A stretch of DNA of 64,000 bases from Linderina pennispora (lineage: Eukaryota > Kickxellomycota > Kickxellomycetes > Kickxellales > Kickxellaceae): the NCBI RefSeq assembly GCF_002104995.1, contig NW_024468256.1:330001-394000 (forward strand). Reading direction: 5' to 3'. The notes under the pieces are model-generated. The model had not been told where the DNA came from. It did no database searches and saw nothing but the letters and a program-made list of their open reading frames with translations. Position 1 is the first letter of the stretch; each line of letters begins with the position of its first letter. Positions 1 through 64,000 of the stretch are shown here, piece after piece. The position numbers and the translations under genes are program-made.

Positions 1-632
1 TCAACAGCGGTGGTCTCAACAGCGGTGGTCTCGGCAGGAGTCGACTCAGCAGCAGATGAGTAGTCGGTCGGGATGCCGCTAACATCGGTGGTCTCAGCAA
101 CAGTCGACTCAACATCGGTGGTCTCAACAGCAGTGGTCTCAACAGCGGTGGTCTCGACAGCGGTGGTCTCGGCAGGAGTCGACTCAGCAGCAGATGAGTA
201 GTCGGTCGGAATGCCGCTAACATCGGTGGTCTCAACAGCAGTGGTCTCAACAGCGGTAGTCTCAACAGCGGTAGTCTCAACAGGAGTTGACTCAGCAACT
301 GATGAATCAGCACCAGTGGTCTCAGCGGCTGTGCTTTCCTCAGCTGAAGAATCCGCAATGGATGAGTAGTCGCTAGAGTCGTCCTCCGAGATGATGGAGG
401 ACTCATCCTCTGAAGAGGAGTCAGCGGCAGTAGTGATCTCATCGAGGACGGAGCTAGAGCCAAGGGTGGGGAACGAGCTCGGAGCAGCGCTGGAGATATC
501 GGTGGGATAATAATCGCTGGGAATTGCAACAGTCGAATAGCCGCCCGCAAAGCGTGCCTGGTTGGCAATGTTGATGGGGGTGGCCATGGCCGCGACAGCG
601 AGAACAGTGGAAAGGACGATGGAAACCTTCAT
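1..632 (-). CDS. Secreted S/T-rich repetitive cell-wall-type protein (3' end off window)
   Basis: An open frame runs leftward from an ATG at 632 to the window edge without a stop, giving at least 210 residues. It starts with a typical signal peptide (MKVSIVLSTVLAVAAMA, cut likely before TPIN). A Ser/Asp/Glu-rich part follows (residues ~50-110), then an array of the pentad VETTA mixed with the block DVSGIPTDYSSAAESTPAE. Long Thr/Ser-rich stretches of this kind are typical of O-mannosylated fungal wall or adhesin stalks. The C-terminus is not in view, so a GPI signal or a terminal domain cannot be judged. The repeat content and signal peptide are seen directly; a wall location is inferred. Confidence 0.75.
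   Translation of the reverse strand, partial: MKVSIVLSTVLAVAAMATPINIANQARFAGGYSTVAIPSDYYPTDISSAAPSSFPTLGSSSVLDEITTAADSSSEDESSIISEDDSSDYSSIADSSAEESTAAETTGADSSVAESTPVETTAVETTAVETTAVETTDVSGIPTDYSSAAESTPAETTAVETTAVETTAVETTDVESTVAETTDVSGIPTDYSSAAESTPAETTAVETTAV
31..330 (-). repeat. 138-nt in-frame tandem repeat in the wall-protein gene
   Basis: The unit starting at 31 recurs at 169, a spacing of 138 nt or 46 codons, with few differences. A more diverged third start lies near 278. Inside each unit are shorter 15-nt repeats that encode VETTA. The spacing keeps the reading frame, so copy number can change without breaking the protein. Confidence 0.8.
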
Positions 633-640
633 TATTATGT

Positions 641-1511
641 AACTGGCGTTATTTTGGTTTCGTAAGGATGCGAGTAATTCTTCAAGAATATAGACCGGCT
701 ATATCTTTAAGATGTAGGAGGAATGTAAGAGAGAGGAAGGGGAAGGGTAATGGAGCGGAGCACCGTGGAACGAGTGATGACTTGCTAGCATTGCCGGGTC
801 TCTCGACGCCTCTGTTTTATAGGCAGAGACTCGTTGGTTCCATCGGCCGCGGTACTGGCCAGAAAGAAGAGGATTCCACACGAGTTTGTTGGTGTTTGAG
901 TTCATGGGAATGTACACATGCACTGCCTGTGATAGATTGCGACACTATTGCGATCTGCAACCACCGGACCGCTTGGGGACCACGGTTTGCTTAGCTGTGA
1001 GCACAATTTTATCCCCATTTGTGTGATACACGATGCATGTGTCGTAATGTTCGCCTGCTCGTGCATTTGACTACTCAACAAAGCGGTGTGTGGGTCGTGA
1101 GAGCAACTACACATGAGCACGGTATGAACTATTTATAGCAGGCGATCGTTGCTTAATGCTTTCCTGGTTCAAATCGATTCTGAACTCTAGAGAGTTTATT
1201 GTTCCACACTACCAATTGTTCAAACAACTTTGTTTTTATTACATCATTGATAATGCAAGGTACATCCCCGCGAGGTGTCACCGAGTTGGGGTAGCCTTGT
1301 CTTCACAGGCCAGCAGAACAGCCCCTTTGGGTTCCAGAGCGGCAATGCGCTGCACGATGATGGAAGTGATTGTATAAAGCAACCATAAAAGAAAATTCCT
1401 TGAACCTAAATTACAATTAACTAATTTTCTACTTGTGATGTAAACAGCAGTGCGACTTGGTATTGGTGAGCTGGAGCAATTACGCAACAGCATGAGAAGC
1501 GGTCAGAACGG
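641..1511. other. Intergenic, 0.87 kb
   Basis: Upstream region of the wall-protein gene and downstream region of the first zinc-finger microgene. Apart from the TATA near 815 I see no gene or repeat; the short frames here lack family resemblance or a plausible start. Confidence 0.5.
815..821 (-). promoter_or_regulatory. TATA box of the wall-protein gene
   Basis: TATAAAA read on the minus strand, about 183 nt upstream of the ATG at 632. Same orientation as the gene; assigned by position only. Confidence 0.45.
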
Positions 1512-1640
1512 TCAGAGCGGCGGAAAGAAGTGCTCTTTAATCAAGTGATCACGTGCAGCAAGCAGATTTGAGAACAACTCGCCACACACATTGCACTTGA
1601 ATGCCTGTGGAATTGTCGGCCGATGAATTCTGAAATCCAT
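1512..1640 (-). CDS. C2H2 zinc-finger microprotein 1 (42 aa)
   Basis: ATG at 1640, TGA at 1512-1514. The whole protein is a short N-terminus (MDFRIHRPTIPQAFK) followed by one C2H2 finger, CNVC, 12 residues, H, LIKE, H, ending FFPPL-stop. The same finger spacing and the same terminal H-F-F-P-x-L occur in six other small genes in this window, so the short frame is very unlikely to be chance. The finger should bind one zinc. With one finger and no linker, specific DNA binding alone would be weak, so protein or RNA binding, or action as a dimer, is possible. Function unknown. Confidence 0.75.
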   Translation of the reverse strand: MDFRIHRPTIPQAFKCNVCGELFSNLLAARDHLIKEHFFPPL

Positions 1641-2432
1641 AGTGATAGGGGATCTTTAAGGTTGTGCTGTGGGGGAAATGTAAAATGTATAAAAGGCAAT
1701 TTGGTGGTCCGGCGACGGAGATTGCAGACTGCCCTTTTTATGCCTATCTGTGATCGATGCCCAGCCCGTCCGCTCGGCAAGGGCCACTGGTCGGGGATAT
1801 TTGTCATCAGAAAAATATATTGGTCAGTTGCCTCCAATCGCGCCCCACTGGTCGAGTTCCCTCAAAAATAGCTTGCACCCGCCAACAATCCCAGTGAATC
1901 CCGCTTATATTGGCTCTGCGCAGGAATTGCTTACAAACCAACCCCGCACTACAATCAAGACCGACTAGATTTTGCACTATCCTCATTGAAGACACGACAA
2001 ACCAACTCCAGACACTGAACCAGGGGCTGCCTTTCGTGGGACACAGAAGCAGCGCCAAGTGGTCCGCCTCTGAGAACCTCTAGTTGTTAAATGGAGACTC
2101 TATCCCTGGTTTCCTGGGCAGATTCAGAAGGCAAATAACACCCCACCGCCTATGCAGGTAGCTCATTTGGATGCGTCATTTCTACGTGCTGCGTGCAGAT
2201 GATTGATATACAATACCTCCCAACACCTGCCAGCTGGTAGAGGGTCAGGTAACTCTGAAAGTTTAGGACTGTATCAAAATTGAATTGCACCTTTTTGCCT
2301 TTAGAAAAATTATATTGAGCTCGTTGACCGACAGTGTAGTAAGGAAGGACCAGTCGGCGCTCAACGTCCATTCTGTTCAACAGGTTGGTAGGCTGGAGAG
2401 GCATTGGTAGCATTGAGAGCAGTGTACAGGCT
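1641..2432. other. Intergenic, 0.8 kb
   Basis: Holds the promoter-like region of microgene 1 and the 3' flank of microgene 2. No other gene seen. Confidence 0.5.
1735..1744 (-). promoter_or_regulatory. TATA-like box of zinc-finger microgene 1
   Basis: GCATAAAAAGG on the minus strand, about 95 nt before the ATG at 1640. This spacing matches the other microgenes. Confidence 0.5.
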
Positions 2433-2534
2433 CTACGAGTTCTCCAGCGGGGGGAAGAAGTGTAGAGTGCGCACATGCTCAGTGGCAGCAGTATTGGAGA
2501 CGAAGCTGGTGTTACAGTAGGGGCAGGTGTCCAT
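2433..2534 (-). CDS. C2H2 zinc-finger microprotein 2 (33 aa)
   Basis: The frame is open much further upstream, but a clear TATA (2691-2698) lies inside that extension and no ATG occurs between it and the ATG at 2534, so the short form is chosen. The protein is almost only a finger: MDT, CPYC, 12 residues, H, VRTL, H, FFPPLENS. It is the smallest member of the family and shows that the finger plus the FFPPL tail is the whole functional unit. ATG context is good (GCCATGG). Function unknown. Confidence 0.75.
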   Translation of the reverse strand: MDTCPYCNTSFVSNTAATEHVRTLHFFPPLENS

Positions 2535-3613
2535 GGCTTGTAAGTGAAGCGTAGATGTCGTAGAGGTAACAGGGGTGGTATAGTTTTGGGAATTGGAAAT
2601 GTGTAGTAAGTGCGAATGGTATAGACAAGGGCTGAAAAGCGGCTCAGGAGATCTAGATGAATGCCCGTCCTGTTTACTGGGGGTCCAGGCTTTATAAACA
2701 GCACCACAGAACAAACCAGTACCCGTCAACTGTTGCTCCTTGATTTCTGCTGAAAAGAGGAAACCAGAATGACAAGGGAAATCAAACAAACCACCCAATC
2801 TGTCAAGGCTTAGGCTCCTGTGCTCTCTTGTCATTCCTTGTAAGGTAGCCAACACCCTCCCAAGACCACTTAAACGACCAGCCCATAAACCTTGTCAGTC
2901 AAATGACCAGGCCCGATTGTAGCGACAGCATGTTGCAGTAGTTAAGTGGTGTTTGGATCCAGCCCAGGTATCAACTAAAGCTACTTACATTGCCAAATTG
3001 AGAGAAAACGCGGTGCTGATATGTGTCTATCTGGAAGCCTGCACGCTCCATGCCAGTTTCCTTTGCAGAGATTCAAGTGGTGAGTTAGTGCCACTAATTA
3101 TGACAGCGCTGGGTGCTGGATATGTCAACTGCAGGCTGGATGAAATGAATTCTCTTGGCAAAATGCTTTGACAATAGAGACCCTAAATTACATTGAGCGC
3201 ATGGCAAACGATGGGCTGTGTAGACCTGACTACTTGTCAGTTTTTAGCAACTGAGCTATGGGCCAGCATCGCTCATGCTCAGGATAGGCATACAGCCATT
3301 GAGTTTACGAGTGCGGCATTTTTAGCTGTGTCTATGCGGCCTGCCCCATGGTCTGAGATTTGGGATCAGGACGCCCAGATTAGCGCCTCCCAGCATCTGC
3401 TCTATGACCTCAGCGAACGCACTTGCGTCACATGCTCCATAGTATTTTTGGACCATTAGCTGCATATATGGGCATACACGCTGCATGTGTGGGAAGCAGC
3501 AAAAGTAGGGACAGCGAGTTTTACGCAAGCGGCTAATGGCCTGCTTCCTTGTTTTCTTTCTTACCAATGAAAGCCTTGATTATTTCCATACACTATCCAT
3601 TTGACTGTTCAAT
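2535..3613. other. Intergenic, 1.1 kb, with one unexplained minus-strand frame
   Basis: Apart from the TATA at 2691, a minus-strand frame at 3322-3567 encodes a basic, Cys-rich stretch (RCPYFCCFPHMQRVCPYMQ) followed by QKYYGACDASAFAEVIEQ, but it has no ATG before the basic part. It could be the remnant of a mobile-element protein; I cannot name the family. Nothing else is evident. Confidence 0.35.
2690..2699 (-). promoter_or_regulatory. TATA box of zinc-finger microgene 2
   Basis: TTTATAAA about 155 nt upstream of the ATG at 2534, with an ATG-free leader between. It fixes the short start of microgene 2. Confidence 0.65.
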
Positions 3614-3823
3614 ATGAAATTCACTATTGTTGCTTCTGTAGCTGCTCTAGCTTTTGCCGGGCATGCTGCGGGCAAATCCGGTGTTGCTATTCGTCTAAAG
3701 GCAACTCCCCCGGAGCTGTTCAGCCCGTGCCTCAAGAACCCGTGCCCGTCTGGCAAGGGCTGTGCTGAACTTCAGCCGGCCTGCCTTGTTGGCCCGTGCT
3801 TCCCAGAGGTCAAATGTATTTAA
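3614..3823 (+). CDS. Small secreted cysteine-rich protein (69 aa)
   Basis: ATG at 3614 opens a strong signal peptide (MKFTIVASVAALAFAGHAAG). The mature part of about 49 residues has six cysteines in its C-terminal half (SPC, NPC, KGC, PAC, GPC, VKC) and ends in I-stop, with many Pro and Gly. Six even-spaced cysteines suggest three disulfides. This is the profile of fungal small secreted proteins; I do not recognise a family. The gene is convergent with RIB7, with 35 nt between the two stop codons, so their 3' UTRs must overlap. Confidence 0.75.
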   Translation: MKFTIVASVAALAFAGHAAGKSGVAIRLKATPPELFSPCLKNPCPSGKGCAELQPACLVGPCFPEVKCI

Positions 3824-3841
3824 GTTAACTGGCGTTACCCA

Positions 3842-3847
3842 AATAAA
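3842..3847 (+). terminator. Poly(A) signal AATAAA of the small secreted protein gene
   Basis: AATAAA 19 nt after the stop codon at 3823, in the short gap before the convergent RIB7 stop. Confidence 0.55.
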
Positions 3848-3858
3848 GCCACTGCCCT

Positions 3859-4614
3859 TTACTGGGCAGCAGTTGTTGCAAACATTACGATATCGCGCCC
3901 AAAGGCCGCATACTCCAGCGGCTCAATAGCAAATGAAGAATCAATGGTTTCTGCTGCAACAGCTGGTACACCACCACTTCCAACTAGCACAGGCGCAGTG
4001 GTTGTGATGAGACGGTCGGTTAGCCTGCTGGTCATGAAGAGCTGAATTATCTGAGCGCCTCCCTCGACCATCAGACTACTGATCCCAAGGTTGGAAATCT
4101 CCTTGAGCACGGCAGCCAGCATTGGGCGACCTGCTCCATCGACCTTATCAATGACAATGACACGCGCACCAGCAGCCTCCAACCTTGCTCTCATGCCAGC
4201 ATCATATACAGGTCCACAAACGATCCACGGTAGCTTCAGTCTGTGGTTCTCCTTGGGCCCGGCCAGCAGATTGGCAGTGGGTGGGAATCGCAGGTGAGTG
4301 TCCAGTACTATCGGCTGCGGCTGCTCTACCAGATGACACTCAGGGGCGGGCAGCAGTCGTGCATTAAGCCGCGGGTTATCGCACAGGACCGTGCCAATGC
4401 CAACCAGTATTCCATCGTGGATTGCTCGCAGCCGATGGGTCATGGCCATAGATTCCTTGCCGCTGAGAAGTAGCTGCCGGCCGGGGCGCGAAATTTTGCC
4501 GTCGAGGCTCTGCGCGAAGGTCAGAGTTACAGTTGGCCGATTGTCCGGCGCTGGAAGCGACTTGGCAAGGTTGCGTTGGAGAAAGTCTTTGGCAAGGGCA
4601 AATGAATCAGTCAT
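3859..4614 (-). CDS. RIB7: 2,5-diamino-6-ribosylamino-4(3H)-pyrimidinone 5'-phosphate reductase (riboflavin synthesis)
   Basis: 251 residues, usual for fungal Rib7. It reduces the ribosyl side chain of the diaminopyrimidine intermediate with NADPH, an early cytosolic step of riboflavin synthesis. The RibD C-terminal fold is clear: VTLTFAQSLDGKIS near residue 28, then THRLRAIHDGILVGIGTVL, DNPRLNAR, and the late MVEGGAQII motif (Gly-rich NADPH-binding turn). I chose ATG 4614 (MTDSFALAKDF); the frame extends upstream only with non-ATG codons. Upstream lies a 0.7-kb region shared with the divergent SHMT gene. Confidence 0.92.
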   Translation of the reverse strand: MTDSFALAKDFLQRNLAKSLPAPDNRPTVTLTFAQSLDGKISRPGRQLLLSGKESMAMTHRLRAIHDGILVGIGTVLCDNPRLNARLLPAPECHLVEQPQPIVLDTHLRFPPTANLLAGPKENHRLKLPWIVCGPVYDAGMRARLEAAGARVIVIDKVDGAGRPMLAAVLKEISNLGISSLMVEGGAQIIQLFMTSRLTDRLITTTAPVLVGSGGVPAVAAETIDSSFAIEPLEYAAFGRDIVMFATTAAQ

Positions 4615-5313
4615 CGTGGAAGGCAGGCAAGTAAGGTGGCGGACAGGGCTGGGCTCACATCTAAGCACCTCAGTGTTTTTGTACTGCTAGATGGGCCCAG
4701 AGCAGCATATGGTATGGACATGCTAGTTTCGCCCCACGCCCTTGTGTCTGATAAACGCGGAAAATGCGGTTGTTTGGTGCACCAGCCCAGCAGTCTGTTG
4801 ACTCTCGCAGTCCGCTGCGTAGAAGCAGTGCCTGGAGCTTGCAGCCTAATGAATCGGTCAGGCACGGGTATTTCTGGGACTTCGATCCGACGTCACGCAG
4901 CTCCTAAGCGCCTGATCTGTCCTAGATCACCGGCAAATGGCAGGTTGCGCGGTACTTTCAAAAGCACAGGCTGTGAGTGGGACCATGCCTTTTTAGAGAT
5001 CGTGCGGGACAGCGGGTCCAGCGGGGGATTTTCGCCCCGCTGCCTAAACACGCCGTCAGCGAAATGGGCACGGTGGCAAAGAGGCAGACTGGCAGTCACT
5101 TTCGCACCAGGAATTCACCGCGCCAATTTTTAACAAAAAAACTGACAGCGCATATTTACATCTGCTTGTGAACGAAAAAAATTCCCAAGAGGCCCACCAG
5201 CTGATAACAAAAAGGGAAGAGGGCCCGGCGCACCCACTGGCCTTGAGAAAATACCCATCTTCCCTCCACTGTACCTCGTGTTTTCAAGAGTTTTATACCT
5301 ACACAAGCAAAAA
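4615..5313. other. Divergent promoter region between RIB7 and SHMT
   Basis: About 700 bp holding both 5' regions. It is GC-rich with several open frames that lack ATG starts or family resemblance. No classical TATA box was found. Confidence 0.5.
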
Positions 5314-6816
5314 ATGATGCTCCAGACCACCCGCCGCCTTGCTTCGCAGCACACCGTGCGTGCCAGTGTGCGAGCCATGTCGAAGTTTGCCGTGTCGAGC
5401 GAGAGCGTGCTGAACCAGCCGCTGTCACAGGCCGACCCCGAGCTGTACAACATCATTGAGCTGGAGAAGGCGCGGCAGCGTGCCGGTATCTGCCTGATCC
5501 CGAGCGAGAACTTCACGTCGCGCGCAGTGATGGATGCTCTGGGCTCAGTGATGCAGAACAAGTACTCGGAGGGCTATCCGGGCGCGCGCTACTACGGTGG
5601 CAACGAGTACATCGACCAGTCCGAGTCGCTGTGCCAGAAGCGGGCGCTGGAGACGTTCCATCTGGACAGCAGCAAGTGGGGCGTCAACGTGCAGTCGCTG
5701 TCGGGAGCGCCAGCCAACCTGTACGTATACGGAGCGCTGCTGAAGCCGCACGACCGGCTGATGGGTCTGGATCTGCCGCACGGCGGCCATCTGTCGCACG
5801 GATTCCAGACGCCCACCAAGCGTGTGTCGTACTCGTCGGTGTACTTTGAGACCATGCCGTACCAGTGCAACGAGGAGACTGGCCTGATCGACTACGACGC
5901 GCTGGAGAAGAACGCCAAGCTGTTCCGTCCCAAGATCATCGTTGCTGGAGCCAGCGCCTATGCGCGCACCATCGACTATGCGCGCATGCGCAAGATCGCT
6001 GACTCTGTTGGCGCCTACCTGATGGCCGACATGGCCCATATCTCGGGTCTGGTCGCTGCTGGTGTGCTGGAGTCGCCATTCGACTATGCCGACATCGTCA
6101 CCACCACCACCCACAAGTCGCTGCGTGGTCCCCGCGGCGCCATGATCTTCTTCCGCAAGGGCGTCCGTAGTGTCAACAAGAAGGGCGTCGAGACTCTGTA
6201 CGACCTGGAGCGCCCGATCAACATGTCCGTGTTCCCTGGCCACCAGGGCGGCCCCCACAACCACACCATCTCTGCCCTGGCCGTTGCCCTCAAGCAGGCG
6301 CAGTCGCCCGAGTTCGTCCAGTACCAGAAGCAGGTGCTGTCCAACGCCCAGGCCTTCGCCAAGGGCTTTGCTGAGCGCGACTACAAGCTCGTCTCTGACG
6401 GCACCGACACCCACCTGCTGCTCGTCAACCTGATTGCCTCCAAGGGCATCGATGGCGCGCGCGTCGAGCGTGTCCTGGAGATGGCCAAGATTGCCGCCAA
6501 CAAGAACACTGTTCCGGGTGACCGCTCTGCCATGGTCCCTGGCGGTCTCCGCATGGGCACTCCGGCCATGACCACCCGTGGTCTGAAGGAGCAGGACTTT
6601 GCTCAGATCGCCGAGTATGTCGACCGGGCCGTCATCATTGCCAAGGATGTCAGCAAGGACGTGTCGTCCAAGAAGTTCGCCGACTTCAAGGCCACCCTGG
6701 GCGATGACGTCGATGCGGTTCCGGGTCTGGCAGCTCTCAAGAAGGAGGTTGTTGACTTCTCGCGCAGCTTCCCGGCTGTTGGCTTCTCGGTTGATACCAT
6801 GGTCTACAGGGACTAG
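5314..6816 (+). CDS. SHM1: Serine hydroxymethyltransferase, mitochondrial form
   Basis: 500 residues from ATG 5314 (a second ATG follows at once). It interconverts serine plus tetrahydrofolate with glycine plus 5,10-methylene-THF, using PLP. The first ~30 residues ([20 protein letters not shown]) are Arg/Ser/Thr-rich without acids, a mitochondrial presequence. Family blocks follow: [47 protein letters not shown], and the PLP lysine in [13 protein letters not shown] (K268). The C-terminal [11 protein letters not shown] segment is intact. It is highly GC-rich in third positions, as expected of an abundant enzyme. Confidence 0.97.
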
Positions 6817-7299
6817 ATAGCGGATTTAATTTTAGTTTCTAGAAATACACGTCTTTCAAAGCCTCTTTTTTGCCTTTATGAAACGGAAGCGTCGACGATA
6901 TCCTGAGGCAACTCGTGCCGCTGTTGACTCGGAGCTGAACGAGACAAGGTCGGCGCTCATTTCTTGGCATTGCGTATCTGGAAGCTTCTGTGCGCATGCA
7001 AAGGACATTTTTGCTCTTCGCTTTCCGCCGCCGTCTCCATGCTCGTATCCACAGTTGCAGGGATGAGGGGTGAAGGAGAAACTCCCCCAACTGAACCCTG
7101 TTGCGGCATTTCGTATCATCGCTGTCTGCCATTTTCCAACTCCGAACATGCTAGACAATCGGGTATAAATGACGACCACACCACCCTCGTCATCCCGTCA
7201 TCTCTGAAGGCTTCACACCAGCTCTCTTTTCCTTTTTCTTTTTCTCTTGCATTTTTGTACTACGTCTTGTCTTTTTCAAGGAACTTACTCTATTCAAGC
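6817..7299. other. Intergenic, 0.48 kb, promoter of MIR protein 1
   Basis: Contains the SHMT 3' flank and a TATA box at 7164-7170 serving the downstream gene. A CT-rich leader precedes the ATG at 7300. No other gene. Confidence 0.55.
7164..7170 (+). promoter_or_regulatory. TATA box of MIR-domain gene 1
   Basis: TATAAAT in GGGTATAAATG, 130 nt before the ATG at 7300. The leader after it is pyrimidine-rich, as is common for strongly expressed fungal genes. Confidence 0.6.
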
Positions 7300-9108
7300 A
7301 TGAGCTACAACGAAAACTACGGCGGGCCGCAGCCATCGCGGTACAACCCAGCCGACCACCAGGGCAACAACGAGGATTCCGGCAGCCGTCGCAATGACGA
7401 TGGCCGCCCAGATGGCAGCCGTGGCGGGCAGATTGGCGACCCGTTGTTTGTCAGCAACCCGGACCAGTACAGCCAGCACGGCGGGTCGCGCGAGCCCCAG
7501 CCCTCGCAGTACGGCCAACGCCCGCCCCAGCAGGGCCCCCCTCAGGGCCAGCATGGCTCACAATATGGCGGTCCTCCCCAGGGCTCTCAGTATGGCGGCC
7601 CTCCTTCTCAGTACGGTGGCCCTCCTCAGTACGGTGGATCCCAGTATGGCGGCCCTCCCTCGCAGCATGGCTCGCAGTACGGTGGTCCCCCGCAGAACCA
7701 GTATGGCCAGCGCCCGCCTCAGGGTCAGTATGACCAGCGTCCGCCTCAGGGTCCCCCGTATGGCGGCCCTCAGGGACCTCCCCAAGGCCCGTATGGACAG
7801 CGCCCACCTCAGCAGGGGCCCCCGTATGGCAGTCCTTCGCAGCATGGCTCGCAGTACGGCGGCCCTCCTCCCCAGGGCCCGTATGGACAGCGTCCGCCGC
7901 AGGGACCTCCGTATGGTGGTCCTCCTTCGCAGCATGGCTCGCAGTACGGTGGCCCTCCTCCCCAGGGCCAATACGGCCAGCGGCCTCCTCAGGGACCTCC
8001 ATACGGCGGACCTCCTTCTCAGCACGGCGGGCCTCCCCAGGGCTCACCGTACGGCGGACCTCCGCCCCCCGGTTCCCAGCACGGCTCTCAGCACAGCAGC
8101 ACTCCTCAGCCGCAGAAGCAGGATGATGACGATGAGGAGAAGGAGGGGGAGAAGAAGAGTAACTGGAAGAACACTGCTGGCAAGGCTGCGCTGGGCGTGC
8201 TTGCTGGCGGAGCGCTTGCTTACGGCGTCCACGAGGTGTTTGACGATTCTGACTCTGATGAGGAGAGGAAGGAGCGCCGCCGTGAGGAGGAAGAGCATCG
8301 TCGGCGCGAGGAAGACCGCCGCCGGCGCGAGGAGGAGAACCGTCGGCGGGAGGAGGAGAACCGTCGGCGCGAGGAGGAGAACCGTCGGTGGGAGGAGGCG
8401 AACCGGTACGAAGCGAACCGGTACCAGGACCACGGGTACCACCGCCGCCGCCGCAACAGCGGCTCGTCTCGCAGCTCGTCTCGCAGCAGCCGCTCGTCGT
8501 CTGGTAGCCGGCACCGCGGCTACGGCTCGACGCCGCACGAGTACCCGCTTCTGCACCAGGACTACAACGACTCTGCCATCAAGTTCGGTACAGTCATCTC
8601 GCTCAAGCACAACATGACTGGACGGTACCTGCATTCGGACCGCTCGCACTCGACACACTCGGGGTCGAACCAGCAGCTTGTGTTTGGTTTCCGCTGGAGC
8701 CAGGACGAGAACGACTGGTGGCAGGTACTGCCGGCCAATGGCGACTCGCCCAACCCTGGCGAGCACGTCACCTTTGGCTCGCGTATCCGCCTGCGTCACG
8801 TCGAGACCCGTGCGCACCTGCACTCGCACCCGTGGACCGACCAGGCGTCGGGCCAGAACGAGATTACGGCGTTTGGCGACACCAACTATTCAGACGAGAA
8901 CGACATCTGGATTGTTGAGCGCTGGGGCGACGACGAGCAGGGCGATGTGTGGGACGCCAACGAGGTGGTCGTATTCAGGCATGAGAACTCGGGCTACGCG
9001 CTGCATTCGCATGACATTATGATCAGCGACGACGTGCAGTCGGTGACCTGCTTCGGCGACGGCCATGAGGAGAACGACAAGTGGCGGATCCATTTGACCC
9101 AGGAGTAA
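7300..9108 (+). CDS. Prion-like PQYGQ-rich protein with C-terminal MIR domains, paralogue 1 (602 aa)
   Basis: Start at ATG 7300 ([13 protein letters not shown]), supported by the TATA 130 nt upstream; the longer frame would begin at a non-ATG codon. Layout: residues ~1-275 low-complexity Gly/Pro/Gln/Tyr repeats ([22 protein letters not shown]); 292-312 a small-residue helix ([22 protein letters not shown]) like a glycine zipper; ~319-375 an Arg/Glu coiled coil of RRREEEN units; an Arg/Ser patch; and ~413-602 MIR-type beta-trefoil motifs ([52 protein letters not shown]). MIR repeats occur in protein O-mannosyltransferases and SDF2, but those are ER proteins, and here there is no signal peptide. 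A cytosolic or membrane-peripheral scaffold that can condense is an inference. Its tandem paralogue follows. Confidence 0.8.
7486..8110 (+). repeat. Degenerate [12 protein letters not shown] coding repeats
   Basis: Irregular in-frame repeats of 24-60 nt encode variants of [20 protein letters not shown] and [10 protein letters not shown]. The most similar units lie at ~7840-8040. They are expected to vary in number between strains. Confidence 0.75.
8279..8403 (+). repeat. 21-nt tandem repeat coding RRREEEN
   Basis: At least four 21-nt units in frame encode RRREEEN-like heptads. A heptad of Arg and Glu gives a single charged alpha-helix or coiled coil. Confidence 0.75.
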
Positions 9109-9537
9109 ACGAGTTTTTGAATGATATCATTTTCTCTTCCCAGACAACCTATCGCTGTTGCACAGCACAGGATCCTCCTGCAAACGAACGGTGCTAAAAA
9201 TACCCGCCACGCCTATTTCGCCCACTGTTATTGCTGGTGCTTGTTTGTTGGCAAGCTATGACTTGCGTCCCCTGATCCTGACGCAATGGCTCCTTCCAGA
9301 ATAAGGAGCTGCACAATGGATAGTGCGCAGAACGGATGCCCCCCGCGCTCTTGTCCGGATGTGCAGGATGACTTACCTTCCAGCTTGGCGCTTTTCCTTG
9401 TGCGACAAAGAGAGTTCCTCGATTGATTGGCACGGGTAAAGCGTGGGCAGGCAACTGCATATATAAAGGGGGTCGGCCGGGCAAGGACACGCCCCGAACC
9501 CCTCAACTCCAGACAACATTCACTTTCCAACTTCATC
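9109..9537. other. Intergenic, 0.43 kb, promoter of MIR protein 2
   Basis: Holds the 3' flank of MIR gene 1 and the TATA at 9460-9467. No other gene. Confidence 0.55.
9460..9467 (+). promoter_or_regulatory. TATA box of MIR-domain gene 2
   Basis: TATATAAA followed by a G-run, 78 nt before the ATG at 9538. Confidence 0.7.
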
Positions 9538-10902
9538 ATGAGCGGCTACAACAACCAGGGCTACGGCAACCAGGGCTACGGCTCCAACAACTCGGGCAAC
9601 CGCCAGAACTCGTACGATGACGAGGAGACCCAGGACCGCGGCCTCTTCAGCAGCTCCAAGAAGCAGCAGCAGCAGCAGCAGGGCTACGGCCAACAGCAGC
9701 AGCAGGGCTACGGCCAGCAGCAGGCGGGTCCCCAGCAGGGCTACGGCCGCCAGCAGCAGCACCAGGCTGGCCCCCAGGGCAACGCTCCGTCCAACTACGG
9801 CTCGTCTGCCGGCGGCCGTGCCAACATGCCCGGCAACGACTACTCGCAGGAGGAGGTCGACAAGGATGCCCGCAACACCAAGTACAAGGACTGGGCAGGC
9901 ACTGCCGGCAAGGTTGCGCTGGGTGCGCTGGCTGCAGGTGCCGCAGCCTACGGTGTCCACGAGTACAAGGAGCACCGCGATGAGAAGAAGGAGCGGGAGG
10001 AGGAGGAGCGCCGCAAGCAGAACCAGCAGTACCACAACGACGAGGGCAAGTGGAACAATGCTCCGGGTCAGGGCAACAGCCAGAACAACAACCAGAACAA
10101 CAACCAGGGTAACAACCAGGGCAACAACCAGGGCTACGGCCAGGACAACAACCAGGGTAACAACCAGGGCAACCAGGGCCAGCAGCAGCACCGCCCCTCG
10201 CCGCCTCCCCAGCAGGGCGGTTCCGGCTTCCGCCCGCCCGCCCCCCTCGGCCGCCCTCCCTACTCGTACGACCAGAACGACGTCCGCCACGCCGACCCGT
10301 CGCGCAACTCTGAGAACTCGCCCACGCCGCACGAGTACCCGCAGCTGCGCCAGAACTCCAGCGACACCACCATCAAGATTGGCACCGTCATTGCGCTCAA
10401 GCACAACATGACCGGCCGCTTCCTGCACACCGACCGCCAGCACAACACCCAGACCGGCTCGAGCCAGCAGCTTGTCTTCGGCTACCGCTGGAACCCCGAC
10501 CAGAACGATTGGTGGCAGGTGCTGCCCGCCAACCGCGACGTGCCCGTGCCTGGCCAGATTGTCTCGTACGGCACCCAGATCCGCCTGCGCCATATTGAGA
10601 CCGGCCACCACCTGCACTCCCACTACAACTACCACTGCTCCAAGTCGGGCCAGAACGAGGTCACCGCCTACGGCGACTCCAACCTGTCCGATGAGAACGA
10701 CCACTGGGTCATTGAGCGCTACGGCGACGGCGGCTACGGCCAGACCTGGAGCGCCGGCGACGTCGTTGTTCTGCGCCACTATGTCAGCGGCATGGCTCTG
10801 CACTCCCATGACCTGCTGTACTCTGAGGACGTCCAGTCTGTGACCTGCTTCGGCCCTGGCGGCGAGGAGAACGACAAGTGGCGTGTTCACCTGACTGCTT
10901 AA
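9538..10902 (+). CDS. Prion-like Q/N-rich protein with C-terminal MIR domains, paralogue 2 (454 aa)
   Basis: ATG 9538 (MSGYNNQGYGNQGYG) directly downstream of a strong TATA. Same layout as its neighbour with different low-complexity code: residues 1-95 GYGQQQQ-type, 121-141 the small-residue helix (GTAGKVALGALAAGAAAYG), a short charged segment (EHRDEKKEREEEERRKQ), ~175-225 NNQGNNQG repeats, a Pro-rich linker, then MIR motifs at ~266-454 ([67 protein letters not shown]). The MIR parts of the two genes are clearly homologous while the N-terminal repeats differ, so the folded half is conserved and only composition is kept in the disordered half. No signal peptide. Function unknown. Confidence 0.8.
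   Translation: MSGYNNQGYGNQGYGSNNSGNRQNSYDDEETQDRGLFSSSKKQQQQQQGYGQQQQQGYGQQQAGPQQGYGRQQQHQAGPQGNAPSNYGSSAGGRANMPGNDYSQEEVDKDARNTKYKDWAGTAGKVALGALAAGAAAYGVHEYKEHRDEKKEREEEERRKQNQQYHNDEGKWNNAPGQGNSQNNNQNNNQGNNQGNNQGYGQDNNQGNNQGNQGQQQHRPSPPPQQGGSGFRPPAPLGRPPYSYDQNDVRHADPSRNSENSPTPHEYPQLRQNSSDTTIKIGTVIALKHNMTGRFLHTDRQHNTQTGSSQQLVFGYRWNPDQNDWWQVLPANRDVPVPGQIVSYGTQIRLRHIETGHHLHSHYNYHCSKSGQNEVTAYGDSNLSDENDHWVIERYGDGGYGQTWSAGDVVVLRHYVSGMALHSHDLLYSEDVQSVTCFGPGGEENDKWRVHLTA
9661..10195 (+). repeat. CAG-rich and NNQG coding repeats
   Basis: CAG runs at 9661-9730 (poly-Gln with GYG interruptions) and AACAACCAGGG(T/C) units at ~10080-10180 (NNQG). Both are in frame. Confidence 0.75.
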
Positions 10903-11774
10903 TCATTTCTTTTTCTCCAACTGGCATCAAAGGCATCACTAAATTTTCAGACTCAGCAATCACCACCAACCCCTCCCCGATCACTGGAATGCAGCTGAAC
11001 GCCTTGGACCCGCACCAAAGGATACTGAACAATAAGCCTTGCGGCCTGCCGCTGCATTCTAGTCCAGGTGATTGGCGACATCAGGGCCGGCCCGCTTGCC
11101 ATCAGGCCGCAGGTTCACATGAAAACGGATGTGCGTGCCCTCATCTGCCGCTGACAAAAAGCCAAAAATAGACCGGGCAAGGTTTGTAATTTCTCTCTAA
11201 ACCGCTCGATGGCCCGCATCTCATGTGGGCCAGCACGCCTCCCCCAACCCCATTTGCACTGATTTCCTCATGCACGGTTAGAAAAGAATCGAGGGCGCTG
11301 GAGCTAGTGTAACATTTGTCTCTGTCCAGTGATTTCCTTGCGGCTTAATGCTTGCTGTAAGGAACAACCCGCCGCCTGGCGAACCCTCTTTGGGGGCCGG
11401 GGTGGATACGTAGGTGATCACTTGTTTTCGGTCGCTGATTTCCTGTGCTTTTTTTATGCCGCCTGTTGGGAGACAGACAAGAGCGAACGCGTAGAATTGG
11501 CAAGGCCACTGCATTCTGAGATGCGAGCTGGTTTCCTGGCCCTAGGGCAAATATAAAAGGAAAACTGTTCGCCAGCCCTCTTCAATATTTTTGTGTTCCC
11601 TTACCAACCCACTCCATCAACAAATAGTAACTCATCATCCACCTCATTAGGGCAGCGCACGCGGCGATCGAAGCACACACACGTTTCACACTGCATTCGC
11701 ATTTCAATCCATCCCTGTTGCACTTCTTCTTCTCCCCACCACTGCATCTAATTCCATCCTAATCATTTCTCCCC
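10903..11774. other. Intergenic, 0.87 kb, promoter of zinc-finger microgene 3
   Basis: The 3' flank of MIR gene 2, then the TATA at 11552 and a 215-nt CT- and CA-rich, ATG-free leader before the microgene. No other gene seen. Confidence 0.5.
11552..11559 (+). promoter_or_regulatory. TATA box of zinc-finger microgene 3
   Basis: TATAAAAG 223 nt before the ATG at 11775; the leader between contains no ATG. Confidence 0.65.
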
Positions 11775-11930
11775 ATGGCATACTACAAGACCTCCTCGAT
11801 CGGCCTCCCGACCTTCCGGTGCTTTGGTGTGCAGAGCGGATACCAGTGCACCGTGTGCGGCGCCTACTTCCCCTCTGCACATGCTGCCAGCGAACACGTC
11901 CGTGAGCTGCATTTCTTCCCCGAGCTCTGA
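11775..11930 (+). CDS. C2H2 zinc-finger microprotein 3 (51 aa)
   Basis: ATG 11775 is the first ATG after the TATA; TGA at 11928. N-terminus MAYYKTSSIGLPTFRCFGVQ, then the family finger: CTVC, 12 residues (GAYFPSAHAASE), H, VREL, H, FFPEL-stop. The N-terminal 20 residues share nothing obvious with the other members, while finger spacing and the tail are identical. The long ATG-free leader fits a real short mRNA. Function unknown; a regulatory microprotein is inferred. Confidence 0.78.
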   Translation: MAYYKTSSIGLPTFRCFGVQSGYQCTVCGAYFPSAHAASEHVRELHFFPEL

Positions 11931-14900
11931 AAAGCAATGCCGTTTTTCTCCTGTTATTTCACGCATTTTCGGCCACCCCATTTTTCATTATCGATTCGCG
12001 ATTGACGGGCTCTTCTCAAGCTCTTTTTACGACTCGGGTCGCCAGCAGACCCCGACATGCCTCTCGCCCACTTGCACCTTTTTTTTTTTAGTAAATATCC
12101 TTAGCATTATTCTTATCTTTATCGTCGACAATAGTACTGTTTCAAAAACACCACGCGTAGGACAGGCTGTTTCCATAGAACACCATGAAGGAGCCCGGTT
12201 ATTGAGCTCCGTGGGAGATCTGCATGTCTTGATAGAGAAATCAATGTGCATGATCCTCTGGACAGGCTGGTCGATCACAGGCACCAAAAGGAATCGCCTC
12301 AGGTATCCTGGCTATCAGTCTTTCTACGACTTGCACCCACGGCGGATTGTTAACCCCCCACGGGAGTGAATGGTATCGAGCTTTATGGAAAATAAGATGG
12401 GATCAAAAATGACCGAAGAGCAAGAAGGCTAGACCGGGCAGTCCTGGATATCAGGCTTATATGCGGCTGACTTGGCATGATGGCTATGCAGTGCGCAGCC
12501 CTTTCGAGGCCAACAGACCCTGATGGCTTGAAGAAATTACATGAGTATCCTCAAATTCATGCCATACGGGGTGTAGCTATGTACCAGAAGCTGCTGGAGG
12601 TCCTTTGACACTGCGCCACAAGCCCCAGGTAAAAGCAGCGAACGTATCCCAGCTGGTACCCTCGTCATGTCTAAGAGTAGACTGCATTTGGAACTGTTGC
12701 ATGGAGCATCTGGCCCAGGCATCCCAAATAGCTGTTGATCTGGTTGCCAGTAATTAGATCGAGATGTGACTTCTTGGGCTGGTGTCGAGGAGAATACTGG
12801 GACAAGCCGCTATGTTGACGCACATTTCTCACAACCCCACAGGATACCAGCATGAGAGTTCATAACACGGTGTGAGCGAGAGATATCAAACAGCCAGGAA
12901 CATACTGGCTTGGAGTATTACCCCCAGTATCTCGATGTGATCTCTGTGATGCTCGCTAGAGAACCCAATCTTTAGCCAGAAGGATTTTATTAGCTTTTGG
13001 TGGCCACTAGCAATAACATACTCTGCATGGTATTGGAAGTATATAGGGCCGCCATTTACCCAGGGCTTCCTCCGAACGACCATTTTTTTTTCTGCGAGCG
13101 TGCTTTTCTTGGCTCAATGATTTGGATCTATGTCCGGTTCATTATCGGAATACTGGCATACTCTTGAATCGGTTGGATACGAGTAAGCTCCAGCTTAAGG
13201 TTAGTTAGTACGAACCTAATTAGTCTTTTCTTGATCTGCTCAACAATAGCAATAGAGACCCTGCCAAAGTCCGAGTGGAGAGTGGCACGACTAAACAGAG
13301 AAGAGAGATCGGGGCTGAAAATATACTACGTCGTATATGAGTATCAGACGCCTGATGTGTATAAAAGCTAGTATCGCGAGAGAAGCTAAGGAGTCTCTTC
13401 GACGCCTTGGGTTGGTAGTTGCTTATATAGTAGGCTGGTAGGAGCCGTGCAAGCTGTATTTTGCGATAAGATATGTAGGTTCTTTGTTCCAGGGCCTCTG
13501 TGGCGGGGTTTCAAAGAAAGGAATTGCCAAACTACAGAGAACCCAAAAAGGGGAAGGGGAATAGAAACTACAAGCCCGCATGCTGCCCTTTTTTTTTTTT
13601 TTTTTTTGAAAATGTCGTTGTCGCGTTTAGATGTTGCGCAGCAATGAAACCAATGCAACGAGCTGAAATCTGTGTCTATTGGGTTAGCTGGGAAGCTACT
13701 CTCATTGTCGGCCAATGTGACGACTGGCATGGCATCGCCATGTTGGACATCATCAATTGCGCAACACTATTGCCATTAGCACATAGCATAAGATACATCC
13801 ACAGTCGAACCCGGAACATGGAGCGGATTCACTTTTGAGTCCACTGATGCTTCTCAACTGCTTTTTTCCAAAAGGTAGGCAAAACAGATACCCCTCTATT
13901 CACACATGCTAAAAATACCTTGGGTGGCTGGAGCAATTATTACCGTATGCATATTACAATGTCCCCATTCTGGTCAGACATTGTTGGAGGCAGAAAAGTG
14001 AGAATGACTTTGCTGACAATTGAACCAAAGTATCCAGCTGACAGCGGATTGCAACAAGCGTAAAATCCTTCTGCCACCGTGTAGAACGCTCGGACATCAA
14101 GGCATTGCCTAATACCACAAGATAAAGGCGTACATCAGATATTGGAATGCACATAGGCAGATAGTGTTTTATGGGGATTGCGCCGTACACCGAGTCGAGT
14201 CTTACAGCATGCTACGGCAGAAAGAGAAACGAACAATTGACAAGGCGGACATTCCACGCCTGTCATGTCATGCTCTTCAAGACCAAAAACAAGCTCTGCC
14301 CTTCTGCTCACAAGCAAGCTTATTTATTGTGTAATAGAACTGACAGCCTCCCTCATGCGCACACACCCTCATTTTTACAATTTGTGCAATAAGAGCTTGT
14401 TTTCTCCGAGTCTTGTCAAACAAGAGATCTGCAATTGCTGTATGTGCCGCTGTATTTTTAGGATGGCAAGTGCTGCGGCAGCCAGTAGAATGATGGGTGG
14501 GTGGGTGGGGGGACAGGGCTTCCCACATAGGCACGAGCAATCCAATTCCCCTCATGACATTGGGCCTGCCACTCTGCCCTAGAAATCGTTCTTGAAAAGC
14601 AAGAGGGTTTTTAGCTGGGGCTGTGACAGCCGTTGGCCTAAAATTAAATGCTGGCCCAGTACTACATAGGCAATGCCAGGTTCATTTTGGAGCCACACAC
14701 CACGGAAATCCATTATGGCTACCAGAGATTTTACGTGCACTCTGTGGATATGACAGATACAACAGGTGCTTAAGGAAATAAAGGCACCCGTGCGTAAAAG
14801 GCCGCACGCTTTGTCTAGCTGAGCATAATTGCTGCCACCCACCCCCACTGTCCTCATGATATCCAGGTGCATATCGTGGCCAGCTGAACAACACGCAGGC

Positions 14901-15218
14901 AATTGTGCGTGTTATTTTCGAGCGAGATGCCAGCCCTCATCAAGTTCCCCCAAAGCACATCCGACAGATAGTGGCTAGTCTGTCGACTACTCATTCGTTG
15001 GAAGGAGGAATGCGAAAAGATTTCCATGCAGACTTTGCTTGTTTTTTTGCATGGAAGTAGAGTCGCGCCAGGCGTGAAATAGATGATGCTTAGTAGCTGG
15101 CAGAGCGTTGACACTCTTTAAAACCCCCCGGGTGTGCAATCCCCGATGGCAGCAGCACTTTCACCCTAACCTCCTCAACCCACAAAATACGATTAGCTTT
15201 CGTTTAACACCCTCTAAC
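11931..15218. other. Gene-poor region, 3.3 kb
   Basis: No convincing gene. Visible items are a ~20-nt poly(T) tract at 13589-13608, a degenerate sequence at 13640-13760 related to one at 37.6 kb, a G-quadruplex motif at 14495-14512, and TATA-like elements near 13360 (plus) and 13425 (minus) without a convincing gene behind them. A minus-strand segment near 14960-15050 (VCMEIFSHSSFQRMSS) faintly recalls the zinc-finger microproteins but lacks the first Cys and an ATG. Confidence 0.45.
13640..13760 (+). repeat. Diverged dispersed repeat, copy A
   Basis: Similar to 37561-37710 at both DNA and translated level: here W-V-S-W-E-A-T-L-I-V-G-Q with HGIAMLDIINCATLL, there W-F-S-T-R-A-A-L-I-V-G-R with HGIIMVVITGCATLL. 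Both frames are otherwise broken, so this is probably debris of a once-coding repeated element. Copy A lies 30 nt from a poly(T) tract. Confidence 0.5.
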
Positions 15219-16940
15219 ATGTCTACCCACCCAGAAATGCCACCCGTCATGTCCTTGTATCATATAGTGAATAGCTGTGATACAGAGCTTGGAGCTATCC
15301 ACCCTTTGCACCCTGAAGAGGTGACCAGAGAGAAGCTGAAGGCTGCGTGCAGGAAAGCCCAGCACGAGATGTCGACTGTAGCTGACTACTTGCCGTTCGC
15401 CAAGTTCTACCAAAACTACCCCTTTTTACGCTCATATCTACCCGAGTTCATGAAGAAGGTCCCGCTCATACTGGAGTGCCAGGTCAAATGCTCATGCACC
15501 GTCAGAAGCTGCAAGAAGAGCCATCGGCGCATATGGAAGAGCAACATCGAAGAGCTGAAGGCGTGTGGCCTGCTATCCTCGGTGAGCGAACTTCGCGTAA
15601 TCCTGTATAACGACTCTCCAAAGGATCTCCATCTCGACGAGGCTATCCAGGAGCTTGGTATTCCCCGTGGCGCGATCGCCACCACAAAGCTTATCAAGTT
15701 CCTGGGACATGGTCTCTTTCTTGCAGGTGATGATCAGAGTCAAGAGGACGCAAAAAAGGAGGCGGCTCGTACTATCCAGATTATCCTCGGACACTGCCCC
15801 CATGTCGAGGAACTATGGTACGATACATATCGAGCCCGGGGCTCAAGCGGGGAGCTCCTTCGGGACCAGCCTGGTGTCGGAACAGAAATAATGACGACGC
15901 TTCGCAGTGTGCTCCACTCGCGCCTAACAATGATGCAGGTCGCGCGGCCGTTCGCAACCTATACTGCCCAGCCATTCTCGCCAAATCTCCGGTATCTCGT
16001 GCTAGACCTGAAGCTCGTCCCGGAGCTTGGGCACTTACCGCCTATCCCCACAGACAACATGAACCATCTTGAACTAACCACAATCTCGAGCAGCATCAAC
16101 TGGGACCTGTTCAAGACTAGGGCAGACGGAAGGGTGCATTTCCCAAACCTCAAGACGCTCGTGATGCGGTTTAAAGAGCCTGAGAAAGGTCTCATACAGT
16201 CCTCGCTTGACATGTCTAAAGTTGTGATACCAGCAACCGTTGGTGTCATTGTGTATGGGATAAACAACGGTAAACGTGCCGTCTGGGAATACTTCAAGAA
16301 AGGATGCCGCCAACTGACACTTTTTGAATGCCCATCAGCATTTAAAGATATTGATGTGTATAACCTCCAGTGCTCTGAACATTTCCAGCTTAGGCTAATC
16401 CCAGAGGAAGGCGATTCTAGTAAGCCTCTCCCATTTGCAGGGTTGAGGCATTTCTTTGGCCACAGAAACTATGTAATCCGCAAGATGGAAGTGATTGGCA
16501 TTGAGCTCATAGTACCGCCGACTGTAAATTTGCATATCGTGGAAGACCTTCATTTATCTCTAGGAATCGCAGACAGCAACACCATTCTCAATCTGGCACA
16601 CAGGCTGACGAGACTCAGGATTCTGCGCATCCGCTGCTTCTCCATGTACCGCAAAGATTTGAATAATCCTGGGCGCGGGGTTCACTTTGCCAACGAAGCC
16701 CACGAGCTGGATATCATTGCTGAATATGCAAGCGATATCCCAATGAAAGCCAGCAAGAATATGCACTGCTTGCACTTGTACTCACACATGGCGATTGACC
16801 CAAACAGGTTCATCGAACTAATGGCTCGGTTCCCGAACTTGGCCGAGATACAAGTTAATGGTGAGATAGTTGAGTATGTGAAGTGGGCTTTTCGTCCTCG
16901 TAATGTCATAACCAGCGCGATTGATCCAAGCACCGTGTAG
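15219..16940 (+). CDS. LRR/F-box-like protein of unknown function (573 aa)
   Basis: ATG 15219 (MSTHPEMPPVMSLYHIV) after a CT/CA-rich leader; the frame extends further up only with non-ATG codons. The middle and C-terminal parts have irregular leucine-rich repeats (LRYLVLDLKL, FPNLKTLVMRF, LTRLRILRIRC, FPNLAEIQVNG) that would fold as an LRR solenoid from about residue 270 on. A Cys/His-containing patch (CQVKCSCTVRSCKKSH) sits near residue 95-110. I do not see a clear F-box; the LRR style is that of the large F-box/LRR-like families of zoopagomycete fungi (knowledge, not a search). The role may be substrate recognition in ubiquitination, but this is an inference. Confidence 0.75.
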   Translation: MSTHPEMPPVMSLYHIVNSCDTELGAIHPLHPEEVTREKLKAACRKAQHEMSTVADYLPFAKFYQNYPFLRSYLPEFMKKVPLILECQVKCSCTVRSCKKSHRRIWKSNIEELKACGLLSSVSELRVILYNDSPKDLHLDEAIQELGIPRGAIATTKLIKFLGHGLFLAGDDQSQEDAKKEAARTIQIILGHCPHVEELWYDTYRARGSSGELLRDQPGVGTEIMTTLRSVLHSRLTMMQVARPFATYTAQPFSPNLRYLVLDLKLVPELGHLPPIPTDNMNHLELTTISSSINWDLFKTRADGRVHFPNLKTLVMRFKEPEKGLIQSSLDMSKVVIPATVGVIVYGINNGKRAVWEYFKKGCRQLTLFECPSAFKDIDVYNLQCSEHFQLRLIPEEGDSSKPLPFAGLRHFFGHRNYVIRKMEVIGIELIVPPTVNLHIVEDLHLSLGIADSNTILNLAHRLTRLRILRIRCFSMYRKDLNNPGRGVHFANEAHELDIIAEYASDIPMKASKNMHCLHLYSHMAIDPNRFIELMARFPNLAEIQVNGEIVEYVKWAFRPRNVITSAIDPSTV

Positions 16941-17324
16941 CTCAGCCTTTCTCTTTCGATTCACACTCTCACTATTTTATATTAGCACCTGCCTGTACAG
17001 ACAACACCTGCGAACAAGCAAATACAGAAGTGGCGCATTGGCTACAAGCAAGCATGCGGAGTGCTGCAAAGCGGCCTTTGCTATCAGGGTCGCTGTTATG
17101 TGACCGGTTATGCATGACATAATCAACCACACTTCCTGGATCACCAGCGTGCATCACATTGCCCACTGAATCTTGTACCATACCAGCAGCTCAGGGTTGA
17201 CTGAATATGGCTATATTGCGACACACCAACACACAGGAACAGCTCTCTAGAACAAAACTTGTCACACAGGTGGTGTCAAGTTTTGAATTGTCTAGTTTAC
17301 TGACACTCAAATAGCTGAGCACCT

Positions 17325-17333
17325 GTATATAAA
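17325..17333 (+). promoter_or_regulatory. TATA box before a possible decayed zinc-finger microgene
   Basis: TATATAAAA followed by GGAGC; an ATG lies 70 nt and another 115 nt downstream, the spacing of the zinc-finger microgenes. Confidence 0.45.
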
Positions 17334-17394
17334 AGGAGCTGCTGATCAGATCGGGGCAGCGGCTACTATAAGAGGAAAACAAACCTCAAAACTA

Positions 17395-17515
17395 ATGGTT
17401 AATCGGCCCGCACACAGACAGCGCTTATGAGTGTGATAGATGTATTACCAGCCCACAGGACGAGCCGCACAATCGAACATCGGGATTCAACAGTTGCAAA
17501 GTGAGGTATGTGCTA
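17395..17515 (+). pseudogene. Possible decayed zinc-finger microgene
   Basis: Behind the TATA at 17325 one frame reads YECDRC (a CxxC knuckle) and, after an indel, another reads RAAQSNIGIQQLQSEV. The latter lines up with the finger helix of the family (x-A-A-x-x-H-[VL]-x-x-x-H), with Asn and Gln at the His positions. The terminal FFP is not found. Weak evidence: promoter spacing and partial pattern only. Confidence 0.3.
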
Positions 17516-18585
17516 GTGAAGATAGACATTGCTTTCCCCTTGGCAGAGATAACAGCTGTCGATATAAACACTGGAAATATTCATTCACAGCTTCATATTT
17601 ATCGAGATTAGGATATTTCCTGTTAGTCAGGACCCGAGTGCATAGCGAAAATTCAATAGGGTGATGCATTGTGTTCGCAGCTTTCTCACCTTTTCTCCAT
17701 CTATTTCCCTCTTTTGTATTTTTATTCCTTAGTATGTAGATATTAGTGCTGATGCGTGTATATTGGGAATACAAATTATAATCAAAACATAAGAAAGGTT
17801 GCTGGCTTTCAACTTCTGCAGTTGTGTCTCCAGGCAAGCAAGTGGCGCAAGGGTCTGAAGCTCCGATGGATGGACGGCTTGGTCAGTCGTCACTGAGCAA
17901 CAGGTAATCCAATGCAAGCTAAGGTAAAACAAGAACAGATAGATGGCCTCTATGTTCATTCCCAAATCGTCGAACTTTGTTGTCCATTCAGCTGTAGTGT
18001 ACGGGCACGTGAGACTAGCCACGAGGGAACTAGCACACCCCCAGAACGCACAGATAAAAGGCCGTATGCGACGGGGATACAGATTGTTTCCACAGGTTTA
18101 TTCTTTTACTCAAAATACAAACACGTCACAAGTGACATAGAATCCCCATATCCAAGGCATGTGAGCATTTCGCTGACCACCGACGCCGAGTGAAGTCTTC
18201 CCTTATTTATATAGCGGGTGTCATATGTTACGCTTGGACCGTGCACGTAGTAGCATCACAGGTGCGCCCGTGTTCATGTGTTCTCTCGGACAAAGAGTAA
18301 AAGGGACGAGGGAGGAGCGTGACCAGCGGATGTCGGTAGGTTTATATGAGCCGCGTGACCTGGCAATACACAGCCCACCCCCCTTATCCTACGCCGAGAA
18401 TTACTGCTTTTTTACTCAAAGGTCTTACATCGTGTGAACTGGCGAGCATAAAGAGGGGCAGGGAGCACGGCCGAAACACGCCCGCTCTCTACTTCTCAGC
18501 CAGCAACTCCCTCACTTTAATATCAACGTTCCAAGTTTTATTTTTACCAGCAAGCTGTACTACCTCTATTTATTAATCCTAAACT

Positions 18586-21500
18586 ATGCAGCGACACATG
18601 TCCTATTTGCAGAAGCACCGGAGCATCACAAATTCCCGGGTCAACAACTTCCTGGATGACGGACAGTGGAAGGACGTCAACATTCAGGCAGTACTTTACG
18701 ACCTTCGCGTGAGCGGCTCGCCACACATAAACCTGGAAGTATGGTCGGCACCAGGTCAAGACCGTCCAACATTTGAGCACGCAGTCAAGCAGAAGTTCCG
18801 GCCAACGCACCAAGGCGAGTCCTTTGGTCCCTCGTGGACTACTCATTGGTTTCATGTCACAGTGCAGATCCCAAAGGAGTTTGCCGGCAAACCCGTGCAG
18901 TTTCTGTTTGACTCAAACAGCGAAGCCATGATATGGTCCGCTGATGGCGAGCCTCTCCAGGGAATTACTGGCGGCGGAGGCGACGAGCGCCATGTTGACT
19001 ATTTGCTAACTCGCAAGGCTACCGATAACGAGGGAATTCGCGAGTTCTATGTGGAAATGGCAGCTAATGACCTGTTTGGCAACGGCGACTACCATCAGCA
19101 TCCGCAGGACCGAGCCATCTACTACAATCTCAGCACAGTCGAGCTCGTAGCGCCCAATCTCGACGCCTGGGCGCTATACCACGATCTTGAAGTTATTGTG
19201 GAGATGGCTGGGCGACTGCCTCAGGATTCGGCGCGCTCCTGGCAGGCACTCAAAGCAGCCAATGCAATGGTCAATGTGTTTGACCACCGCAACATCGACA
19301 CTATTGCGCCTGCGCGCGAGATCGCCGAGCAGTTCTTTAGCGTAAACGGCGCGCACACCAGGCATCAAGTGTATGCTATCGGCAACTGCCACATCGACAC
19401 TGCATGGCTATGGCCATTCGCCGAGACCAAACGCAAGAGCGCGCGTAGCTGGGCGACGCAGCTACAGTTGATGGACCAGTACCCCGAGTACAAGTTTGCC
19501 GCCAGCCAGGCACAGCAGTTTGAATGGCTAAAGCAAAACTACCCGGGGCTGTTTGCTCGTATCCAGGACAAGGCCAAGTCAGGCCAGTTCATTCCTATCG
19601 GCGCTACCTGGGTCGAGATGGACTGCAATCTGCCGTCGGGAGAGTCGCTGGCGCGCCAGTTCCTTCTGGGGCAGCAGTTCTACCAGGAGCATTTTGACGA
19701 AACTTGCAAGGTGTTCTGGCTGCCTGACACGTTTGGGTACTCATCACAACTGCCCCAGATTGTGCGGCTCTCTGGTGCCAAGTACTTCTTCACGCAGAAG
19801 CTCTCGTGGAACAACATCAACAGGTTCCCAAACACCACGTTCCGGTGGATCGGGCTGGATGGTAGCCACGTCTTGACGCATATGGCGCCATCCAACACCT
19901 ATGGCGCGCAGTGCCGCCCTGGTGAGCTCATCGATAGCGAGCACAACCACAAGGACATTGTGTATACCAACGAAAGCATGCTGCTGTACGGCAACGGCGA
20001 CGGTGGCGGTGGTCCACTGAAGGCTATGCTGGAGCGTCTTCGTCGTATGGCGGATACTGACGGGCTGCCGCGTGTCAAGAATGCGCATCCAAATGAGTTC
20101 TACGAGCATGTTGAGAAGACTGCGACTGAGCTCGTATCATGGAAGGGCGAGCTGTACTTTGAGCTGCATCGTGGAACCTATACGTCGCAGTCCAACAACA
20201 AGCGCAACAACCGTCAGGCCGAGTTCCTTATGCGCGACGTCGAGCTGCTCAACACTGTAGCCAAAGCCTCGTCGTTTGGTCTCTACGACTACCCAATGGA
20301 GGCTATTAGGAAACTCTGGAAGCAGGTGTGCCTGAACCAGTTCCATGATGTCTTGCCTGGCTCAGCTATTGGCATGGTGTACCGCGACAGCGACAAGATA
20401 TACAACGAGATTTTCACCATTGGAGATGCCCTGCGCAAGCGTGCAACTGACTTCCTTTACGGCGATGTGGTTGCCAAGGCTCCTGAAGACATGTCGGCCG
20501 TTTTGCTTGTAAACACCGCTGCATGGATGCGTACCGATATCATTGCTGTGCCGGAACTGCCGCTGTCACTGCTTTCCAAGGCGGGTGCCAATGTGCAGAT
20601 TCGCAGGAAGGATGGCGCCCCGCTTGTTCTGGCCACCAATGTCTGTGGCAACCGGGCACAGCTTCTTGACCCAGCCCAGACCACCGAATTCCATTCAAGC
20701 CCTGTCAAGGTGTACCAGGAAGGCGACGATTTTGTGCTCGAGAACACCATGGTCAAAGTCACCATTGGCCACAATGGCAGAGTCAAGAGCTTTATTGACA
20801 TCCGTGAAGATCGTGAGCTTGTGCCTGAAGGCGCCCAGGGCAATGTGTTTGAGCTATACGACGACGTGCCGTTATACTGGGACGCGTGGGATATTGAAAT
20901 CTACAACCTTGAGAAGTACCAGTCGCTGCCAGGCACCGATATCACTATGGTTGACAAGGGCCCTCTGGTAGCTTCGCTGATCGTGCGCGTCCCCATTGGT
21001 GACACCAGCGTATTGGTCCAAACGATCACGCTGACAGCCATTTCGCCACGCCTTGAGTTTGACTGCCACATCGGCTGGCATGAGAACCGCAAGTGCTTGA
21101 AGGTATCGTTCACCTGGGACATCCACAGCGATGTGGCCACGTACGAGACCCAGTTTGGTGTGGTGCAGCGTCCCACGCACCGCAACACGTCGTGGGATAT
21201 GGCCAAATTTGAAGTGTGCGGTCACAAGTTTGCCGATCTCTCAGAGTACGGCTACGGGGTGGCTTTGCTCAACGACTGCAAGTACGGATACTCGACACTC
21301 GAGAACACCATGACGCTGACGCTGCTGCGCAGCCCCAAGGCACCAGACGAGAACTGCGACATGGGCCCTCACGTCTTCCGCTACGCTGTGTTCCCGCACA
21401 AGGGCACGTTTGCAGAGTCCACCGTGGTCAAGGAGGCATATAACTTCAATGTCCCACTACTGCACCTGCCAGCAAATGCCGACAGATTCAGCATGAAGGG

Positions 21501-21792
21501 TGGGATGGCCGGTGCTGCTCACCCGTACTTTTCGCTCTCCAATGCACCCAATGTGGTCCTGGACACTGTCAAGGCGGCAGAGGACGGCAGTAGCTCGTTT
21601 GTGGTGCGCATGTACGAGGCCTATGGCGGCCATGCAAAGGCGCTCTTGACGACAGCGCTGCCAGCCATGAAGGCAGAGATTGTCAATATTCTCGAAGGCC
21701 ATGTCAGTGATCTGGAGTGGCTTCCGCACTCCAAGTCGACAGCCATCAAATTCAAGCCGTTTGAGATTGTCACTGTCAAGTTCTCCATCTAG
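18586..21792 (+). CDS. AMS1: Vacuolar/cytosolic alpha-mannosidase, GH38 (Ams1 type)
   Basis: 1068 residues, full length for Ams1. It removes alpha-mannose from free oligomannosides; in yeast it is made in the cytosol without a signal peptide and carried to the vacuole by selective autophagy, and here too there is no signal peptide. An N-terminal beta domain (to ~residue 250) is followed by the GH38 catalytic domain: GNCHIDTAWLWPF (zinc ligands H269 and D271), WVEMDCNLPSGESL, and FWLPDTFGYSSQLPQI with the predicted nucleophile D381. The helical middle domain has LWKQVCLNQFHDVLPGSAIG, and the C-terminal beta domains end in FKPFEIVTVKFSI. Intact single frame. Confidence 0.96.
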   Translation: MQRHMSYLQKHRSITNSRVNNFLDDGQWKDVNIQAVLYDLRVSGSPHINLEVWSAPGQDRPTFEHAVKQKFRPTHQGESFGPSWTTHWFHVTVQIPKEFAGKPVQFLFDSNSEAMIWSADGEPLQGITGGGGDERHVDYLLTRKATDNEGIREFYVEMAANDLFGNGDYHQHPQDRAIYYNLSTVELVAPNLDAWALYHDLEVIVEMAGRLPQDSARSWQALKAANAMVNVFDHRNIDTIAPAREIAEQFFSVNGAHTRHQVYAIGNCHIDTAWLWPFAETKRKSARSWATQLQLMDQYPEYKFAASQAQQFEWLKQNYPGLFARIQDKAKSGQFIPIGATWVEMDCNLPSGESLARQFLLGQQFYQEHFDETCKVFWLPDTFGYSSQLPQIVRLSGAKYFFTQKLSWNNINRFPNTTFRWIGLDGSHVLTHMAPSNTYGAQCRPGELIDSEHNHKDIVYTNESMLLYGNGDGGGGPLKAMLERLRRMADTDGLPRVKNAHPNEFYEHVEKTATELVSWKGELYFELHRGTYTSQSNNKRNNRQAEFLMRDVELLNTVAKASSFGLYDYPMEAIRKLWKQVCLNQFHDVLPGSAIGMVYRDSDKIYNEIFTIGDALRKRATDFLYGDVVAKAPEDMSAVLLVNTAAWMRTDIIAVPELPLSLLSKAGANVQIRRKDGAPLVLATNVCGNRAQLLDPAQTTEFHSSPVKVYQEGDDFVLENTMVKVTIGHNGRVKSFIDIREDRELVPEGAQGNVFELYDDVPLYWDAWDIEIYNLEKYQSLPGTDITMVDKGPLVASLIVRVPIGDTSVLVQTITLTAISPRLEFDCHIGWHENRKCLKVSFTWDIHSDVATYETQFGVVQRPTHRNTSWDMAKFEVCGHKFADLSEYGYGVALLNDCKYGYSTLENTMTLTLLRSPKAPDENCDMGPHVFRYAVFPHKGTFAESTVVKEAYNFNVPLLHLPANADRFSMKGGMAGAAHPYFSLSNAPNVVLDTVKAAEDGSSSFVVRMYEAYGGHAKALLTTALPAMKAEIVNILEGHVSDLEWLPHSKSTAIKFKPFEIVTVKFSI

Positions 21793-23217
21793 CTACTCCC
21801 GTTACAGTCCTGGGATGCACACATGTCGCTCGTTCCAAACACTAATATATGCCATTCTTAAATAGCCGGCAGAAACTGCCAAAACGGTCTCCACCGACCA
21901 ATCACTGTCAGACGATGGTAACTGATCATTTTAACGGCTCTGTTGATGGGCGGACGACTCCTCCATCCCAAGGATTTCCTCTGCCGAATGCAAATCTGGA
22001 GCCGCGGAAGTATTCTCAGAAAAGGTGGTGGGGCTACGAAAATCATCACATACCAAATTGATAGCTCCCAGGAAGGCATGGCCACAGATGAGGCCGATCA
22101 CCTATCAAATGGCTCGCGCTGGGACAAGACTCAGTCCAACCTCGCCGACGCCCAGGAAAGGCGCGGTTTCTAAAAATGTATTTTAGGGAAGGCATCAAAT
22201 CGGTGGTCAAATCTCGATGGACACGGTAGCCCCACCACCCAAGTTTCTGGGTTTGGTAGCAGGTCGATTAGGCAAGTGAGAGATACTGCGTGGTAGTTGC
22301 GTTGCATGTCTCCCAAGCGCCTGCTAGTCCAGCATGTCTGAAACCTGGCTCTTGTTCGTATTAAGATTCTGGCAAGATTGGCTACCGGCAGCTGCTGCGT
22401 TTGGTGCAAAGGAGCAGCTTCTCGCCGGCTTGCACTGAGTGGAAAATCAAACACCCGGCTGGGCCGATTACTTACGCAGTGTGCCCGACAGACCGAGGCA
22501 GTAGATCGCTGGGCTGCCATAGGACCGCACCTCCGTCGGTGTGAGGCCAATGCGAGGGCATATATGAGGTTGCATTTCCACATACATGCTGCACCGTGAG
22601 AGCAGCAATCTTCGCATACCGGTTTGATTGCTGGCGATCAACCGGCTCTTTCTCTCATTCGCGTCCTCTTAATAAGGGAATGCCTGTCCTTTGTGCAGGT
22701 TTATTTCTGGAACCCAGGCTTGGAAATAAACAGCAGATGCCAAAAAGAGCCGGCGGGCCGCTATCGGGACACCGTTTAGGCAGCGCCTTTACAAGAGTGC
22801 GCAAGGCATGGATGCGCGCCCAATCAATGCACACTGGCCAAGTGTTGACAGAAAATCTCCTCCCCACTACACGCAACGTGAGATACCGATTGCCACTCCT
22901 CGCTGCAACATTGGTGCTGCTCTTGTCAGCTGGGCTGGCAAGGAGTAGATTGGAGCATCGGTCTGGCTGCAACTGATACCCGCATCTGCCGCCTTGAATA
23001 TCACACGGACACGGACTGAGTTTTCATCAAGATGTCTTTCGCCCAACTGCCAAAAAAGGAGGCCGGCCCGGTACTGGGCATCTGAGCAGAAAGAGGAATC
23101 CGATATATAAACCTCGCTGGTGACCCGCATTCACGAAGGCGGTATGTTATTTTTTAGTTCCGATTCCTCTATTCACGACCTCATTTTTAATTTCCACCCT
23201 CTACATTTTCTCATACC
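21793..23217. other. Intergenic, 1.4 kb
   Basis: Frames on both strands between 22170 and 22980 lack family resemblance. The last 120 bp hold the OPT promoter (TATA 23104-23111) and a CT-rich leader. Nothing else recognised. Confidence 0.5.
23104..23111 (+). promoter_or_regulatory. TATA box of the OPT transporter gene
   Basis: TATATAAA 114 nt before the ATG at 23218. Confidence 0.65.
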
Positions 23218-25533
23218 ATGAGTGGCAGGGAAAGCCCGATATTTTCAAACTACCATGTCCGAGATGACATCAATTTTGAGTCTTACTTAAAACGCAACAC
23301 AGACCATTCCGACACAAGCGGGTTTGCTGCGCCGCTCGATGAGGAAAAGGCAAAGCTGAGCTCGTGGGGCCGTAACTCGCTCAGCGATGGCCGGGTCATG
23401 TCCACAGTGCAGAGCGAGGACTCGCCCTACAGCATGGTGCGTGCAGCAGTTGCGCCGAAGGACACGCATGTGCCCTCGCTCACGTTCCGGTCGACTTTGA
23501 TTGGACTGACACTAGCAACGGTCCTTAGTTTTGTCAACCAGCTGCTGTGGTTCAAGACGACGCCCATTATCATTGGCGGGTTCTTCGTGCAGATTATCTC
23601 GTTCCCGATGGGCTACATTCTATCGCGGATACTGCCAACACGGGAGTTCACCACGTTCGGCTACACGTGGACGCTCAACCCAGGCCCGTTCAGCATCAAG
23701 GAGCATGCCATCATATCTATTTTCACTGCGTCGGCATCCAATGCTGCTTACGCGATTGACATTGTGGTGGTCGAGAACGTGTGGTATAACCGGGGGATGG
23801 GTTTTACGCCGGCGATTCTAATCACCCTGTCATCGATGATGCTAGGCTACAGCTACGCCGGCCTGCTGCGAGAGTTGCTCGTGTATCCGGCAGCCATGAT
23901 CTGGCCGGTGTCATTGGTCAGTGTGACGCTGTTCCGGTCATTCCACGAAAAAACGCCATACCTCTACCACACCTCGCGCACAAAGATCTTCTGGATCGTG
24001 TTTGCGTGTGCATTTGTGTACCAGTTCTTTCCCGGATTCATCATGCCAGTGCTGACGTTTGTTCCGGTACTATGCTTGGCAGCGCCCAACAATGTGATCG
24101 CACATCAGGTCGGCGACTCGTTCCACGGGCTGGGCGTGCTCAACTTTACCTTTGACTGGACCTCGATATCGACCATCTTTGGCTCCCCGATTGCCATTCC
24201 ATGGTACCTTGGCTGCAATATGTTTGCAGCCTTTGTCCTGACCATGTGGATCGTTACGCCTGCGGCATACTACAACAATGTGTGGGGATCTGGCAACCTG
24301 CCGATCTACTCGAGCAGCATCTTTCGGGCCAACGGTTCGCTCTACAATACCTCAGAGGTTATGGACGCTGATGGCGCCTTTGGATCCGAAAAAGTACGCA
24401 GAATATGGCCAAATCCACATGCCGTTCCAGCTAGCGCTAATGTACGGCCTGTCGTTTGTGAGCATCGTCACCCTCGTTGTCTACACAGGCTCTGAATCAC
24501 AGCAAGGATATCTACAACCGCCTTCGGCATTTGAATGTGGGCGACGACGATGTGCATGCACGGCTGATGCGAAGGTACCCAGAGGTTCCCCGGTGGTGGT
24601 ATGCGATCACACTGATCACAATGCTTGCGTTGGGCATCACTGCATGCGAGGTATATGACATGCTTCCCTGGTACTACATGCTGCTCGCCATTGCCATGTC
24701 AATCACCTTCCTTGTGCCTGTGGGCATTGTCCAGGCATTGAGCAACCAGCAGCCGGGCTTGAATGTCATTACAGAGCTGGTGATCGGATTCGCTCTCCCC
24801 GGCAATCCACTGGCCAACGTGACATTCAAGCTGTTCGGCTACATCAGCGTTACCCAGGCGCTGGGGCTGGTTGCCGACCAGAAAATCGGCCACTACATGA
24901 AGATTCCGCCCCGACACGTATTCATCGCACAGCTCTCTGGCACCATTGTCACGGCCTTTGTGCAGTGCGGCACGGCAATTTGGATCATGGGCTCAGTCAA
25001 GGACATTTGCATGACCAATGCCGCGTGGATGTGCAATAACGCGCGGTTGTTTTACGCTGCATCGATTATCTGGGGCCTGGTCGGCCCGCAGCGGCTGTTT
25101 GGCAGCGAGTCCGACTACCACCCGTTGATCTACTTGTTCATTATCGGCGCACTGCTGCCCATACCGGTGTGGTATTTGCAGCAGCGGTACCCGAACAGCT
25201 TCTGGCGGTGGGTGAACCTGCCGGTGTTTTTCGCAGGCCTGAATGCCACGCCGCCGGCGGCCAGCGCGTCAGTCGTCGCGTGGTTCCTTGTCTGCTTTGT
25301 ATTCCAGTTCATCATCCATAGGTACCGGTACGGATTCTGGCAGAGGTATGCATTCGCTATCTCGGCAGCCCTGGACTCGAGCGCGGCATTCGCCACCGTG
25401 GTGATCTACCTGGCGTTCACTTTGTCCAATATCTCAATGCCTGACTACTGGGGCTCAAAGACAAACCTTTGCCCACTGGCGAACTGGCGGCGGCGGCTAC
25501 AAAAACTACCAGGACTTCCACCAGCCGTCGTAA
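23218..25533 (+). CDS. Oligopeptide transporter (OPT family), three apparent frameshifts
   Basis: A proton-coupled tetra/pentapeptide importer of the plasma membrane by family. After a ~75-residue polar N-terminus come ~14 hydrophobic segments. Family motifs include the cysteine-free pore block FGYTWTLNPGPFSIKEH, ITLSSMMLGYSYAGL, IPWYLGCNMF, NQQPGLNVITELVIGFALPG and GLNATPPAAS. The protein is continuous only if one base is skipped near 24382 (AF|DPKKYAEYG), 24488 (VVYT|ALNHSKDIY) and 25461 (GSK|QTFAHWRTGGGGYK). Without those bases the locus gives ~770 residues, normal for OPT, ending HQPS. All three are insertions and no residues seem lost, so sequencing error is more likely than decay. Poly(A) signal AATAAA at 25581. 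Confidence 0.88.
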
Positions 25534-25580
25534 TGAGAACACTTTATAAAAAGCACATGTATTATCGGTTTCTTATCGTC

Positions 25581-25586
25581 AATAAA
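25581..25586 (+). terminator. Poly(A) signal AATAAA of the OPT gene
   Basis: AATAAA 48 nt after the corrected stop at 25533 and before the convergent sugar-transporter stop at 25693. Confidence 0.5.
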
Positions 25587-25692
25587 ACGTTTAGCAAATA
25601 TCCACCAGCTGTATATATCAAAGTACAAGGAGGGCATATCAAGCCTGCTGCTCGCAAGCCATCTTGCCATCGCTCTCACATTGCTCCCGAGT

Positions 25693-27167
25693 TCAGGATA
25701 GTGTAGCGGCTGCCAAGGACACAGTGGAAGACCAACTTGTATGAACAGCGACGACAGTCTTCGACTCTATAGCCCTTGGTTTCGGGCAAAAAGAAGAAGC
25801 AGAAGACAAAGGCCAGGATATTGAAGCCCATGAAGAAAAAGAATGTATAGTCGCCTAGCGCCTCCTGCATGGGCGGGAAGAACACGCCGATGGCAAAAGT
25901 AAAGGCATAATTGACAGCGCCGCCGATAGCCGCCATGGCCGTCATGGCGTACGCTGGCTGTCATCTCGGATGCTGTCGCCCAGGGCAGCGGCCCGACACC
26001 AAAATTGAAAAAAGATGGCGAAACAAAAACACCATGGTGATGACCAGGGCGTTGGTGCCAGTAATAGGACCCGACGACCATCAGCAGCGAGAAAGAGAGC
26101 CATGGTGCCGATGCGACAGCAGCATCAGAGTGCGGCGGCCGAAGCGCGCGCACAGGAGCATGCCAGGCGAACACCGAAATGGCAGCCACAATGGAAATGA
26201 CAAGGGAGAGGATCTGGGCGGTGGTTGGGATCTGCGACGGGTCGTCATGGGTTGTGCGGTTGAAGATCTGCGTGGAATAAAAAATAACTGCATTGATGCC
26301 CGACATTTGCTGAAACAGCATCACGGTGCTGACCACCACCAGCTGGTGCCGCAAGTTATCGGGCGTGCGGCCCATTAGCACATCCAGAACATTGGCCTTG
26401 GGTGCCTTCTCTGCCTGGGTCGCCTGCCGCGCAGCATCCGCAATCATATCCTGGAGCTCCAAAGTAATATCAGCGTTCTTGCGCAGCCGTGCCAGCGCAC
26501 TATGCGCCTGGTCAGTGCGGCCATGCGCCACCAACCATTTGGGCGACTCGACGCAGACAGGAAACAACAGAGTTGTCAGGACGCCAATCACTCCGGTGAC
26601 AGCAAATAAAACGCGCCACAGCGGCGGCCTCGACAGCCCCAGAGACAAGGTATTCGCCAGCATAATGCCGATACCCGTGGCTAGCTGAATCGTGCCGCTC
26701 AGGATATCGCGCGACCTGGGAGTCGTTGATTTCGCTCACATACACCGACACAGTGCCATTGCAGAGCCCAGCGGCAATGCCGACGAATATCCGGCCGATA
26801 ATGAACTGCGCCAGGGTGGTTGATAGCGACAGTAGTAGGGCGCCGCATACAGATAGTAGAGGAGCCCAGGTGAGCACGAATTTGCGTCCATGCTTGTCGG
26901 CCAGCGGGCTACCGGCGATTGAGCCGATCAGAGCGCCAATGGCGAAGCAACCAACAGCCACGCCCCAGATGGTGGACTCGGTCTGGGATGCATGAGGGGA
27001 AGGGACCGTTGTAGTGGACTGGGACCAGTGACACAGTTGGAGATAACGTCACCGGGGATGTTGATGACGCCGATGTTCCAGCCAAAGTTTACGCTGCCCA
27101 GGGCGGCCATTGTGGCGCAAAATACCTGGTATTTGGTTACGCCCAGTGAACGTGAGTCGACGGACAT
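25693..27167 (-). CDS. MFS sugar transporter, about eleven apparent one-base insertions
   Basis: Twelve-helix sugar porter of the plasma membrane. In order: MSVDSRSLGVTKYQVFCATMAALGSVNFGWNIGV (helix 1), GALIGSIAGSPLADKHGRK (the loop 2-3 Arg motif), RIFVGIAAGLCNG, VSVYVSEI, ESPKWLVAHGR, QQMSGINAVIFYSTQIF (sugar-binding helix 7), GVGPLPWATASEM, and the closing FLPETKG motif. These blocks lie in all three frames and join only if about eleven single bases are removed. The corrected locus is then ~487 residues, a normal length, with end at 25693. Every disruption is an insertion. I read this as one intact gene with poor base accuracy; a pseudogene is possible. It is convergent with OPT. Confidence 0.8.
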
Positions 27168-27995
27168 TATGTAGTTACTACTAGTTTGAATGTATGGAGG
27201 TTAGTGAGGAATACGGGAATTTGTAGAAAACAACGGGCGACTTCTCTTCCTTGCGCATGCTGGCTTTTATAGGAGAGAATTGGAGGAGGAGGGAGGAGGA
27301 GGAGGAGGGCACACAGGCATGCTGCGGTATCTGCATGTGCTGGCATAATTTCACAGAGCATCCCTCCATCACCATTACTAGAGGTGTAGGTTCTCCGAAA
27401 TGCAATTTCCATTGGAATGGTTTGTAAGCAGAGGGCAGTGAGCCAATAAGAGAGGATCAGAATGGGAGTATATTGCGTGGAGGTATGCTAGTGCCGCACA
27501 TTGTCAGTCCGAGGATAGACGGGAGCCAAATATAGGGTTGGCAAAGATACTCCGGCGACAGAACCACTGGACAGGTCTGGCGAGCTTTACAGAGGAGTCG
27601 TTTTGCTGGTCTAGTTGCGGGACTGTGTATCAGAGCCATTGGGTTGGGGGAGAGATCATGGGTGGATCACCCGAACGAAAGAGTAGAGATTTACCTTCAC
27701 AGGATTTCAGCAGAGCAATCAGTCCGAGGCCGTCATTCGGCTTTGGGCGCTTGGGCATTCATTGGGGCCGTTCAGGTTCGAATCCCAGAGGGTTCAGCTA
27801 ACAAACACCCAGTCGACGATGACAGTACTGCGCTAATACTGTGCCACCAACTTGCAAGCGGGGGCCAGATCTATCCTTCTGGATTGATAACTGCGCTCTG
27901 AGTCGACTTTTTGCATTTTAAAACAGTAGCATGGAGTGCACATTTTTAATGCAAGTGGCGATGTGTGTTTCTGGGTAGGGCAGTTGAGGTTCAGT
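27168..27995. other. Intergenic, 0.83 kb
   Basis: Promoter of the sugar transporter with a GGA-repeat purine tract at ~27283-27308 just upstream of its TATA. The rest is the 3' flank of the kinesin gene. No gene; a box-B-like motif at 27775 was checked and rejected as a tRNA. Confidence 0.5.
27265..27271 (-). promoter_or_regulatory. TATA box of the sugar transporter gene
   Basis: TATAAAA on the minus strand, 98 nt upstream of ATG 27167. Confidence 0.65.
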
Positions 27996-30900
27996 TTATT
28001 TTTTCTTGTTGCGCAGGCGGCTGAGCATCTTCATGGGGGTGAGGAAGAAGCTCTCGTTCTTGTCGTCGTTGTCGTCATGATGGGCGTGCGGTGAGGGCAG
28101 GTGGTGGTGGCTGGAGGACTGGCGCGCGGTACTGCGCGAGCGGGCGCGAATTGGGGTGTAGAGCACCGGCTGCTTGTTTTCTTCAGGGACAGCGGCGGCA
28201 GCAGCGCGCGCGGGCGGCGGACGGGCAACCGCCGGTGATTTTGCATTCAGGGTGGAAATAGTGTCGTCCTCGAAATCCGAGTTCTCTGGGTCAACACTCA
28301 GCACGGTGCGGTTAGCGCGCAGCCTGCGCTTCTTCTTGCCAGACGGCGGGCGGCTGCTGGGGGTCCGGGTGACGGTGGGCATGGGGACATCGTCGGCCAT
28401 TGGGACATCATCTGGGGGGATTTCGGATTTGCGCGAGCGCTTGGAGCCCTGGGGGCTGGGCGGTTCGGCGTCGGAGATACTGCCGGCGACCGCTGGATCA
28501 ATAGGCAGATCGTGGACCTCCTGGCTGGTGAAGGTGACGCTGACGCCACCAGTAGGCTGGGCAACGATAGGGCCGGAGTAGACGACGGAGCGCACCTTGG
28601 GCGGGCGCAAATCGGCATGCGACATGCTTCCGGGTGCGTCCTCAGCCAGGGTGCGCAGGCCGCCCTCAAAAGACAGCACCTCAGCCGAGTAATTGCCAAG
28701 GCGACGAATGGAATGGCTGCGGTTGCGGCGCGACTCGGGCGCCAAGTGCTGGAAGACGCGGCTCACCACGCGCTTGGCCTTTTGCTCGAACCGGCTGCTC
28801 AGCATCGACTGGTCGCTTGGGGCAAAGGACTCGGTGGAGGCGAAATGACGCGACGGCACATGGCGCTGCAACGCCGAGGGCTTGGGCTCAGGCATGGCGT
28901 GGGCGCCCAGCGGATTGCCGCCGTTGATGGCCTCAATGGAGTTGATGGACTTCAGCGACACCTTGCAGAATGACCCGTCCTCGCTGTCGCTGGGCGTCGA
29001 CGCCCTCACCTGCGTCTCCAGACCCGTCGACGCCGGCAGCGCATCTGTAAGCTCGCTGCCGCGCACCTGGGCCTGCAGGCGACGGATCTCGCGCATCAGC
29101 ACATCGTTCTGGGCCGACAGCTGCGAGTTGCGTTCCTGCTCGCGCGACCACCACGCAAACGCGTCGTCGCGCTCCCGACACGCGTGCTGCAGAAGCTCGT
29201 CGGGCATGGCGTCGGTGACGGCCTGGCGCGCACTGATCAGCTGGCGCAGGCGCTCCTGCACCGGCAGGAGCTCCTGGGTCTCCCACTGCCGCCGCGCCCG
29301 TGCTGCGTGGGATTCGGCATCACGCAGTTGGCCCTTGAGCATGGCGGCTTGCGCCAGGAGCTCTGCACGCTCCTGCACGTGCGCTGGATGGCGGGCGTGG
29401 TCGGCGCGCGCGTCCTGCAATGCGTGCTGGAGCGCATCACGTGCCATGCGCTCGGCCGCCCGTGCCTGGTTAGCCAGGTCCAGTTGTGCTCGCTGCGCCG
29501 CACACTGCGCGTCCAACGCATCGATGCGCGAGCGCAGGCGGACGATCTCGGTACTCTCGCCGGCCGACACCGACGTGACTTTGTTGGCCCGCTTGCTCTG
29601 TGCGCGGCTGACAGCCCGACGCAAGGCTGTGCGTGGCGAGACAGTCTGCGCGGCGTCGGTCTGCCCAATGGCTGCGCTCAATGCGTCCTCCAGTTCCTCG
29701 GCGCTGGGCATGTGCGGGGCACGCACACGCGACAGGATATCCAGCTTATGTGCTGCCTTGGCCTCGCCGCGCCGCACCTCCTCGGATAGCCGCTGCCGCC
29801 AGGCATTCTGCAGCTCGGAAATCCGTGCCACGAAAAACCCACACGCCTCCTGCCGCGTCTCGGCCTCGACACTTGCCAGCCGCTCCAATGCCGCAGTGTG
29901 TTCTGAGCGCAGCCCGTCGTATGCAGTCTGCAGGGCCGCCGCATAGTCCACCAGCGCTGCCAGTTCGCGCGGGTCGGTTCGCGAAAACCCAAACTGAGCG
30001 CCCTGTGTCATAGCCCGCCACTCGCCTGTGGGTGTACTGGGAACCACAGGCTTGGCTGCCCGCCTGCTGGGCGTCGCTGGAGTGCTGGGGAGTACCGAGG
30101 ACGGATCGCGATAGGCGCCGCCCAGATCGGCACGCACGCGCTTGGCCGAAGGACCGGCGTCACGTGCAGCTGCCCGCTTCGACCCATCCACCCCGGCATT
30201 CTCCTCAGGCGGATCCTCGACACGCCGCACATGGGCGACCAAAGCACTGGCGACCTGGGCAAAATCCAGCACACTGCGGGTCTCTGCGGCCACATCAGTA
30301 TCGCCAGCATCGTACGGATCCACACAAACAACCATGACGGTGCGGGCGCCGCCCTCAAGCGCCGGCTGCAGCAGCCGCGTGACCTTGGACTCATTGTACG
30401 GCACCAGCGCCGGCGGCTCACCAGGCGCCCGCTGCGCATTGAAGCGCTTGACGTCAAGACATTTCTTCAGAGTCATCAGGACTGGTGTTGATTTTGCCAG
30501 CCTCGGCCAGCCGCGCCCCGTGCGCCTGCGTGCGTCTCACCCGCTCGCTGCCCGCCAAATCCACAACTGTCAGGGTCCGCACCGACGCCCGCGCCCCGAC
30601 GATGCCCAGTGGGCTGGCCGTAGCCGTGCGCTGCGCCTTGACTAGCCGCGCCTGCAAAAGCACGTGCGAGCGCGACGACCCGGCGTTGGCGCCGGTTGCG
30701 TGGACTGCGCGGCGCAGCTGCCCGTGGATCAGCACGCGGGCCAGGTCACGCGTGGTCCTTACCCTGACCGCCGTCGCTCCCTCCACAAACGCCTCCTGCC
30801 CCTCGGCCCGCACCAGCAGCGGTGTCCTCTGCTTGCTCGCAATCTGCTTTCCCGACATTGCCTGCGGATCGTCCCCACGCCGCCGCCGCCTGCGCGCCCC

Positions 30901-31674
30901 AGGCACTGCCGTCAATGTCGTCAGATCCAGCAGATCGTATACTGTCTCGTTGTGGATCTCCACGTATGTCACATACAGTTGGTATATCCAGTCACCGGGC
31001 TCCTCACCGAGCGCCGCCGGGCCCTGCAAAGCCTCTACCCACGCGTCCTCGCCGGGCGCTGCGCGGAACACTGGTGCTGAGACGCGTGCATCGGAACAGA
31101 ACTCCACCTGCGTCGCATACTTGGGCCTGATCGCCAGGTCGCCGTGTGCATTCAGCCTATCCACCTCATGCAGAACCGCTGCAACGCTGCGCGCCAGCAC
31201 CCCCGGGTCCTGCCCATGGCCCTGCACTGTATGCGTCTTGCCCGAGTTCGTCACGCCATATGCAAATAGCAGAGTGTTGTAGCCGCGGAACAAGTCCCGC
31301 ACCACCGGCGCCCCACACACCTCATATACCCGTGCCTGTGCTGTCTGCCCCGGCAATACCCCACTGAACAGGTACCGCGACCCGCCCATCTCCACCTCCT
31401 TGTCGCTGACCACCTGCAATACGCTGCCGGGCATCGCTTCGCCCTCTAGCATTGACGCTGATGCAGGCTTCAGCCGCAGGTACGTCGTGATTGGGTCTGT
31501 TTCTGCCGCATATTTTCCGATCGTCCGCTTCACCGAGTAGGGCGTCCGTGCTACGGTGTGGGTACGCCTTGGCGTTGCGGGAATGTTGCTGGTGTCGCTT
31601 CTGTATCCGCTCTCTGTCTTGCGCACCCCCACCTCTCTTGTGCTGCCTGCTTTCTCTGCTGTGCGCGTTCCCAT
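27996..31674 (-). CDS. Kinesin-6 (KIF20/MKLP2-like) motor, one apparent frameshift
   Basis: About 1225 residues. The N-terminal motor has the nucleotide-binding loop YGVTNSGKTHTVQG (Asn in place of the common Gly, as in KIF20-type kinesin-6), switch I NAGSSRSH, switch II VDLAGSERV, and the neck-side LAEAGKINTS|LMTLKKCLDV. Long basic and acidic insertions in the motor are typical of kinesin-6, which bundles midzone microtubules in anaphase and cytokinesis. Coiled coil fills roughly residues 570-810 (Ala/Arg/Gln-rich heptads). The tail is disordered with Ser/Pro sites, basic patches (PSGKKKRRLR) and ends SRLRNKKK. The frame shifts once, by one extra base near 30480 inside the conserved motif. 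ATG 31674. Confidence 0.9.
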
Positions 31675-31824
31675 GCCGAACTGCTAAATGCTAAACTATA
31701 AATGGCTAAATGAAAAAGTAAACAAAAGAGCCGTACTGTTTATCCTTTGCGGTTTTTGTAGATTTGAGCGTTCATGCTGCCAATTGGCTTTTATTTCTTA
31801 ATCACAGGTCACGTTTTCTTGATT

Positions 31825-32340
31825 CTAGTTGTTAACAAATCCTCGGTTGATCAGCCGTCCGAAGATCATGCCCAGTGTCCGCCCAATGCGCTGGTTGTAC
31901 TCGTCGTCACCGCCGAACCCCTCCTGCGCAAAGTCATCCACATCCTGGTAATCTACTTGTCCACTGCGCTTGGCCTTGCTCGAGTGCTTCTTGGTCTTCG
32001 AGGGCTTTCTCTTCGGCCACCTCCACTGGGTGGAGAACTTTGGCGGAAATCCGTCGCATCCGGTCGTGGGACAATCCTGCGTGGTTATCAGACGCTTGGC
32101 CTTGCTCGAGTGCTTCTTGGAGTTCTTGGACTTCACTGGCTGGCGCGTCGGGCGGTTCCACTGGATAAGGTCTGGCTTGTCGCGCCAGCAGCCTGTGATG
32201 CTACATTCCTGCAGAATCATCATGCGCTTAGCCAGCGCTGCCTGGTTGTTGTCTTCCGCGCGCTCACCGCCGTATCCGACTTGGCTGGCTGCGGTCACTG
32301 CTGCAAGCAGCGTAAAAGAGGTCGTAAGAGTAAGACGCAT
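31825..32340 (-). CDS. Kex2-type secreted repeat-peptide precursor (171 aa)
   Basis: ATG 32340 opens a signal peptide (MRLTLTTSFTLLAAVTAAS); upstream in-frame extension lies above the TATA. A pro-part ends in AKR (37-39). Then come two related peptides, each closed by KKHSSKAKR: residues 40-83 with QECSITGCW and IQWNRP, and 84-125 with QDCPTTGCD and TQWRWP. Lys-Arg at 38-39, 82-83 and 124-125 are classic Kex2 sites; KR at 110-111 may be used too. Each peptide has a C-x4-C pair that could form one disulfide ring. An acidic C-terminal region (GQVDYQDVDDFAQE) ends the precursor. The layout matches Kex2-processed repeat proteins (pheromone-like or ribosomal peptide precursors). Its receptor or target is unknown. 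Confidence 0.72.
   Translation of the reverse strand: MRLTLTTSFTLLAAVTAASQVGYGGERAEDNNQAALAKRMMILQECSITGCWRDKPDLIQWNRPTRQPVKSKNSKKHSSKAKRLITTQDCPTTGCDGFPPKFSTQWRWPKRKPSKTKKHSSKAKRSGQVDYQDVDDFAQEGFGGDDEYNQRIGRTLGMIFGRLINRGFVNN
31969..32120 (-). repeat. 26-nt direct repeat inside the peptide precursor
   Basis: A perfect 26-nt match at 31969-31994 and 32095-32120 (126 nt apart) encodes the end of each peptide unit (KKHSSKAK). It marks the internal duplication that made the two-peptide precursor. Confidence 0.75.
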
Positions 32341-32818
32341 GGTGCTGGTTTTTTGGCTTGGATTGAAATGCAAATGCAGAGTGTGTTGGAATGATGTTGT
32401 TGATGTGTTTGTTGTTAATTTAGGTGAATCTACCCCTCCATCCAGACCTTTTATATGTGGAATCACAAACTTCTGGATACTCTTCCCCTCTCCTGGATAT
32501 GCCACCTAGATATCCCTATTTTCTATCTTTAGTCTGTGCCAAGATGCAACAATGCGGGATAAAAATGGACACCATCTACCTTTGGTCTGCCCGAACCCGC
32601 TACATTACCAAACATCTATAAAGGCAATCCTTGGCTATTTATCGGAAAATCGTCCGATGACATCTCAAAAAGATGTGTGCAGAGTCTCACAAAGAAATGT
32701 CCCTCTCCTCCAAAATAGATATGCATGTGGTGGTCTTATAAATAAACGAAATCGAATTCTAGAAAATCCAATGTGCATAAATCCAATCTCCTAGTACGTC
32801 ATCCTGGCGCAAACGCGA
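32341..32818. other. Intergenic, 0.48 kb
   Basis: Promoter of the peptide precursor and 3' flank of the aldo/keto reductase, AT-rich. No other gene. Confidence 0.5.
32449..32455 (-). promoter_or_regulatory. TATA box of the peptide precursor gene
   Basis: TATAAAA on the minus strand, 109 nt upstream of ATG 32340. Confidence 0.65.
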
Positions 32819-33739
32819 CTATGCTTCCTCATATCCAAACGCACCCTCATATGCCTTGCCATAGAGGGACACCGGGTCAAGAAACCGCGCCCGGAACGTA
32901 ATTCCATTGATTCTTGAAAAATCCTCGTCTGTAATCTCAATACGCTCAAAGTTCTCCACCAACCGCTCCTGGCAGTTTGTCTTTGGAATAACACTGTACC
33001 CGCGCTTGACTCCCCACGCCAGCAGTACCTGCGCTGCCGACACACCACGCTCCCTGGCAATCTCATTGATAACCGGGTCTTCGCGCAAATTAAACTTTGC
33101 AATCGAACCCAGCGGCGAGTGGCCCGTTATTGTAATGCCCTTTGACTGGCAGAACTCCACTAGTTTTGGCTGCGGCAGGTATGGATGCAGCTCAACCTGG
33201 TTCACCGCAGGAACAACTGTGGTGTTAGCAAGCAGGTGTTCGAGTCGTGCGGCAGAAAAGTTAGATACCCCAATTGCCTTTACCCTGCCGGTCTCCAACA
33301 GCTTCTCCATCGCCCTGTATGTGTCTACGACGTCAATCTGCAGATCCGACTCGTGGATACCGTCAGTATGTGCAACGGGCTCACTCACGCATAGCGGACC
33401 ATGCATCAAGTACAGGTCGATGTAGTCCAGGCCCAGCTTCGCCAGCGACTCGCTCAGACCAGTGGCCACGTCTTCAGGCCGGTGGAACGAGTTCCAGAGC
33501 TTGGTTGTGACGAATATCTCGGAGCGCGCTATGCCGCTGTTGCGAATACCTTCGCCCACTGCTGCCTCGGTGTCGTACATCCAGGCAGTATCGATATGGC
33601 GGTAGCCAGCCCGGATTGCCTCTTCAACTACCTTGGCCAAAATATCGTTCTTGCCAAGCCAGGTACCAAAGCCTATTATAGGCATCTTTGCGCCCGTGTT
33701 GAGGGTTAGTACTTGGGTATATTGGGAAGATACCGTCAT
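32819..33739 (-). CDS. Aldo/keto reductase (306 aa)
   Basis: Intact TIM-barrel NADPH-dependent carbonyl reductase. The catalytic tetrad is visible: D50 (GYRHIDTAWMY), Y55, K80 (FVTTKLWNSF) and H113 (DLYLMHGP). The cofactor motif VIPKTNCQERLVENF is near the C-terminus, and the signatures AIGVSNFSAARLEHLL and NQVELHPYLPQ are complete. Substrate cannot be told; candidates are aldehydes, sugars or 2-keto acids. Length is normal. A decayed paralogue in the same orientation lies directly upstream (34226-35078), so this is the surviving copy of a tandem pair. Confidence 0.95.
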   Translation of the reverse strand: MTVSSQYTQVLTLNTGAKMPIIGFGTWLGKNDILAKVVEEAIRAGYRHIDTAWMYDTEAAVGEGIRNSGIARSEIFVTTKLWNSFHRPEDVATGLSESLAKLGLDYIDLYLMHGPLCVSEPVAHTDGIHESDLQIDVVDTYRAMEKLLETGRVKAIGVSNFSAARLEHLLANTTVVPAVNQVELHPYLPQPKLVEFCQSKGITITGHSPLGSIAKFNLREDPVINEIARERGVSAAQVLLAWGVKRGYSVIPKTNCQERLVENFERIEITDEDFSRINGITFRARFLDPVSLYGKAYEGAFGYEEA

Positions 33740-34225
33740 TTTCCGCCTTCAAGATACGATTTATACAGTGTTCAATATGTGAATAAAAGACGTTGTCTTT
33801 ATGAATACAAATACCTTGCTTCTTGTTGGATGGTTATATGCCCCTTAGGAATAAGTATTCACTTACCTCATATTCTCCAGGATTAGGGCTGTGTGAGAAT
33901 TATCCACCATCTAAGAGCAATGGAAGCTGAGGTGGCTTGGGTCCACACGAAACAAACAACCACCTCTTTCCACAATAGCAATCAAGGCAAGAGGCGCTGC
34001 CGCAATCTACGCACAATGTCAGCGAATATTAAGAGGTGGGGACATTCAGTGCTGCTTTTTAGCTAGAGGTAGATGCAAGCTAGCTGATCTTAACAAGTGT
34101 ACCGTATATTTCTTGTGGTGTCAGCAGAAGAGAACATGAATTCCACCCATGGCGTACATCGGCACACTCAATAATGTTAATGGAGCAGTTAAATCTGCTA
34201 CCACTTCCAAAGCTGACAGCGGCCA
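33740..34225. other. Intergenic, 0.49 kb
   Basis: Upstream region of the aldo/keto reductase and 3' flank of its decayed copy, AT-rich. Nothing else seen. Confidence 0.5.
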
Positions 34226-35078
34226 CGCTTCTTCAGATCCAAAGAAATCAGTATACTCCTTGCCGAAATAGACTACTGGGTCAAGATAACGAGCCAGATA
34301 TACTATTGCATTGATTTTAGCCACATCTGTATTAGTAATGTCCGCCTGCTGCAGGTTCTCTACTATCTACCCCTTCTTGGTTAACCCTGCCAGTACATTG
34401 CTCTCCCATCTGATTTCCCACGCAAGCAGTGCCTGTGCTGCCGAGATTCCATGCCCCTGGAAATCTCATTGATAGCTGGATCTTTGTGCAAACCGAACTT
34501 TGCATCCGAGTCCAATGGCAGGCACAGCGCCACTGCAATGCCCTTTGACTGGCAAAACTCTGCTAATTCTGGCTATGGGAGGTACGGGTGCAGCCCGACT
34601 TGGTTCACCGCCGTAGCAGCTGTGGTGTTTGTTGGCAGATACTCAATGTTTGGCATAGGAAAATTTGGCATGCCAATCGCCCTAGCCTTGTATGTCTACA
34701 AAGTCAATCTGCGGATTACCATCTGTGGTGCCTTCATTTGAATTGCCTATGAGGTTTATACATAGCGGCCAATGCATCAAGCGAAGATCGACGTAATTTA
34801 GACCTAGGTTTGTCAGCGACTTGTTCAACCCATTGGCTACATCCTCGGGCCGGTGAAACAAGCTTCAGAGCTTGGTCGTTATAAATACCTTTGAGCATGG
34901 GATGCCGCTGTTGCAAATGCCGTCGTCGACCGCTGCCTCATTTTGGTACAATCAGGCAGTATCGGTATGGCAGTATCCGGTGCGAATGGCCTCTTCAGTT
35001 GATCTAGTCCCATGTTCGAGATCAGCAAACCAAGCTCCATGGCCCATGACGGGTATTTCAGCATCTGTTTAACATTGT
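34226..35078 (-). pseudogene. Decayed aldo/keto reductase paralogue
   Basis: Pieces in different frames follow the neighbouring aldo/keto reductase from N- to C-terminus: TEEAIRTGYCHTDTA then LYQNEAAVDDGICNSGIPCSK near 34900-35000, GHSPLGS-like and QAELVGLHPYLP-like pieces near 34500-34620, and YLDPVVYFGKEYTDFFGSEEA at the 3' end. Several stops, frameshifts of both signs and a lost stop codon (TGG where the intact gene has TAG) show real decay. This differs from the insertion-only pattern in the intact genes. Confidence 0.85.
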
Positions 35079-36239
35079 ATTTGCCAGTGAGCGGGGATAT
35101 CCTAGCATGATCAGTATTCAGAACAAACAGCTGCTATTACTAGTTCAGTGAGGAATAAAGCCCACAGACATACGATGCGATGTAGCCTAGAGCTATGTTT
35201 CTTGAACCTGCAACAATGCCGAAATGCAAATTCTCTTTGTGGCAAGGGGCGCAATGTTGGGGAGGTACTGCGGATGGAGGCTGAGTTGGCACAAAGCTAT
35301 GCGGCAGTGTGCTCACACGCCATAGGGGCAGCTATAAAATGGACTGAAATAAATAATATAGGTATCTCCGCCAAACTTGTAGCTGGAGGATGGCAGCTTT
35401 GGGGGGTATGTGAGAAAGTAAGCAAGCAAATATGAACATTGTTGAAAGCAGCACAGTCGCTATCACTATGACGATATGGCATCAAAAGCATCAGCCAAAG
35501 TAGAAGCTGGTCTGACAGCAGTGGTTGTAAGAAAAGTACACCCTGTTGCCATCGTCGCTCGCTCATGTTATGACATGCTGTGCATCATATCGTTTCGTGG
35601 CCCAATTCTGTAACAGCGTTTCGAGCCAGGATGTTGAAAATAGACCTGAGTCGATGGCTACTCTGTGCTGGTAATTGCGCCCTAGATTTGTTGACCAATT
35701 AATGCATCGGACACGGACTTTGGTCTTGTTTGGCACCTAATGTATTACGGTTGCCCACATGACACTTAGTGCATATGTGTGCACGGATGCAGATCATCAG
35801 AGGGGATGGAAAGAGGGATATGTGTCGATCAACAGGCATTCGTGGCCAGCCTCATTTTCCTAGCAGAGCAAGCAGTGCAGGCGTAGAAGCAAATATGCAC
35901 TAACGGGCGAGACGGAAGACATGTCGGGCCGCCCACTGACCCTTATTACCCCGAATGCTGTCCACTAAGCGCCAAGGAATTGCTGCATCTATATAGCCAA
36001 GCGGGCAAAGACCGAAAAAAATCCTGCGTGGAGGGAATTAGGTCTGAGAGCCCTTCTCCGTAGTTCATTATTACTGCTGCTTTCCAGAATAGCAGTCTTG
36101 AGATAGGTGGAATAGTGGGTCCCAGTGTTTGCATAAAAAGGGTGGCAACGCCAGATCACTTGCTGTCCTCCATTCACCACACAAACCTCTCCACCTTTTT
36201 ATCTCTTCTTGACCACAAACACGCTAGTCTACCGCAGCT
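35079..36239. other. Intergenic, 1.2 kb
   Basis: No gene recognised. A TATA-like box at ~35333 (CTATAAAATGG) has no convincing frame behind it. The last ~110 bp hold the SDR promoter. Confidence 0.45.
36132..36139 (+). promoter_or_regulatory. TATA-like box of the SDR gene
   Basis: CATAAAAAGG 108 nt before ATG 36240. Confidence 0.5.
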
Positions 36240-37040
36240 ATGATTCAAGATATCAAGGGCCATGTCGCTGTTGTCACTGGTGGTGCACAGTCAATGGGCC
36301 TCCTTACTTCCAAGGAGCTCGTAAAACTCGGTGCCAAGGTAGTCATTGGGGATGTCCTCCCAGTTGGAGCTGAAGAAGTTGCCAAGATCAACGCCGAAGC
36401 TGGATCTACTGTTGCAGTGTTCCAGACTTGCGATGTGTGCGACCCCGATGCACTGCAGGCCCTTATTGACCGTGCGGTCTCTGAATTTGGAAGATTCGAC
36501 ATTCTAGTCAACAACGCTGGTGTTCTCGACAAGCCCTGGGAGCAGGATCCGACCGGCGAGTACGCGCGCCGCTGCATCGACATTAACGTGCGTGCGTTGA
36601 TTGACGGAACTAACCGGGCTCTCCATCACTGGAGTCAGGAGGAGGGCCGCACTGGCACAGTAGTTAATCTAGCCTCATCTGCCGGCTACGCACCGATATC
36701 GTTTATGGCGGCCTATACTGCCTCGAAGGCCGCTGTTATCATGTATACAAAGTCATTGGCAAGCCTGGCTCCCAAGGTGCGTGTCAATGCAGTGGCTCCA
36801 GTGTGGGTCGATACAAAGTTCATCATGGCCGACCACATTGGCCAGGACCACTATACTATCAAGGTAACAGGGCTAATCCACCCAGACACCGTTGTCGCTG
36901 AGATTATCAAGCTTGTCGTCGACAGCCAGTATGCCGGTGACATTGTTCGAATCGAAAACGGCAAGGAACCTTATTTTGACAGCGCGCCCAAGTCAACCCA
37001 CGTGGAGGCCAGGCTCAAGAGCGCTGCTCAGGCCTTGTAA
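36240..37040 (+). CDS. Short-chain dehydrogenase/reductase (266 aa)
   Basis: Classical SDR. Rossmann start VAVVTGGAQSMG (cofactor loop), VIGDVLP with an acidic residue at the end of strand 2 that favours NAD(H), CDVCDPDAL, LVNNAGVL, catalytic NLASSAGY and Y159-T-A-S-K163. The C-terminus lacks further targeting. Substrate unknown. A truncated, decayed copy of this gene lies at 39.99-40.52 kb on the other side of the Fanzor remnant. The intact gene is unbroken. Confidence 0.93.
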   Translation: MIQDIKGHVAVVTGGAQSMGLLTSKELVKLGAKVVIGDVLPVGAEEVAKINAEAGSTVAVFQTCDVCDPDALQALIDRAVSEFGRFDILVNNAGVLDKPWEQDPTGEYARRCIDINVRALIDGTNRALHHWSQEEGRTGTVVNLASSAGYAPISFMAAYTASKAAVIMYTKSLASLAPKVRVNAVAPVWVDTKFIMADHIGQDHYTIKVTGLIHPDTVVAEIIKLVVDSQYAGDIVRIENGKEPYFDSAPKSTHVEARLKSAAQAL

Positions 37041-37560
37041 AGTATGTCCTTTTTAGCATTGTCCACATAACCTGTTCAGTCAGTAGCAAGTTTGTTACAG
37101 AGGCAAGTAAAGTGTGCGTGTTTTGCAGTAATGGGGCAAATACTACTCTATTTGAATACTCTGGTTGTCTACCTGTGCAGCATTGACATAACGAGTGTGA
37201 GGCTACTTGTTCAAATAAAAAGGCACAGAGGGATGCTGTGTGGGTGTATTGGTTGTCTGGCGCCTGACCTATCCACAGAGTAGCGCCGATAACCTTCATG
37301 TCTGCTTAGCTACGCTAGCAAAACATTCAATAATAGAGCCTATCGATTTAGCTCTGACGAATCCAGCCAATGGGTGCACCTCAACTTGTGCCCATTGATA
37401 ATCTTTACCTATATGTAAGATTTTATAGTCCAAAAAGTATCCGACCGTCCGCTAAAATCATTTTAGTTGGTTAAAAATAAAACTCTTAAGCTTCAACATG
37501 GGTTTGAGTGACTTACTCTATAAACTCCTTTTTGATCTTGTGCGGCATCTGACCTCATCG

Positions 37561-37710
37561 GTGAAACCAGAGTGACGAGTTGTTATTGTAGTGGTCACAG
37601 GTCTCCACTAGATATCTCCATTGGTTCAGCACAAGAGCTGCTCTCATTGTCGGTCGGCCTGATAACTTCCATGGCATCATCATGGTGGTCATCACCGGCT
37701 GCGCAACACT
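37561..37710 (+). repeat. Diverged dispersed repeat, copy B
   Basis: Counterpart of 13640-13760. Shared core CTCTCATTGTCGG and the later GCGCAACACT; translated similarity ALIVG...HGI.M..I..CATLL. The frame continues as hydrophobic sequence with stops. Confidence 0.5.
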
Positions 37711-37852
37711 CTTAGGATGTTTATCTATGAGCACCTATTGAATAAGGCCATATAGCTCTTCTGGTGGTTATGCAATATTTGTGGGTTTATTTTATAAATT
37801 AATTTGTCTTATGAACATGCGTAAGCGGTAGTATTTGGGCCACAATGGATCC

Positions 37853-37866
37853 AGTCTATATAGACT
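37853..37866. repeat. Perfect 14-bp palindrome
   Basis: AGTCTATATAGACT, self-complementary, about 150 bp upstream of the Fanzor frame. It may be part of the element or chance. Confidence 0.5.
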
Positions 37867-38011
37867 GATTCAAGAGACTGTATCAGTGCTAAGGGCCCCA
37901 AGAACCATGCAAGCCAGATCATTTTTAATAAAAAGTTCTTAATGCTATGCATACGCAATAAAGCAAAACTGAACAGCATCATTTCTCTACTTTGCCTATT
38001 GAATTTCTCAA

Positions 38012-39684
38012 ATGAATATTACCCGCAGCACTACTGTCATAAAGACATCACTTGGTGGTATTGGCTTCTGTGATTCTATGTTGCCCCGCCTAGAGCAATT
38101 TGTATACAGCGTCAATATCATCAAAGAGCATGTATACATGCTTGCACGATGGATATTACTCCATCAACTAGCTGATGATTATGCCTTTGACCCTGCAACA
38201 TTTGTGAAAAAGGGGGGGGGTTCGTTCTATTTATTTATTTATCTATCATAACATGAAGGCAAATCCACTTGCTGCTGCATCGGCGGCAGCAGCAGACACT
38301 GTTGCAGTACTTAACAATGAATATGCACCAGCACCCCCAGTCTATGCATACGACCCGGTCCAAGGGATCACACAACCTGTGTGGGATGTGTGGGGCCGGG
38401 TCGCAGATCTAACATCAAAGCCATTTAAGGCGCATGGTGATAGAAAATTCCACGGAATGGCGACAACAGATGGTGTAACAATATGCATTTTGTTGCAAGA
38501 TAAGATATCCAAGGCTGGTGGTGCAGTAGATGCCGATGGTGCAGGAGACGATGCTGCGGGAGGCAATGCTGCGGGAGGCAATACTATAACTGACTGTCGC
38601 TATATCCACCAGATCCCACAGCCAGAGCTGCAGAATCTGAAAGGCCGCTGTGTATTCATCGATCCAGGTCAGGGCGATTTACTGTATATGATGCACGAAA
38701 ATAGCAGCAATGGGAAAGAGGGTGAAAAAAATGCTCTACCGCTACACACGGCAGCAGCGCAATAAGGAGCTCAAGCTGCGCCACTATGACAGGATTCACT
38801 GGGCTACAAAGGATCAAGTCCCAGAAGATGCTGTCCGCAGAGCAGAGGCAGAGCTTTCCAAGCACTGCTGCCGGACCCTTAGCCCAGCAAAATTCCGTGC
38901 CTGCGTTGCTGCCCGTGCATCTGTGCGGTGTGTCCTAGCACCGTTTTATGCCAGCACGATGACAGCGCGAAGGTTACCAGAGTAACAACTCACTAAGTCA
39001 AACAAGAAGCACCAGGGGCGCTGGAAGGCCCATCCGGGTGTCGGGACCAGTCCCAAGGTGTACCCGCTTCACCGCAAGCTGCGCCTTGATTCATTCATGA
39101 ACCAGGCCCGTGCAGACCACAGGCTTGCCGCGAAACTCCGGAGCAAGTTCGGTCCAGATCCAGTGCTGGTCATGGGCAATTGGAGTGCGCCGATGGCCCG
39201 ACACCATGCACCGATTCGTGGCAAGGGATGGCGCGACAAATTCAAGCACCATGGCTTTGAAGTCTATCTGATCGACGAATTCTGGACATCGTCGATGTGC
39301 CCGTTCTGCTGCGAAAAGTCACTGCAGACATTCCGGCATGTTCCCAACCCGCGGCCCTACCAGAGATCGAAGAACCCAACTGTGAAGTGCCATGGCCTTC
39401 TCCGCTGTACAAGCGAGTCATGTAAGCAGGCCATGGCACAATACAGGCGAGCCTATTCGTCTCGGCTCTTGAACCGCGACCTCGCAGCAGTTCTAAACTT
39501 CAGACTCGTTTTCCAGTCACTCTGTGATTCAGGCAGTATTCCTGAACGGTTCTGTTGCCCTACGGCCATTGTTGCCGATGCTTCTGGCACCACCCCTGAA
39601 ACAAAGAGGCCGCGCAAGAAGCGTGCAGCAGCAGGCGATTCTGCTGCTAGCAGCAGCGAGCCAGCGCTGAAGCGCCTACGCTGA
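38012..39684 (+). pseudogene. Broken Fanzor (eukaryotic TnpB-like RNA-guided nuclease)
   Basis: Three consecutive frames make one Fanzor of ~556 residues. The N-terminal helical part (TRSTTVIKTSLGG, 38012-) shifts by one base in a nine-G run at 38212-38220. The second part has FHGMATTDGVTICILL and the RuvC-I motif CVFIDPGQGDLLY (Asp codon 38661), then shifts near 38710. The third part has YTRQQRNK, an in-frame TAA at 38983, then the Fanzor1 core HRKLRLDSFMNQARADHRLA, VLVMGNWSAP, YLIDEFWTSSMCPFCC (rearranged catalytic Glu, codon 39277), a second CHGLLRC...SC knuckle and RuvC-III NRDLAAVLNF (Asp codon 39478). A basic tail (KRPRKKR, KRLR) is a likely NLS. All three acidic residues and the zinc knuckles survive. 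The frameshifts may be sequencing error, but the TAA looks like real loss. Confidence 0.85.
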
Positions 39685-39991
39685 GCAGACCACCAAGGTG
39701 GGAGATGTCCATGGTCGACATTGCACCAACAACCATCCGACACGTTCAAATGACCGGTTCGCCGTGATGCCCTTATCGACGTGTCAACCCATGCTGACTA
39801 GCAGCCGAGCTCGCATCGCGAGCAGAGCAATTCTAGTACTACTAAAACTACACAACGGTTCATACACCCGTTTTTCTGTGTGCTTGGGGTGAGAGTGTTG
39901 TGTATGATATTATTATGTGACGGCTTAGGTTCATATTTTCACTTGAACACCAACTACCAACTCTCTACCATAGCATTACTCTGGACTAAAA
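39685..39991. other. Fanzor 3' flank with candidate guide-RNA region
   Basis: About 300 bp between the Fanzor stop and the decayed SDR copy. It stays GC-rich and structured until ~39830, including the hairpin at 39809-39823, then becomes AT-rich. Fanzor and TnpB guide RNAs commonly map to a conserved non-coding end next to the ORF, so this is where one would look. Confidence 0.4.
39809..39823 (+). ncRNA. GC hairpin, candidate part of a Fanzor guide RNA
   Basis: GCTCGC, loop ATC, GCGAGC: a perfect 6-bp GC stem 125 nt after the Fanzor stop. Only the hairpin is seen; a guide RNA role is inferred from position. Confidence 0.25.
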
Positions 39992-40524
39992 CAACCCCGA
40001 CTCTCTGCAGGCCCTGATTGACTGTGCCGTCTCTGAGCTTGGAAGATTCGACACCCTAGCCAACAGCGCTGGTGTTCTCGACAGGCCCTGGGAGCAGAAT
40101 CCCACGGGTGAGTATGCCCGCCGCTGTACCGACACCAATCTGCGCAGCCTAGTCGATGGTACCAACCGTGCTCTGCATTACTGGAAACAGGGCAGGGGCT
40201 GCACTGGAGCCGCAGTGAGTATGTTTACAAAATCATTGGAAGCTCTGGTAGCAAAGGTACGCGCCAGTGCAATGGCGCCTGTATAGGTTGATACGGATTT
40301 TGTCATGACCGATATTGTCAGCCATGACAACCTCACTGTCCACTGCAGTAAGCTGTTAGAGCCATCAGGGGCCATTGGGGAAGTCATGAAGCATATCACT
40401 GATTATCAATATTCAGGCAGCATTGTAGACATAGTTAATAGCAAAGAACCGCTCCTGGACAGTCGTCCCAGGTCCATCCAACCTGAGGCAACTATCCACA
40501 CTGGCAAGCCTCTGGGATATTAGC
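39992..40524 (+). pseudogene. 5'-truncated, decayed SDR copy
   Basis: Homology to the SDR at 36240 begins abruptly at a point equal to its residue ~67 (DALQALIDRAVSE) and runs to the C-terminus: GRFDTLANSAGVLDRPWEQNPTG-like text, then a deletion of the active-site segment (the SSAGY...YTASK region is missing), TAG in MAPV*VDT, and the end QYSGSIVDIVNSKEP. The start of homology lies ~300 bp after the Fanzor stop, so insertion or rearrangement linked to the element may have removed the 5' part. Confidence 0.85.
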
Positions 40525-40537
40525 GGTTTTCTGTTTT

Positions 40538-41566
40538 TCATAGTCGCATTGCAGCAATTGAAAGCGTATCCTTATCGGCTTTACGAGATATATGAACCTT
40601 TGGCTTGACCATCGTATCTGACATGAATCCATATCCCATGCTGTGTGTCGTATGTGCTACTCCCAGCTCCATCCTTTTTGTCTCTGCGTCTTGCCTCAAC
40701 AAAATGACACCGGCATTTCGGGTATGATAGGATTCCAGTGCCTTGGTGGTAGTAAATCCGACAAAGCACTGGTTAAGAACGGTGAACATGTCACCCCTTT
40801 TCTGCGCACACTCCCTGGCCAGCATCACGCGCATAATCTGCTCGCCAGTGCCTGTGACACTGCACGCAACAGCGTCGCTCTTGGTACTCCGCTCGGCCCA
40901 GCACCCACACCCAAACATGGCAGCCTCACCGACCCGGCCAGGCAGTTTCAAGGCAATACCACCCGAGCTGACTCCTGCACAAGCGTCTCCCTCCATGTCG
41001 ATGCATACAGCGCCAACAGTATCTTGCATGGCTTCGTCATTAACAGCATCTGCCTTATCAGCAGTTACCTGCTTCATATACGTTTCGTATTTGTGCATGG
41101 CTTCCTCCGTGATCTTGTGCCGCACGTTGTCGTCCGTCACAACGCTGTTGCTTCGCGCCCACTCATCAGCTCCATGGCCAACTAGCATCATAGGTGGAAC
41201 TAGTCCGTGCATATCTGGACCTTGGCTCGACTTCAGCATCACTGCGTGTGCAGCTTCGATCGGATTGCGGATTGCTTCGATTGCACCAACAGCTCCAAAT
41301 GCGTCGGGATGAGTTGCCATTATCGCAGCATCACATTCGACTTGACCCAGACGATTGAGGTTCGATCCAATGCCGGCGTTGGTAACGGGGTCGTCCTCCA
41401 GAACCCTGATCGCGCTCTCAACGACTTCGTGCGCTGGATGCCCAGCCCTCAGCTTTTCAATCGCCAGTTGGCAGGCATTGCGCATTGCCTGTTTGTATCT
41501 CTTGACCTTTGACTCGCCGTGTGTCCCAGCACCCACGTGCACGACGATACAGCACCGACTGGGCAT
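40538..41566 (-). CDS. TASP1: Taspase-1-like threonine protease (Ntn-hydrolase, 342 aa)
   Basis: Start ATG 41566 (MPSRCCIVVHVGAG); the frame goes further up without an ATG. It belongs to the asparaginase-2 Ntn-hydrolases, which self-cleave before a Thr that becomes the nucleophile: here QD|T183VGAV. Blocks specific to Taspase-1 and not plain asparaginases are seen: VHVGAGTHGESKVKRYKQA, TNAGIGSNLNRLGQVECDA, SSGGIALKLPGRVGEAAMFGCGCWAE and the C-terminal SMGYGFMSD...KVHISR. Taspase-1 cuts after Asp in nuclear regulators such as MLL and TFIIA in animals; its fungal substrate is unknown. The loop between the subunits is short. Confidence 0.88.
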   Translation of the reverse strand: MPSRCCIVVHVGAGTHGESKVKRYKQAMRNACQLAIEKLRAGHPAHEVVESAIRVLEDDPVTNAGIGSNLNRLGQVECDAAIMATHPDAFGAVGAIEAIRNPIEAAHAVMLKSSQGPDMHGLVPPMMLVGHGADEWARSNSVVTDDNVRHKITEEAMHKYETYMKQVTADKADAVNDEAMQDTVGAVCIDMEGDACAGVSSGGIALKLPGRVGEAAMFGCGCWAERSTKSDAVACSVTGTGEQIMRVMLARECAQKRGDMFTVLNQCFVGFTTTKALESYHTRNAGVILLRQDAETKRMELGVAHTTHSMGYGFMSDTMVKPKVHISRKADKDTLSIAAMRL

Positions 41567-42245
41567 ACTTATTCTTTGGATAAACAAATGGGTTCGAGCG
41601 CAGTCTTCAGTGTCAGACAGGAATAAACAGAGACAATCCGCCACAATGTGGTCCAGACCATGATGGGGCGTGTAGGCCGGGCAGTTCGTGTACACTCATG
41701 CATGGTGCATTATGGATGTAACAAGCAAATTGGGGTACGCTTTTAGAAGGGTTATATTCGTATTTACGGAGAGCAAGAGAATAAGAGTAAGCAAGGGGAC
41801 CTGGAGTGATGTTTTGGTTTGTTTGGGTCAAAGCCAGAGGCGTAGTGGTGGAGTACTCGGGTTCTCGTTGCTGCCCAAGCGGCAATCTGCCGGAAACCAG
41901 TTGCTAGGCAGAGCTCCAAGATAACTCCAAAAGAAAACAGAATCCGCTGAAGAGAGACGATCAACGTCCGCCGCCTCATGGAAAGCTATTATCCAAAAGA
42001 GTTGGATCCTGGGCCACGAAAAACAGGGTCAGAGAACCCAAGAGCAGCATCACTGCACCAGGCAATCGAAAAAAACACATCCTTCCTTCCCCGAAACCCC
42101 AGGGATAAGTTAAGAAGTAGCGGATGAAAGAGAAGAAAGAGAAAGGAGAGCCGGCTCCTTGGAGTCTCTATCGACATGAAGTGTACATCAAGAACTGGCT
42201 GCAGAGTTTATCAGGCAACCAAATCAGCACACATGAGTATGCGAC
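41567..42245. other. Intergenic, 0.68 kb
   Basis: Upstream of Taspase-1 and 3' flank of the expansin-like gene. No gene or repeat seen. Confidence 0.5.
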
Positions 42246-43274
42246 TTAGCAGTCGACAAACGACCAGGAGATGGAGATACGGCCATCGTCAAAGTTGCCG
42301 ATCTTCTCAAAGGCCGACGGGCTGAGATCCAGGTCGCCGGTCTTGCACACGGGGCAACGGTCGACGATCTTGACCTTGACCTGGCCCTTGGGGCCGTTGA
42401 CAAGAGCACACTTGCCGCAGATAGGGGCATTGTTCGGGTTGGCGGTGGTGCCGTACTGGGGGGCGCTGATGGCGGCGATCATATCGGTGTCAGTGTTAGT
42501 CAGACCGCAGGATCCAAGGCCCGGGGTGTAGAAGGTACCATCACCGGAGAACGCATCGGAGCTGCCAGTGCCAGAGGTCGACGAGGTCGGCTGAGCAGCG
42601 GCAGAAGAGGTGCTGCTGGTCTGGGCGGCGTGGCCAATGTTCGCGGGGCTGGATGACGACGACGACGAAGAAGAAGAAGTAGTCGAGACAACCACCTCCT
42701 CAGGGGTAGTCGAAACAGCCTGCTCGGTAGTTGACGGGACAGCAACCTCGGTGGTCGAAGGGGCAACGTACGACGACGTCGAAGTAGCCTCCTCAGTGGT
42801 CGACGGGGCAGCCTCCTCCGAAGTTGTGATCTGGACGACCTCCTCGGTGGTAGATGGAGCAGCCTCCTCCGAAGCTGTGGTCTGGACAACCTCCTCGGAT
42901 ACAGTAGTCGGAACAGCAGCCTCAATGGTGGTCGACGGGGCAGCAGTCGTCTGCGCAGCACCAGCAGTGACAACCTGGGTCAGGTACACAGTGTTACCCT
43001 TGCTGGCAGGAGCGGTCTGAACCTCTGTGACAACAACAACGTTTCCCTTGGTAACGGGGGCGAGAGCGGTGGTGGCAGCGGGGGCAGCGGCGTCGACAGT
43101 GGCGGTAACAACCTGGGTGACAACGATGGTACGCAGAGCACGCGGGTAGAACACCCGGTTGTACTCGGCGGTTGCGTGCATGTCAGTGCGATCTGCGTTC
43201 TGGAGAGCAACGGGCATCGCGATGGCGACAGAGAACATAAGGGCGAAAAGGTTGGAAATGGTAGCGAACTGCAT
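42246..43274 (-). CDS. Secreted expansin-like (DPBB) protein with S/T-rich stalk (342 aa)
   Basis: ATG 43274, signal peptide MQFATISNLFALMFSVAIA. Residues ~45-105 carry two VV(V)T(Q/E)VxT repeats. ~110-235 is a Thr/Ser/Glu stalk with repeated SEEAAPSTTEE blocks and a Ser run. ~245-342 is a double-psi beta-barrel: GDGTFYTPGLGSCG, YGTTANPNNAPICGKC, KVKIVDRCPVCKTGDLDLS and FEKIG...ISISWSFVDC. The HFD-type catalytic Asp of GH45/expansin is present as VDRCP and DLDLS. Such proteins loosen or bind wall polysaccharides without hydrolysis. The second expansin (CBM63) domain is absent, as in cerato-platanin or barwin-like single-DPBB proteins. Confidence 0.88.
   Translation of the reverse strand: MQFATISNLFALMFSVAIAMPVALQNADRTDMHATAEYNRVFYPRALRTIVVTQVVTATVDAAAPAATTALAPVTKGNVVVVTEVQTAPASKGNTVYLTQVVTAGAAQTTAAPSTTIEAAVPTTVSEEVVQTTASEEAAPSTTEEVVQITTSEEAAPSTTEEATSTSSYVAPSTTEVAVPSTTEQAVSTTPEEVVVSTTSSSSSSSSSSPANIGHAAQTSSTSSAAAQPTSSTSGTGSSDAFSGDGTFYTPGLGSCGLTNTDTDMIAAISAPQYGTTANPNNAPICGKCALVNGPKGQVKVKIVDRCPVCKTGDLDLSPSAFEKIGNFDDGRISISWSFVDC
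42640..42960 (-). repeat. SEEAAPSTTEE-coding repeats
   Basis: Direct repeats encode V(V)Q(T/I)T(A/T)SEEAAPSTTEE and related P-S-T-T-E units, followed by an AGC/TCG-type serine run at ~42655-42690. Confidence 0.7.
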
Positions 43275-44278
43275 TTTTCGATATTGATTTACCAGAAATG
43301 TGGCGTGGGGTCTGTAGAATTTCAGGCAAGTGCGTTAGCGGGGACAAAAGTTTGAGAGTATTTACGTGACCGGCGCGTAAATGAAAGGGCAAGAGAAGGG
43401 GGTGTTGCAAGAGATAGCTCTGGCAGAAGGGGGAATAAGGTTAAAGGTTGGAGGGGCTGGTTTCAAGGGGGAAAGCGTAAGGAAAAACGGAATCAACAGA
43501 AGCGGGATGCTGAGGAATCCTGGGAGTATTTATACTTGCTTGCTACAGAACACTGACCGTGTATCGATAGCGGTTCATCGGGGGAAAGGTAGCTGCAGAC
43601 CTACTTGCTCGGAGGGGCTTCCCGGCAAGGAGCAGGCGCATTAATCCATGGCGCTATTCTACCCAAACTCCACACATTGCGCACGGGCTTGAGTGCTCCG
43701 CAAATGATCCTCGCTCGTTGCACCGCAAAAGCCTGGTGGGCTAGAGCCAATGGGTGAGGGTGGCCATAGTGCGCTCTTCGTCCGTCGCCCTGTTCGTGAG
43801 TACGTAAGCCCTATTAAAGCACAGCGCAGGCGCGGCTGGGAATGTCATCCGATTCCGCTCAATCAGCCATTTCCACCAGCAATATTCCCGAACGCAATGT
43901 TGTTTATTCGGAGATCACTTGCGCACACACTCTCACTCAGCAGGTATGCGCCGCCACGGATTGGCTTAGCGATCACGGCTGGGCGCTAAGTTCCTGCGCT
44001 TTCCTGCATTCAGCGGCCCAGTGTAACCACTGAGCGCGCTCAACAACGGTCATTCAAAATGGGTCTCAAGTTGAGTGTCGTGCTACCAGCGCACCCTATT
44101 CGATCGCGTCAATAGCCAATTTCATTACATTGACATCCGCGAAATAACGCGAGAAAAAGGAAAGGTCTAGAAGAGAATCTGGCAGCATGTCACCGAGCGC
44201 AGACTGGTGCAGAAGCTCTTGACTAAATGTTGGGGGATGTGAGGTACACAAGTGGACAATGTAAAAACTCCAAGGATT
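43275..44278. other. Intergenic, 1.0 kb
   Basis: 5' region of the expansin-like gene and 3' flank of the F-box-like gene. No gene recognised. Confidence 0.5.
43526..43535 (-). promoter_or_regulatory. TATA box of the expansin-like gene
   Basis: GTATAAATAC, 252 nt upstream of the ATG at 43274. Confidence 0.4.
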
Positions 44279-46252
44279 TTAGTATTTCCACACAGACATT
44301 TCCAGGCTTTTCAGATGCTTGAACTGTGCCTCGGACCTATCATCGCACAGCAGCTCCTTGATCCAACTGCGGATAGCCTTGCATGTCCACTCCTCGCTCT
44401 TCAGCACCAACAACGACGGGACCCGGGCGACAACACAGGTTAGCTCGCGTTCCACATCCCAACTGCCACACCCAATGCTCTCACCACAATCGACATCTGC
44501 CACATATGCCACCAGTTGCGTGAGGCTGCGGCTCAGTGCGGGCAGATACGGCAAGAGTTGCGGACCCCACGTCCCTGGGCTGCGGTCCGATCGGGAACTG
44601 ATGACTGGATGGAGGTGCACAGCCAGGCAGCGGAGATTCGGGAGGCGTGAGAGCAGATTCGGCAGGCAGCCAATGTCCAAACGCAAGCCCAGCGACAAGG
44701 ATGTCAGACTGCTGAGGCCAATGATGTCTGGCAGCGTTACCGGAACTTGGACCGACGCCTGCAGCTGCAGACTCGATATATATGATGCCACTGAAAACAC
44801 GCAGTTTAACCAGGATTGGAATTGGCCAGAGTCTTCGATGGGTCGAGAGAGGAAGACGCGCAAGCTTTTCATTTCTGTAATAGCCGGTGCTGCCAGTCCC
44901 TCGTAGCCGTGCGAGACATCGCGCAGCGAGACATACGGGATCCGGCCCACGTCAAAGTACTTCAGGACTCGCATGATTGAGTGAGGGTACTTTAGCACAC
45001 CTAGATGCTCAAGCTTGTGAAAGACTGGATGAACTTGCTTCCCCGTAACCTCCACGAGATCGTCCTCAGCAGAGATGCAAAGCTCACCATCGCCCATGCA
45101 GTCTGCAAAGAGGCTTGGAGTGCGGCGCTGCTTGACCTCCTTGCTCACCGGCTCAGTGTACTCGAGCACCAGCGACTCCAGCTGTGTGAACGCAATACAG
45201 CCCGTGTTGCTCGTGTAGAATCTCTGCCACAGCGTCTCGGCTGAGGTAAAGCACATGTGCAGCGAGACAAGTGATTCGGAAAACACCATTGGCAGGGCTG
45301 CTGCACCGTCAGGCATTGGACAGCAGATCGTCATCCTTGTGAGCTTGGGCAGGAATGACGTTGCGTTGAACACTGGAATCAAACCAGAGTTTACCCTGAT
45401 TTCGCTTAGCTGGCTCAGTGTAGATCCCAAGAGCCCGTCGAGCGGGAACTCTGAATAGTGCGCTCGATCGTCGGCCGAGCAGTATGTCACCGATGACAGA
45501 TTGGGCAGTGTATGCAGAAGGAATGCATTGAATCGCGCCACTGAGTCTCGCGCGTAGAGGTGGCTATCAGCAGCATGTCGGTGATGCAGGTGCAGTGCCG
45601 AGATGTTTTGCCAGCTCGCATTGGCAAACCCCTCGTTTTTCAGAACAGTTACCGGCAGATCGGGTCGCGTATCTCCTGCCAGATCAATAACAAGCCTCTG
45701 CACAATGTCTGTGTATCCATTGGTAAGTATCAGTCCGACATTTGACCGTCTGGCGTGTCTTGGGCGGTCATTAGCTGACTGTCCCTTTCGCCGGGGCAGT
45801 GCCTTGATGTGGCATACGGCTGAACGATAGAACAGCGGCAGTGCCGCCTGTCGCCAGGACCGGCACACTGCAGCCAGCGGCTGCAAGTCGTACAGCTTGT
45901 CAATGAGCGGGTCGTTCAGTGCACGCAGATCGCTGCCAATGTTGGGAAGCAAAAATTGATCAAACAGCTGCTTGAGAACAGCGGCGTTCAGCGACACGTC
46001 CTGGCGCTTAGGCGGGTTTATGGCAGAGGGCTCAGGTGCTGGAGCTTCCTGTAGCTGAGGTGTCTCAGAGATGTGGGCGGGTTCAGTGGGGCCTGCCTGC
46101 TCAGCTTTTGCCTTTTTCTCGGTGTGCTCTGGTTCCGAGTCCAGCAGCTGGCACATGTTCTGAAACCGCTCGTTTTCCAGACGCTGCCGTTTCCGTGTCT
46201 GGCGCTGCCGTGCTTTGGCCTGCGCTCTCTTTCTGCTCTTCGCGTTGCCCAT
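44279..46252 (-). CDS. F-box/LRR-like protein with N-myristoylation-type start (657 aa)
   Basis: I chose ATG 46252 (MGNAKSRKRAQAKAR). An in-frame ATG at 46396 exists, but the 48 residues between read like translated leader. The N-terminus fits G2-x3-S6 for N-myristoylation followed by a strongly basic helix. Residues ~125-195 (LNAAVLKQLFDQFLLPNIG, LYDLQPLAAVCRSWRQAALPLFY) look like the F-box-type segment of zoopagomycete F-box/LRR families. The rest is an LRR-type solenoid (LSSVTYCSAD, LPKLTRMTICCP, FTQLESLVLEY, LSSLTSLSLGLRLD, LPNLRCLAVHL). If the F-box is real it would be the substrate-binding part of an SCF ubiquitin ligase. Confidence 0.75.
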   Translation of the reverse strand: MGNAKSRKRAQAKARQRQTRKRQRLENERFQNMCQLLDSEPEHTEKKAKAEQAGPTEPAHISETPQLQEAPAPEPSAINPPKRQDVSLNAAVLKQLFDQFLLPNIGSDLRALNDPLIDKLYDLQPLAAVCRSWRQAALPLFYRSAVCHIKALPRRKGQSANDRPRHARRSNVGLILTNGYTDIVQRLVIDLAGDTRPDLPVTVLKNEGFANASWQNISALHLHHRHAADSHLYARDSVARFNAFLLHTLPNLSSVTYCSADDRAHYSEFPLDGLLGSTLSQLSEIRVNSGLIPVFNATSFLPKLTRMTICCPMPDGAAALPMVFSESLVSLHMCFTSAETLWQRFYTSNTGCIAFTQLESLVLEYTEPVSKEVKQRRTPSLFADCMGDGELCISAEDDLVEVTGKQVHPVFHKLEHLGVLKYPHSIMRVLKYFDVGRIPYVSLRDVSHGYEGLAAPAITEMKSLRVFLSRPIEDSGQFQSWLNCVFSVASYISSLQLQASVQVPVTLPDIIGLSSLTSLSLGLRLDIGCLPNLLSRLPNLRCLAVHLHPVISSRSDRSPGTWGPQLLPYLPALSRSLTQLVAYVADVDCGESIGCGSWDVERELTCVVARVPSLLVLKSEEWTCKAIRSWIKELLCDDRSEAQFKHLKSLEMSVWKY

Positions 46253-46755
46253 GTCAAAGAAAATTTGTGCAGTAATTTGACAGAAAAACACCAGGTTGAA
46301 AAAAAAAACCTCCAAAGGGCAAAAAACTGACCAGCTGAAATATTCAAACTGTTTACTATAAAAGCAGTTGAGCCGCGAGCTATCTGCCAATTCCATGAAG
46401 ACGATGGTTCAACACTGACACCATGCTATTCATTATTCACAGCTACATAAAGGACGCTATGCAGCAAAGTACCGGCAGCAGCTGCATCGTTACTGTCGGG
46501 TACTCAAAGACAGGCCGATTATGGTGCTAACGCGTAGCTGGTGTTTGAGCTTCAACATTGCCCTGCATGCTTAATGGAATCTAATCCAATCTCGATATGT
46601 GGACACGGTGAGTAGATTTGGGTGCATTTTGTTATGACCTTGCATGCGTAATCCAGTGTAGATGTGGTGCCGTCACTGCAGCGGCACATCGTTCTTTCTT
46701 TCCATTGCTTTCACACCACGCAAATAGTATTTCGCACGATATTTATCCACTTATC
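46253..46755. other. Divergent promoter region, 0.5 kb
   Basis: Lies between the F-box-like gene (minus) and the first metallo-beta-lactamase-fold gene (plus). A TATA-like ACTATAAAAGC sits at ~46355. No gene. Confidence 0.5.
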
Positions 46756-47832
46756 ATGGCGCAGCTCCAAGGACAAGAGCTTAGGCAGCAGCTTGCAAAG
46801 GACAAGAGCCACCATCTCCCGAACGGACGGTTCAAGAACCCCTGGAACTCGTTCCAGCCAGCTTCATGGCTGTCGTACGTGTCGTACCTTCTGTTCAGAA
46901 GGAGCACCAAGCTTGTCACGCAGTCCATCGAAGAGGGCCGTGCGCCCGAAGTGCTCGTTCTCGATACAGATGCCTTGAGCAACCCGCCCAAAGACAAGAT
47001 TCAGTTTACCTGGCTGGGCCAGTCTTCGCTGTTTGTGCAGATTGACGGCGCCAACATTTTGTTCGACCCGGCTCTCTCTGAGCGCTGCTCGCCGGTGCAG
47101 TGGATAGGGCCGAAGCGTATCACCAAGGCTCCATGCGCAGTTGCTGAACTGCCACGAATCGACGCTGTTGTGCTTTCGCACGACCATGTTGATCATCTGG
47201 ACTGGAACACGCTTACCGATGTGGTTGCAAAGTACCCAGAGATCCAGATTCTTGCGCCGCTTGGCAACGGTCCGATTTTGAAGAGTATCGGGTTCAAAAA
47301 CATCCGCCTAGCCGACTGGTGGGACGAGCTTGAGATAGAGCTTGGTGCTGAAAACAAGTCGCTCACCTTTGCCTGCACGCCTGCACAGCACTCATCTGGC
47401 CGAGGCTTTTTCGACAAGGACGCGTCGCTGTGGGCCTCTTGGGTCGTCCAAGGGTCTGGCAGGTTTTTCTTCTCTGGCGATTCTGGATACTCTGCATCCA
47501 ACAACAATCCGACGGGTGCCAAGAACCCAGCATTCGAGCAAATTGGCAAGGTCTATGGCCCTATTGACTTGGCAGCAATTGCGATTGGTATCTACAGCCC
47601 ACCAGAGATTCTAGACTCGTTGAACATGCAGCCTGAGCAGTCGGTAAAGGTGCACGAGGAAATCCGGTCGCGCCGTTCTATTGGCGTGCACTGGGGCACT
47701 CTGGCGGTCACCGAGGAGCCAGTGGACGAGCCGCCGCAGAGGCTGGCAGCCGAGGTACTGGCGCGTGGGCATCAGGCCGAGGACTTTGGTGTCATCAGGA
47801 TTGGAGAGACTGTTCAGCAAGCGTGGAACTAA
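46756..47832 (+). CDS. NAPE-PLD-like metallo-beta-lactamase-fold hydrolase, paralogue 1 (358 aa)
   Basis: ATG 46756 (MAQLQGQELRQQL). Zinc-hydrolase fold: LGQSSLFVQIDGANILFDP, then SERCSPVQWIGPKR, the metal motif LSHDHVDHLDW (H142, H144, D146, H147), CTPAQHSSGRG (third His), FFFSGDSGYS (bridging Asp) and GVHWGT (last His). The order and the WIGPKR...HLDW text are those of N-acyl-phosphatidylethanolamine phospholipase D relatives. Substrate in fungi is not settled; a lipid phosphodiester is likely. No signal peptide. A close tandem paralogue follows 0.4 kb downstream in the same orientation. Confidence 0.88.
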   Translation: MAQLQGQELRQQLAKDKSHHLPNGRFKNPWNSFQPASWLSYVSYLLFRRSTKLVTQSIEEGRAPEVLVLDTDALSNPPKDKIQFTWLGQSSLFVQIDGANILFDPALSERCSPVQWIGPKRITKAPCAVAELPRIDAVVLSHDHVDHLDWNTLTDVVAKYPEIQILAPLGNGPILKSIGFKNIRLADWWDELEIELGAENKSLTFACTPAQHSSGRGFFDKDASLWASWVVQGSGRFFFSGDSGYSASNNNPTGAKNPAFEQIGKVYGPIDLAAIAIGIYSPPEILDSLNMQPEQSVKVHEEIRSRRSIGVHWGTLAVTEEPVDEPPQRLAAEVLARGHQAEDFGVIRIGETVQQAWN

Positions 47833-48234
47833 GTGCTAACGCGGATTCATCGGGTGATGGCTTGGACACACCATCCCTATGCCTGGCTGGCTATGAGCGC
47901 TCAACACATCCGGGCGGCTTCCCTTGCTCCTGCCTCTTCCGTACTGCTTACGTATTCATATTACAATGCCTTCTGTTTTTTACAAGAACACTGCCTTCCG
48001 CATACATGCCAGAAGCCGGTGATCACCGTCGGAGCCAACACCCAGTGTTTATATGGCACAAACATTGGGTGAGAATCACCACCAAGATCATCTTGGCTCT
48101 CGCTTTTTCTGCCAAGACCAGTCAATTGCTGGCCCTGCCTCCCCTCTCCCGCAACACCGCTTAAAAACTAGTGCCTTTGTTCTTGGTGATTTCCTCTCTA
48201 CCTCTCCATTCTTGTACGTTTTTGGTAGCTACAT
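47833..48234. other. Intergenic, 0.4 kb, between the tandem hydrolases
   Basis: Spacer with a CT-rich leader before ATG 48235. No gene. Confidence 0.5.
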
Positions 48235-49431
48235 ATGTTTTTTTGGCGGACCCTTTCACGCCAACAACGCAGTAAAGTTGCCAGCATTCCTAAGCCTCGC
48301 GCCACAGCATACTCTACCGCACAGCTCGCAACCACACCCGTACAGCATATGCCAGACCAGCAGCAGACCCGCGAAACTCTACGGCAGCGGCTCTCGGCAT
48401 CAAAGACGCACCACAACAACGGGCGGTTCAGAAACCCCTGGGAGTCGTTCGAGATGCCGACAGCAAAGATGCTGCTGAAGCACTTTTTCTTTAGCAGCGA
48501 TACCAAGCCCGTGAAGCAGTCAATTGCTGAGGGCCGTGCGCCCGAGGTTGTGCCGCTGGACATGCAAGCCTTGGAGAACCCGCCCAACGGGAGGCTGCAG
48601 TTTACGTGGCTGGGCCACTCGTCGTTGTTTTTGCAGGCTGACGGCGCCAATATCCTGCTGGATCCGGTTTTGTCGGAGCGCTGCTCGCCGGTGCAGTGGA
48701 TTGGACCAAAGCGGTACACTAGAGCACCATGCAAGATTGCCGAGCTTCCACGAATCGACGCCGTCGTGCTTTCGCATAATCACTACGACCATCTGGACTG
48801 GAACACGCTTACAGATGTTGTGAGGCAGTATCCGGATGTGCAGGTGTTTGCGCCGCTCGGCAATCAGCCAATTCTAACGTCCATTGGATTCAGGCATATC
48901 ACCACCATGGACTGGTGGGACGAGCTCGAGGTGACGCTCAACAACAGCACGTTCAAGCTGGCGTGCACCCCGGCGCAGCACGCTACAAACCGCGGGCTGC
49001 TTGACCGGTTCGCCACGCTATGGGCCAGCTGGGTCATCGTGGCTCCGTCGGGCGGCAAGTTCTTCTTTTCCGGCGACACGTCGTACTCGGCACTGGTCGG
49101 TAACCCGACGGGTGCTTACTGCCCGGCGTTTGAGCAGATTGGACAGGTGTATGGTCCGATAGACCTGTCAGCAGTTGCGATTGGCGCATATGGCCCGGAG
49201 AAGGTGTTTTCAGGCGTGCATGTGTCGCCGGAGCAGGCGGTCAAAATCCACGAGGCAATCCAGTCGCGCCGCTCCATCGGAGTCCATTGGGGGACGTTCG
49301 TTCTGACCGACGAACCCGTAGACGAGCCACCACACAGGCTTGACGCAGAGATGCTGGCTCGCGGACATGCGAGCAGCGAGTTCACTGTGATAAAAATTGG
49401 CCAGACAATCGATCAAGGTATCCAGAACTAG
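48235..49431 (+). CDS. NAPE-PLD-like metallo-beta-lactamase-fold hydrolase, paralogue 2, likely mitochondrial (398 aa)
   Basis: Tandem duplicate of the previous gene with all metal ligands: LSHNHYDHLDW (H181, H183, D185, H186), CTPAQHATNRG, FFFSGDTSYS, GVHWGT. It differs by a ~45-residue N-terminal extension, MFFWRTLSRQQRSKVASIPK then PRATAYSTAQL, rich in Arg/Ser/Thr without acids, which is a mitochondrial presequence. The pair therefore seems to have split into a non-mitochondrial and a mitochondrial form. Family and targeting are clear; substrate is inferred to be an N-acyl phospholipid or similar. Confidence 0.88.
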   Translation: MFFWRTLSRQQRSKVASIPKPRATAYSTAQLATTPVQHMPDQQQTRETLRQRLSASKTHHNNGRFRNPWESFEMPTAKMLLKHFFFSSDTKPVKQSIAEGRAPEVVPLDMQALENPPNGRLQFTWLGHSSLFLQADGANILLDPVLSERCSPVQWIGPKRYTRAPCKIAELPRIDAVVLSHNHYDHLDWNTLTDVVRQYPDVQVFAPLGNQPILTSIGFRHITTMDWWDELEVTLNNSTFKLACTPAQHATNRGLLDRFATLWASWVIVAPSGGKFFFSGDTSYSALVGNPTGAYCPAFEQIGQVYGPIDLSAVAIGAYGPEKVFSGVHVSPEQAVKIHEAIQSRRSIGVHWGTFVLTDEPVDEPPHRLDAEMLARGHASSEFTVIKIGQTIDQGIQN

Positions 49432-51263
49432 TCTCTTCTGTCTTTAATATGGACTGCCACCAGCAAATGATGCCCTCGCCTCATTTTGAACCACCGGAAG
49501 ACTGCTTCTCGCGCCGATTCCAGTAAACAAGCATTTCGCAATTTCGTTGAACAAAGAGGCCAAAGAGCTTTGTGACGACATTGCTCACGCTAGCTCCGTC
49601 CCCATCCCCGTCCCTCCCCCACGTTGAGGAAACAAGCGTACACGTTTGTTGGGCAGGGGTGGCGAATGTGCGACAGGGGGCGCAGAAATTGGCCGAGCTT
49701 TCTCCCTGAATTCCATCGTCCACATACCGAATATGCCCATGGCCAATGTCCAGGCACATTGTCTGCCCGACACTTCACACACCCAACATAGACAGCACCC
49801 GCCAATTATTATGCCCGTCCACCACGCCGAGAGCTTCGCAGGGTGGCGGCTTGCCCGCTAGGTAGAACTTGCTACAATTACGCAGTCAATGTGTAATTCT
49901 GGCCGCTCCTTCTATTTATAGTTAGCCTGGAGCGGGATGGCCAAGGGTTGTCAACCCAACAGAAAAAAGTAGCAGGTCCTGCTGGCTCCCCGCTTGCTTG
50001 CCCACCTCAGCCTGCCCATTGCCGCGAGGTGGCTCAAGAAACAAGAGGGGCAGGTCCGGCAGACTCCACTGTTTGGGCACTTGGCACTTGGCTCGTCGCC
50101 TTTGTTGCGGGATGCCATTCAAGGGGGATGCGCACGGCTTTCGCTTGCATCCGCGCTGATTCAGCACGACTCCTGCGGACGACCGTGTTGGGAAAATGCA
50201 GCTGGAGTTCACACGTATCTGCCAACAGATGCTACCACTCAGATCCAATCTAGCGGGACAGGGTGACTATATATACCGCCCAGGTTGGCCCTTTTTTGCC
50301 TTACCAAAAATGCGCTTTATCCTAAACCCCAAGGCGTCCCTCTAGCCCACACACTCTCGTTTCGCACACTATCCCATCTCACTATTCCCAGCCCGAACAC
50401 TAATCGGATTCCATCCCTATCTCTCGCAGAGCACAAGGCAAGTACAAAAATAGGGGTGACGTTGGATGATCACTTGGGGTACTCTGTGCGTCCGAGAGCG
50501 CCGGCTGGCACTGAGAGCAGTAGACGTGATTTGCGCTGGCCGTGCCTTTGCCTTCCTTTGTCCTAGTTCATTGGCCAGCACTCCGTCCAGAGGCTGGAGA
50601 CGCGCTGCCGGTCCATCGGCATCTGCCTTCAATCTGCCCAACATCCACAAAAATGAGCGCCGCCAGGGAGGTCAGAGATCAGGCCAGGCGTGCTCTAGAC
50701 TGCAATACTCTCTATTAATGACTGCAGGCTATCTGCGCTGCGCTTTGGGAGATGAAGTTATTATCGGCGGTCTGGTTCTAACCAGAAAACCGCTGGCTGT
50801 GCGTGCGGGGAGGGAGAGCAGATGCCACACGCGTGTAGAATGTTGGGCAGCAGGCTCCTGTGTGTTTGGTCTCTAAAAAAAGGCGGTTAAAAAAGTGATT
50901 TTCTCCACTTTGAATGCGCTCTGCCCCATTTTCACGCTTTTCTCTCTGCCTTGTATTCATTTTCTCGCTCCCTCTTGACCTTTTTCTTCTCTTTAGCGCT
51001 TTCGTATTTTATATTATTTTTCGCTTTTCTTTATTGTTTATTGTTTCCTTCTCAGCCCGACTGCACTCTTGCACTGTATGTTATATGTATTCCCAGCCAG
51101 GACGACTATTTCCGAAGCGCCACCGTGTATAAGCCGCGATTGCACCATTTTTACTAACCCGGCCTACTTTTGTTTTGGTTTCTTGCACATAGACCGAGGC
51201 CATATCTCAACCCCACCTTTCCCTGTATACCTTTTTCTAGTCTAGGTACATACACGCAGGCAT
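49432..51263. other. Intergenic, 1.8 kb, long 5' region of chitin synthase
   Basis: A TATA (ACTATATATACC, ~50265-50273) lies 1 kb before the chitin synthase ATG. After it come a short uORF (ATG at ~50310, MRFILNPKASL-stop) and a long pyrimidine-rich stretch (50900-51060). If that TATA drives chitin synthase, the leader is long or holds a 5'-UTR intron. No other gene recognised. Confidence 0.4.
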
Positions 51264-54200
51264 ATGGCTACCGGTAACTACGACGACGACGGGTTTGATA
51301 ATCCGTCGTCCAACAACAGCCCGTATCTGCGGAATCAGCAGCCAGCAGCGCGCCAGCACCAGGATGAGAGCGGATTCGACGGATACTACAGCTCGCCGCC
51401 GCCGCAGGCCGGATACTTTGGGCTGCCGGACCACAGTAACAACCAGCACAGCCACCACCGCGGCAGCAGCGCCGGCGGCGTCGAGCTCGAGGTGCTCTCC
51501 AACACCAGCTCGAACACGCGCAACAACGAGTCCAAGGGCGACCACCGGTCCGACTACTCGTCACAGGGCGGCGGCCAGCCCGACCGGCCTCTAATTTCGG
51601 GCGAGCCGCTCATCCAAGGCATCAGCGAGATTGCGCCACCCATCCCCGTTGCCTCCAAGGTCGAGGATGGCAAGCGGCTGCAGCGCCGTGCGAACCGGAG
51701 CGCGAACTACGACGATGAGGAGGCTGCTGTCGGCTCGTCTTCCGCATACCAGTCGTACCAGCCGCCGACCCGCGGCCGCTCGCTGGTCAGGCCCGGGCGC
51801 ACAGTGTCCGATGACGCTGAGTATGGCTCGGCCGACAAGCAGCAGGTGCTGACCCGCAACAGCGAGAGCGGCCGGGCCAGGGCATCGACTGCCAGTGCCC
51901 GGCGTCGGCGCAAGCAGCAGGCCATGTACACACCGCCCAAGCGCCGCTGCTGCGCGTCGCCATGGCAGACATATTGCCGGGTGGTCACGTTCTATGCGCC
52001 CAATAGAGTGCTAAAGTGCTTTGGCATGCCGCAGGAGGAGGTGCAGATGGCGTGGCGCGAGAAGATGGGCCTGGTGACGATCATCATCCTCATCATGGGC
52101 TGCATTGCGTTCCTGACATTCGGATTCCAGCAGGTGCTGTGCGGCCTGTCGGGCAAGCAGACGCGCATCAAGTGGAACGAGGTCGGCAACGGGTACGTGG
52201 TGGTGCAGGGCCGCGCCTACGACATCACCAGGTTCCAGCACGAGAAGGCCACGCCGTGGACAGGCCAGGAGAACGCCAACCTCATGGGCGAGCCCGCCAA
52301 TGCGGGCGGCAAGGACCTCAGCTTCCTGTTCCAGAACCCAAACAGCAACTGCCGCGGCGTGCTTTCGTACGACAAGAACCTGGTTGATGACAACGACAAC
52401 GTGGTCAAGGTGTTCCCGTGTGTGTACGTTAACCAGACCGACATTATCAATCCGAGCCAGATCCCGAACGACCAGGGCTGCCACAACACCGCCGCCGGCC
52501 GCCGCGCTCTGCGCAACCTGCCCAACACTCCCATCCAGTACTCGTGGAAGGACGTGCGCAAGCAGCCCAACCTGGTCGTGTTCAACGGTGCCGTGCTTGA
52601 CCTGGCTCGCGGCCAGTTCTTCTTGGATGGCGTGCACATGCCCCTGACCATGCAGAATCTGATCAACCAGGGCTCGATGCGCGGCAAGGATATCTCGCTG
52701 TTTCTGCCCAGCGGCGACCGCAAGCGCATTGGCCGCTGCATGATGGACCTGTTCCGCGTTGGCTCCATTGACTCGTCGTCGCTCGGCTGCATTGCTGCCA
52801 ACATCGAGCTGTACGTATCTCTGATTGTCATTCTTGGCGGCGTGTTTGCAAAGTTCTTCATGGCCATCTACTTTGGCTGGTTCATGGGCCGCCGCATTGG
52901 TCAGATCAAGGAGGAGACGCCCGAGACGCGTCGCGAGCGCCAGGCCGAGATCGAGGCCTGGGCCGACGTCAACAACCACTACGGCAAGGAGAAGCTGGAG
53001 CGCAAGTATACAGTGCTCAACAACAACAAGGACAACCGCAAGTCGCGCTTCTTCCCCACCACCTCGCGCTACTCGCACTACATGCCTGGTGACGAGCCGG
53101 GATCGCGCGACAAGAGCCGCCAGAGCCGCCAGTCGCGCGCCATCGGCTCGTCAGCCATGCCGCGCCAGTCGGCGTTCTTCTCGGACCACCGCTCCAGCCA
53201 GTTCTCGCAGACCCAGAGCATGGTGTTCCCGAACAGCGGCGGAGACCAGCTGCTGCCCAAGACCAGCGATGGCATCGACATCAAGGCGCTCTCCATGCCG
53301 CCTGGCCCGCCCGTGCCTGTTGCCTCGCCGTGGAACTTTGAACTCGCCTACACCATGCTGCTCGTGACCTGTTACTCGGAGGGAGCCCACGGAATCCGCA
53401 CTACCCTAGACTCGCTGTGCGGCACCGACTACCCGACCTCGCACAAGTGCTTGTTTATCATCTGTGACGGCCTGATCAAGGGTGCCGGCGAAGACATGTA
53501 CACGCCCGACGTGTGCTTGTCGATGATGACTGATTTCGTGATCCCGCCCGACCGCGTGCAGCCGTACTCGTATGTGTCGATTGCGCAGGGCTCGAAGCGC
53601 CACAACATGGCCAAGCTGTATGCTGGATACTACGCGCCGAGCGAGAACTCGCCCAAGAACGCGCGCGAGAACCGCGTCCCCATGATTCTCGTTGTCAAGT
53701 GCGGTACGCCCGAGGAGGCAAACGAGCCCAAGCCCGGTAACCGCGGCAAGCGCGACTCGCAGATCATCCTGATGAGCTTCCTCCAGCGCGTCATGTTTGA
53801 CGAGCGCATGACCGAGCTCGAGTACGAGCTGTTCAATGCCATGTGGAACGTGACAGGCGTGACCCCCGACAACTTTGAGATTGTGCTCATGGTGGATGCC
53901 GACACCAAGGTCTATGTGGATAGCGTCACGCGCATGGTCAAGGCCATGGTCGACGACCCGACCATCATGGGCCTGTGCGGCGAGACCAAGATTGCCAACA
54001 AGACCGACTCGTGGGTGTCGATGATCCAGGTGTTTCGAGTACTACATTGCGCATCACCAGGCCAAGGCCTTCGAGTCTGTGTTTGGCGGTGTGACCTGTC
54101 TGCCTGGCTGCTTCTGCATGTACCGTATCAAGGCACCCAAGGGCCAGCACGGCTACTGGGTTCCCATCCTGGCCAACCCCGACATTGTTGAGAACTACTC

Positions 54201-55424
54201 GGAGAACGTCGTCGACACGCTGCACCGCAAGAATCTGCTGCTGCTCGGAGAGGACCGCTATCTGACGACCCTGATGCTGCGCACGTTCCCCAAGCGCAAG
54301 ATGATGTTTGTGCCATCGGCTGTGTGCAAGACCATCGTGCCCGACGAGTTCAAGGTTCTGCTGTCGCAGCGCCGTCGCTGGATCAACTCGACTGTCCACA
54401 ACCTGGCCGAGCTGGTTCTTGTCAACGACCTGTGCGGAACCTTCTGCCTGTCGATGCAGTTTATCATTTTCATGGATCTGGTTGGCACCCTGGCTCTCCC
54501 TGCTGCCATCGTGTTCACGCTGTACGTTATTGTCATCTCGACATTCACGCGCCCCGTGCCCTGGCTGCCGCTGGCCCTTCTGGCGGTCATTCTTGGTCTG
54601 CCTGCGGTCCTGATCGGTCTGACCTCGCGCAAGCTCGTGTACATTGGCTGGATGCTCATCTACCTGGGATCCCTGCCCATTTGGAACTTTGTCCTTCCGA
54701 CATACGCATACTGGCACTTTGACGACTTCTCGTGGGGCCAGACCCGTATGGTGCAGGGCGAAGGCAAGGATACGGGCCATGGCAGCGGCGACGGCGAGTT
54801 TGACTCGTCGCAGATTGTCATGAAGCGCTGGTGTGACTTTGAGGCTGACAAGCGCCGCAAGACGCAGATGATTCTGGGGTCGGTGCCCAGCCTGGCCGCC
54901 CTCGCCATGACCAACTCGTCCGACCCGTCGGTCAATGCGCGCAGCTCGCGCGTTGTCTCCATGCGTCCATCGTCGGTCATGTCGCCCCAGATCACCACTA
55001 CGTCAACGAACCAGACTGCCGACTCCACCGACCAGCTCATTGCCACCGTTGGCCCCGCCGCGCAGCTGCAGCAGGCTGCCAGCCAGATTGCTGATTCGGA
55101 GGCACAGGCTGCTGCGGGCTCAATCGAGCGCCTCGGCTACATGACCCCCAACATCATCCCTGTGCTGGCGTCCCAAGGGCATGTCGGCACGCAACTCGAC
55201 TGTGCAGCTGCCGACGTCGCCTGGCATGTACTCGAACCAGTACAACACGAGTCCGGAATGCGTCGTTCTCGCCCGATAACAATGCGCCGTTCTACGCCGG
55301 GTCGTCGGGCAACACATCGTCAGTGCACTTTGCTCAGGGTACGGTGCCACAGGGCCCGAGCTCCAACGGATCGAGCAACCACAACGAGTCGTCAGGGTCG
55401 CTGCCGTCGGTCAAGAAACAGTAA
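51264..55424 (+). CDS. Class IV chitin synthase, three apparent frameshifts
   Basis: About 1385 residues; makes chitin from UDP-GlcNAc at the plasma membrane. ~1-240 disordered; ~269-293 TM; ~305-365 cytochrome-b5-like domain ([21 protein letters not shown]), the mark of class IV without a myosin motor; second TM ~515-545; GT2 core from ~690 with [30 protein letters not shown] (~995) and QRRRW (~1034); TM cluster ~1060-1150; disordered tail ending LPSVKKQ. One extra base at 54036 ([13 protein letters not shown]) splits the catalytic core. Extra bases near 55167 and 55255 split the tail; with them removed the stop is TAA 55422. No core motif is missing, so a working gene with base errors is likely. 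Confidence 0.92.
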
Positions 55425-55647
55425 TTTCATCAAAACACACTGCAAGCATATCGTCCCTTCTCTTTCCCTAGTAACACCTTCCATTCTTAGTTCCTTCCAT
55501 TCTTTTTGCTTAACACCTCATAAATATCTTTTGTGTTTCTTGGCATATCTGACGATAGGGCGTGCTGAGGTTTGGGTGGTAGCAGCCATGGTTCCAGGTA
55601 GTAGAGCCTTCAGGCGACCCAGGAAAAGGACAGGGGGCAGCTCCACA

Positions 55648-56603
55648 CTACTCAGTCATGGCCAGCGCAGCGCTCGGCGCCAGCCCCAGCTCCGCCAGCG
55701 TCTTGGTCTGGTGCTTCTCGCCAAACTCCTTGCGCGGGAACGTCATTGCCAGCTTGAAGTGCTTTACACCCGTCTTCCTGCTTCACGTAATCGACCACAT
55801 CCGCCAGCGTCTGCGAGGACTCGAAAACATGCGTAATGTGGCCAATGTCTCCGAGCCCCTTCGACATCGGCCTAATCTGCAGCCTTGCCTGGCTGCCAGC
55901 TGCAACCTTCGGCACGCCCGCCTGCAGCATTGATGGCTTCTGCTGCTGCTGCTGCTTGGCCGCATCCTGCGCAGAGTCCCGCCGCCTCCTCGCCTCGCGC
56001 TCCTTGCGGTCGCTCTCAATCTGCTCCTTGACCCTCTGGCGCGCCAGCTTGTCCAGCTCCTTCTCCTGCCGCTGCTTTGCAATTGCCTTCAGCTGCTCCT
56101 GCGTCTGCAGCTTCTCCCGGATATCCTGCTCTTCCTGGCCAGCCTTCCGTCTGATCATCTCGTTCCGCCGCTGCTCCTCCTTGTCCTTGTCCGCCTGCGC
56201 CTTGCGCTTTGCCGCAATCTTATCCTGGATCTCGGCAAGCCTCGCCGCCTTCTCCTCCTCGGTCAGCGGCTTCACTGCCTCCGTTGACTCGGAAAAATCG
56301 CTGTGGCCTTGATTTCGACGCGTGGTAGGACGCCTTGTCATGCGACGAAAACTGCTTGCCGCACTCGTTGCACACGAGTGACTGCGCAGGCGCCGAAGCA
56401 GCCGGGGCTTCTTCGGTGTCCGTGGAATCGACAGTCTGTGCTGGTGCCTCTTCAATGGGGTCATCGATGCCAGCGTCGTTCTGATGGGAGTCCAGCCAGT
56501 CTAGCGCTGCCTGCAAGCCCTTGCCTTGCGTAGCCTTCAGCGCCTTGTCGATGCGTACGGGCGGGAAGCCAAATTCAATTAGCGTGTCTTTGTCGGACGC
56601 CAT
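55648..56603 (-). CDS. UBA-UBX domain protein (UBXN1/SAKS1-like), two apparent frameshifts
   Basis: About 317 residues from ATG 56603. UBA domain at ~1-42 ([31 protein letters not shown]), a C2H2-like finger at ~79-101 ([23 protein letters not shown]), a long charged coiled coil (~110-215), and a C-terminal UBX domain ([53 protein letters not shown]). UBX binds the AAA ATPase Cdc48/p97 and UBA binds ubiquitin, so the protein is a Cdc48 adaptor. One extra base near 56309 and one near 55770 break the frame. The F-P-R-type loop of UBX is present. Tail-to-tail with chitin synthase. Confidence 0.88.
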
Positions 56604-56727
56604 GGTAAAAGAAGAGCGTTTACAGTTATTTCTCTTTTAAAATGAATAGTACAGGGGAGTTAAAGGGAAAAGACCTGCAGAAGCGCGCTCTAGGCTTCGA
56701 CTCAAGAACGCCTAAATGGACCAGGCT

Positions 56728-56979
56728 CTAGTCTGTTTGACGAGAGTAAAGCATGACGTAGTGTCTTGATCTCATCCGGTGATCCTGCGAATTGGCAAAT
56801 CCCCCAAATGACCAGCATATGCCACACCGCTCAGCACATGTCGCCATGTTATGAGCTAGTGCCAAGACACATGCACATGTGGCGGTCTTCCTGATTTGCC
56901 ACATATTAAGCGCGCCAATCATGCTTTGCAAATATCGATGCTCTTCCATGCCAGGAAAAGTGAACATGAAAACTGCCAT
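56728..56979 (-). CDS. Possible diverged zinc-finger microgene (83 aa)
   Basis: ATG 56979. The C-terminal part reads RCGICWSFGGFANSQDHRMRS then RHYVML: a CxxC knuckle and a last His at exactly the family spacing (17 residues after the second Cys), followed by an aromatic. The first His is one position off and the FFP tail is HYVML, with a 7-residue extension. No TATA was seen upstream. It may be a distant member, a decaying copy, or chance. Confidence 0.3.
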   Translation of the reverse strand: MAVFMFTFPGMEEHRYLQSMIGALNMWQIRKTATCACVLALAHNMATCAERCGICWSFGGFANSQDHRMRSRHYVMLYSRQTD

Positions 56980-57394
56980 CGATACTATTATCTAATGCGC
57001 ATCTGGCCGCAGCACCAAAGAAGGGGTGGGAACGAAGATGAAAAAGTATGAGAAGGATGTGCTGCGCTTTCATAATTATCATGCGCAAATGCGAAGAGTC
57101 CTTTGCACTAATCATTGACGCGCTCGCCAGCTGCCAAGAGGGCACAATGAAAATAGGCCATCAAGGATACCCGCAGCATTAACCAGAAAGGATATTGACA
57201 AATAGATGCCTTGTTTTCTTTTAATTAGAACGTATGGCCAAAAGGAAATGCCGAGCCCAGCTGCATTTCATAGGCTTGGGCCATTTCCAACTCAGGGAAC
57301 CTCAGCGAATCCTCGTGTTCTTGGCCCAAAGCCTCACGTTTCAAATCACGCTCCCCTCGCACGCACCCCATCTGCAGCCAGTAGTTCATGGCTG

Positions 57395-57403
57395 TTATAA
57401 ATA
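57395..57403 (+). promoter_or_regulatory. TATA box of zinc-finger microgene 4
   Basis: TTATAAATA 116-124 nt before ATG 57519. Confidence 0.65.
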
Positions 57404-57518
57404 GGATGCTGGAAAGCGACTCACCATCCTTGTCTTTTTTTTCGACTCTACAGTGACTCCACTTTTTTTATATTCATTCTTGTATTTTTATGTCTTGTCT
57501 ACAGCCTGATACCCTGAA

Positions 57519-57656
57519 ATGCACATTCACACCACGCCTGCCTGTCGCCTCCAGGACAAACTCGTCTGCTATCTGTGTGGACACGTTTTCAAAGATGTAC
57601 CAGCAGTTACCAACCATCTGAGAGAGTGGCACTTCTTCCCGCCCCTAGAAGACTAG
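57519..57656 (+). CDS. C2H2 zinc-finger microprotein 4 (45 aa)
   Basis: ATG 57519, TAG 57654. MHIHTTPACRLQDKLV, then CYLC, 12 residues (GHVFKDVPAVTN), H, LREW, H, FFPPLED-stop. The finger module matches the family exactly. An earlier ATG at 57490 opens a 42-codon frame that overlaps out of frame and stops inside the finger. It may be a translational brake on this gene, or mark a one-base error that would otherwise give the protein a longer N-terminus (MSCLQPDTLKCTFTP resembles the CTF motif of members 6 and 7). Confidence 0.75.
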   Translation: MHIHTTPACRLQDKLVCYLCGHVFKDVPAVTNHLREWHFFPPLED

Positions 57657-58665
57657 GGGGTCATGGAATTGCCTGTCGAGGCGCGAATCCGCAGTGCCGT
57701 ATTTCTTATCCTTTTCAGATTCGAACATGGTCTACGCGCTTGCAGGTTATTCCTTGATCCTTTTTTCTTCAAGCCTGACGCCTTTTGTGCTGGGCCCGAT
57801 TCTAGATGTCCAAAGTTTTTAAATAGATATCCTTTTTGCTGTACTCACAACACAAGGGATTCGCCATGTGTGCAGGTTTACGATTGTTTTTTTGGGCTGG
57901 CCAAAGGAGGTGCGGATTCCGCAGAAATGTAGAGAGGAAAAGCGGCTCAATCCTCTGAACTTCCCCGCGTATTTCTACGTGTTGTGCTTGGCGTGTTTAT
58001 CTAAGAAAGCAGGGACTACCTATCGATACCTCGCCTCCTTGCACAGCACTGCATCGAAATCAACGCACTAACCGACAAAGTTCATGATTTCTGAGTAAAC
58101 ATCGAGAATTTTACCATCGAGCTGGCGTGTTTCCCGGTATATCTAGCTTGATTTCCTCTATCAGGCAGTGGGCTTGTGGTGATTCTTTTCCCATCCTTCA
58201 GTGAAAACATCCGCATGCATTGAGGAGCCTGTCTGGGGCGGGGGGGGGGCTATTTTTGGACATTATGCATCGATTTGGACCACGTCGCTGCCGGCTGATA
58301 CTTATCCGCTGTGGGCAGGCTGAACCATGCCGATCCAACACTCATGGTGATGTTTGATTTGCGTATCTTGATTTCCGACCCATTTTTAGCATGCGGGTCT
58401 TGGCACCACCTTCTGGCCACGCCATGGCGGAAAGCCGCAAAAAAAAATCAGGCTGCATGGAGCTGATGTCAGTAGTCGAATCTACTGCGCAAAAGCGAGC
58501 TCGGGCACAGACCTGCACAGACCAGGTCTGATGAGCTTGTGTGAAGTCAGCAATAAGCTTCTGCTAAATAAATACACCAGGCATGGGCGGTTACTAGGCT
58601 AATGGGCACAGCTCACCAGTAGCTCATATACTCTCCTTCTTCGGGCTTCCGTTAATAGCTTTGAG
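57657..58665. other. Intergenic, 1.0 kb
   Basis: No gene seen. A G-run of about 10 at ~58239. TATA-like TAAATAAATA at 58565-58574 for microgene 5. Confidence 0.45.
58565..58574 (+). promoter_or_regulatory. TATA-like box of zinc-finger microgene 5
   Basis: TAAATAAATA about 95 nt before ATG 58666; weaker match than in the other members. Confidence 0.4.
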
Positions 58666-58839
58666 ATGTCTCTGCAAACATGCTTGGCAGAATACCCAGT
58701 GCACTCTACAGCACACAGTAGGTATCAGTTCTTTGGGGCCCACGGCGTCTGGCACTGCAAACTGTGCAATGCATGCTGTGCTACACAGCAAGACCTGGTT
58801 AACCACATACATCTTGTTCATTTTTACCCTGAACTGTAA
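58666..58839 (+). CDS. C2H2 zinc-finger microprotein 5 (57 aa)
   Basis: ATG 58666, TAA 58837. N-terminus MSLQTCLAEYPVHSTAHSRY, then CKLC, 12 residues (NACCATQQDLVN), H, IHLV, H, FYPEL-stop. The most diverged clear member: Tyr replaces the second Phe, and two extra Cys follow the knuckle. It still keeps exact spacing and the terminal P-E-L. Confidence 0.7.
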   Translation: MSLQTCLAEYPVHSTAHSRYQFFGAHGVWHCKLCNACCATQQDLVNHIHLVHFYPEL

Positions 58840-60041
58840 AACGTACAACAGGTATCCCTTGGCGCAGAAAACGGTGAGTACCTACCACAGACCTAGGTCA
58901 GCAATGCGAATGGGCGCCGAATAGCAGTTCAAGATGCACTCTCCTCCATCAGCACGCCATGCAGTTCGTTGGTGACTACAGGTAATAGTCACGGGAAACA
59001 TGCACCATCACCATCCATCCACACGATCACAAGCAGCACATAAAGTGCTGTTAAAGGTATGCAGGGGAGCACTCCACGCACAGTTTTTAGAGGCGACTAC
59101 CCCAGGACCAAGATTGTGTGGTGCTATCACTCCAATGTGGATTTTTCTATCTCCTTTCATCTATCAGTATATAACAATAGATAAAGTGCAGTGACTGTCG
59201 CATCAATAAGGCTTGGAGGTGTAATTTAATGAGTCGCACATATGGTGCTTAAAATGACGTGCAGGGCAGTGCCCACCCAAACCACATACCGGCTATGGTG
59301 TAGCAGCTAGAAAAGAAAGGAAAAGCACGATTATGAAACTAAAACATAGAGGCTGAAGTGATGTGCTCTCATTTTGTTTGTGCTGCGGAAATTGAAAAAA
59401 GCAGGGCAGGGATTTGCGCAGGAAAGGAATTGCGCAGCCATCAATAATTGTTCTTTGATAGTGCATTTTTCTTTGCTATGGCCCTTTACAGCTAGTTAGT
59501 TAGCCATGACTTTCATCCCCACCATGTCAACGCCGATATTGCAGTCGGCACAGAGTTATGCTATCCTACAGTGCTCTTTCGTCGCTTGCGCCTGTTTGAT
59601 GGTACTGGTGTGCCATCAATGTGAGCCGTCGCTATGCGGGTGTCTACATATCCTATATGTGGGTATCTGCCTCGGCTATATCTTTTCTTGGAAGGTCTCT
59701 GCTCTGAATGCATACTTGCCAAGCTCACTGGATGTTCCACGGATTGCCATCATGGCGAGAAAAGGCCCATGAGACGTAAATCAAACAGGGACATTTATTC
59801 GTTTTCTTTTTAGAAAGCGTACAGCTGCGAATTACCGCAACCAACGCGGATAAGGGATGTAGTAATCAATCTTGTTGCAGGCAGCTGTGTGCTGCGCAGC
59901 CACTGCAAGGACTGCATGATCGCAGGTATAAATTCCATCGTCTGAATCATTCCTTCGCAGTGATATACTCTACACAACAAACCTCATAATTTCTTTTACA
60001 GCAAGTATTCTCAATTCCAGCACATAATCCCAATTTCAGCC
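58840..60041. other. Intergenic, 1.2 kb
   Basis: A frame near 59506-59772 contains LVCHQCEPSLCGCLHILYV, which could be a degraded finger but does not match the family spacing. TATA at 59927 for microgene 6. Nothing else recognised. Confidence 0.4.
59927..59934 (+). promoter_or_regulatory. TATA box of zinc-finger microgene 6
   Basis: TATAAATT 115 nt before ATG 60042, with an ATG-free leader. Confidence 0.65.
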
Positions 60042-60221
60042 ATGTCGCGCTTCTCGTCAACCTGCACGTTCATCAAGTCTTCGCCAATGTCGTCAGAGCT
60101 TTTCGTACCTCGGCTAAATGCATCCAACAGCTACTGCTGCAATATCTGTGGAGTCGTTCTCGGGTCAGTGGAGGAGGCAGACAACCATGTCAAGCTGAAC
60201 CATTTCTTCCCTGAGCTCTAA
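60042..60221 (+). CDS. C2H2 zinc-finger microprotein 6 (59 aa)
   Basis: ATG 60042, TAA 60219. N-terminus MSRFSSTCTFIKSSPMSSEL, Ser-rich, then CNIC, 12 residues (GVVLGSVEEADN), H, VKLN, H, FFPEL-stop. It shares the TCTF motif near its start and HVK(L/I)NHFFPEL at its end with microprotein 7, so these two are the most recent duplicates, about 1.1 kb apart in the same orientation. Confidence 0.78.
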   Translation: MSRFSSTCTFIKSSPMSSELFVPRLNASNSYCCNICGVVLGSVEEADNHVKLNHFFPEL

Positions 60222-61315
60222 TGGCCGGTGCCCGAAACGAAAAAGTGTAAAATCTTCCAATTCCTTTCCCCATGTATACATTAAATCTACTTTCATCTAT
60301 CACAGTGATAGAGCTGCACTGCTCATCATCACATTACGGATAAGTGTATCGGAGCGTGAGGGTTTGTGCTTGCGCAGCAAGACCAGCCTACTATGAATCG
60401 TTTCTCCGCAGCCACGCCGCATGTGCATAGGCTACAAAAGTGCATCGTTTGCGCGCTCGCGGTGATTTGCTCCATTGCCAAGGGATGTATTGTCTCAGAT
60501 AGATCGAGAGGCATCATAATTGAGAGATGCAATGCTGGAATAGTTCTGCTTGGACTGATATCTACGGAGAAAACAAGCTGCCCAGAAGCGATATTTCTAA
60601 GCATCTCTGATACCGGTGACTTCGCCCAAAAGATAGGCATGTGCGAGCGCAGCCACAACTTGATATCTCATGCTCCAGCTATCCCAATCCCAGTGCGAAG
60701 AAAAGGGATGAGTGAGCGTGCCAGGACACATGGGAACAAGTACTTGCTTGATGTTTTACTTGACCCTGCAGTTCCGCATCTGCCCCTCTTGATTTCTCAG
60801 TCATCTTATGCTCATCCCCGCAACTCTTGATTTCTTGGGCTTGCTCTCCAATGAAATTATTCGCAGCGCCCCGCTTGCCCATTGTTCATCGCTCTAGCCT
60901 GCATCTATTCTGGGAACCGGCTTGGCAGTTGGGTTGTCTCCATCTCAGTTTCAGGTGCTGCAGGACCAAACTCAATGTGGTCTGTTTATTTTTGGAATGC
61001 GACTGATCGGGCCGTGTGCAGCGAAATGGCAATGGTTACTCGCCTTTACTTCCAAGGAGAAAGCTGGCTATGGCTGTAGCCATCAAACTTGCTTGATTGC
61101 TGACTGCAACGACAGCTGAGACGCTAACCTGTTTGGCGTCATTATCCGCATTCTAAAGGCTGCTAACCTTTTTGCAGCGGTCGAGTACTGTCTATTAATA
61201 GAACTGGGATTTTTGTATATAAGTTGCAGTGCCAGTTCCACAACATATTCAGATACCGCAACCTCCACTCATTCATACCATATCATCGCATCTGCACCAC
61301 CACACTCACGACACC
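60222..61315. other. Intergenic, 1.1 kb, with a possible finger relic
   Basis: An ATG at 60393 opens MNRFSAATPHVHRLQKCIVC, similar at the start to microprotein 6 (M-x-R-F-S) with a CxxC knuckle, but both His positions and the tail are lost. A decayed tandem copy is possible. TATA for microgene 7 at 61216. No other gene. Confidence 0.35.
61216..61223 (+). promoter_or_regulatory. TATA box of zinc-finger microgene 7
   Basis: TATATAAG 100 nt before ATG 61316. Confidence 0.65.
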
Positions 61316-61453
61316 ATGAACTCTACCTGTACATTCTCATTCAAGCTGCATCACACCTCTGGTTACCGTTGCCGCATATGCGGGGTGACCCTTGCTACCA
61401 TCCAAGATGCTGACGACCATGTCAAGATCAACCACTTCTTCCCAGAACTCTAA
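61316..61453 (+). CDS. C2H2 zinc-finger microprotein 7 (45 aa)
   Basis: ATG 61316 is the first ATG after the TATA; TAA 61451. MNSTCTFSFKLHHTSGYR, then CRIC, 12 residues (GVTLATIQDADD), H, VKIN, H, FFPEL-stop. Closest to microprotein 6. AATAAA at 61543 may be its poly(A) signal. The gene converges on NDUFS2, whose stop is 140 nt away. Confidence 0.78.
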   Translation: MNSTCTFSFKLHHTSGYRCRICGVTLATIQDADDHVKINHFFPEL

Positions 61454-61542
61454 GCACCAATACATCACTCGACCAGCATGCAGATACAAAGGCAATAGTA
61501 AAAGTGAAAGAAGTTTGATATAGAAATGAAAAAAGAAGCACT

Positions 61543-61548
61543 CAATAA
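61543..61548 (+). terminator. Poly(A) signal AATAAA after microgene 7
   Basis: AATAAA 90 nt after the stop of microgene 7 and 47 nt before the stop of the convergent NDUFS2 gene. Confidence 0.45.
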
Positions 61549-61594
61549 ACGGAGCCGTACTCTAGATGAAGATTCTACTCTCCTACAGCCCAGT

Positions 61595-63027
61595 TTAACG
61601 ATCGACCTCACCAAACACAAGATCCATGGTACCGATAACGGCGACCACATCGGCCAGCAGAGCATTCTTCATGAAGATGTTGATGGCACCCAGATGGTAG
61701 AATCCCGGAGCACGCACGTGGCACTTGTAGGGACGCGTCGAACCGTCAGACACCATGTAGATACCCATCTCGCCCTTGGGAGCCTCGACAGCGGTGTACG
61801 ACTCGCCAACAGGCACGTTGTAGCCCTCTGAGAACAGCTTGAAGTGGTGGATCAGGGCCTCCATGTTGTCCTTCATGGCGTCACGCGGAGGCGGCGCAAT
61901 CTTCCAGTCGTCGACCTTGTGCGGGCCCTCGGGCATCTGGTCCAGGCACTGCTTGATGATGCGGATGCTCTGGCGCATCTCCTCCATGCGGATCATGTAG
62001 CGGTCAAACACATCGCCCTTGGTGCCGATAGGCACGTCAAACTCGAGGCGGTCGTAGACCTCATACGGGTTGGTCTTGCGGATATCGGCGCGAATGCCGG
62101 TCGAGCGCAGCATCGGGCCAGTAATACCCCAGTTTAGGGCCTCATCAGCGGTGATCTTGCCCACGTCAACAGTGCGCATGAGCCAGATGCGGTTGCTGGT
62201 AACCATCTCCTCAACCTCATCCAGGCGATCCGGGTAGGTGTTGGCCCACTCGTAGATGTCCTGCAGCAGACCGCGCGGCAGATCCTGCGCAACACCACCG
62301 GGGCGCACATAGGCCGCATGCATACGCGCACCGCACACGCGCTCATAGAACTCCATGCAACGCTCACGCTCCTCCATGAGGTAAATAAAGGGAGTCAGAC
62401 CACCGACATCCATCACGTGCGAACCGACGGCCATGCAGTGGTTCAGGATACGGGTGATCTCGGCGAACATAACACGGATGTACTTGGCACGCAGGGGCAC
62501 GTCAATGTTCAGCAGCTTCTCGGTCGCCAGCGAGTACACCTCCTCGTTCACCATCATCGAGCAGTAATCTAGGCGGTCCATGTACGGCAGCGCCTGCAGG
62601 TACGTGCGGTACTCCATAAGCTTCTCTGTGCCGCGGTGCAGCAGGCCGATATGCGGGTCAGCGTGAACGATCGACTCACCGTTCAAGCTCCAGAATCAGA
62701 CGCAACACTCCGTGGGCAGCCGGGTGCTGCGGACCAAAGTTGATCGTGTACGGTTTGATCTCTGTCTCGACTTCCAGCGACGACTCGATCCTGGGGGCCG
62801 GGCCAGTTACCGGGGCTCACCGTCATCGGGGCAACCCATCCCGGTGGGCAGTGCTTCTTGTCAATTGGCCGGTAGAACGTCTCCTGCGGGTCCTGATCGT
62901 AAATCGACGGCTCTGCCATGCGCTTGACAGTCGTGCTGAACGACTTGCGCGTCATCGACCGGAACACGCTACCCGACGTCCTGAATGCTGGACGCGAGAC
63001 GCTGAGAAGGTTACGGAAAGCCGACAT
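61595..63027 (-). CDS. NDUFS2: Mitochondrial complex I 49-kDa subunit, two apparent frameshifts
   Basis: About 476 residues from ATG 63027. The first ~37 residues ([35 protein letters not shown]) are a mitochondrial presequence. Then [21 protein letters not shown], the quinone-site loop [49 protein letters not shown] and the C-terminal [12 protein letters not shown], all typical of NuoD/NDUFS2 at the quinone end of the peripheral arm of NADH:ubiquinone oxidoreductase. The frame is broken by one extra base in a G/C run at 62812-62815 and one at 62685-62686 (LEL|NGES). With both removed the length is normal. Confidence 0.95.
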
Positions 63028-63580
63028 CGTGTGGATAACTTTCTGAACAATATACCAGTGTGCTGTTGCTTAAACTTTTGCTGCCCTCCTACGACAGGGA
63101 AACAGGTGTATCGCCAGGTTGTGGTGCAGGGTTGCATGTTAGTCCAAAATCTCATTGAATGGTAGCGGCCAATGCCGAGACATGGAGTATGACTTTATCA
63201 TTGGCTACGAATCGCTCATGTGCTGGCGGCGGTTACCTTTTTGAATGTCAATTTCTTCTACGAGCAAGTACACTAAAGCCGTGAATGAAGTTCGCGGTTG
63301 CCGAAAAAGAAACAAGGAGCGGGAACTAGAAATATAGAGGCGAGAGAAAGGGGGCTAGATTTGCTGAAAAGAGAGCCAGAAAGCAGTCGCGATTAGCTTT
63401 TGTTGAATTCGGGCACCAACCTGCCGTTGGCTGGAAGGACGCCAAAGCCCGCCCAACCCGCCTGCCAGAAAATCAATTTACAGGCACAGGCTAAGAGATG
63501 AAAAACACCCGCCTTATCTTTGGGCTGAGATCTGGTGATTATCGCCTTGTGATCATCTTTTGAACTTCAGATCAAGACGT
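63028..63580. other. Intergenic, 0.55 kb
   Basis: Promoter side of NDUFS2 and 3' flank of the metaxin-like gene. No other gene. Confidence 0.5.
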
Positions 63581-64000
63581 CTATTGGTGCTTGTTGCTGT
63601 CAAAGAGTTGGCTGCACATCCGCAGCGTGTAGTCGAGCAGTGGCTTGAGCCGCTTGTCCTGGGTTAGCGCGGTGCGGAGCGGCGACTTGAGTGGCGCCTG
63701 CATGACCGCGTGCAGGCAGGCGAAAACGTAGGCGTCGAGCTGGCTGGGCACACCAGCCAGGAACTCGCGGTCTCCCAGCAGCACCAGCAGGGAGTCGAGG
63801 GCCCTGAGCGCATTCTCATAGACGACCTCGCCATCAAGCGCCTGCACCAAGCTCGGGTGCATTGGACTGGATCCGCTGGGCATGGTCAGCCGACCACACC
63901 CATCCAAGCATGCTCTGCACGATCCACTGGTATCCGGCCAGGTATTCAGGTTGCACAACCTTCTCAACCCCCGTCTGGTCAACCCAGGTCATATAGTCGA
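63581..64000 (-). CDS. Metaxin/Sam37-like protein, C-terminal part (5' end off window)
   Basis: The C-terminal ~135 residues are visible. TWVDQTGVEKVVQPEYLAG then YQWIVQSMLGW in one frame continues, after one extra base around 63890-63910, as ALDGEVVYENALRALDSLLVLLGDREFLAGVPSQLDAYVFACLHAV... to the stop at 63581. This is the GST C-terminal fold of metaxins: the x-FL-x-G-x-x-P-S-x-x-D-A-x-V-F motif is diagnostic. Metaxin/Sam37 proteins sit on the mitochondrial outer membrane in the beta-barrel assembly machinery. The N-terminal thioredoxin-like half is outside the window. Confidence 0.75.

Follow-up and report, generated by a model that had tools for sequence, protein, structure and literature searches.

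The 64,000-base stretch of Linderina pennispora DNA analysed here (the window) comprises bases 330001-394000 of the 910,674-base contig C201, in a genome of 26.2 Mb and 222 contigs. It carries seven very small ORFs, each running from an ATG to a stop. Two lie on the minus strand: member 1 (1512..1640; 42 aa), which ends in HFFPPL, and member 2 (2433..2534; 33 aa), which ends in HFFPPLENS. The remaining five are on the plus strand, namely member 3 (11775..11930; 51 aa; C-terminal HFFPEL), member 4 (57519..57656; 45 aa; HFFPPLED), member 5 (58666..58839; 57 aa; HFYPEL), member 6 (60042..60221; 59 aa; HFFPEL) and member 7 (61316..61453; 45 aa; HFFPEL). All seven lie where the first-pass annotation had placed them, and all seven match the pattern it had given, C-x2-C-x12-H-x4-H-F-[FY]-P-[PE]-L followed by zero to three residues. 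Member 5 is divergent, with C replacing F at finger position 8, and the best own-genome match of member 7 is member 6.

Searching all six frames of the 64 kb for the finger alone, C-x2-C-x12-H-x4-H, returned seven matches, each of them a family member and each with the tail. In 60 windows simulated with an order-2 Markov model, the finger alone occurred 0.17 times per window (at most once), and finger plus tail did not occur. As a DNA pattern, the tail has eight matches in the window (seven in the family and an unrelated one at 32551) versus 0.02 expected. The motif in the window is not a product of chance, and the ORFs belong to a real gene family under protein-level selection. Selection on the conserved positions, which the first-pass annotation had named as a check on its proposal, is visible at the seven invariant columns of the seven window genes: pairwise codon differences number 0, 0 and 74 at positions 1, 2 and 3, respectively, and so fall at third codon positions only. 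A dN/dS ratio is left unquoted because synonymous distances between the paralogues are mostly saturated.

Four of the C201 loci have near-identical copies on contigs C12 and C63, which by their look appear to be the other allele and were left out of the locus count. Compared with their C12 copies, members 1, 2 and 3 show no change in 129, 102 and 156 nt (387 nt in all), although for member 3 this says little, since its 600 nt upstream are likewise unchanged. The ORF at C201:429 kb, outside the window, differs from its near-identical copy by one silent change in 168 nt. The four ORFs therefore hold one silent change in 555 nt, against a mean of 13.6 for stretches of the same lengths placed at random in the same loci. 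At most one difference was seen in 0.37% of 20000 such placements, a test that is weaker than its number because members 1 and 2 have overlapping loci and the region upstream of member 3 is also unchanged. The two copies of member 2 have identical ORFs but differ in the open frame that precedes the ATG, which supports this ATG as the start. We take the ORFs to be unspliced, expressed genes.

Each gene had been credited with a TATA or TATA-like box. Within -225 to -95, we found TATAWA in five of the seven window genes: member 2 (2691..2696, minus strand, at -162), member 3 (11552..11557, plus, -223), member 4 (57396..57401, plus, -123), member 6 (59927..59932, plus, -115) and member 7 (61216..61221, plus, -100). 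In the same interval member 1 has only TATA and member 5 has neither form, so that the claim holds for most of the genes but not for all. Seven of the ten family loci tested have TATAWA in this interval, as against 9.7% for a GC-matched background. Three genes on contig C146, which belong to a neighbouring kind of tiny finger gene, all lack it.

Further loci and relatives in the Kickxellales

The family extends beyond the window. Searches of the host genome, which used single family proteins as queries and so give lower bounds, revealed at least five more loci, bringing the total to at least 12, nine of which are clustered within 98 kb of C201. Three of the additional loci were read in sequence: C201:396136 (minus strand; 45 aa; C-terminal HLFDPL), C201:428945 (HFFPDLDDL) and C68:23157 (HLFAPLDEFM). 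The other two form a pair on contig C179, at 1145340 on the plus strand and 1162532 on the minus strand, and come from the own-genome search. One copy of this pair was read and has C-x4-C instead of C-x2-C and the C-terminus HFYPDISEF; the second is known from its identical score alone. At the C179 locus that was read, the 340 nt ahead of the match contain TATA, though no TATAWA.

To look for relatives in other species, we utilised a database of 5.8 billion proteins, in which matching depends on exact words and on sizes of 0.55-1.75 times the query length. Besides P0001, which is member 6 and encoded by the window itself, 12 annotated relatives were recovered, all of 52-68 aa, so that the family as a whole ranges from about 33 to 68 residues. 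Their hosts are Coemansia species, Martensiomyces pterosporus and Dipsacomyces acuminosporus, and further copies in related genomes, another check named by the first-pass annotation, are thus found in three genera. The relatives are named hypothetical protein, three of the 12 are marked partial, and P0007 bears an additional UniRef name beginning with 'C2H2-type domain-containing'. Their E values range from 3e-14 to 4e-10 with an enlarged query made of the window genes, P0002, P0003 and three own-genome members, in which P0002 and P0003 were accordingly already rows. A query restricted to the window genes found two relatives, P0002 (E 4.2e-10) and P0003 (E 1.6e-3).

Nine of the 12 relatives group with the C201:429 kb member. 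P0012 from Martensiomyces groups with the C68 member, in the only well-supported fork (98/94). By sequence, P0013 of Coemansia sp. RSA 1286 is a probable orthologue of member 3 (E 2.6e-11), and the partial P0003 of C. biformis may tentatively be assigned to member 4 (E 2.3e-4). For members 1, 2, 5, 6 and 7 no orthologues were seen in this word- and annotation-dependent search, which does not imply their absence. Member 6 was the sole one of the seven recovered from the database. This is in line with the suggestion that gene callers miss most of these genes, but the count is weak evidence, given a word-limited search. So far, the family has been seen only in Kickxellales, and no published description was found in the literature searched.

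The finger, its tail and their possible role

For comparison of the proteins we aligned 22 members, ten from the host genome's own loci and 12 from the database; the C179 copy stands outside this alignment. All 22 have C-x2-C-x12-H-x4-H, which conforms to the general C2H2 ligand pattern C-x2-4-C-x12-H-x3-5-H, and in each of them no residue separates the tail from the last zinc ligand. In its strict form, HF[FY]P[PE]L, the tail is found in 15 of the 22, and the relaxed form H-[FL]-[FY]-[PAD]-x-L in all, with zero to four residues after it. Variants in the aligned set are HLFAPL, HLFDPL, HFFPDL and HFFPAL; the C179 copy reads HFYPDI, with Ile in place of the final Leu. Across the 22, invariance is confined to the four ligands and the final Leu. 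The tail, which had been called invariant, is instead conserved with subfamily variants. The description of the N-termini as unrelated needs a similar correction: it is broadly true of the paralogues in the window, but ten members elsewhere (the C201:429 kb protein and nine relatives) share an MC start and a block G-x-FRLY-x-[YF] that immediately precedes the finger.

Pfam cut-offs are missed by all seven window proteins, the best score being 23.8 bits vs 25.2, in agreement with the earlier remark that no named family of this form was known. C2H2 fingers that read DNA make base contacts at helix positions -1, 2, 3 and 6, usually including Lys or Arg. In the family, Lys or Arg is found at each of these positions in 0 of 22 members, whereas an acidic residue occupies +6 in 19 and +3 in 13. 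The net charge of finger plus tail is 0 to -5 in all ten own loci. At finger position 14, which is Leu in most C2H2 fingers, Ala is present in 16 of the 22 and Leu in one.

AlphaFold models of member 3 (m517a325dc2ff; mean pLDDT 69.1) and P0005 (mean pLDDT 62.7) are of low overall confidence, with values of 66-87 by block in the finger. Both predict a beta-beta-alpha finger consisting of short strands or bridges and one helix, and the member 3 model has an extra short strand before the finger (residues 15-17). In each model the helix extends to the first F following the last His; beyond that residue the tail is drawn as coil, with less confidence at its end. Comparison with solved structures gave generic small fingers only.

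Taken together, we propose that these are stand-alone, single-finger C2H2 microproteins in which a zinc-stapled finger presents the tail for binding to protein rather than DNA, a reading to which we give an even chance. A protein-binding role appears the most likely one because DNA-reading residues are lacking, the finger is acidic and the tail is conserved. The finger presumably binds zinc, and finger and tail appear to form one protein-docking surface; judging from the models, the tail probably docks on a partner. Docking, as put forward in the first-pass annotation, is plausible for a tail that is conserved in three genera and modelled as coil after the helix, whereas the invariance of the tail and a shared partner were unsupported as stated. 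In our proposed mechanism, each protein would be one zinc-held beta-beta-alpha finger with an acidic surface free of DNA-reading residues, followed directly after the last zinc ligand by the short hydrophobic tail. The finger would serve as a rigid staple that holds out this tail to a partner protein common to the paralogues, each of which could be tuned by its diverged N-terminus and helix surface and turned on by a TATA-type promoter under its own conditions. Variation of the tail among members and the C179 locus without TATAWA are observations that sit against this proposal.

A serious rival, and the strongest to docking, is that the tail folds back and completes the finger core in place of the position-14 Leu, with the function residing elsewhere on the surface; a variant of the finger fold would then be what characterises the family. 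We consider this core-cap role possible, if doubtful. The prevalence of Ala at position 14 counts against docking here, as it is what a tail packed into the core would lead one to expect, and a tail that starts directly at the last ligand in every aligned member is also consistent with a cap. Both models, by contrast, draw coil after the first F with a less confident end, an argument that is weak given how poor the models are.

It is very unlikely that the family consists of small SUPERMAN-like transcription factors that bind DNA through their one finger and carry an effector motif at the C-terminus. SUPERMAN-type plant proteins have one C2H2 finger and recruit a partner through a short motif at the C-terminus; their finger is of the QALGGH type and binds DNA, and their tail is a leucine-rich EAR motif. 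The architecture is alike, with one C2H2 finger and a short C-terminal hydrophobic motif, and one of the weak structural matches is to the SUPERMAN finger. However, the absence of basic residues from the four base-contacting positions in 22 of 22 members and the acidic helix argue against it, there is no second finger, QALGGH is absent from the 22 aligned rows, and the family also lacks an EAR tail.

Ubiquitin-binding (UBZ) fingers whose tail extends the ubiquitin interface, as in FAAP20, are no better than very improbable. FAAP20 has a C-terminal finger that needs a tail with a conserved terminal Trp for ubiquitin binding (PMC4267625), and two of the 22 proteins give weak matches to PF18439 zf_UBZ (best E 0.049). 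Against this, the D-x3-A-x2-hydrophobic motif is found in 0 of 22, or in three if Glu is allowed. UBZ membership was rejected on this D-A-L motif.

Least probable, and in our view extremely unlikely, is that the ORFs are not independent genes, being instead the final exons, or the decaying ends, of larger ones: on DNA sequence alone splicing may be at work, and open frames of 153, 251 and 254 aa lie upstream of the ATG of member 2, C201:428945 and the C68 member, respectively, but the annotated orthologues measure only 52-68 aa (three of 12 partial), the ten G-x-FRLY members have a common MC start, the frame upstream of member 2 varies between copies of an unchanged ORF, TATA boxes lie close upstream of most members, and the open frames read hold a single finger each.

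Returning to docking, a further and more tentative hypothesis is that the family represents an undescribed kind of fungal zinc-stapled adaptor microprotein. The cluster would then issue differently regulated, N-terminally diversified docking units to a single hub, and the tail would be a new Kickxellales recruitment signal. This is a conserved, clustered family of tiny proteins, largely missed by annotation, in an order whose molecular biology has received little study. Should the tail prove to be a docking motif, a single pull-down could name the hub and give the whole family a function; should it be a core cap, a fold that ranks with the smallest stable ones among proteins would have gained a new variant. 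Since the proteins can be made by synthesis, either role is quick to test.

Comparison with known systems

The ligands and the order of the fold are those of the C2H2 fingers of PF00096 and PF13894, yet the Pfam scores of the window proteins fall under the cut-offs in all seven cases. The plant MIF mini zinc finger microProteins are similarly very small and single-domain, and are thought to act via protein interaction. However, microProteins are related to larger proteins with which they interfere. No longer family protein with the tail was found in the own-genome searches (long open frames unsplit into exons) or in the database (sizes of 0.55-1.75 times the query).

A precedent for a single finger that binds protein is the C2H2 finger of EEA1, which has been solved in complex with Rab5 (PDB 3mjh) and has the same ligand spacing as the family; kinship is not implied. 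It is the second such precedent, after FAAP20, which is the best parallel we found. FAAP20 (PMC4267625), like the family, combines a single C-terminal zinc finger with a short tail that carries a conserved hydrophobic residue. The tail is described there as disordered when free and, on binding, as folding onto both the finger and the partner; loss of the terminal Trp abolishes binding, and the D-x3-A-x2-hydrophobic motif is needed on the helix (PMC4267625). This folding of a C-terminal tail would be our model for how the family's tail acts. The two differ in that FAAP20 has a CCHC finger, a D-A-L helix and a terminal Trp, whereas the family has a C2H2 finger, D-A-L in 0 of 22 members and F-F/Y-P-x-L immediately following the last His; the parallel does not imply a relationship in sequence. 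The C2H2 fold, microproteins and C-terminal docking motifs are each known, and it is their clustered, lineage-restricted combination that is, as far as our searches go, undescribed.

Tiny finger genes elsewhere in the host genome

A second array of tiny single-finger genes lies on contig C146 of the Linderina pennispora assembly (G000), where three ORFs of 46, 53 and 70 aa occupy G000:C146:1492809-1494450 (positions 4809-6450 of the excised locus stretch L061). The ORF starts follow one another at intervals of about 700 nt, and the three encoded proteins carry unrelated tails. All three ORFs are also carried by contig C125, with protein identities of 96, 88 and 80%. This genome may make more general use of tiny single-finger genes.

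Two further matches to the family under study, G000:C179:1145340 (+) and G000:C179:1162532 (–), have the same score and are found on opposite strands with 17 kb between them. The sequence was read for one of the two copies, and this copy has a C-x4-C finger.

Resemblance to Actin_micro

A sub-threshold match to Pfam Actin_micro, a putative actin-like family (positions 206-237 in those members for which a range is shown), was obtained for 17 of the 22 aligned family members. It probably reflects a likeness of the finger alone.

Other features of the window

The edge of the window (1-326) is formed by a tandem repeat with units of 15 and 138 nt. The adjoining ORFs at 46618-47832 and 48235-49431 share a Lactamase_B_2 (metallo-beta-lactamase-fold) domain and are probably a tandem duplicate. 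The region at 38253-39684 (+) resembles a Fanzor/TnpB-type transposon protein whose pieces are spread over two frames. It contains a C-x2-C...C arrangement that, by eye, looks like a zinc ribbon, and it weakly matches the Cas12f1-like TNB domain (E 0.00089; 19.8 bits versus a cut-off of 26.3).
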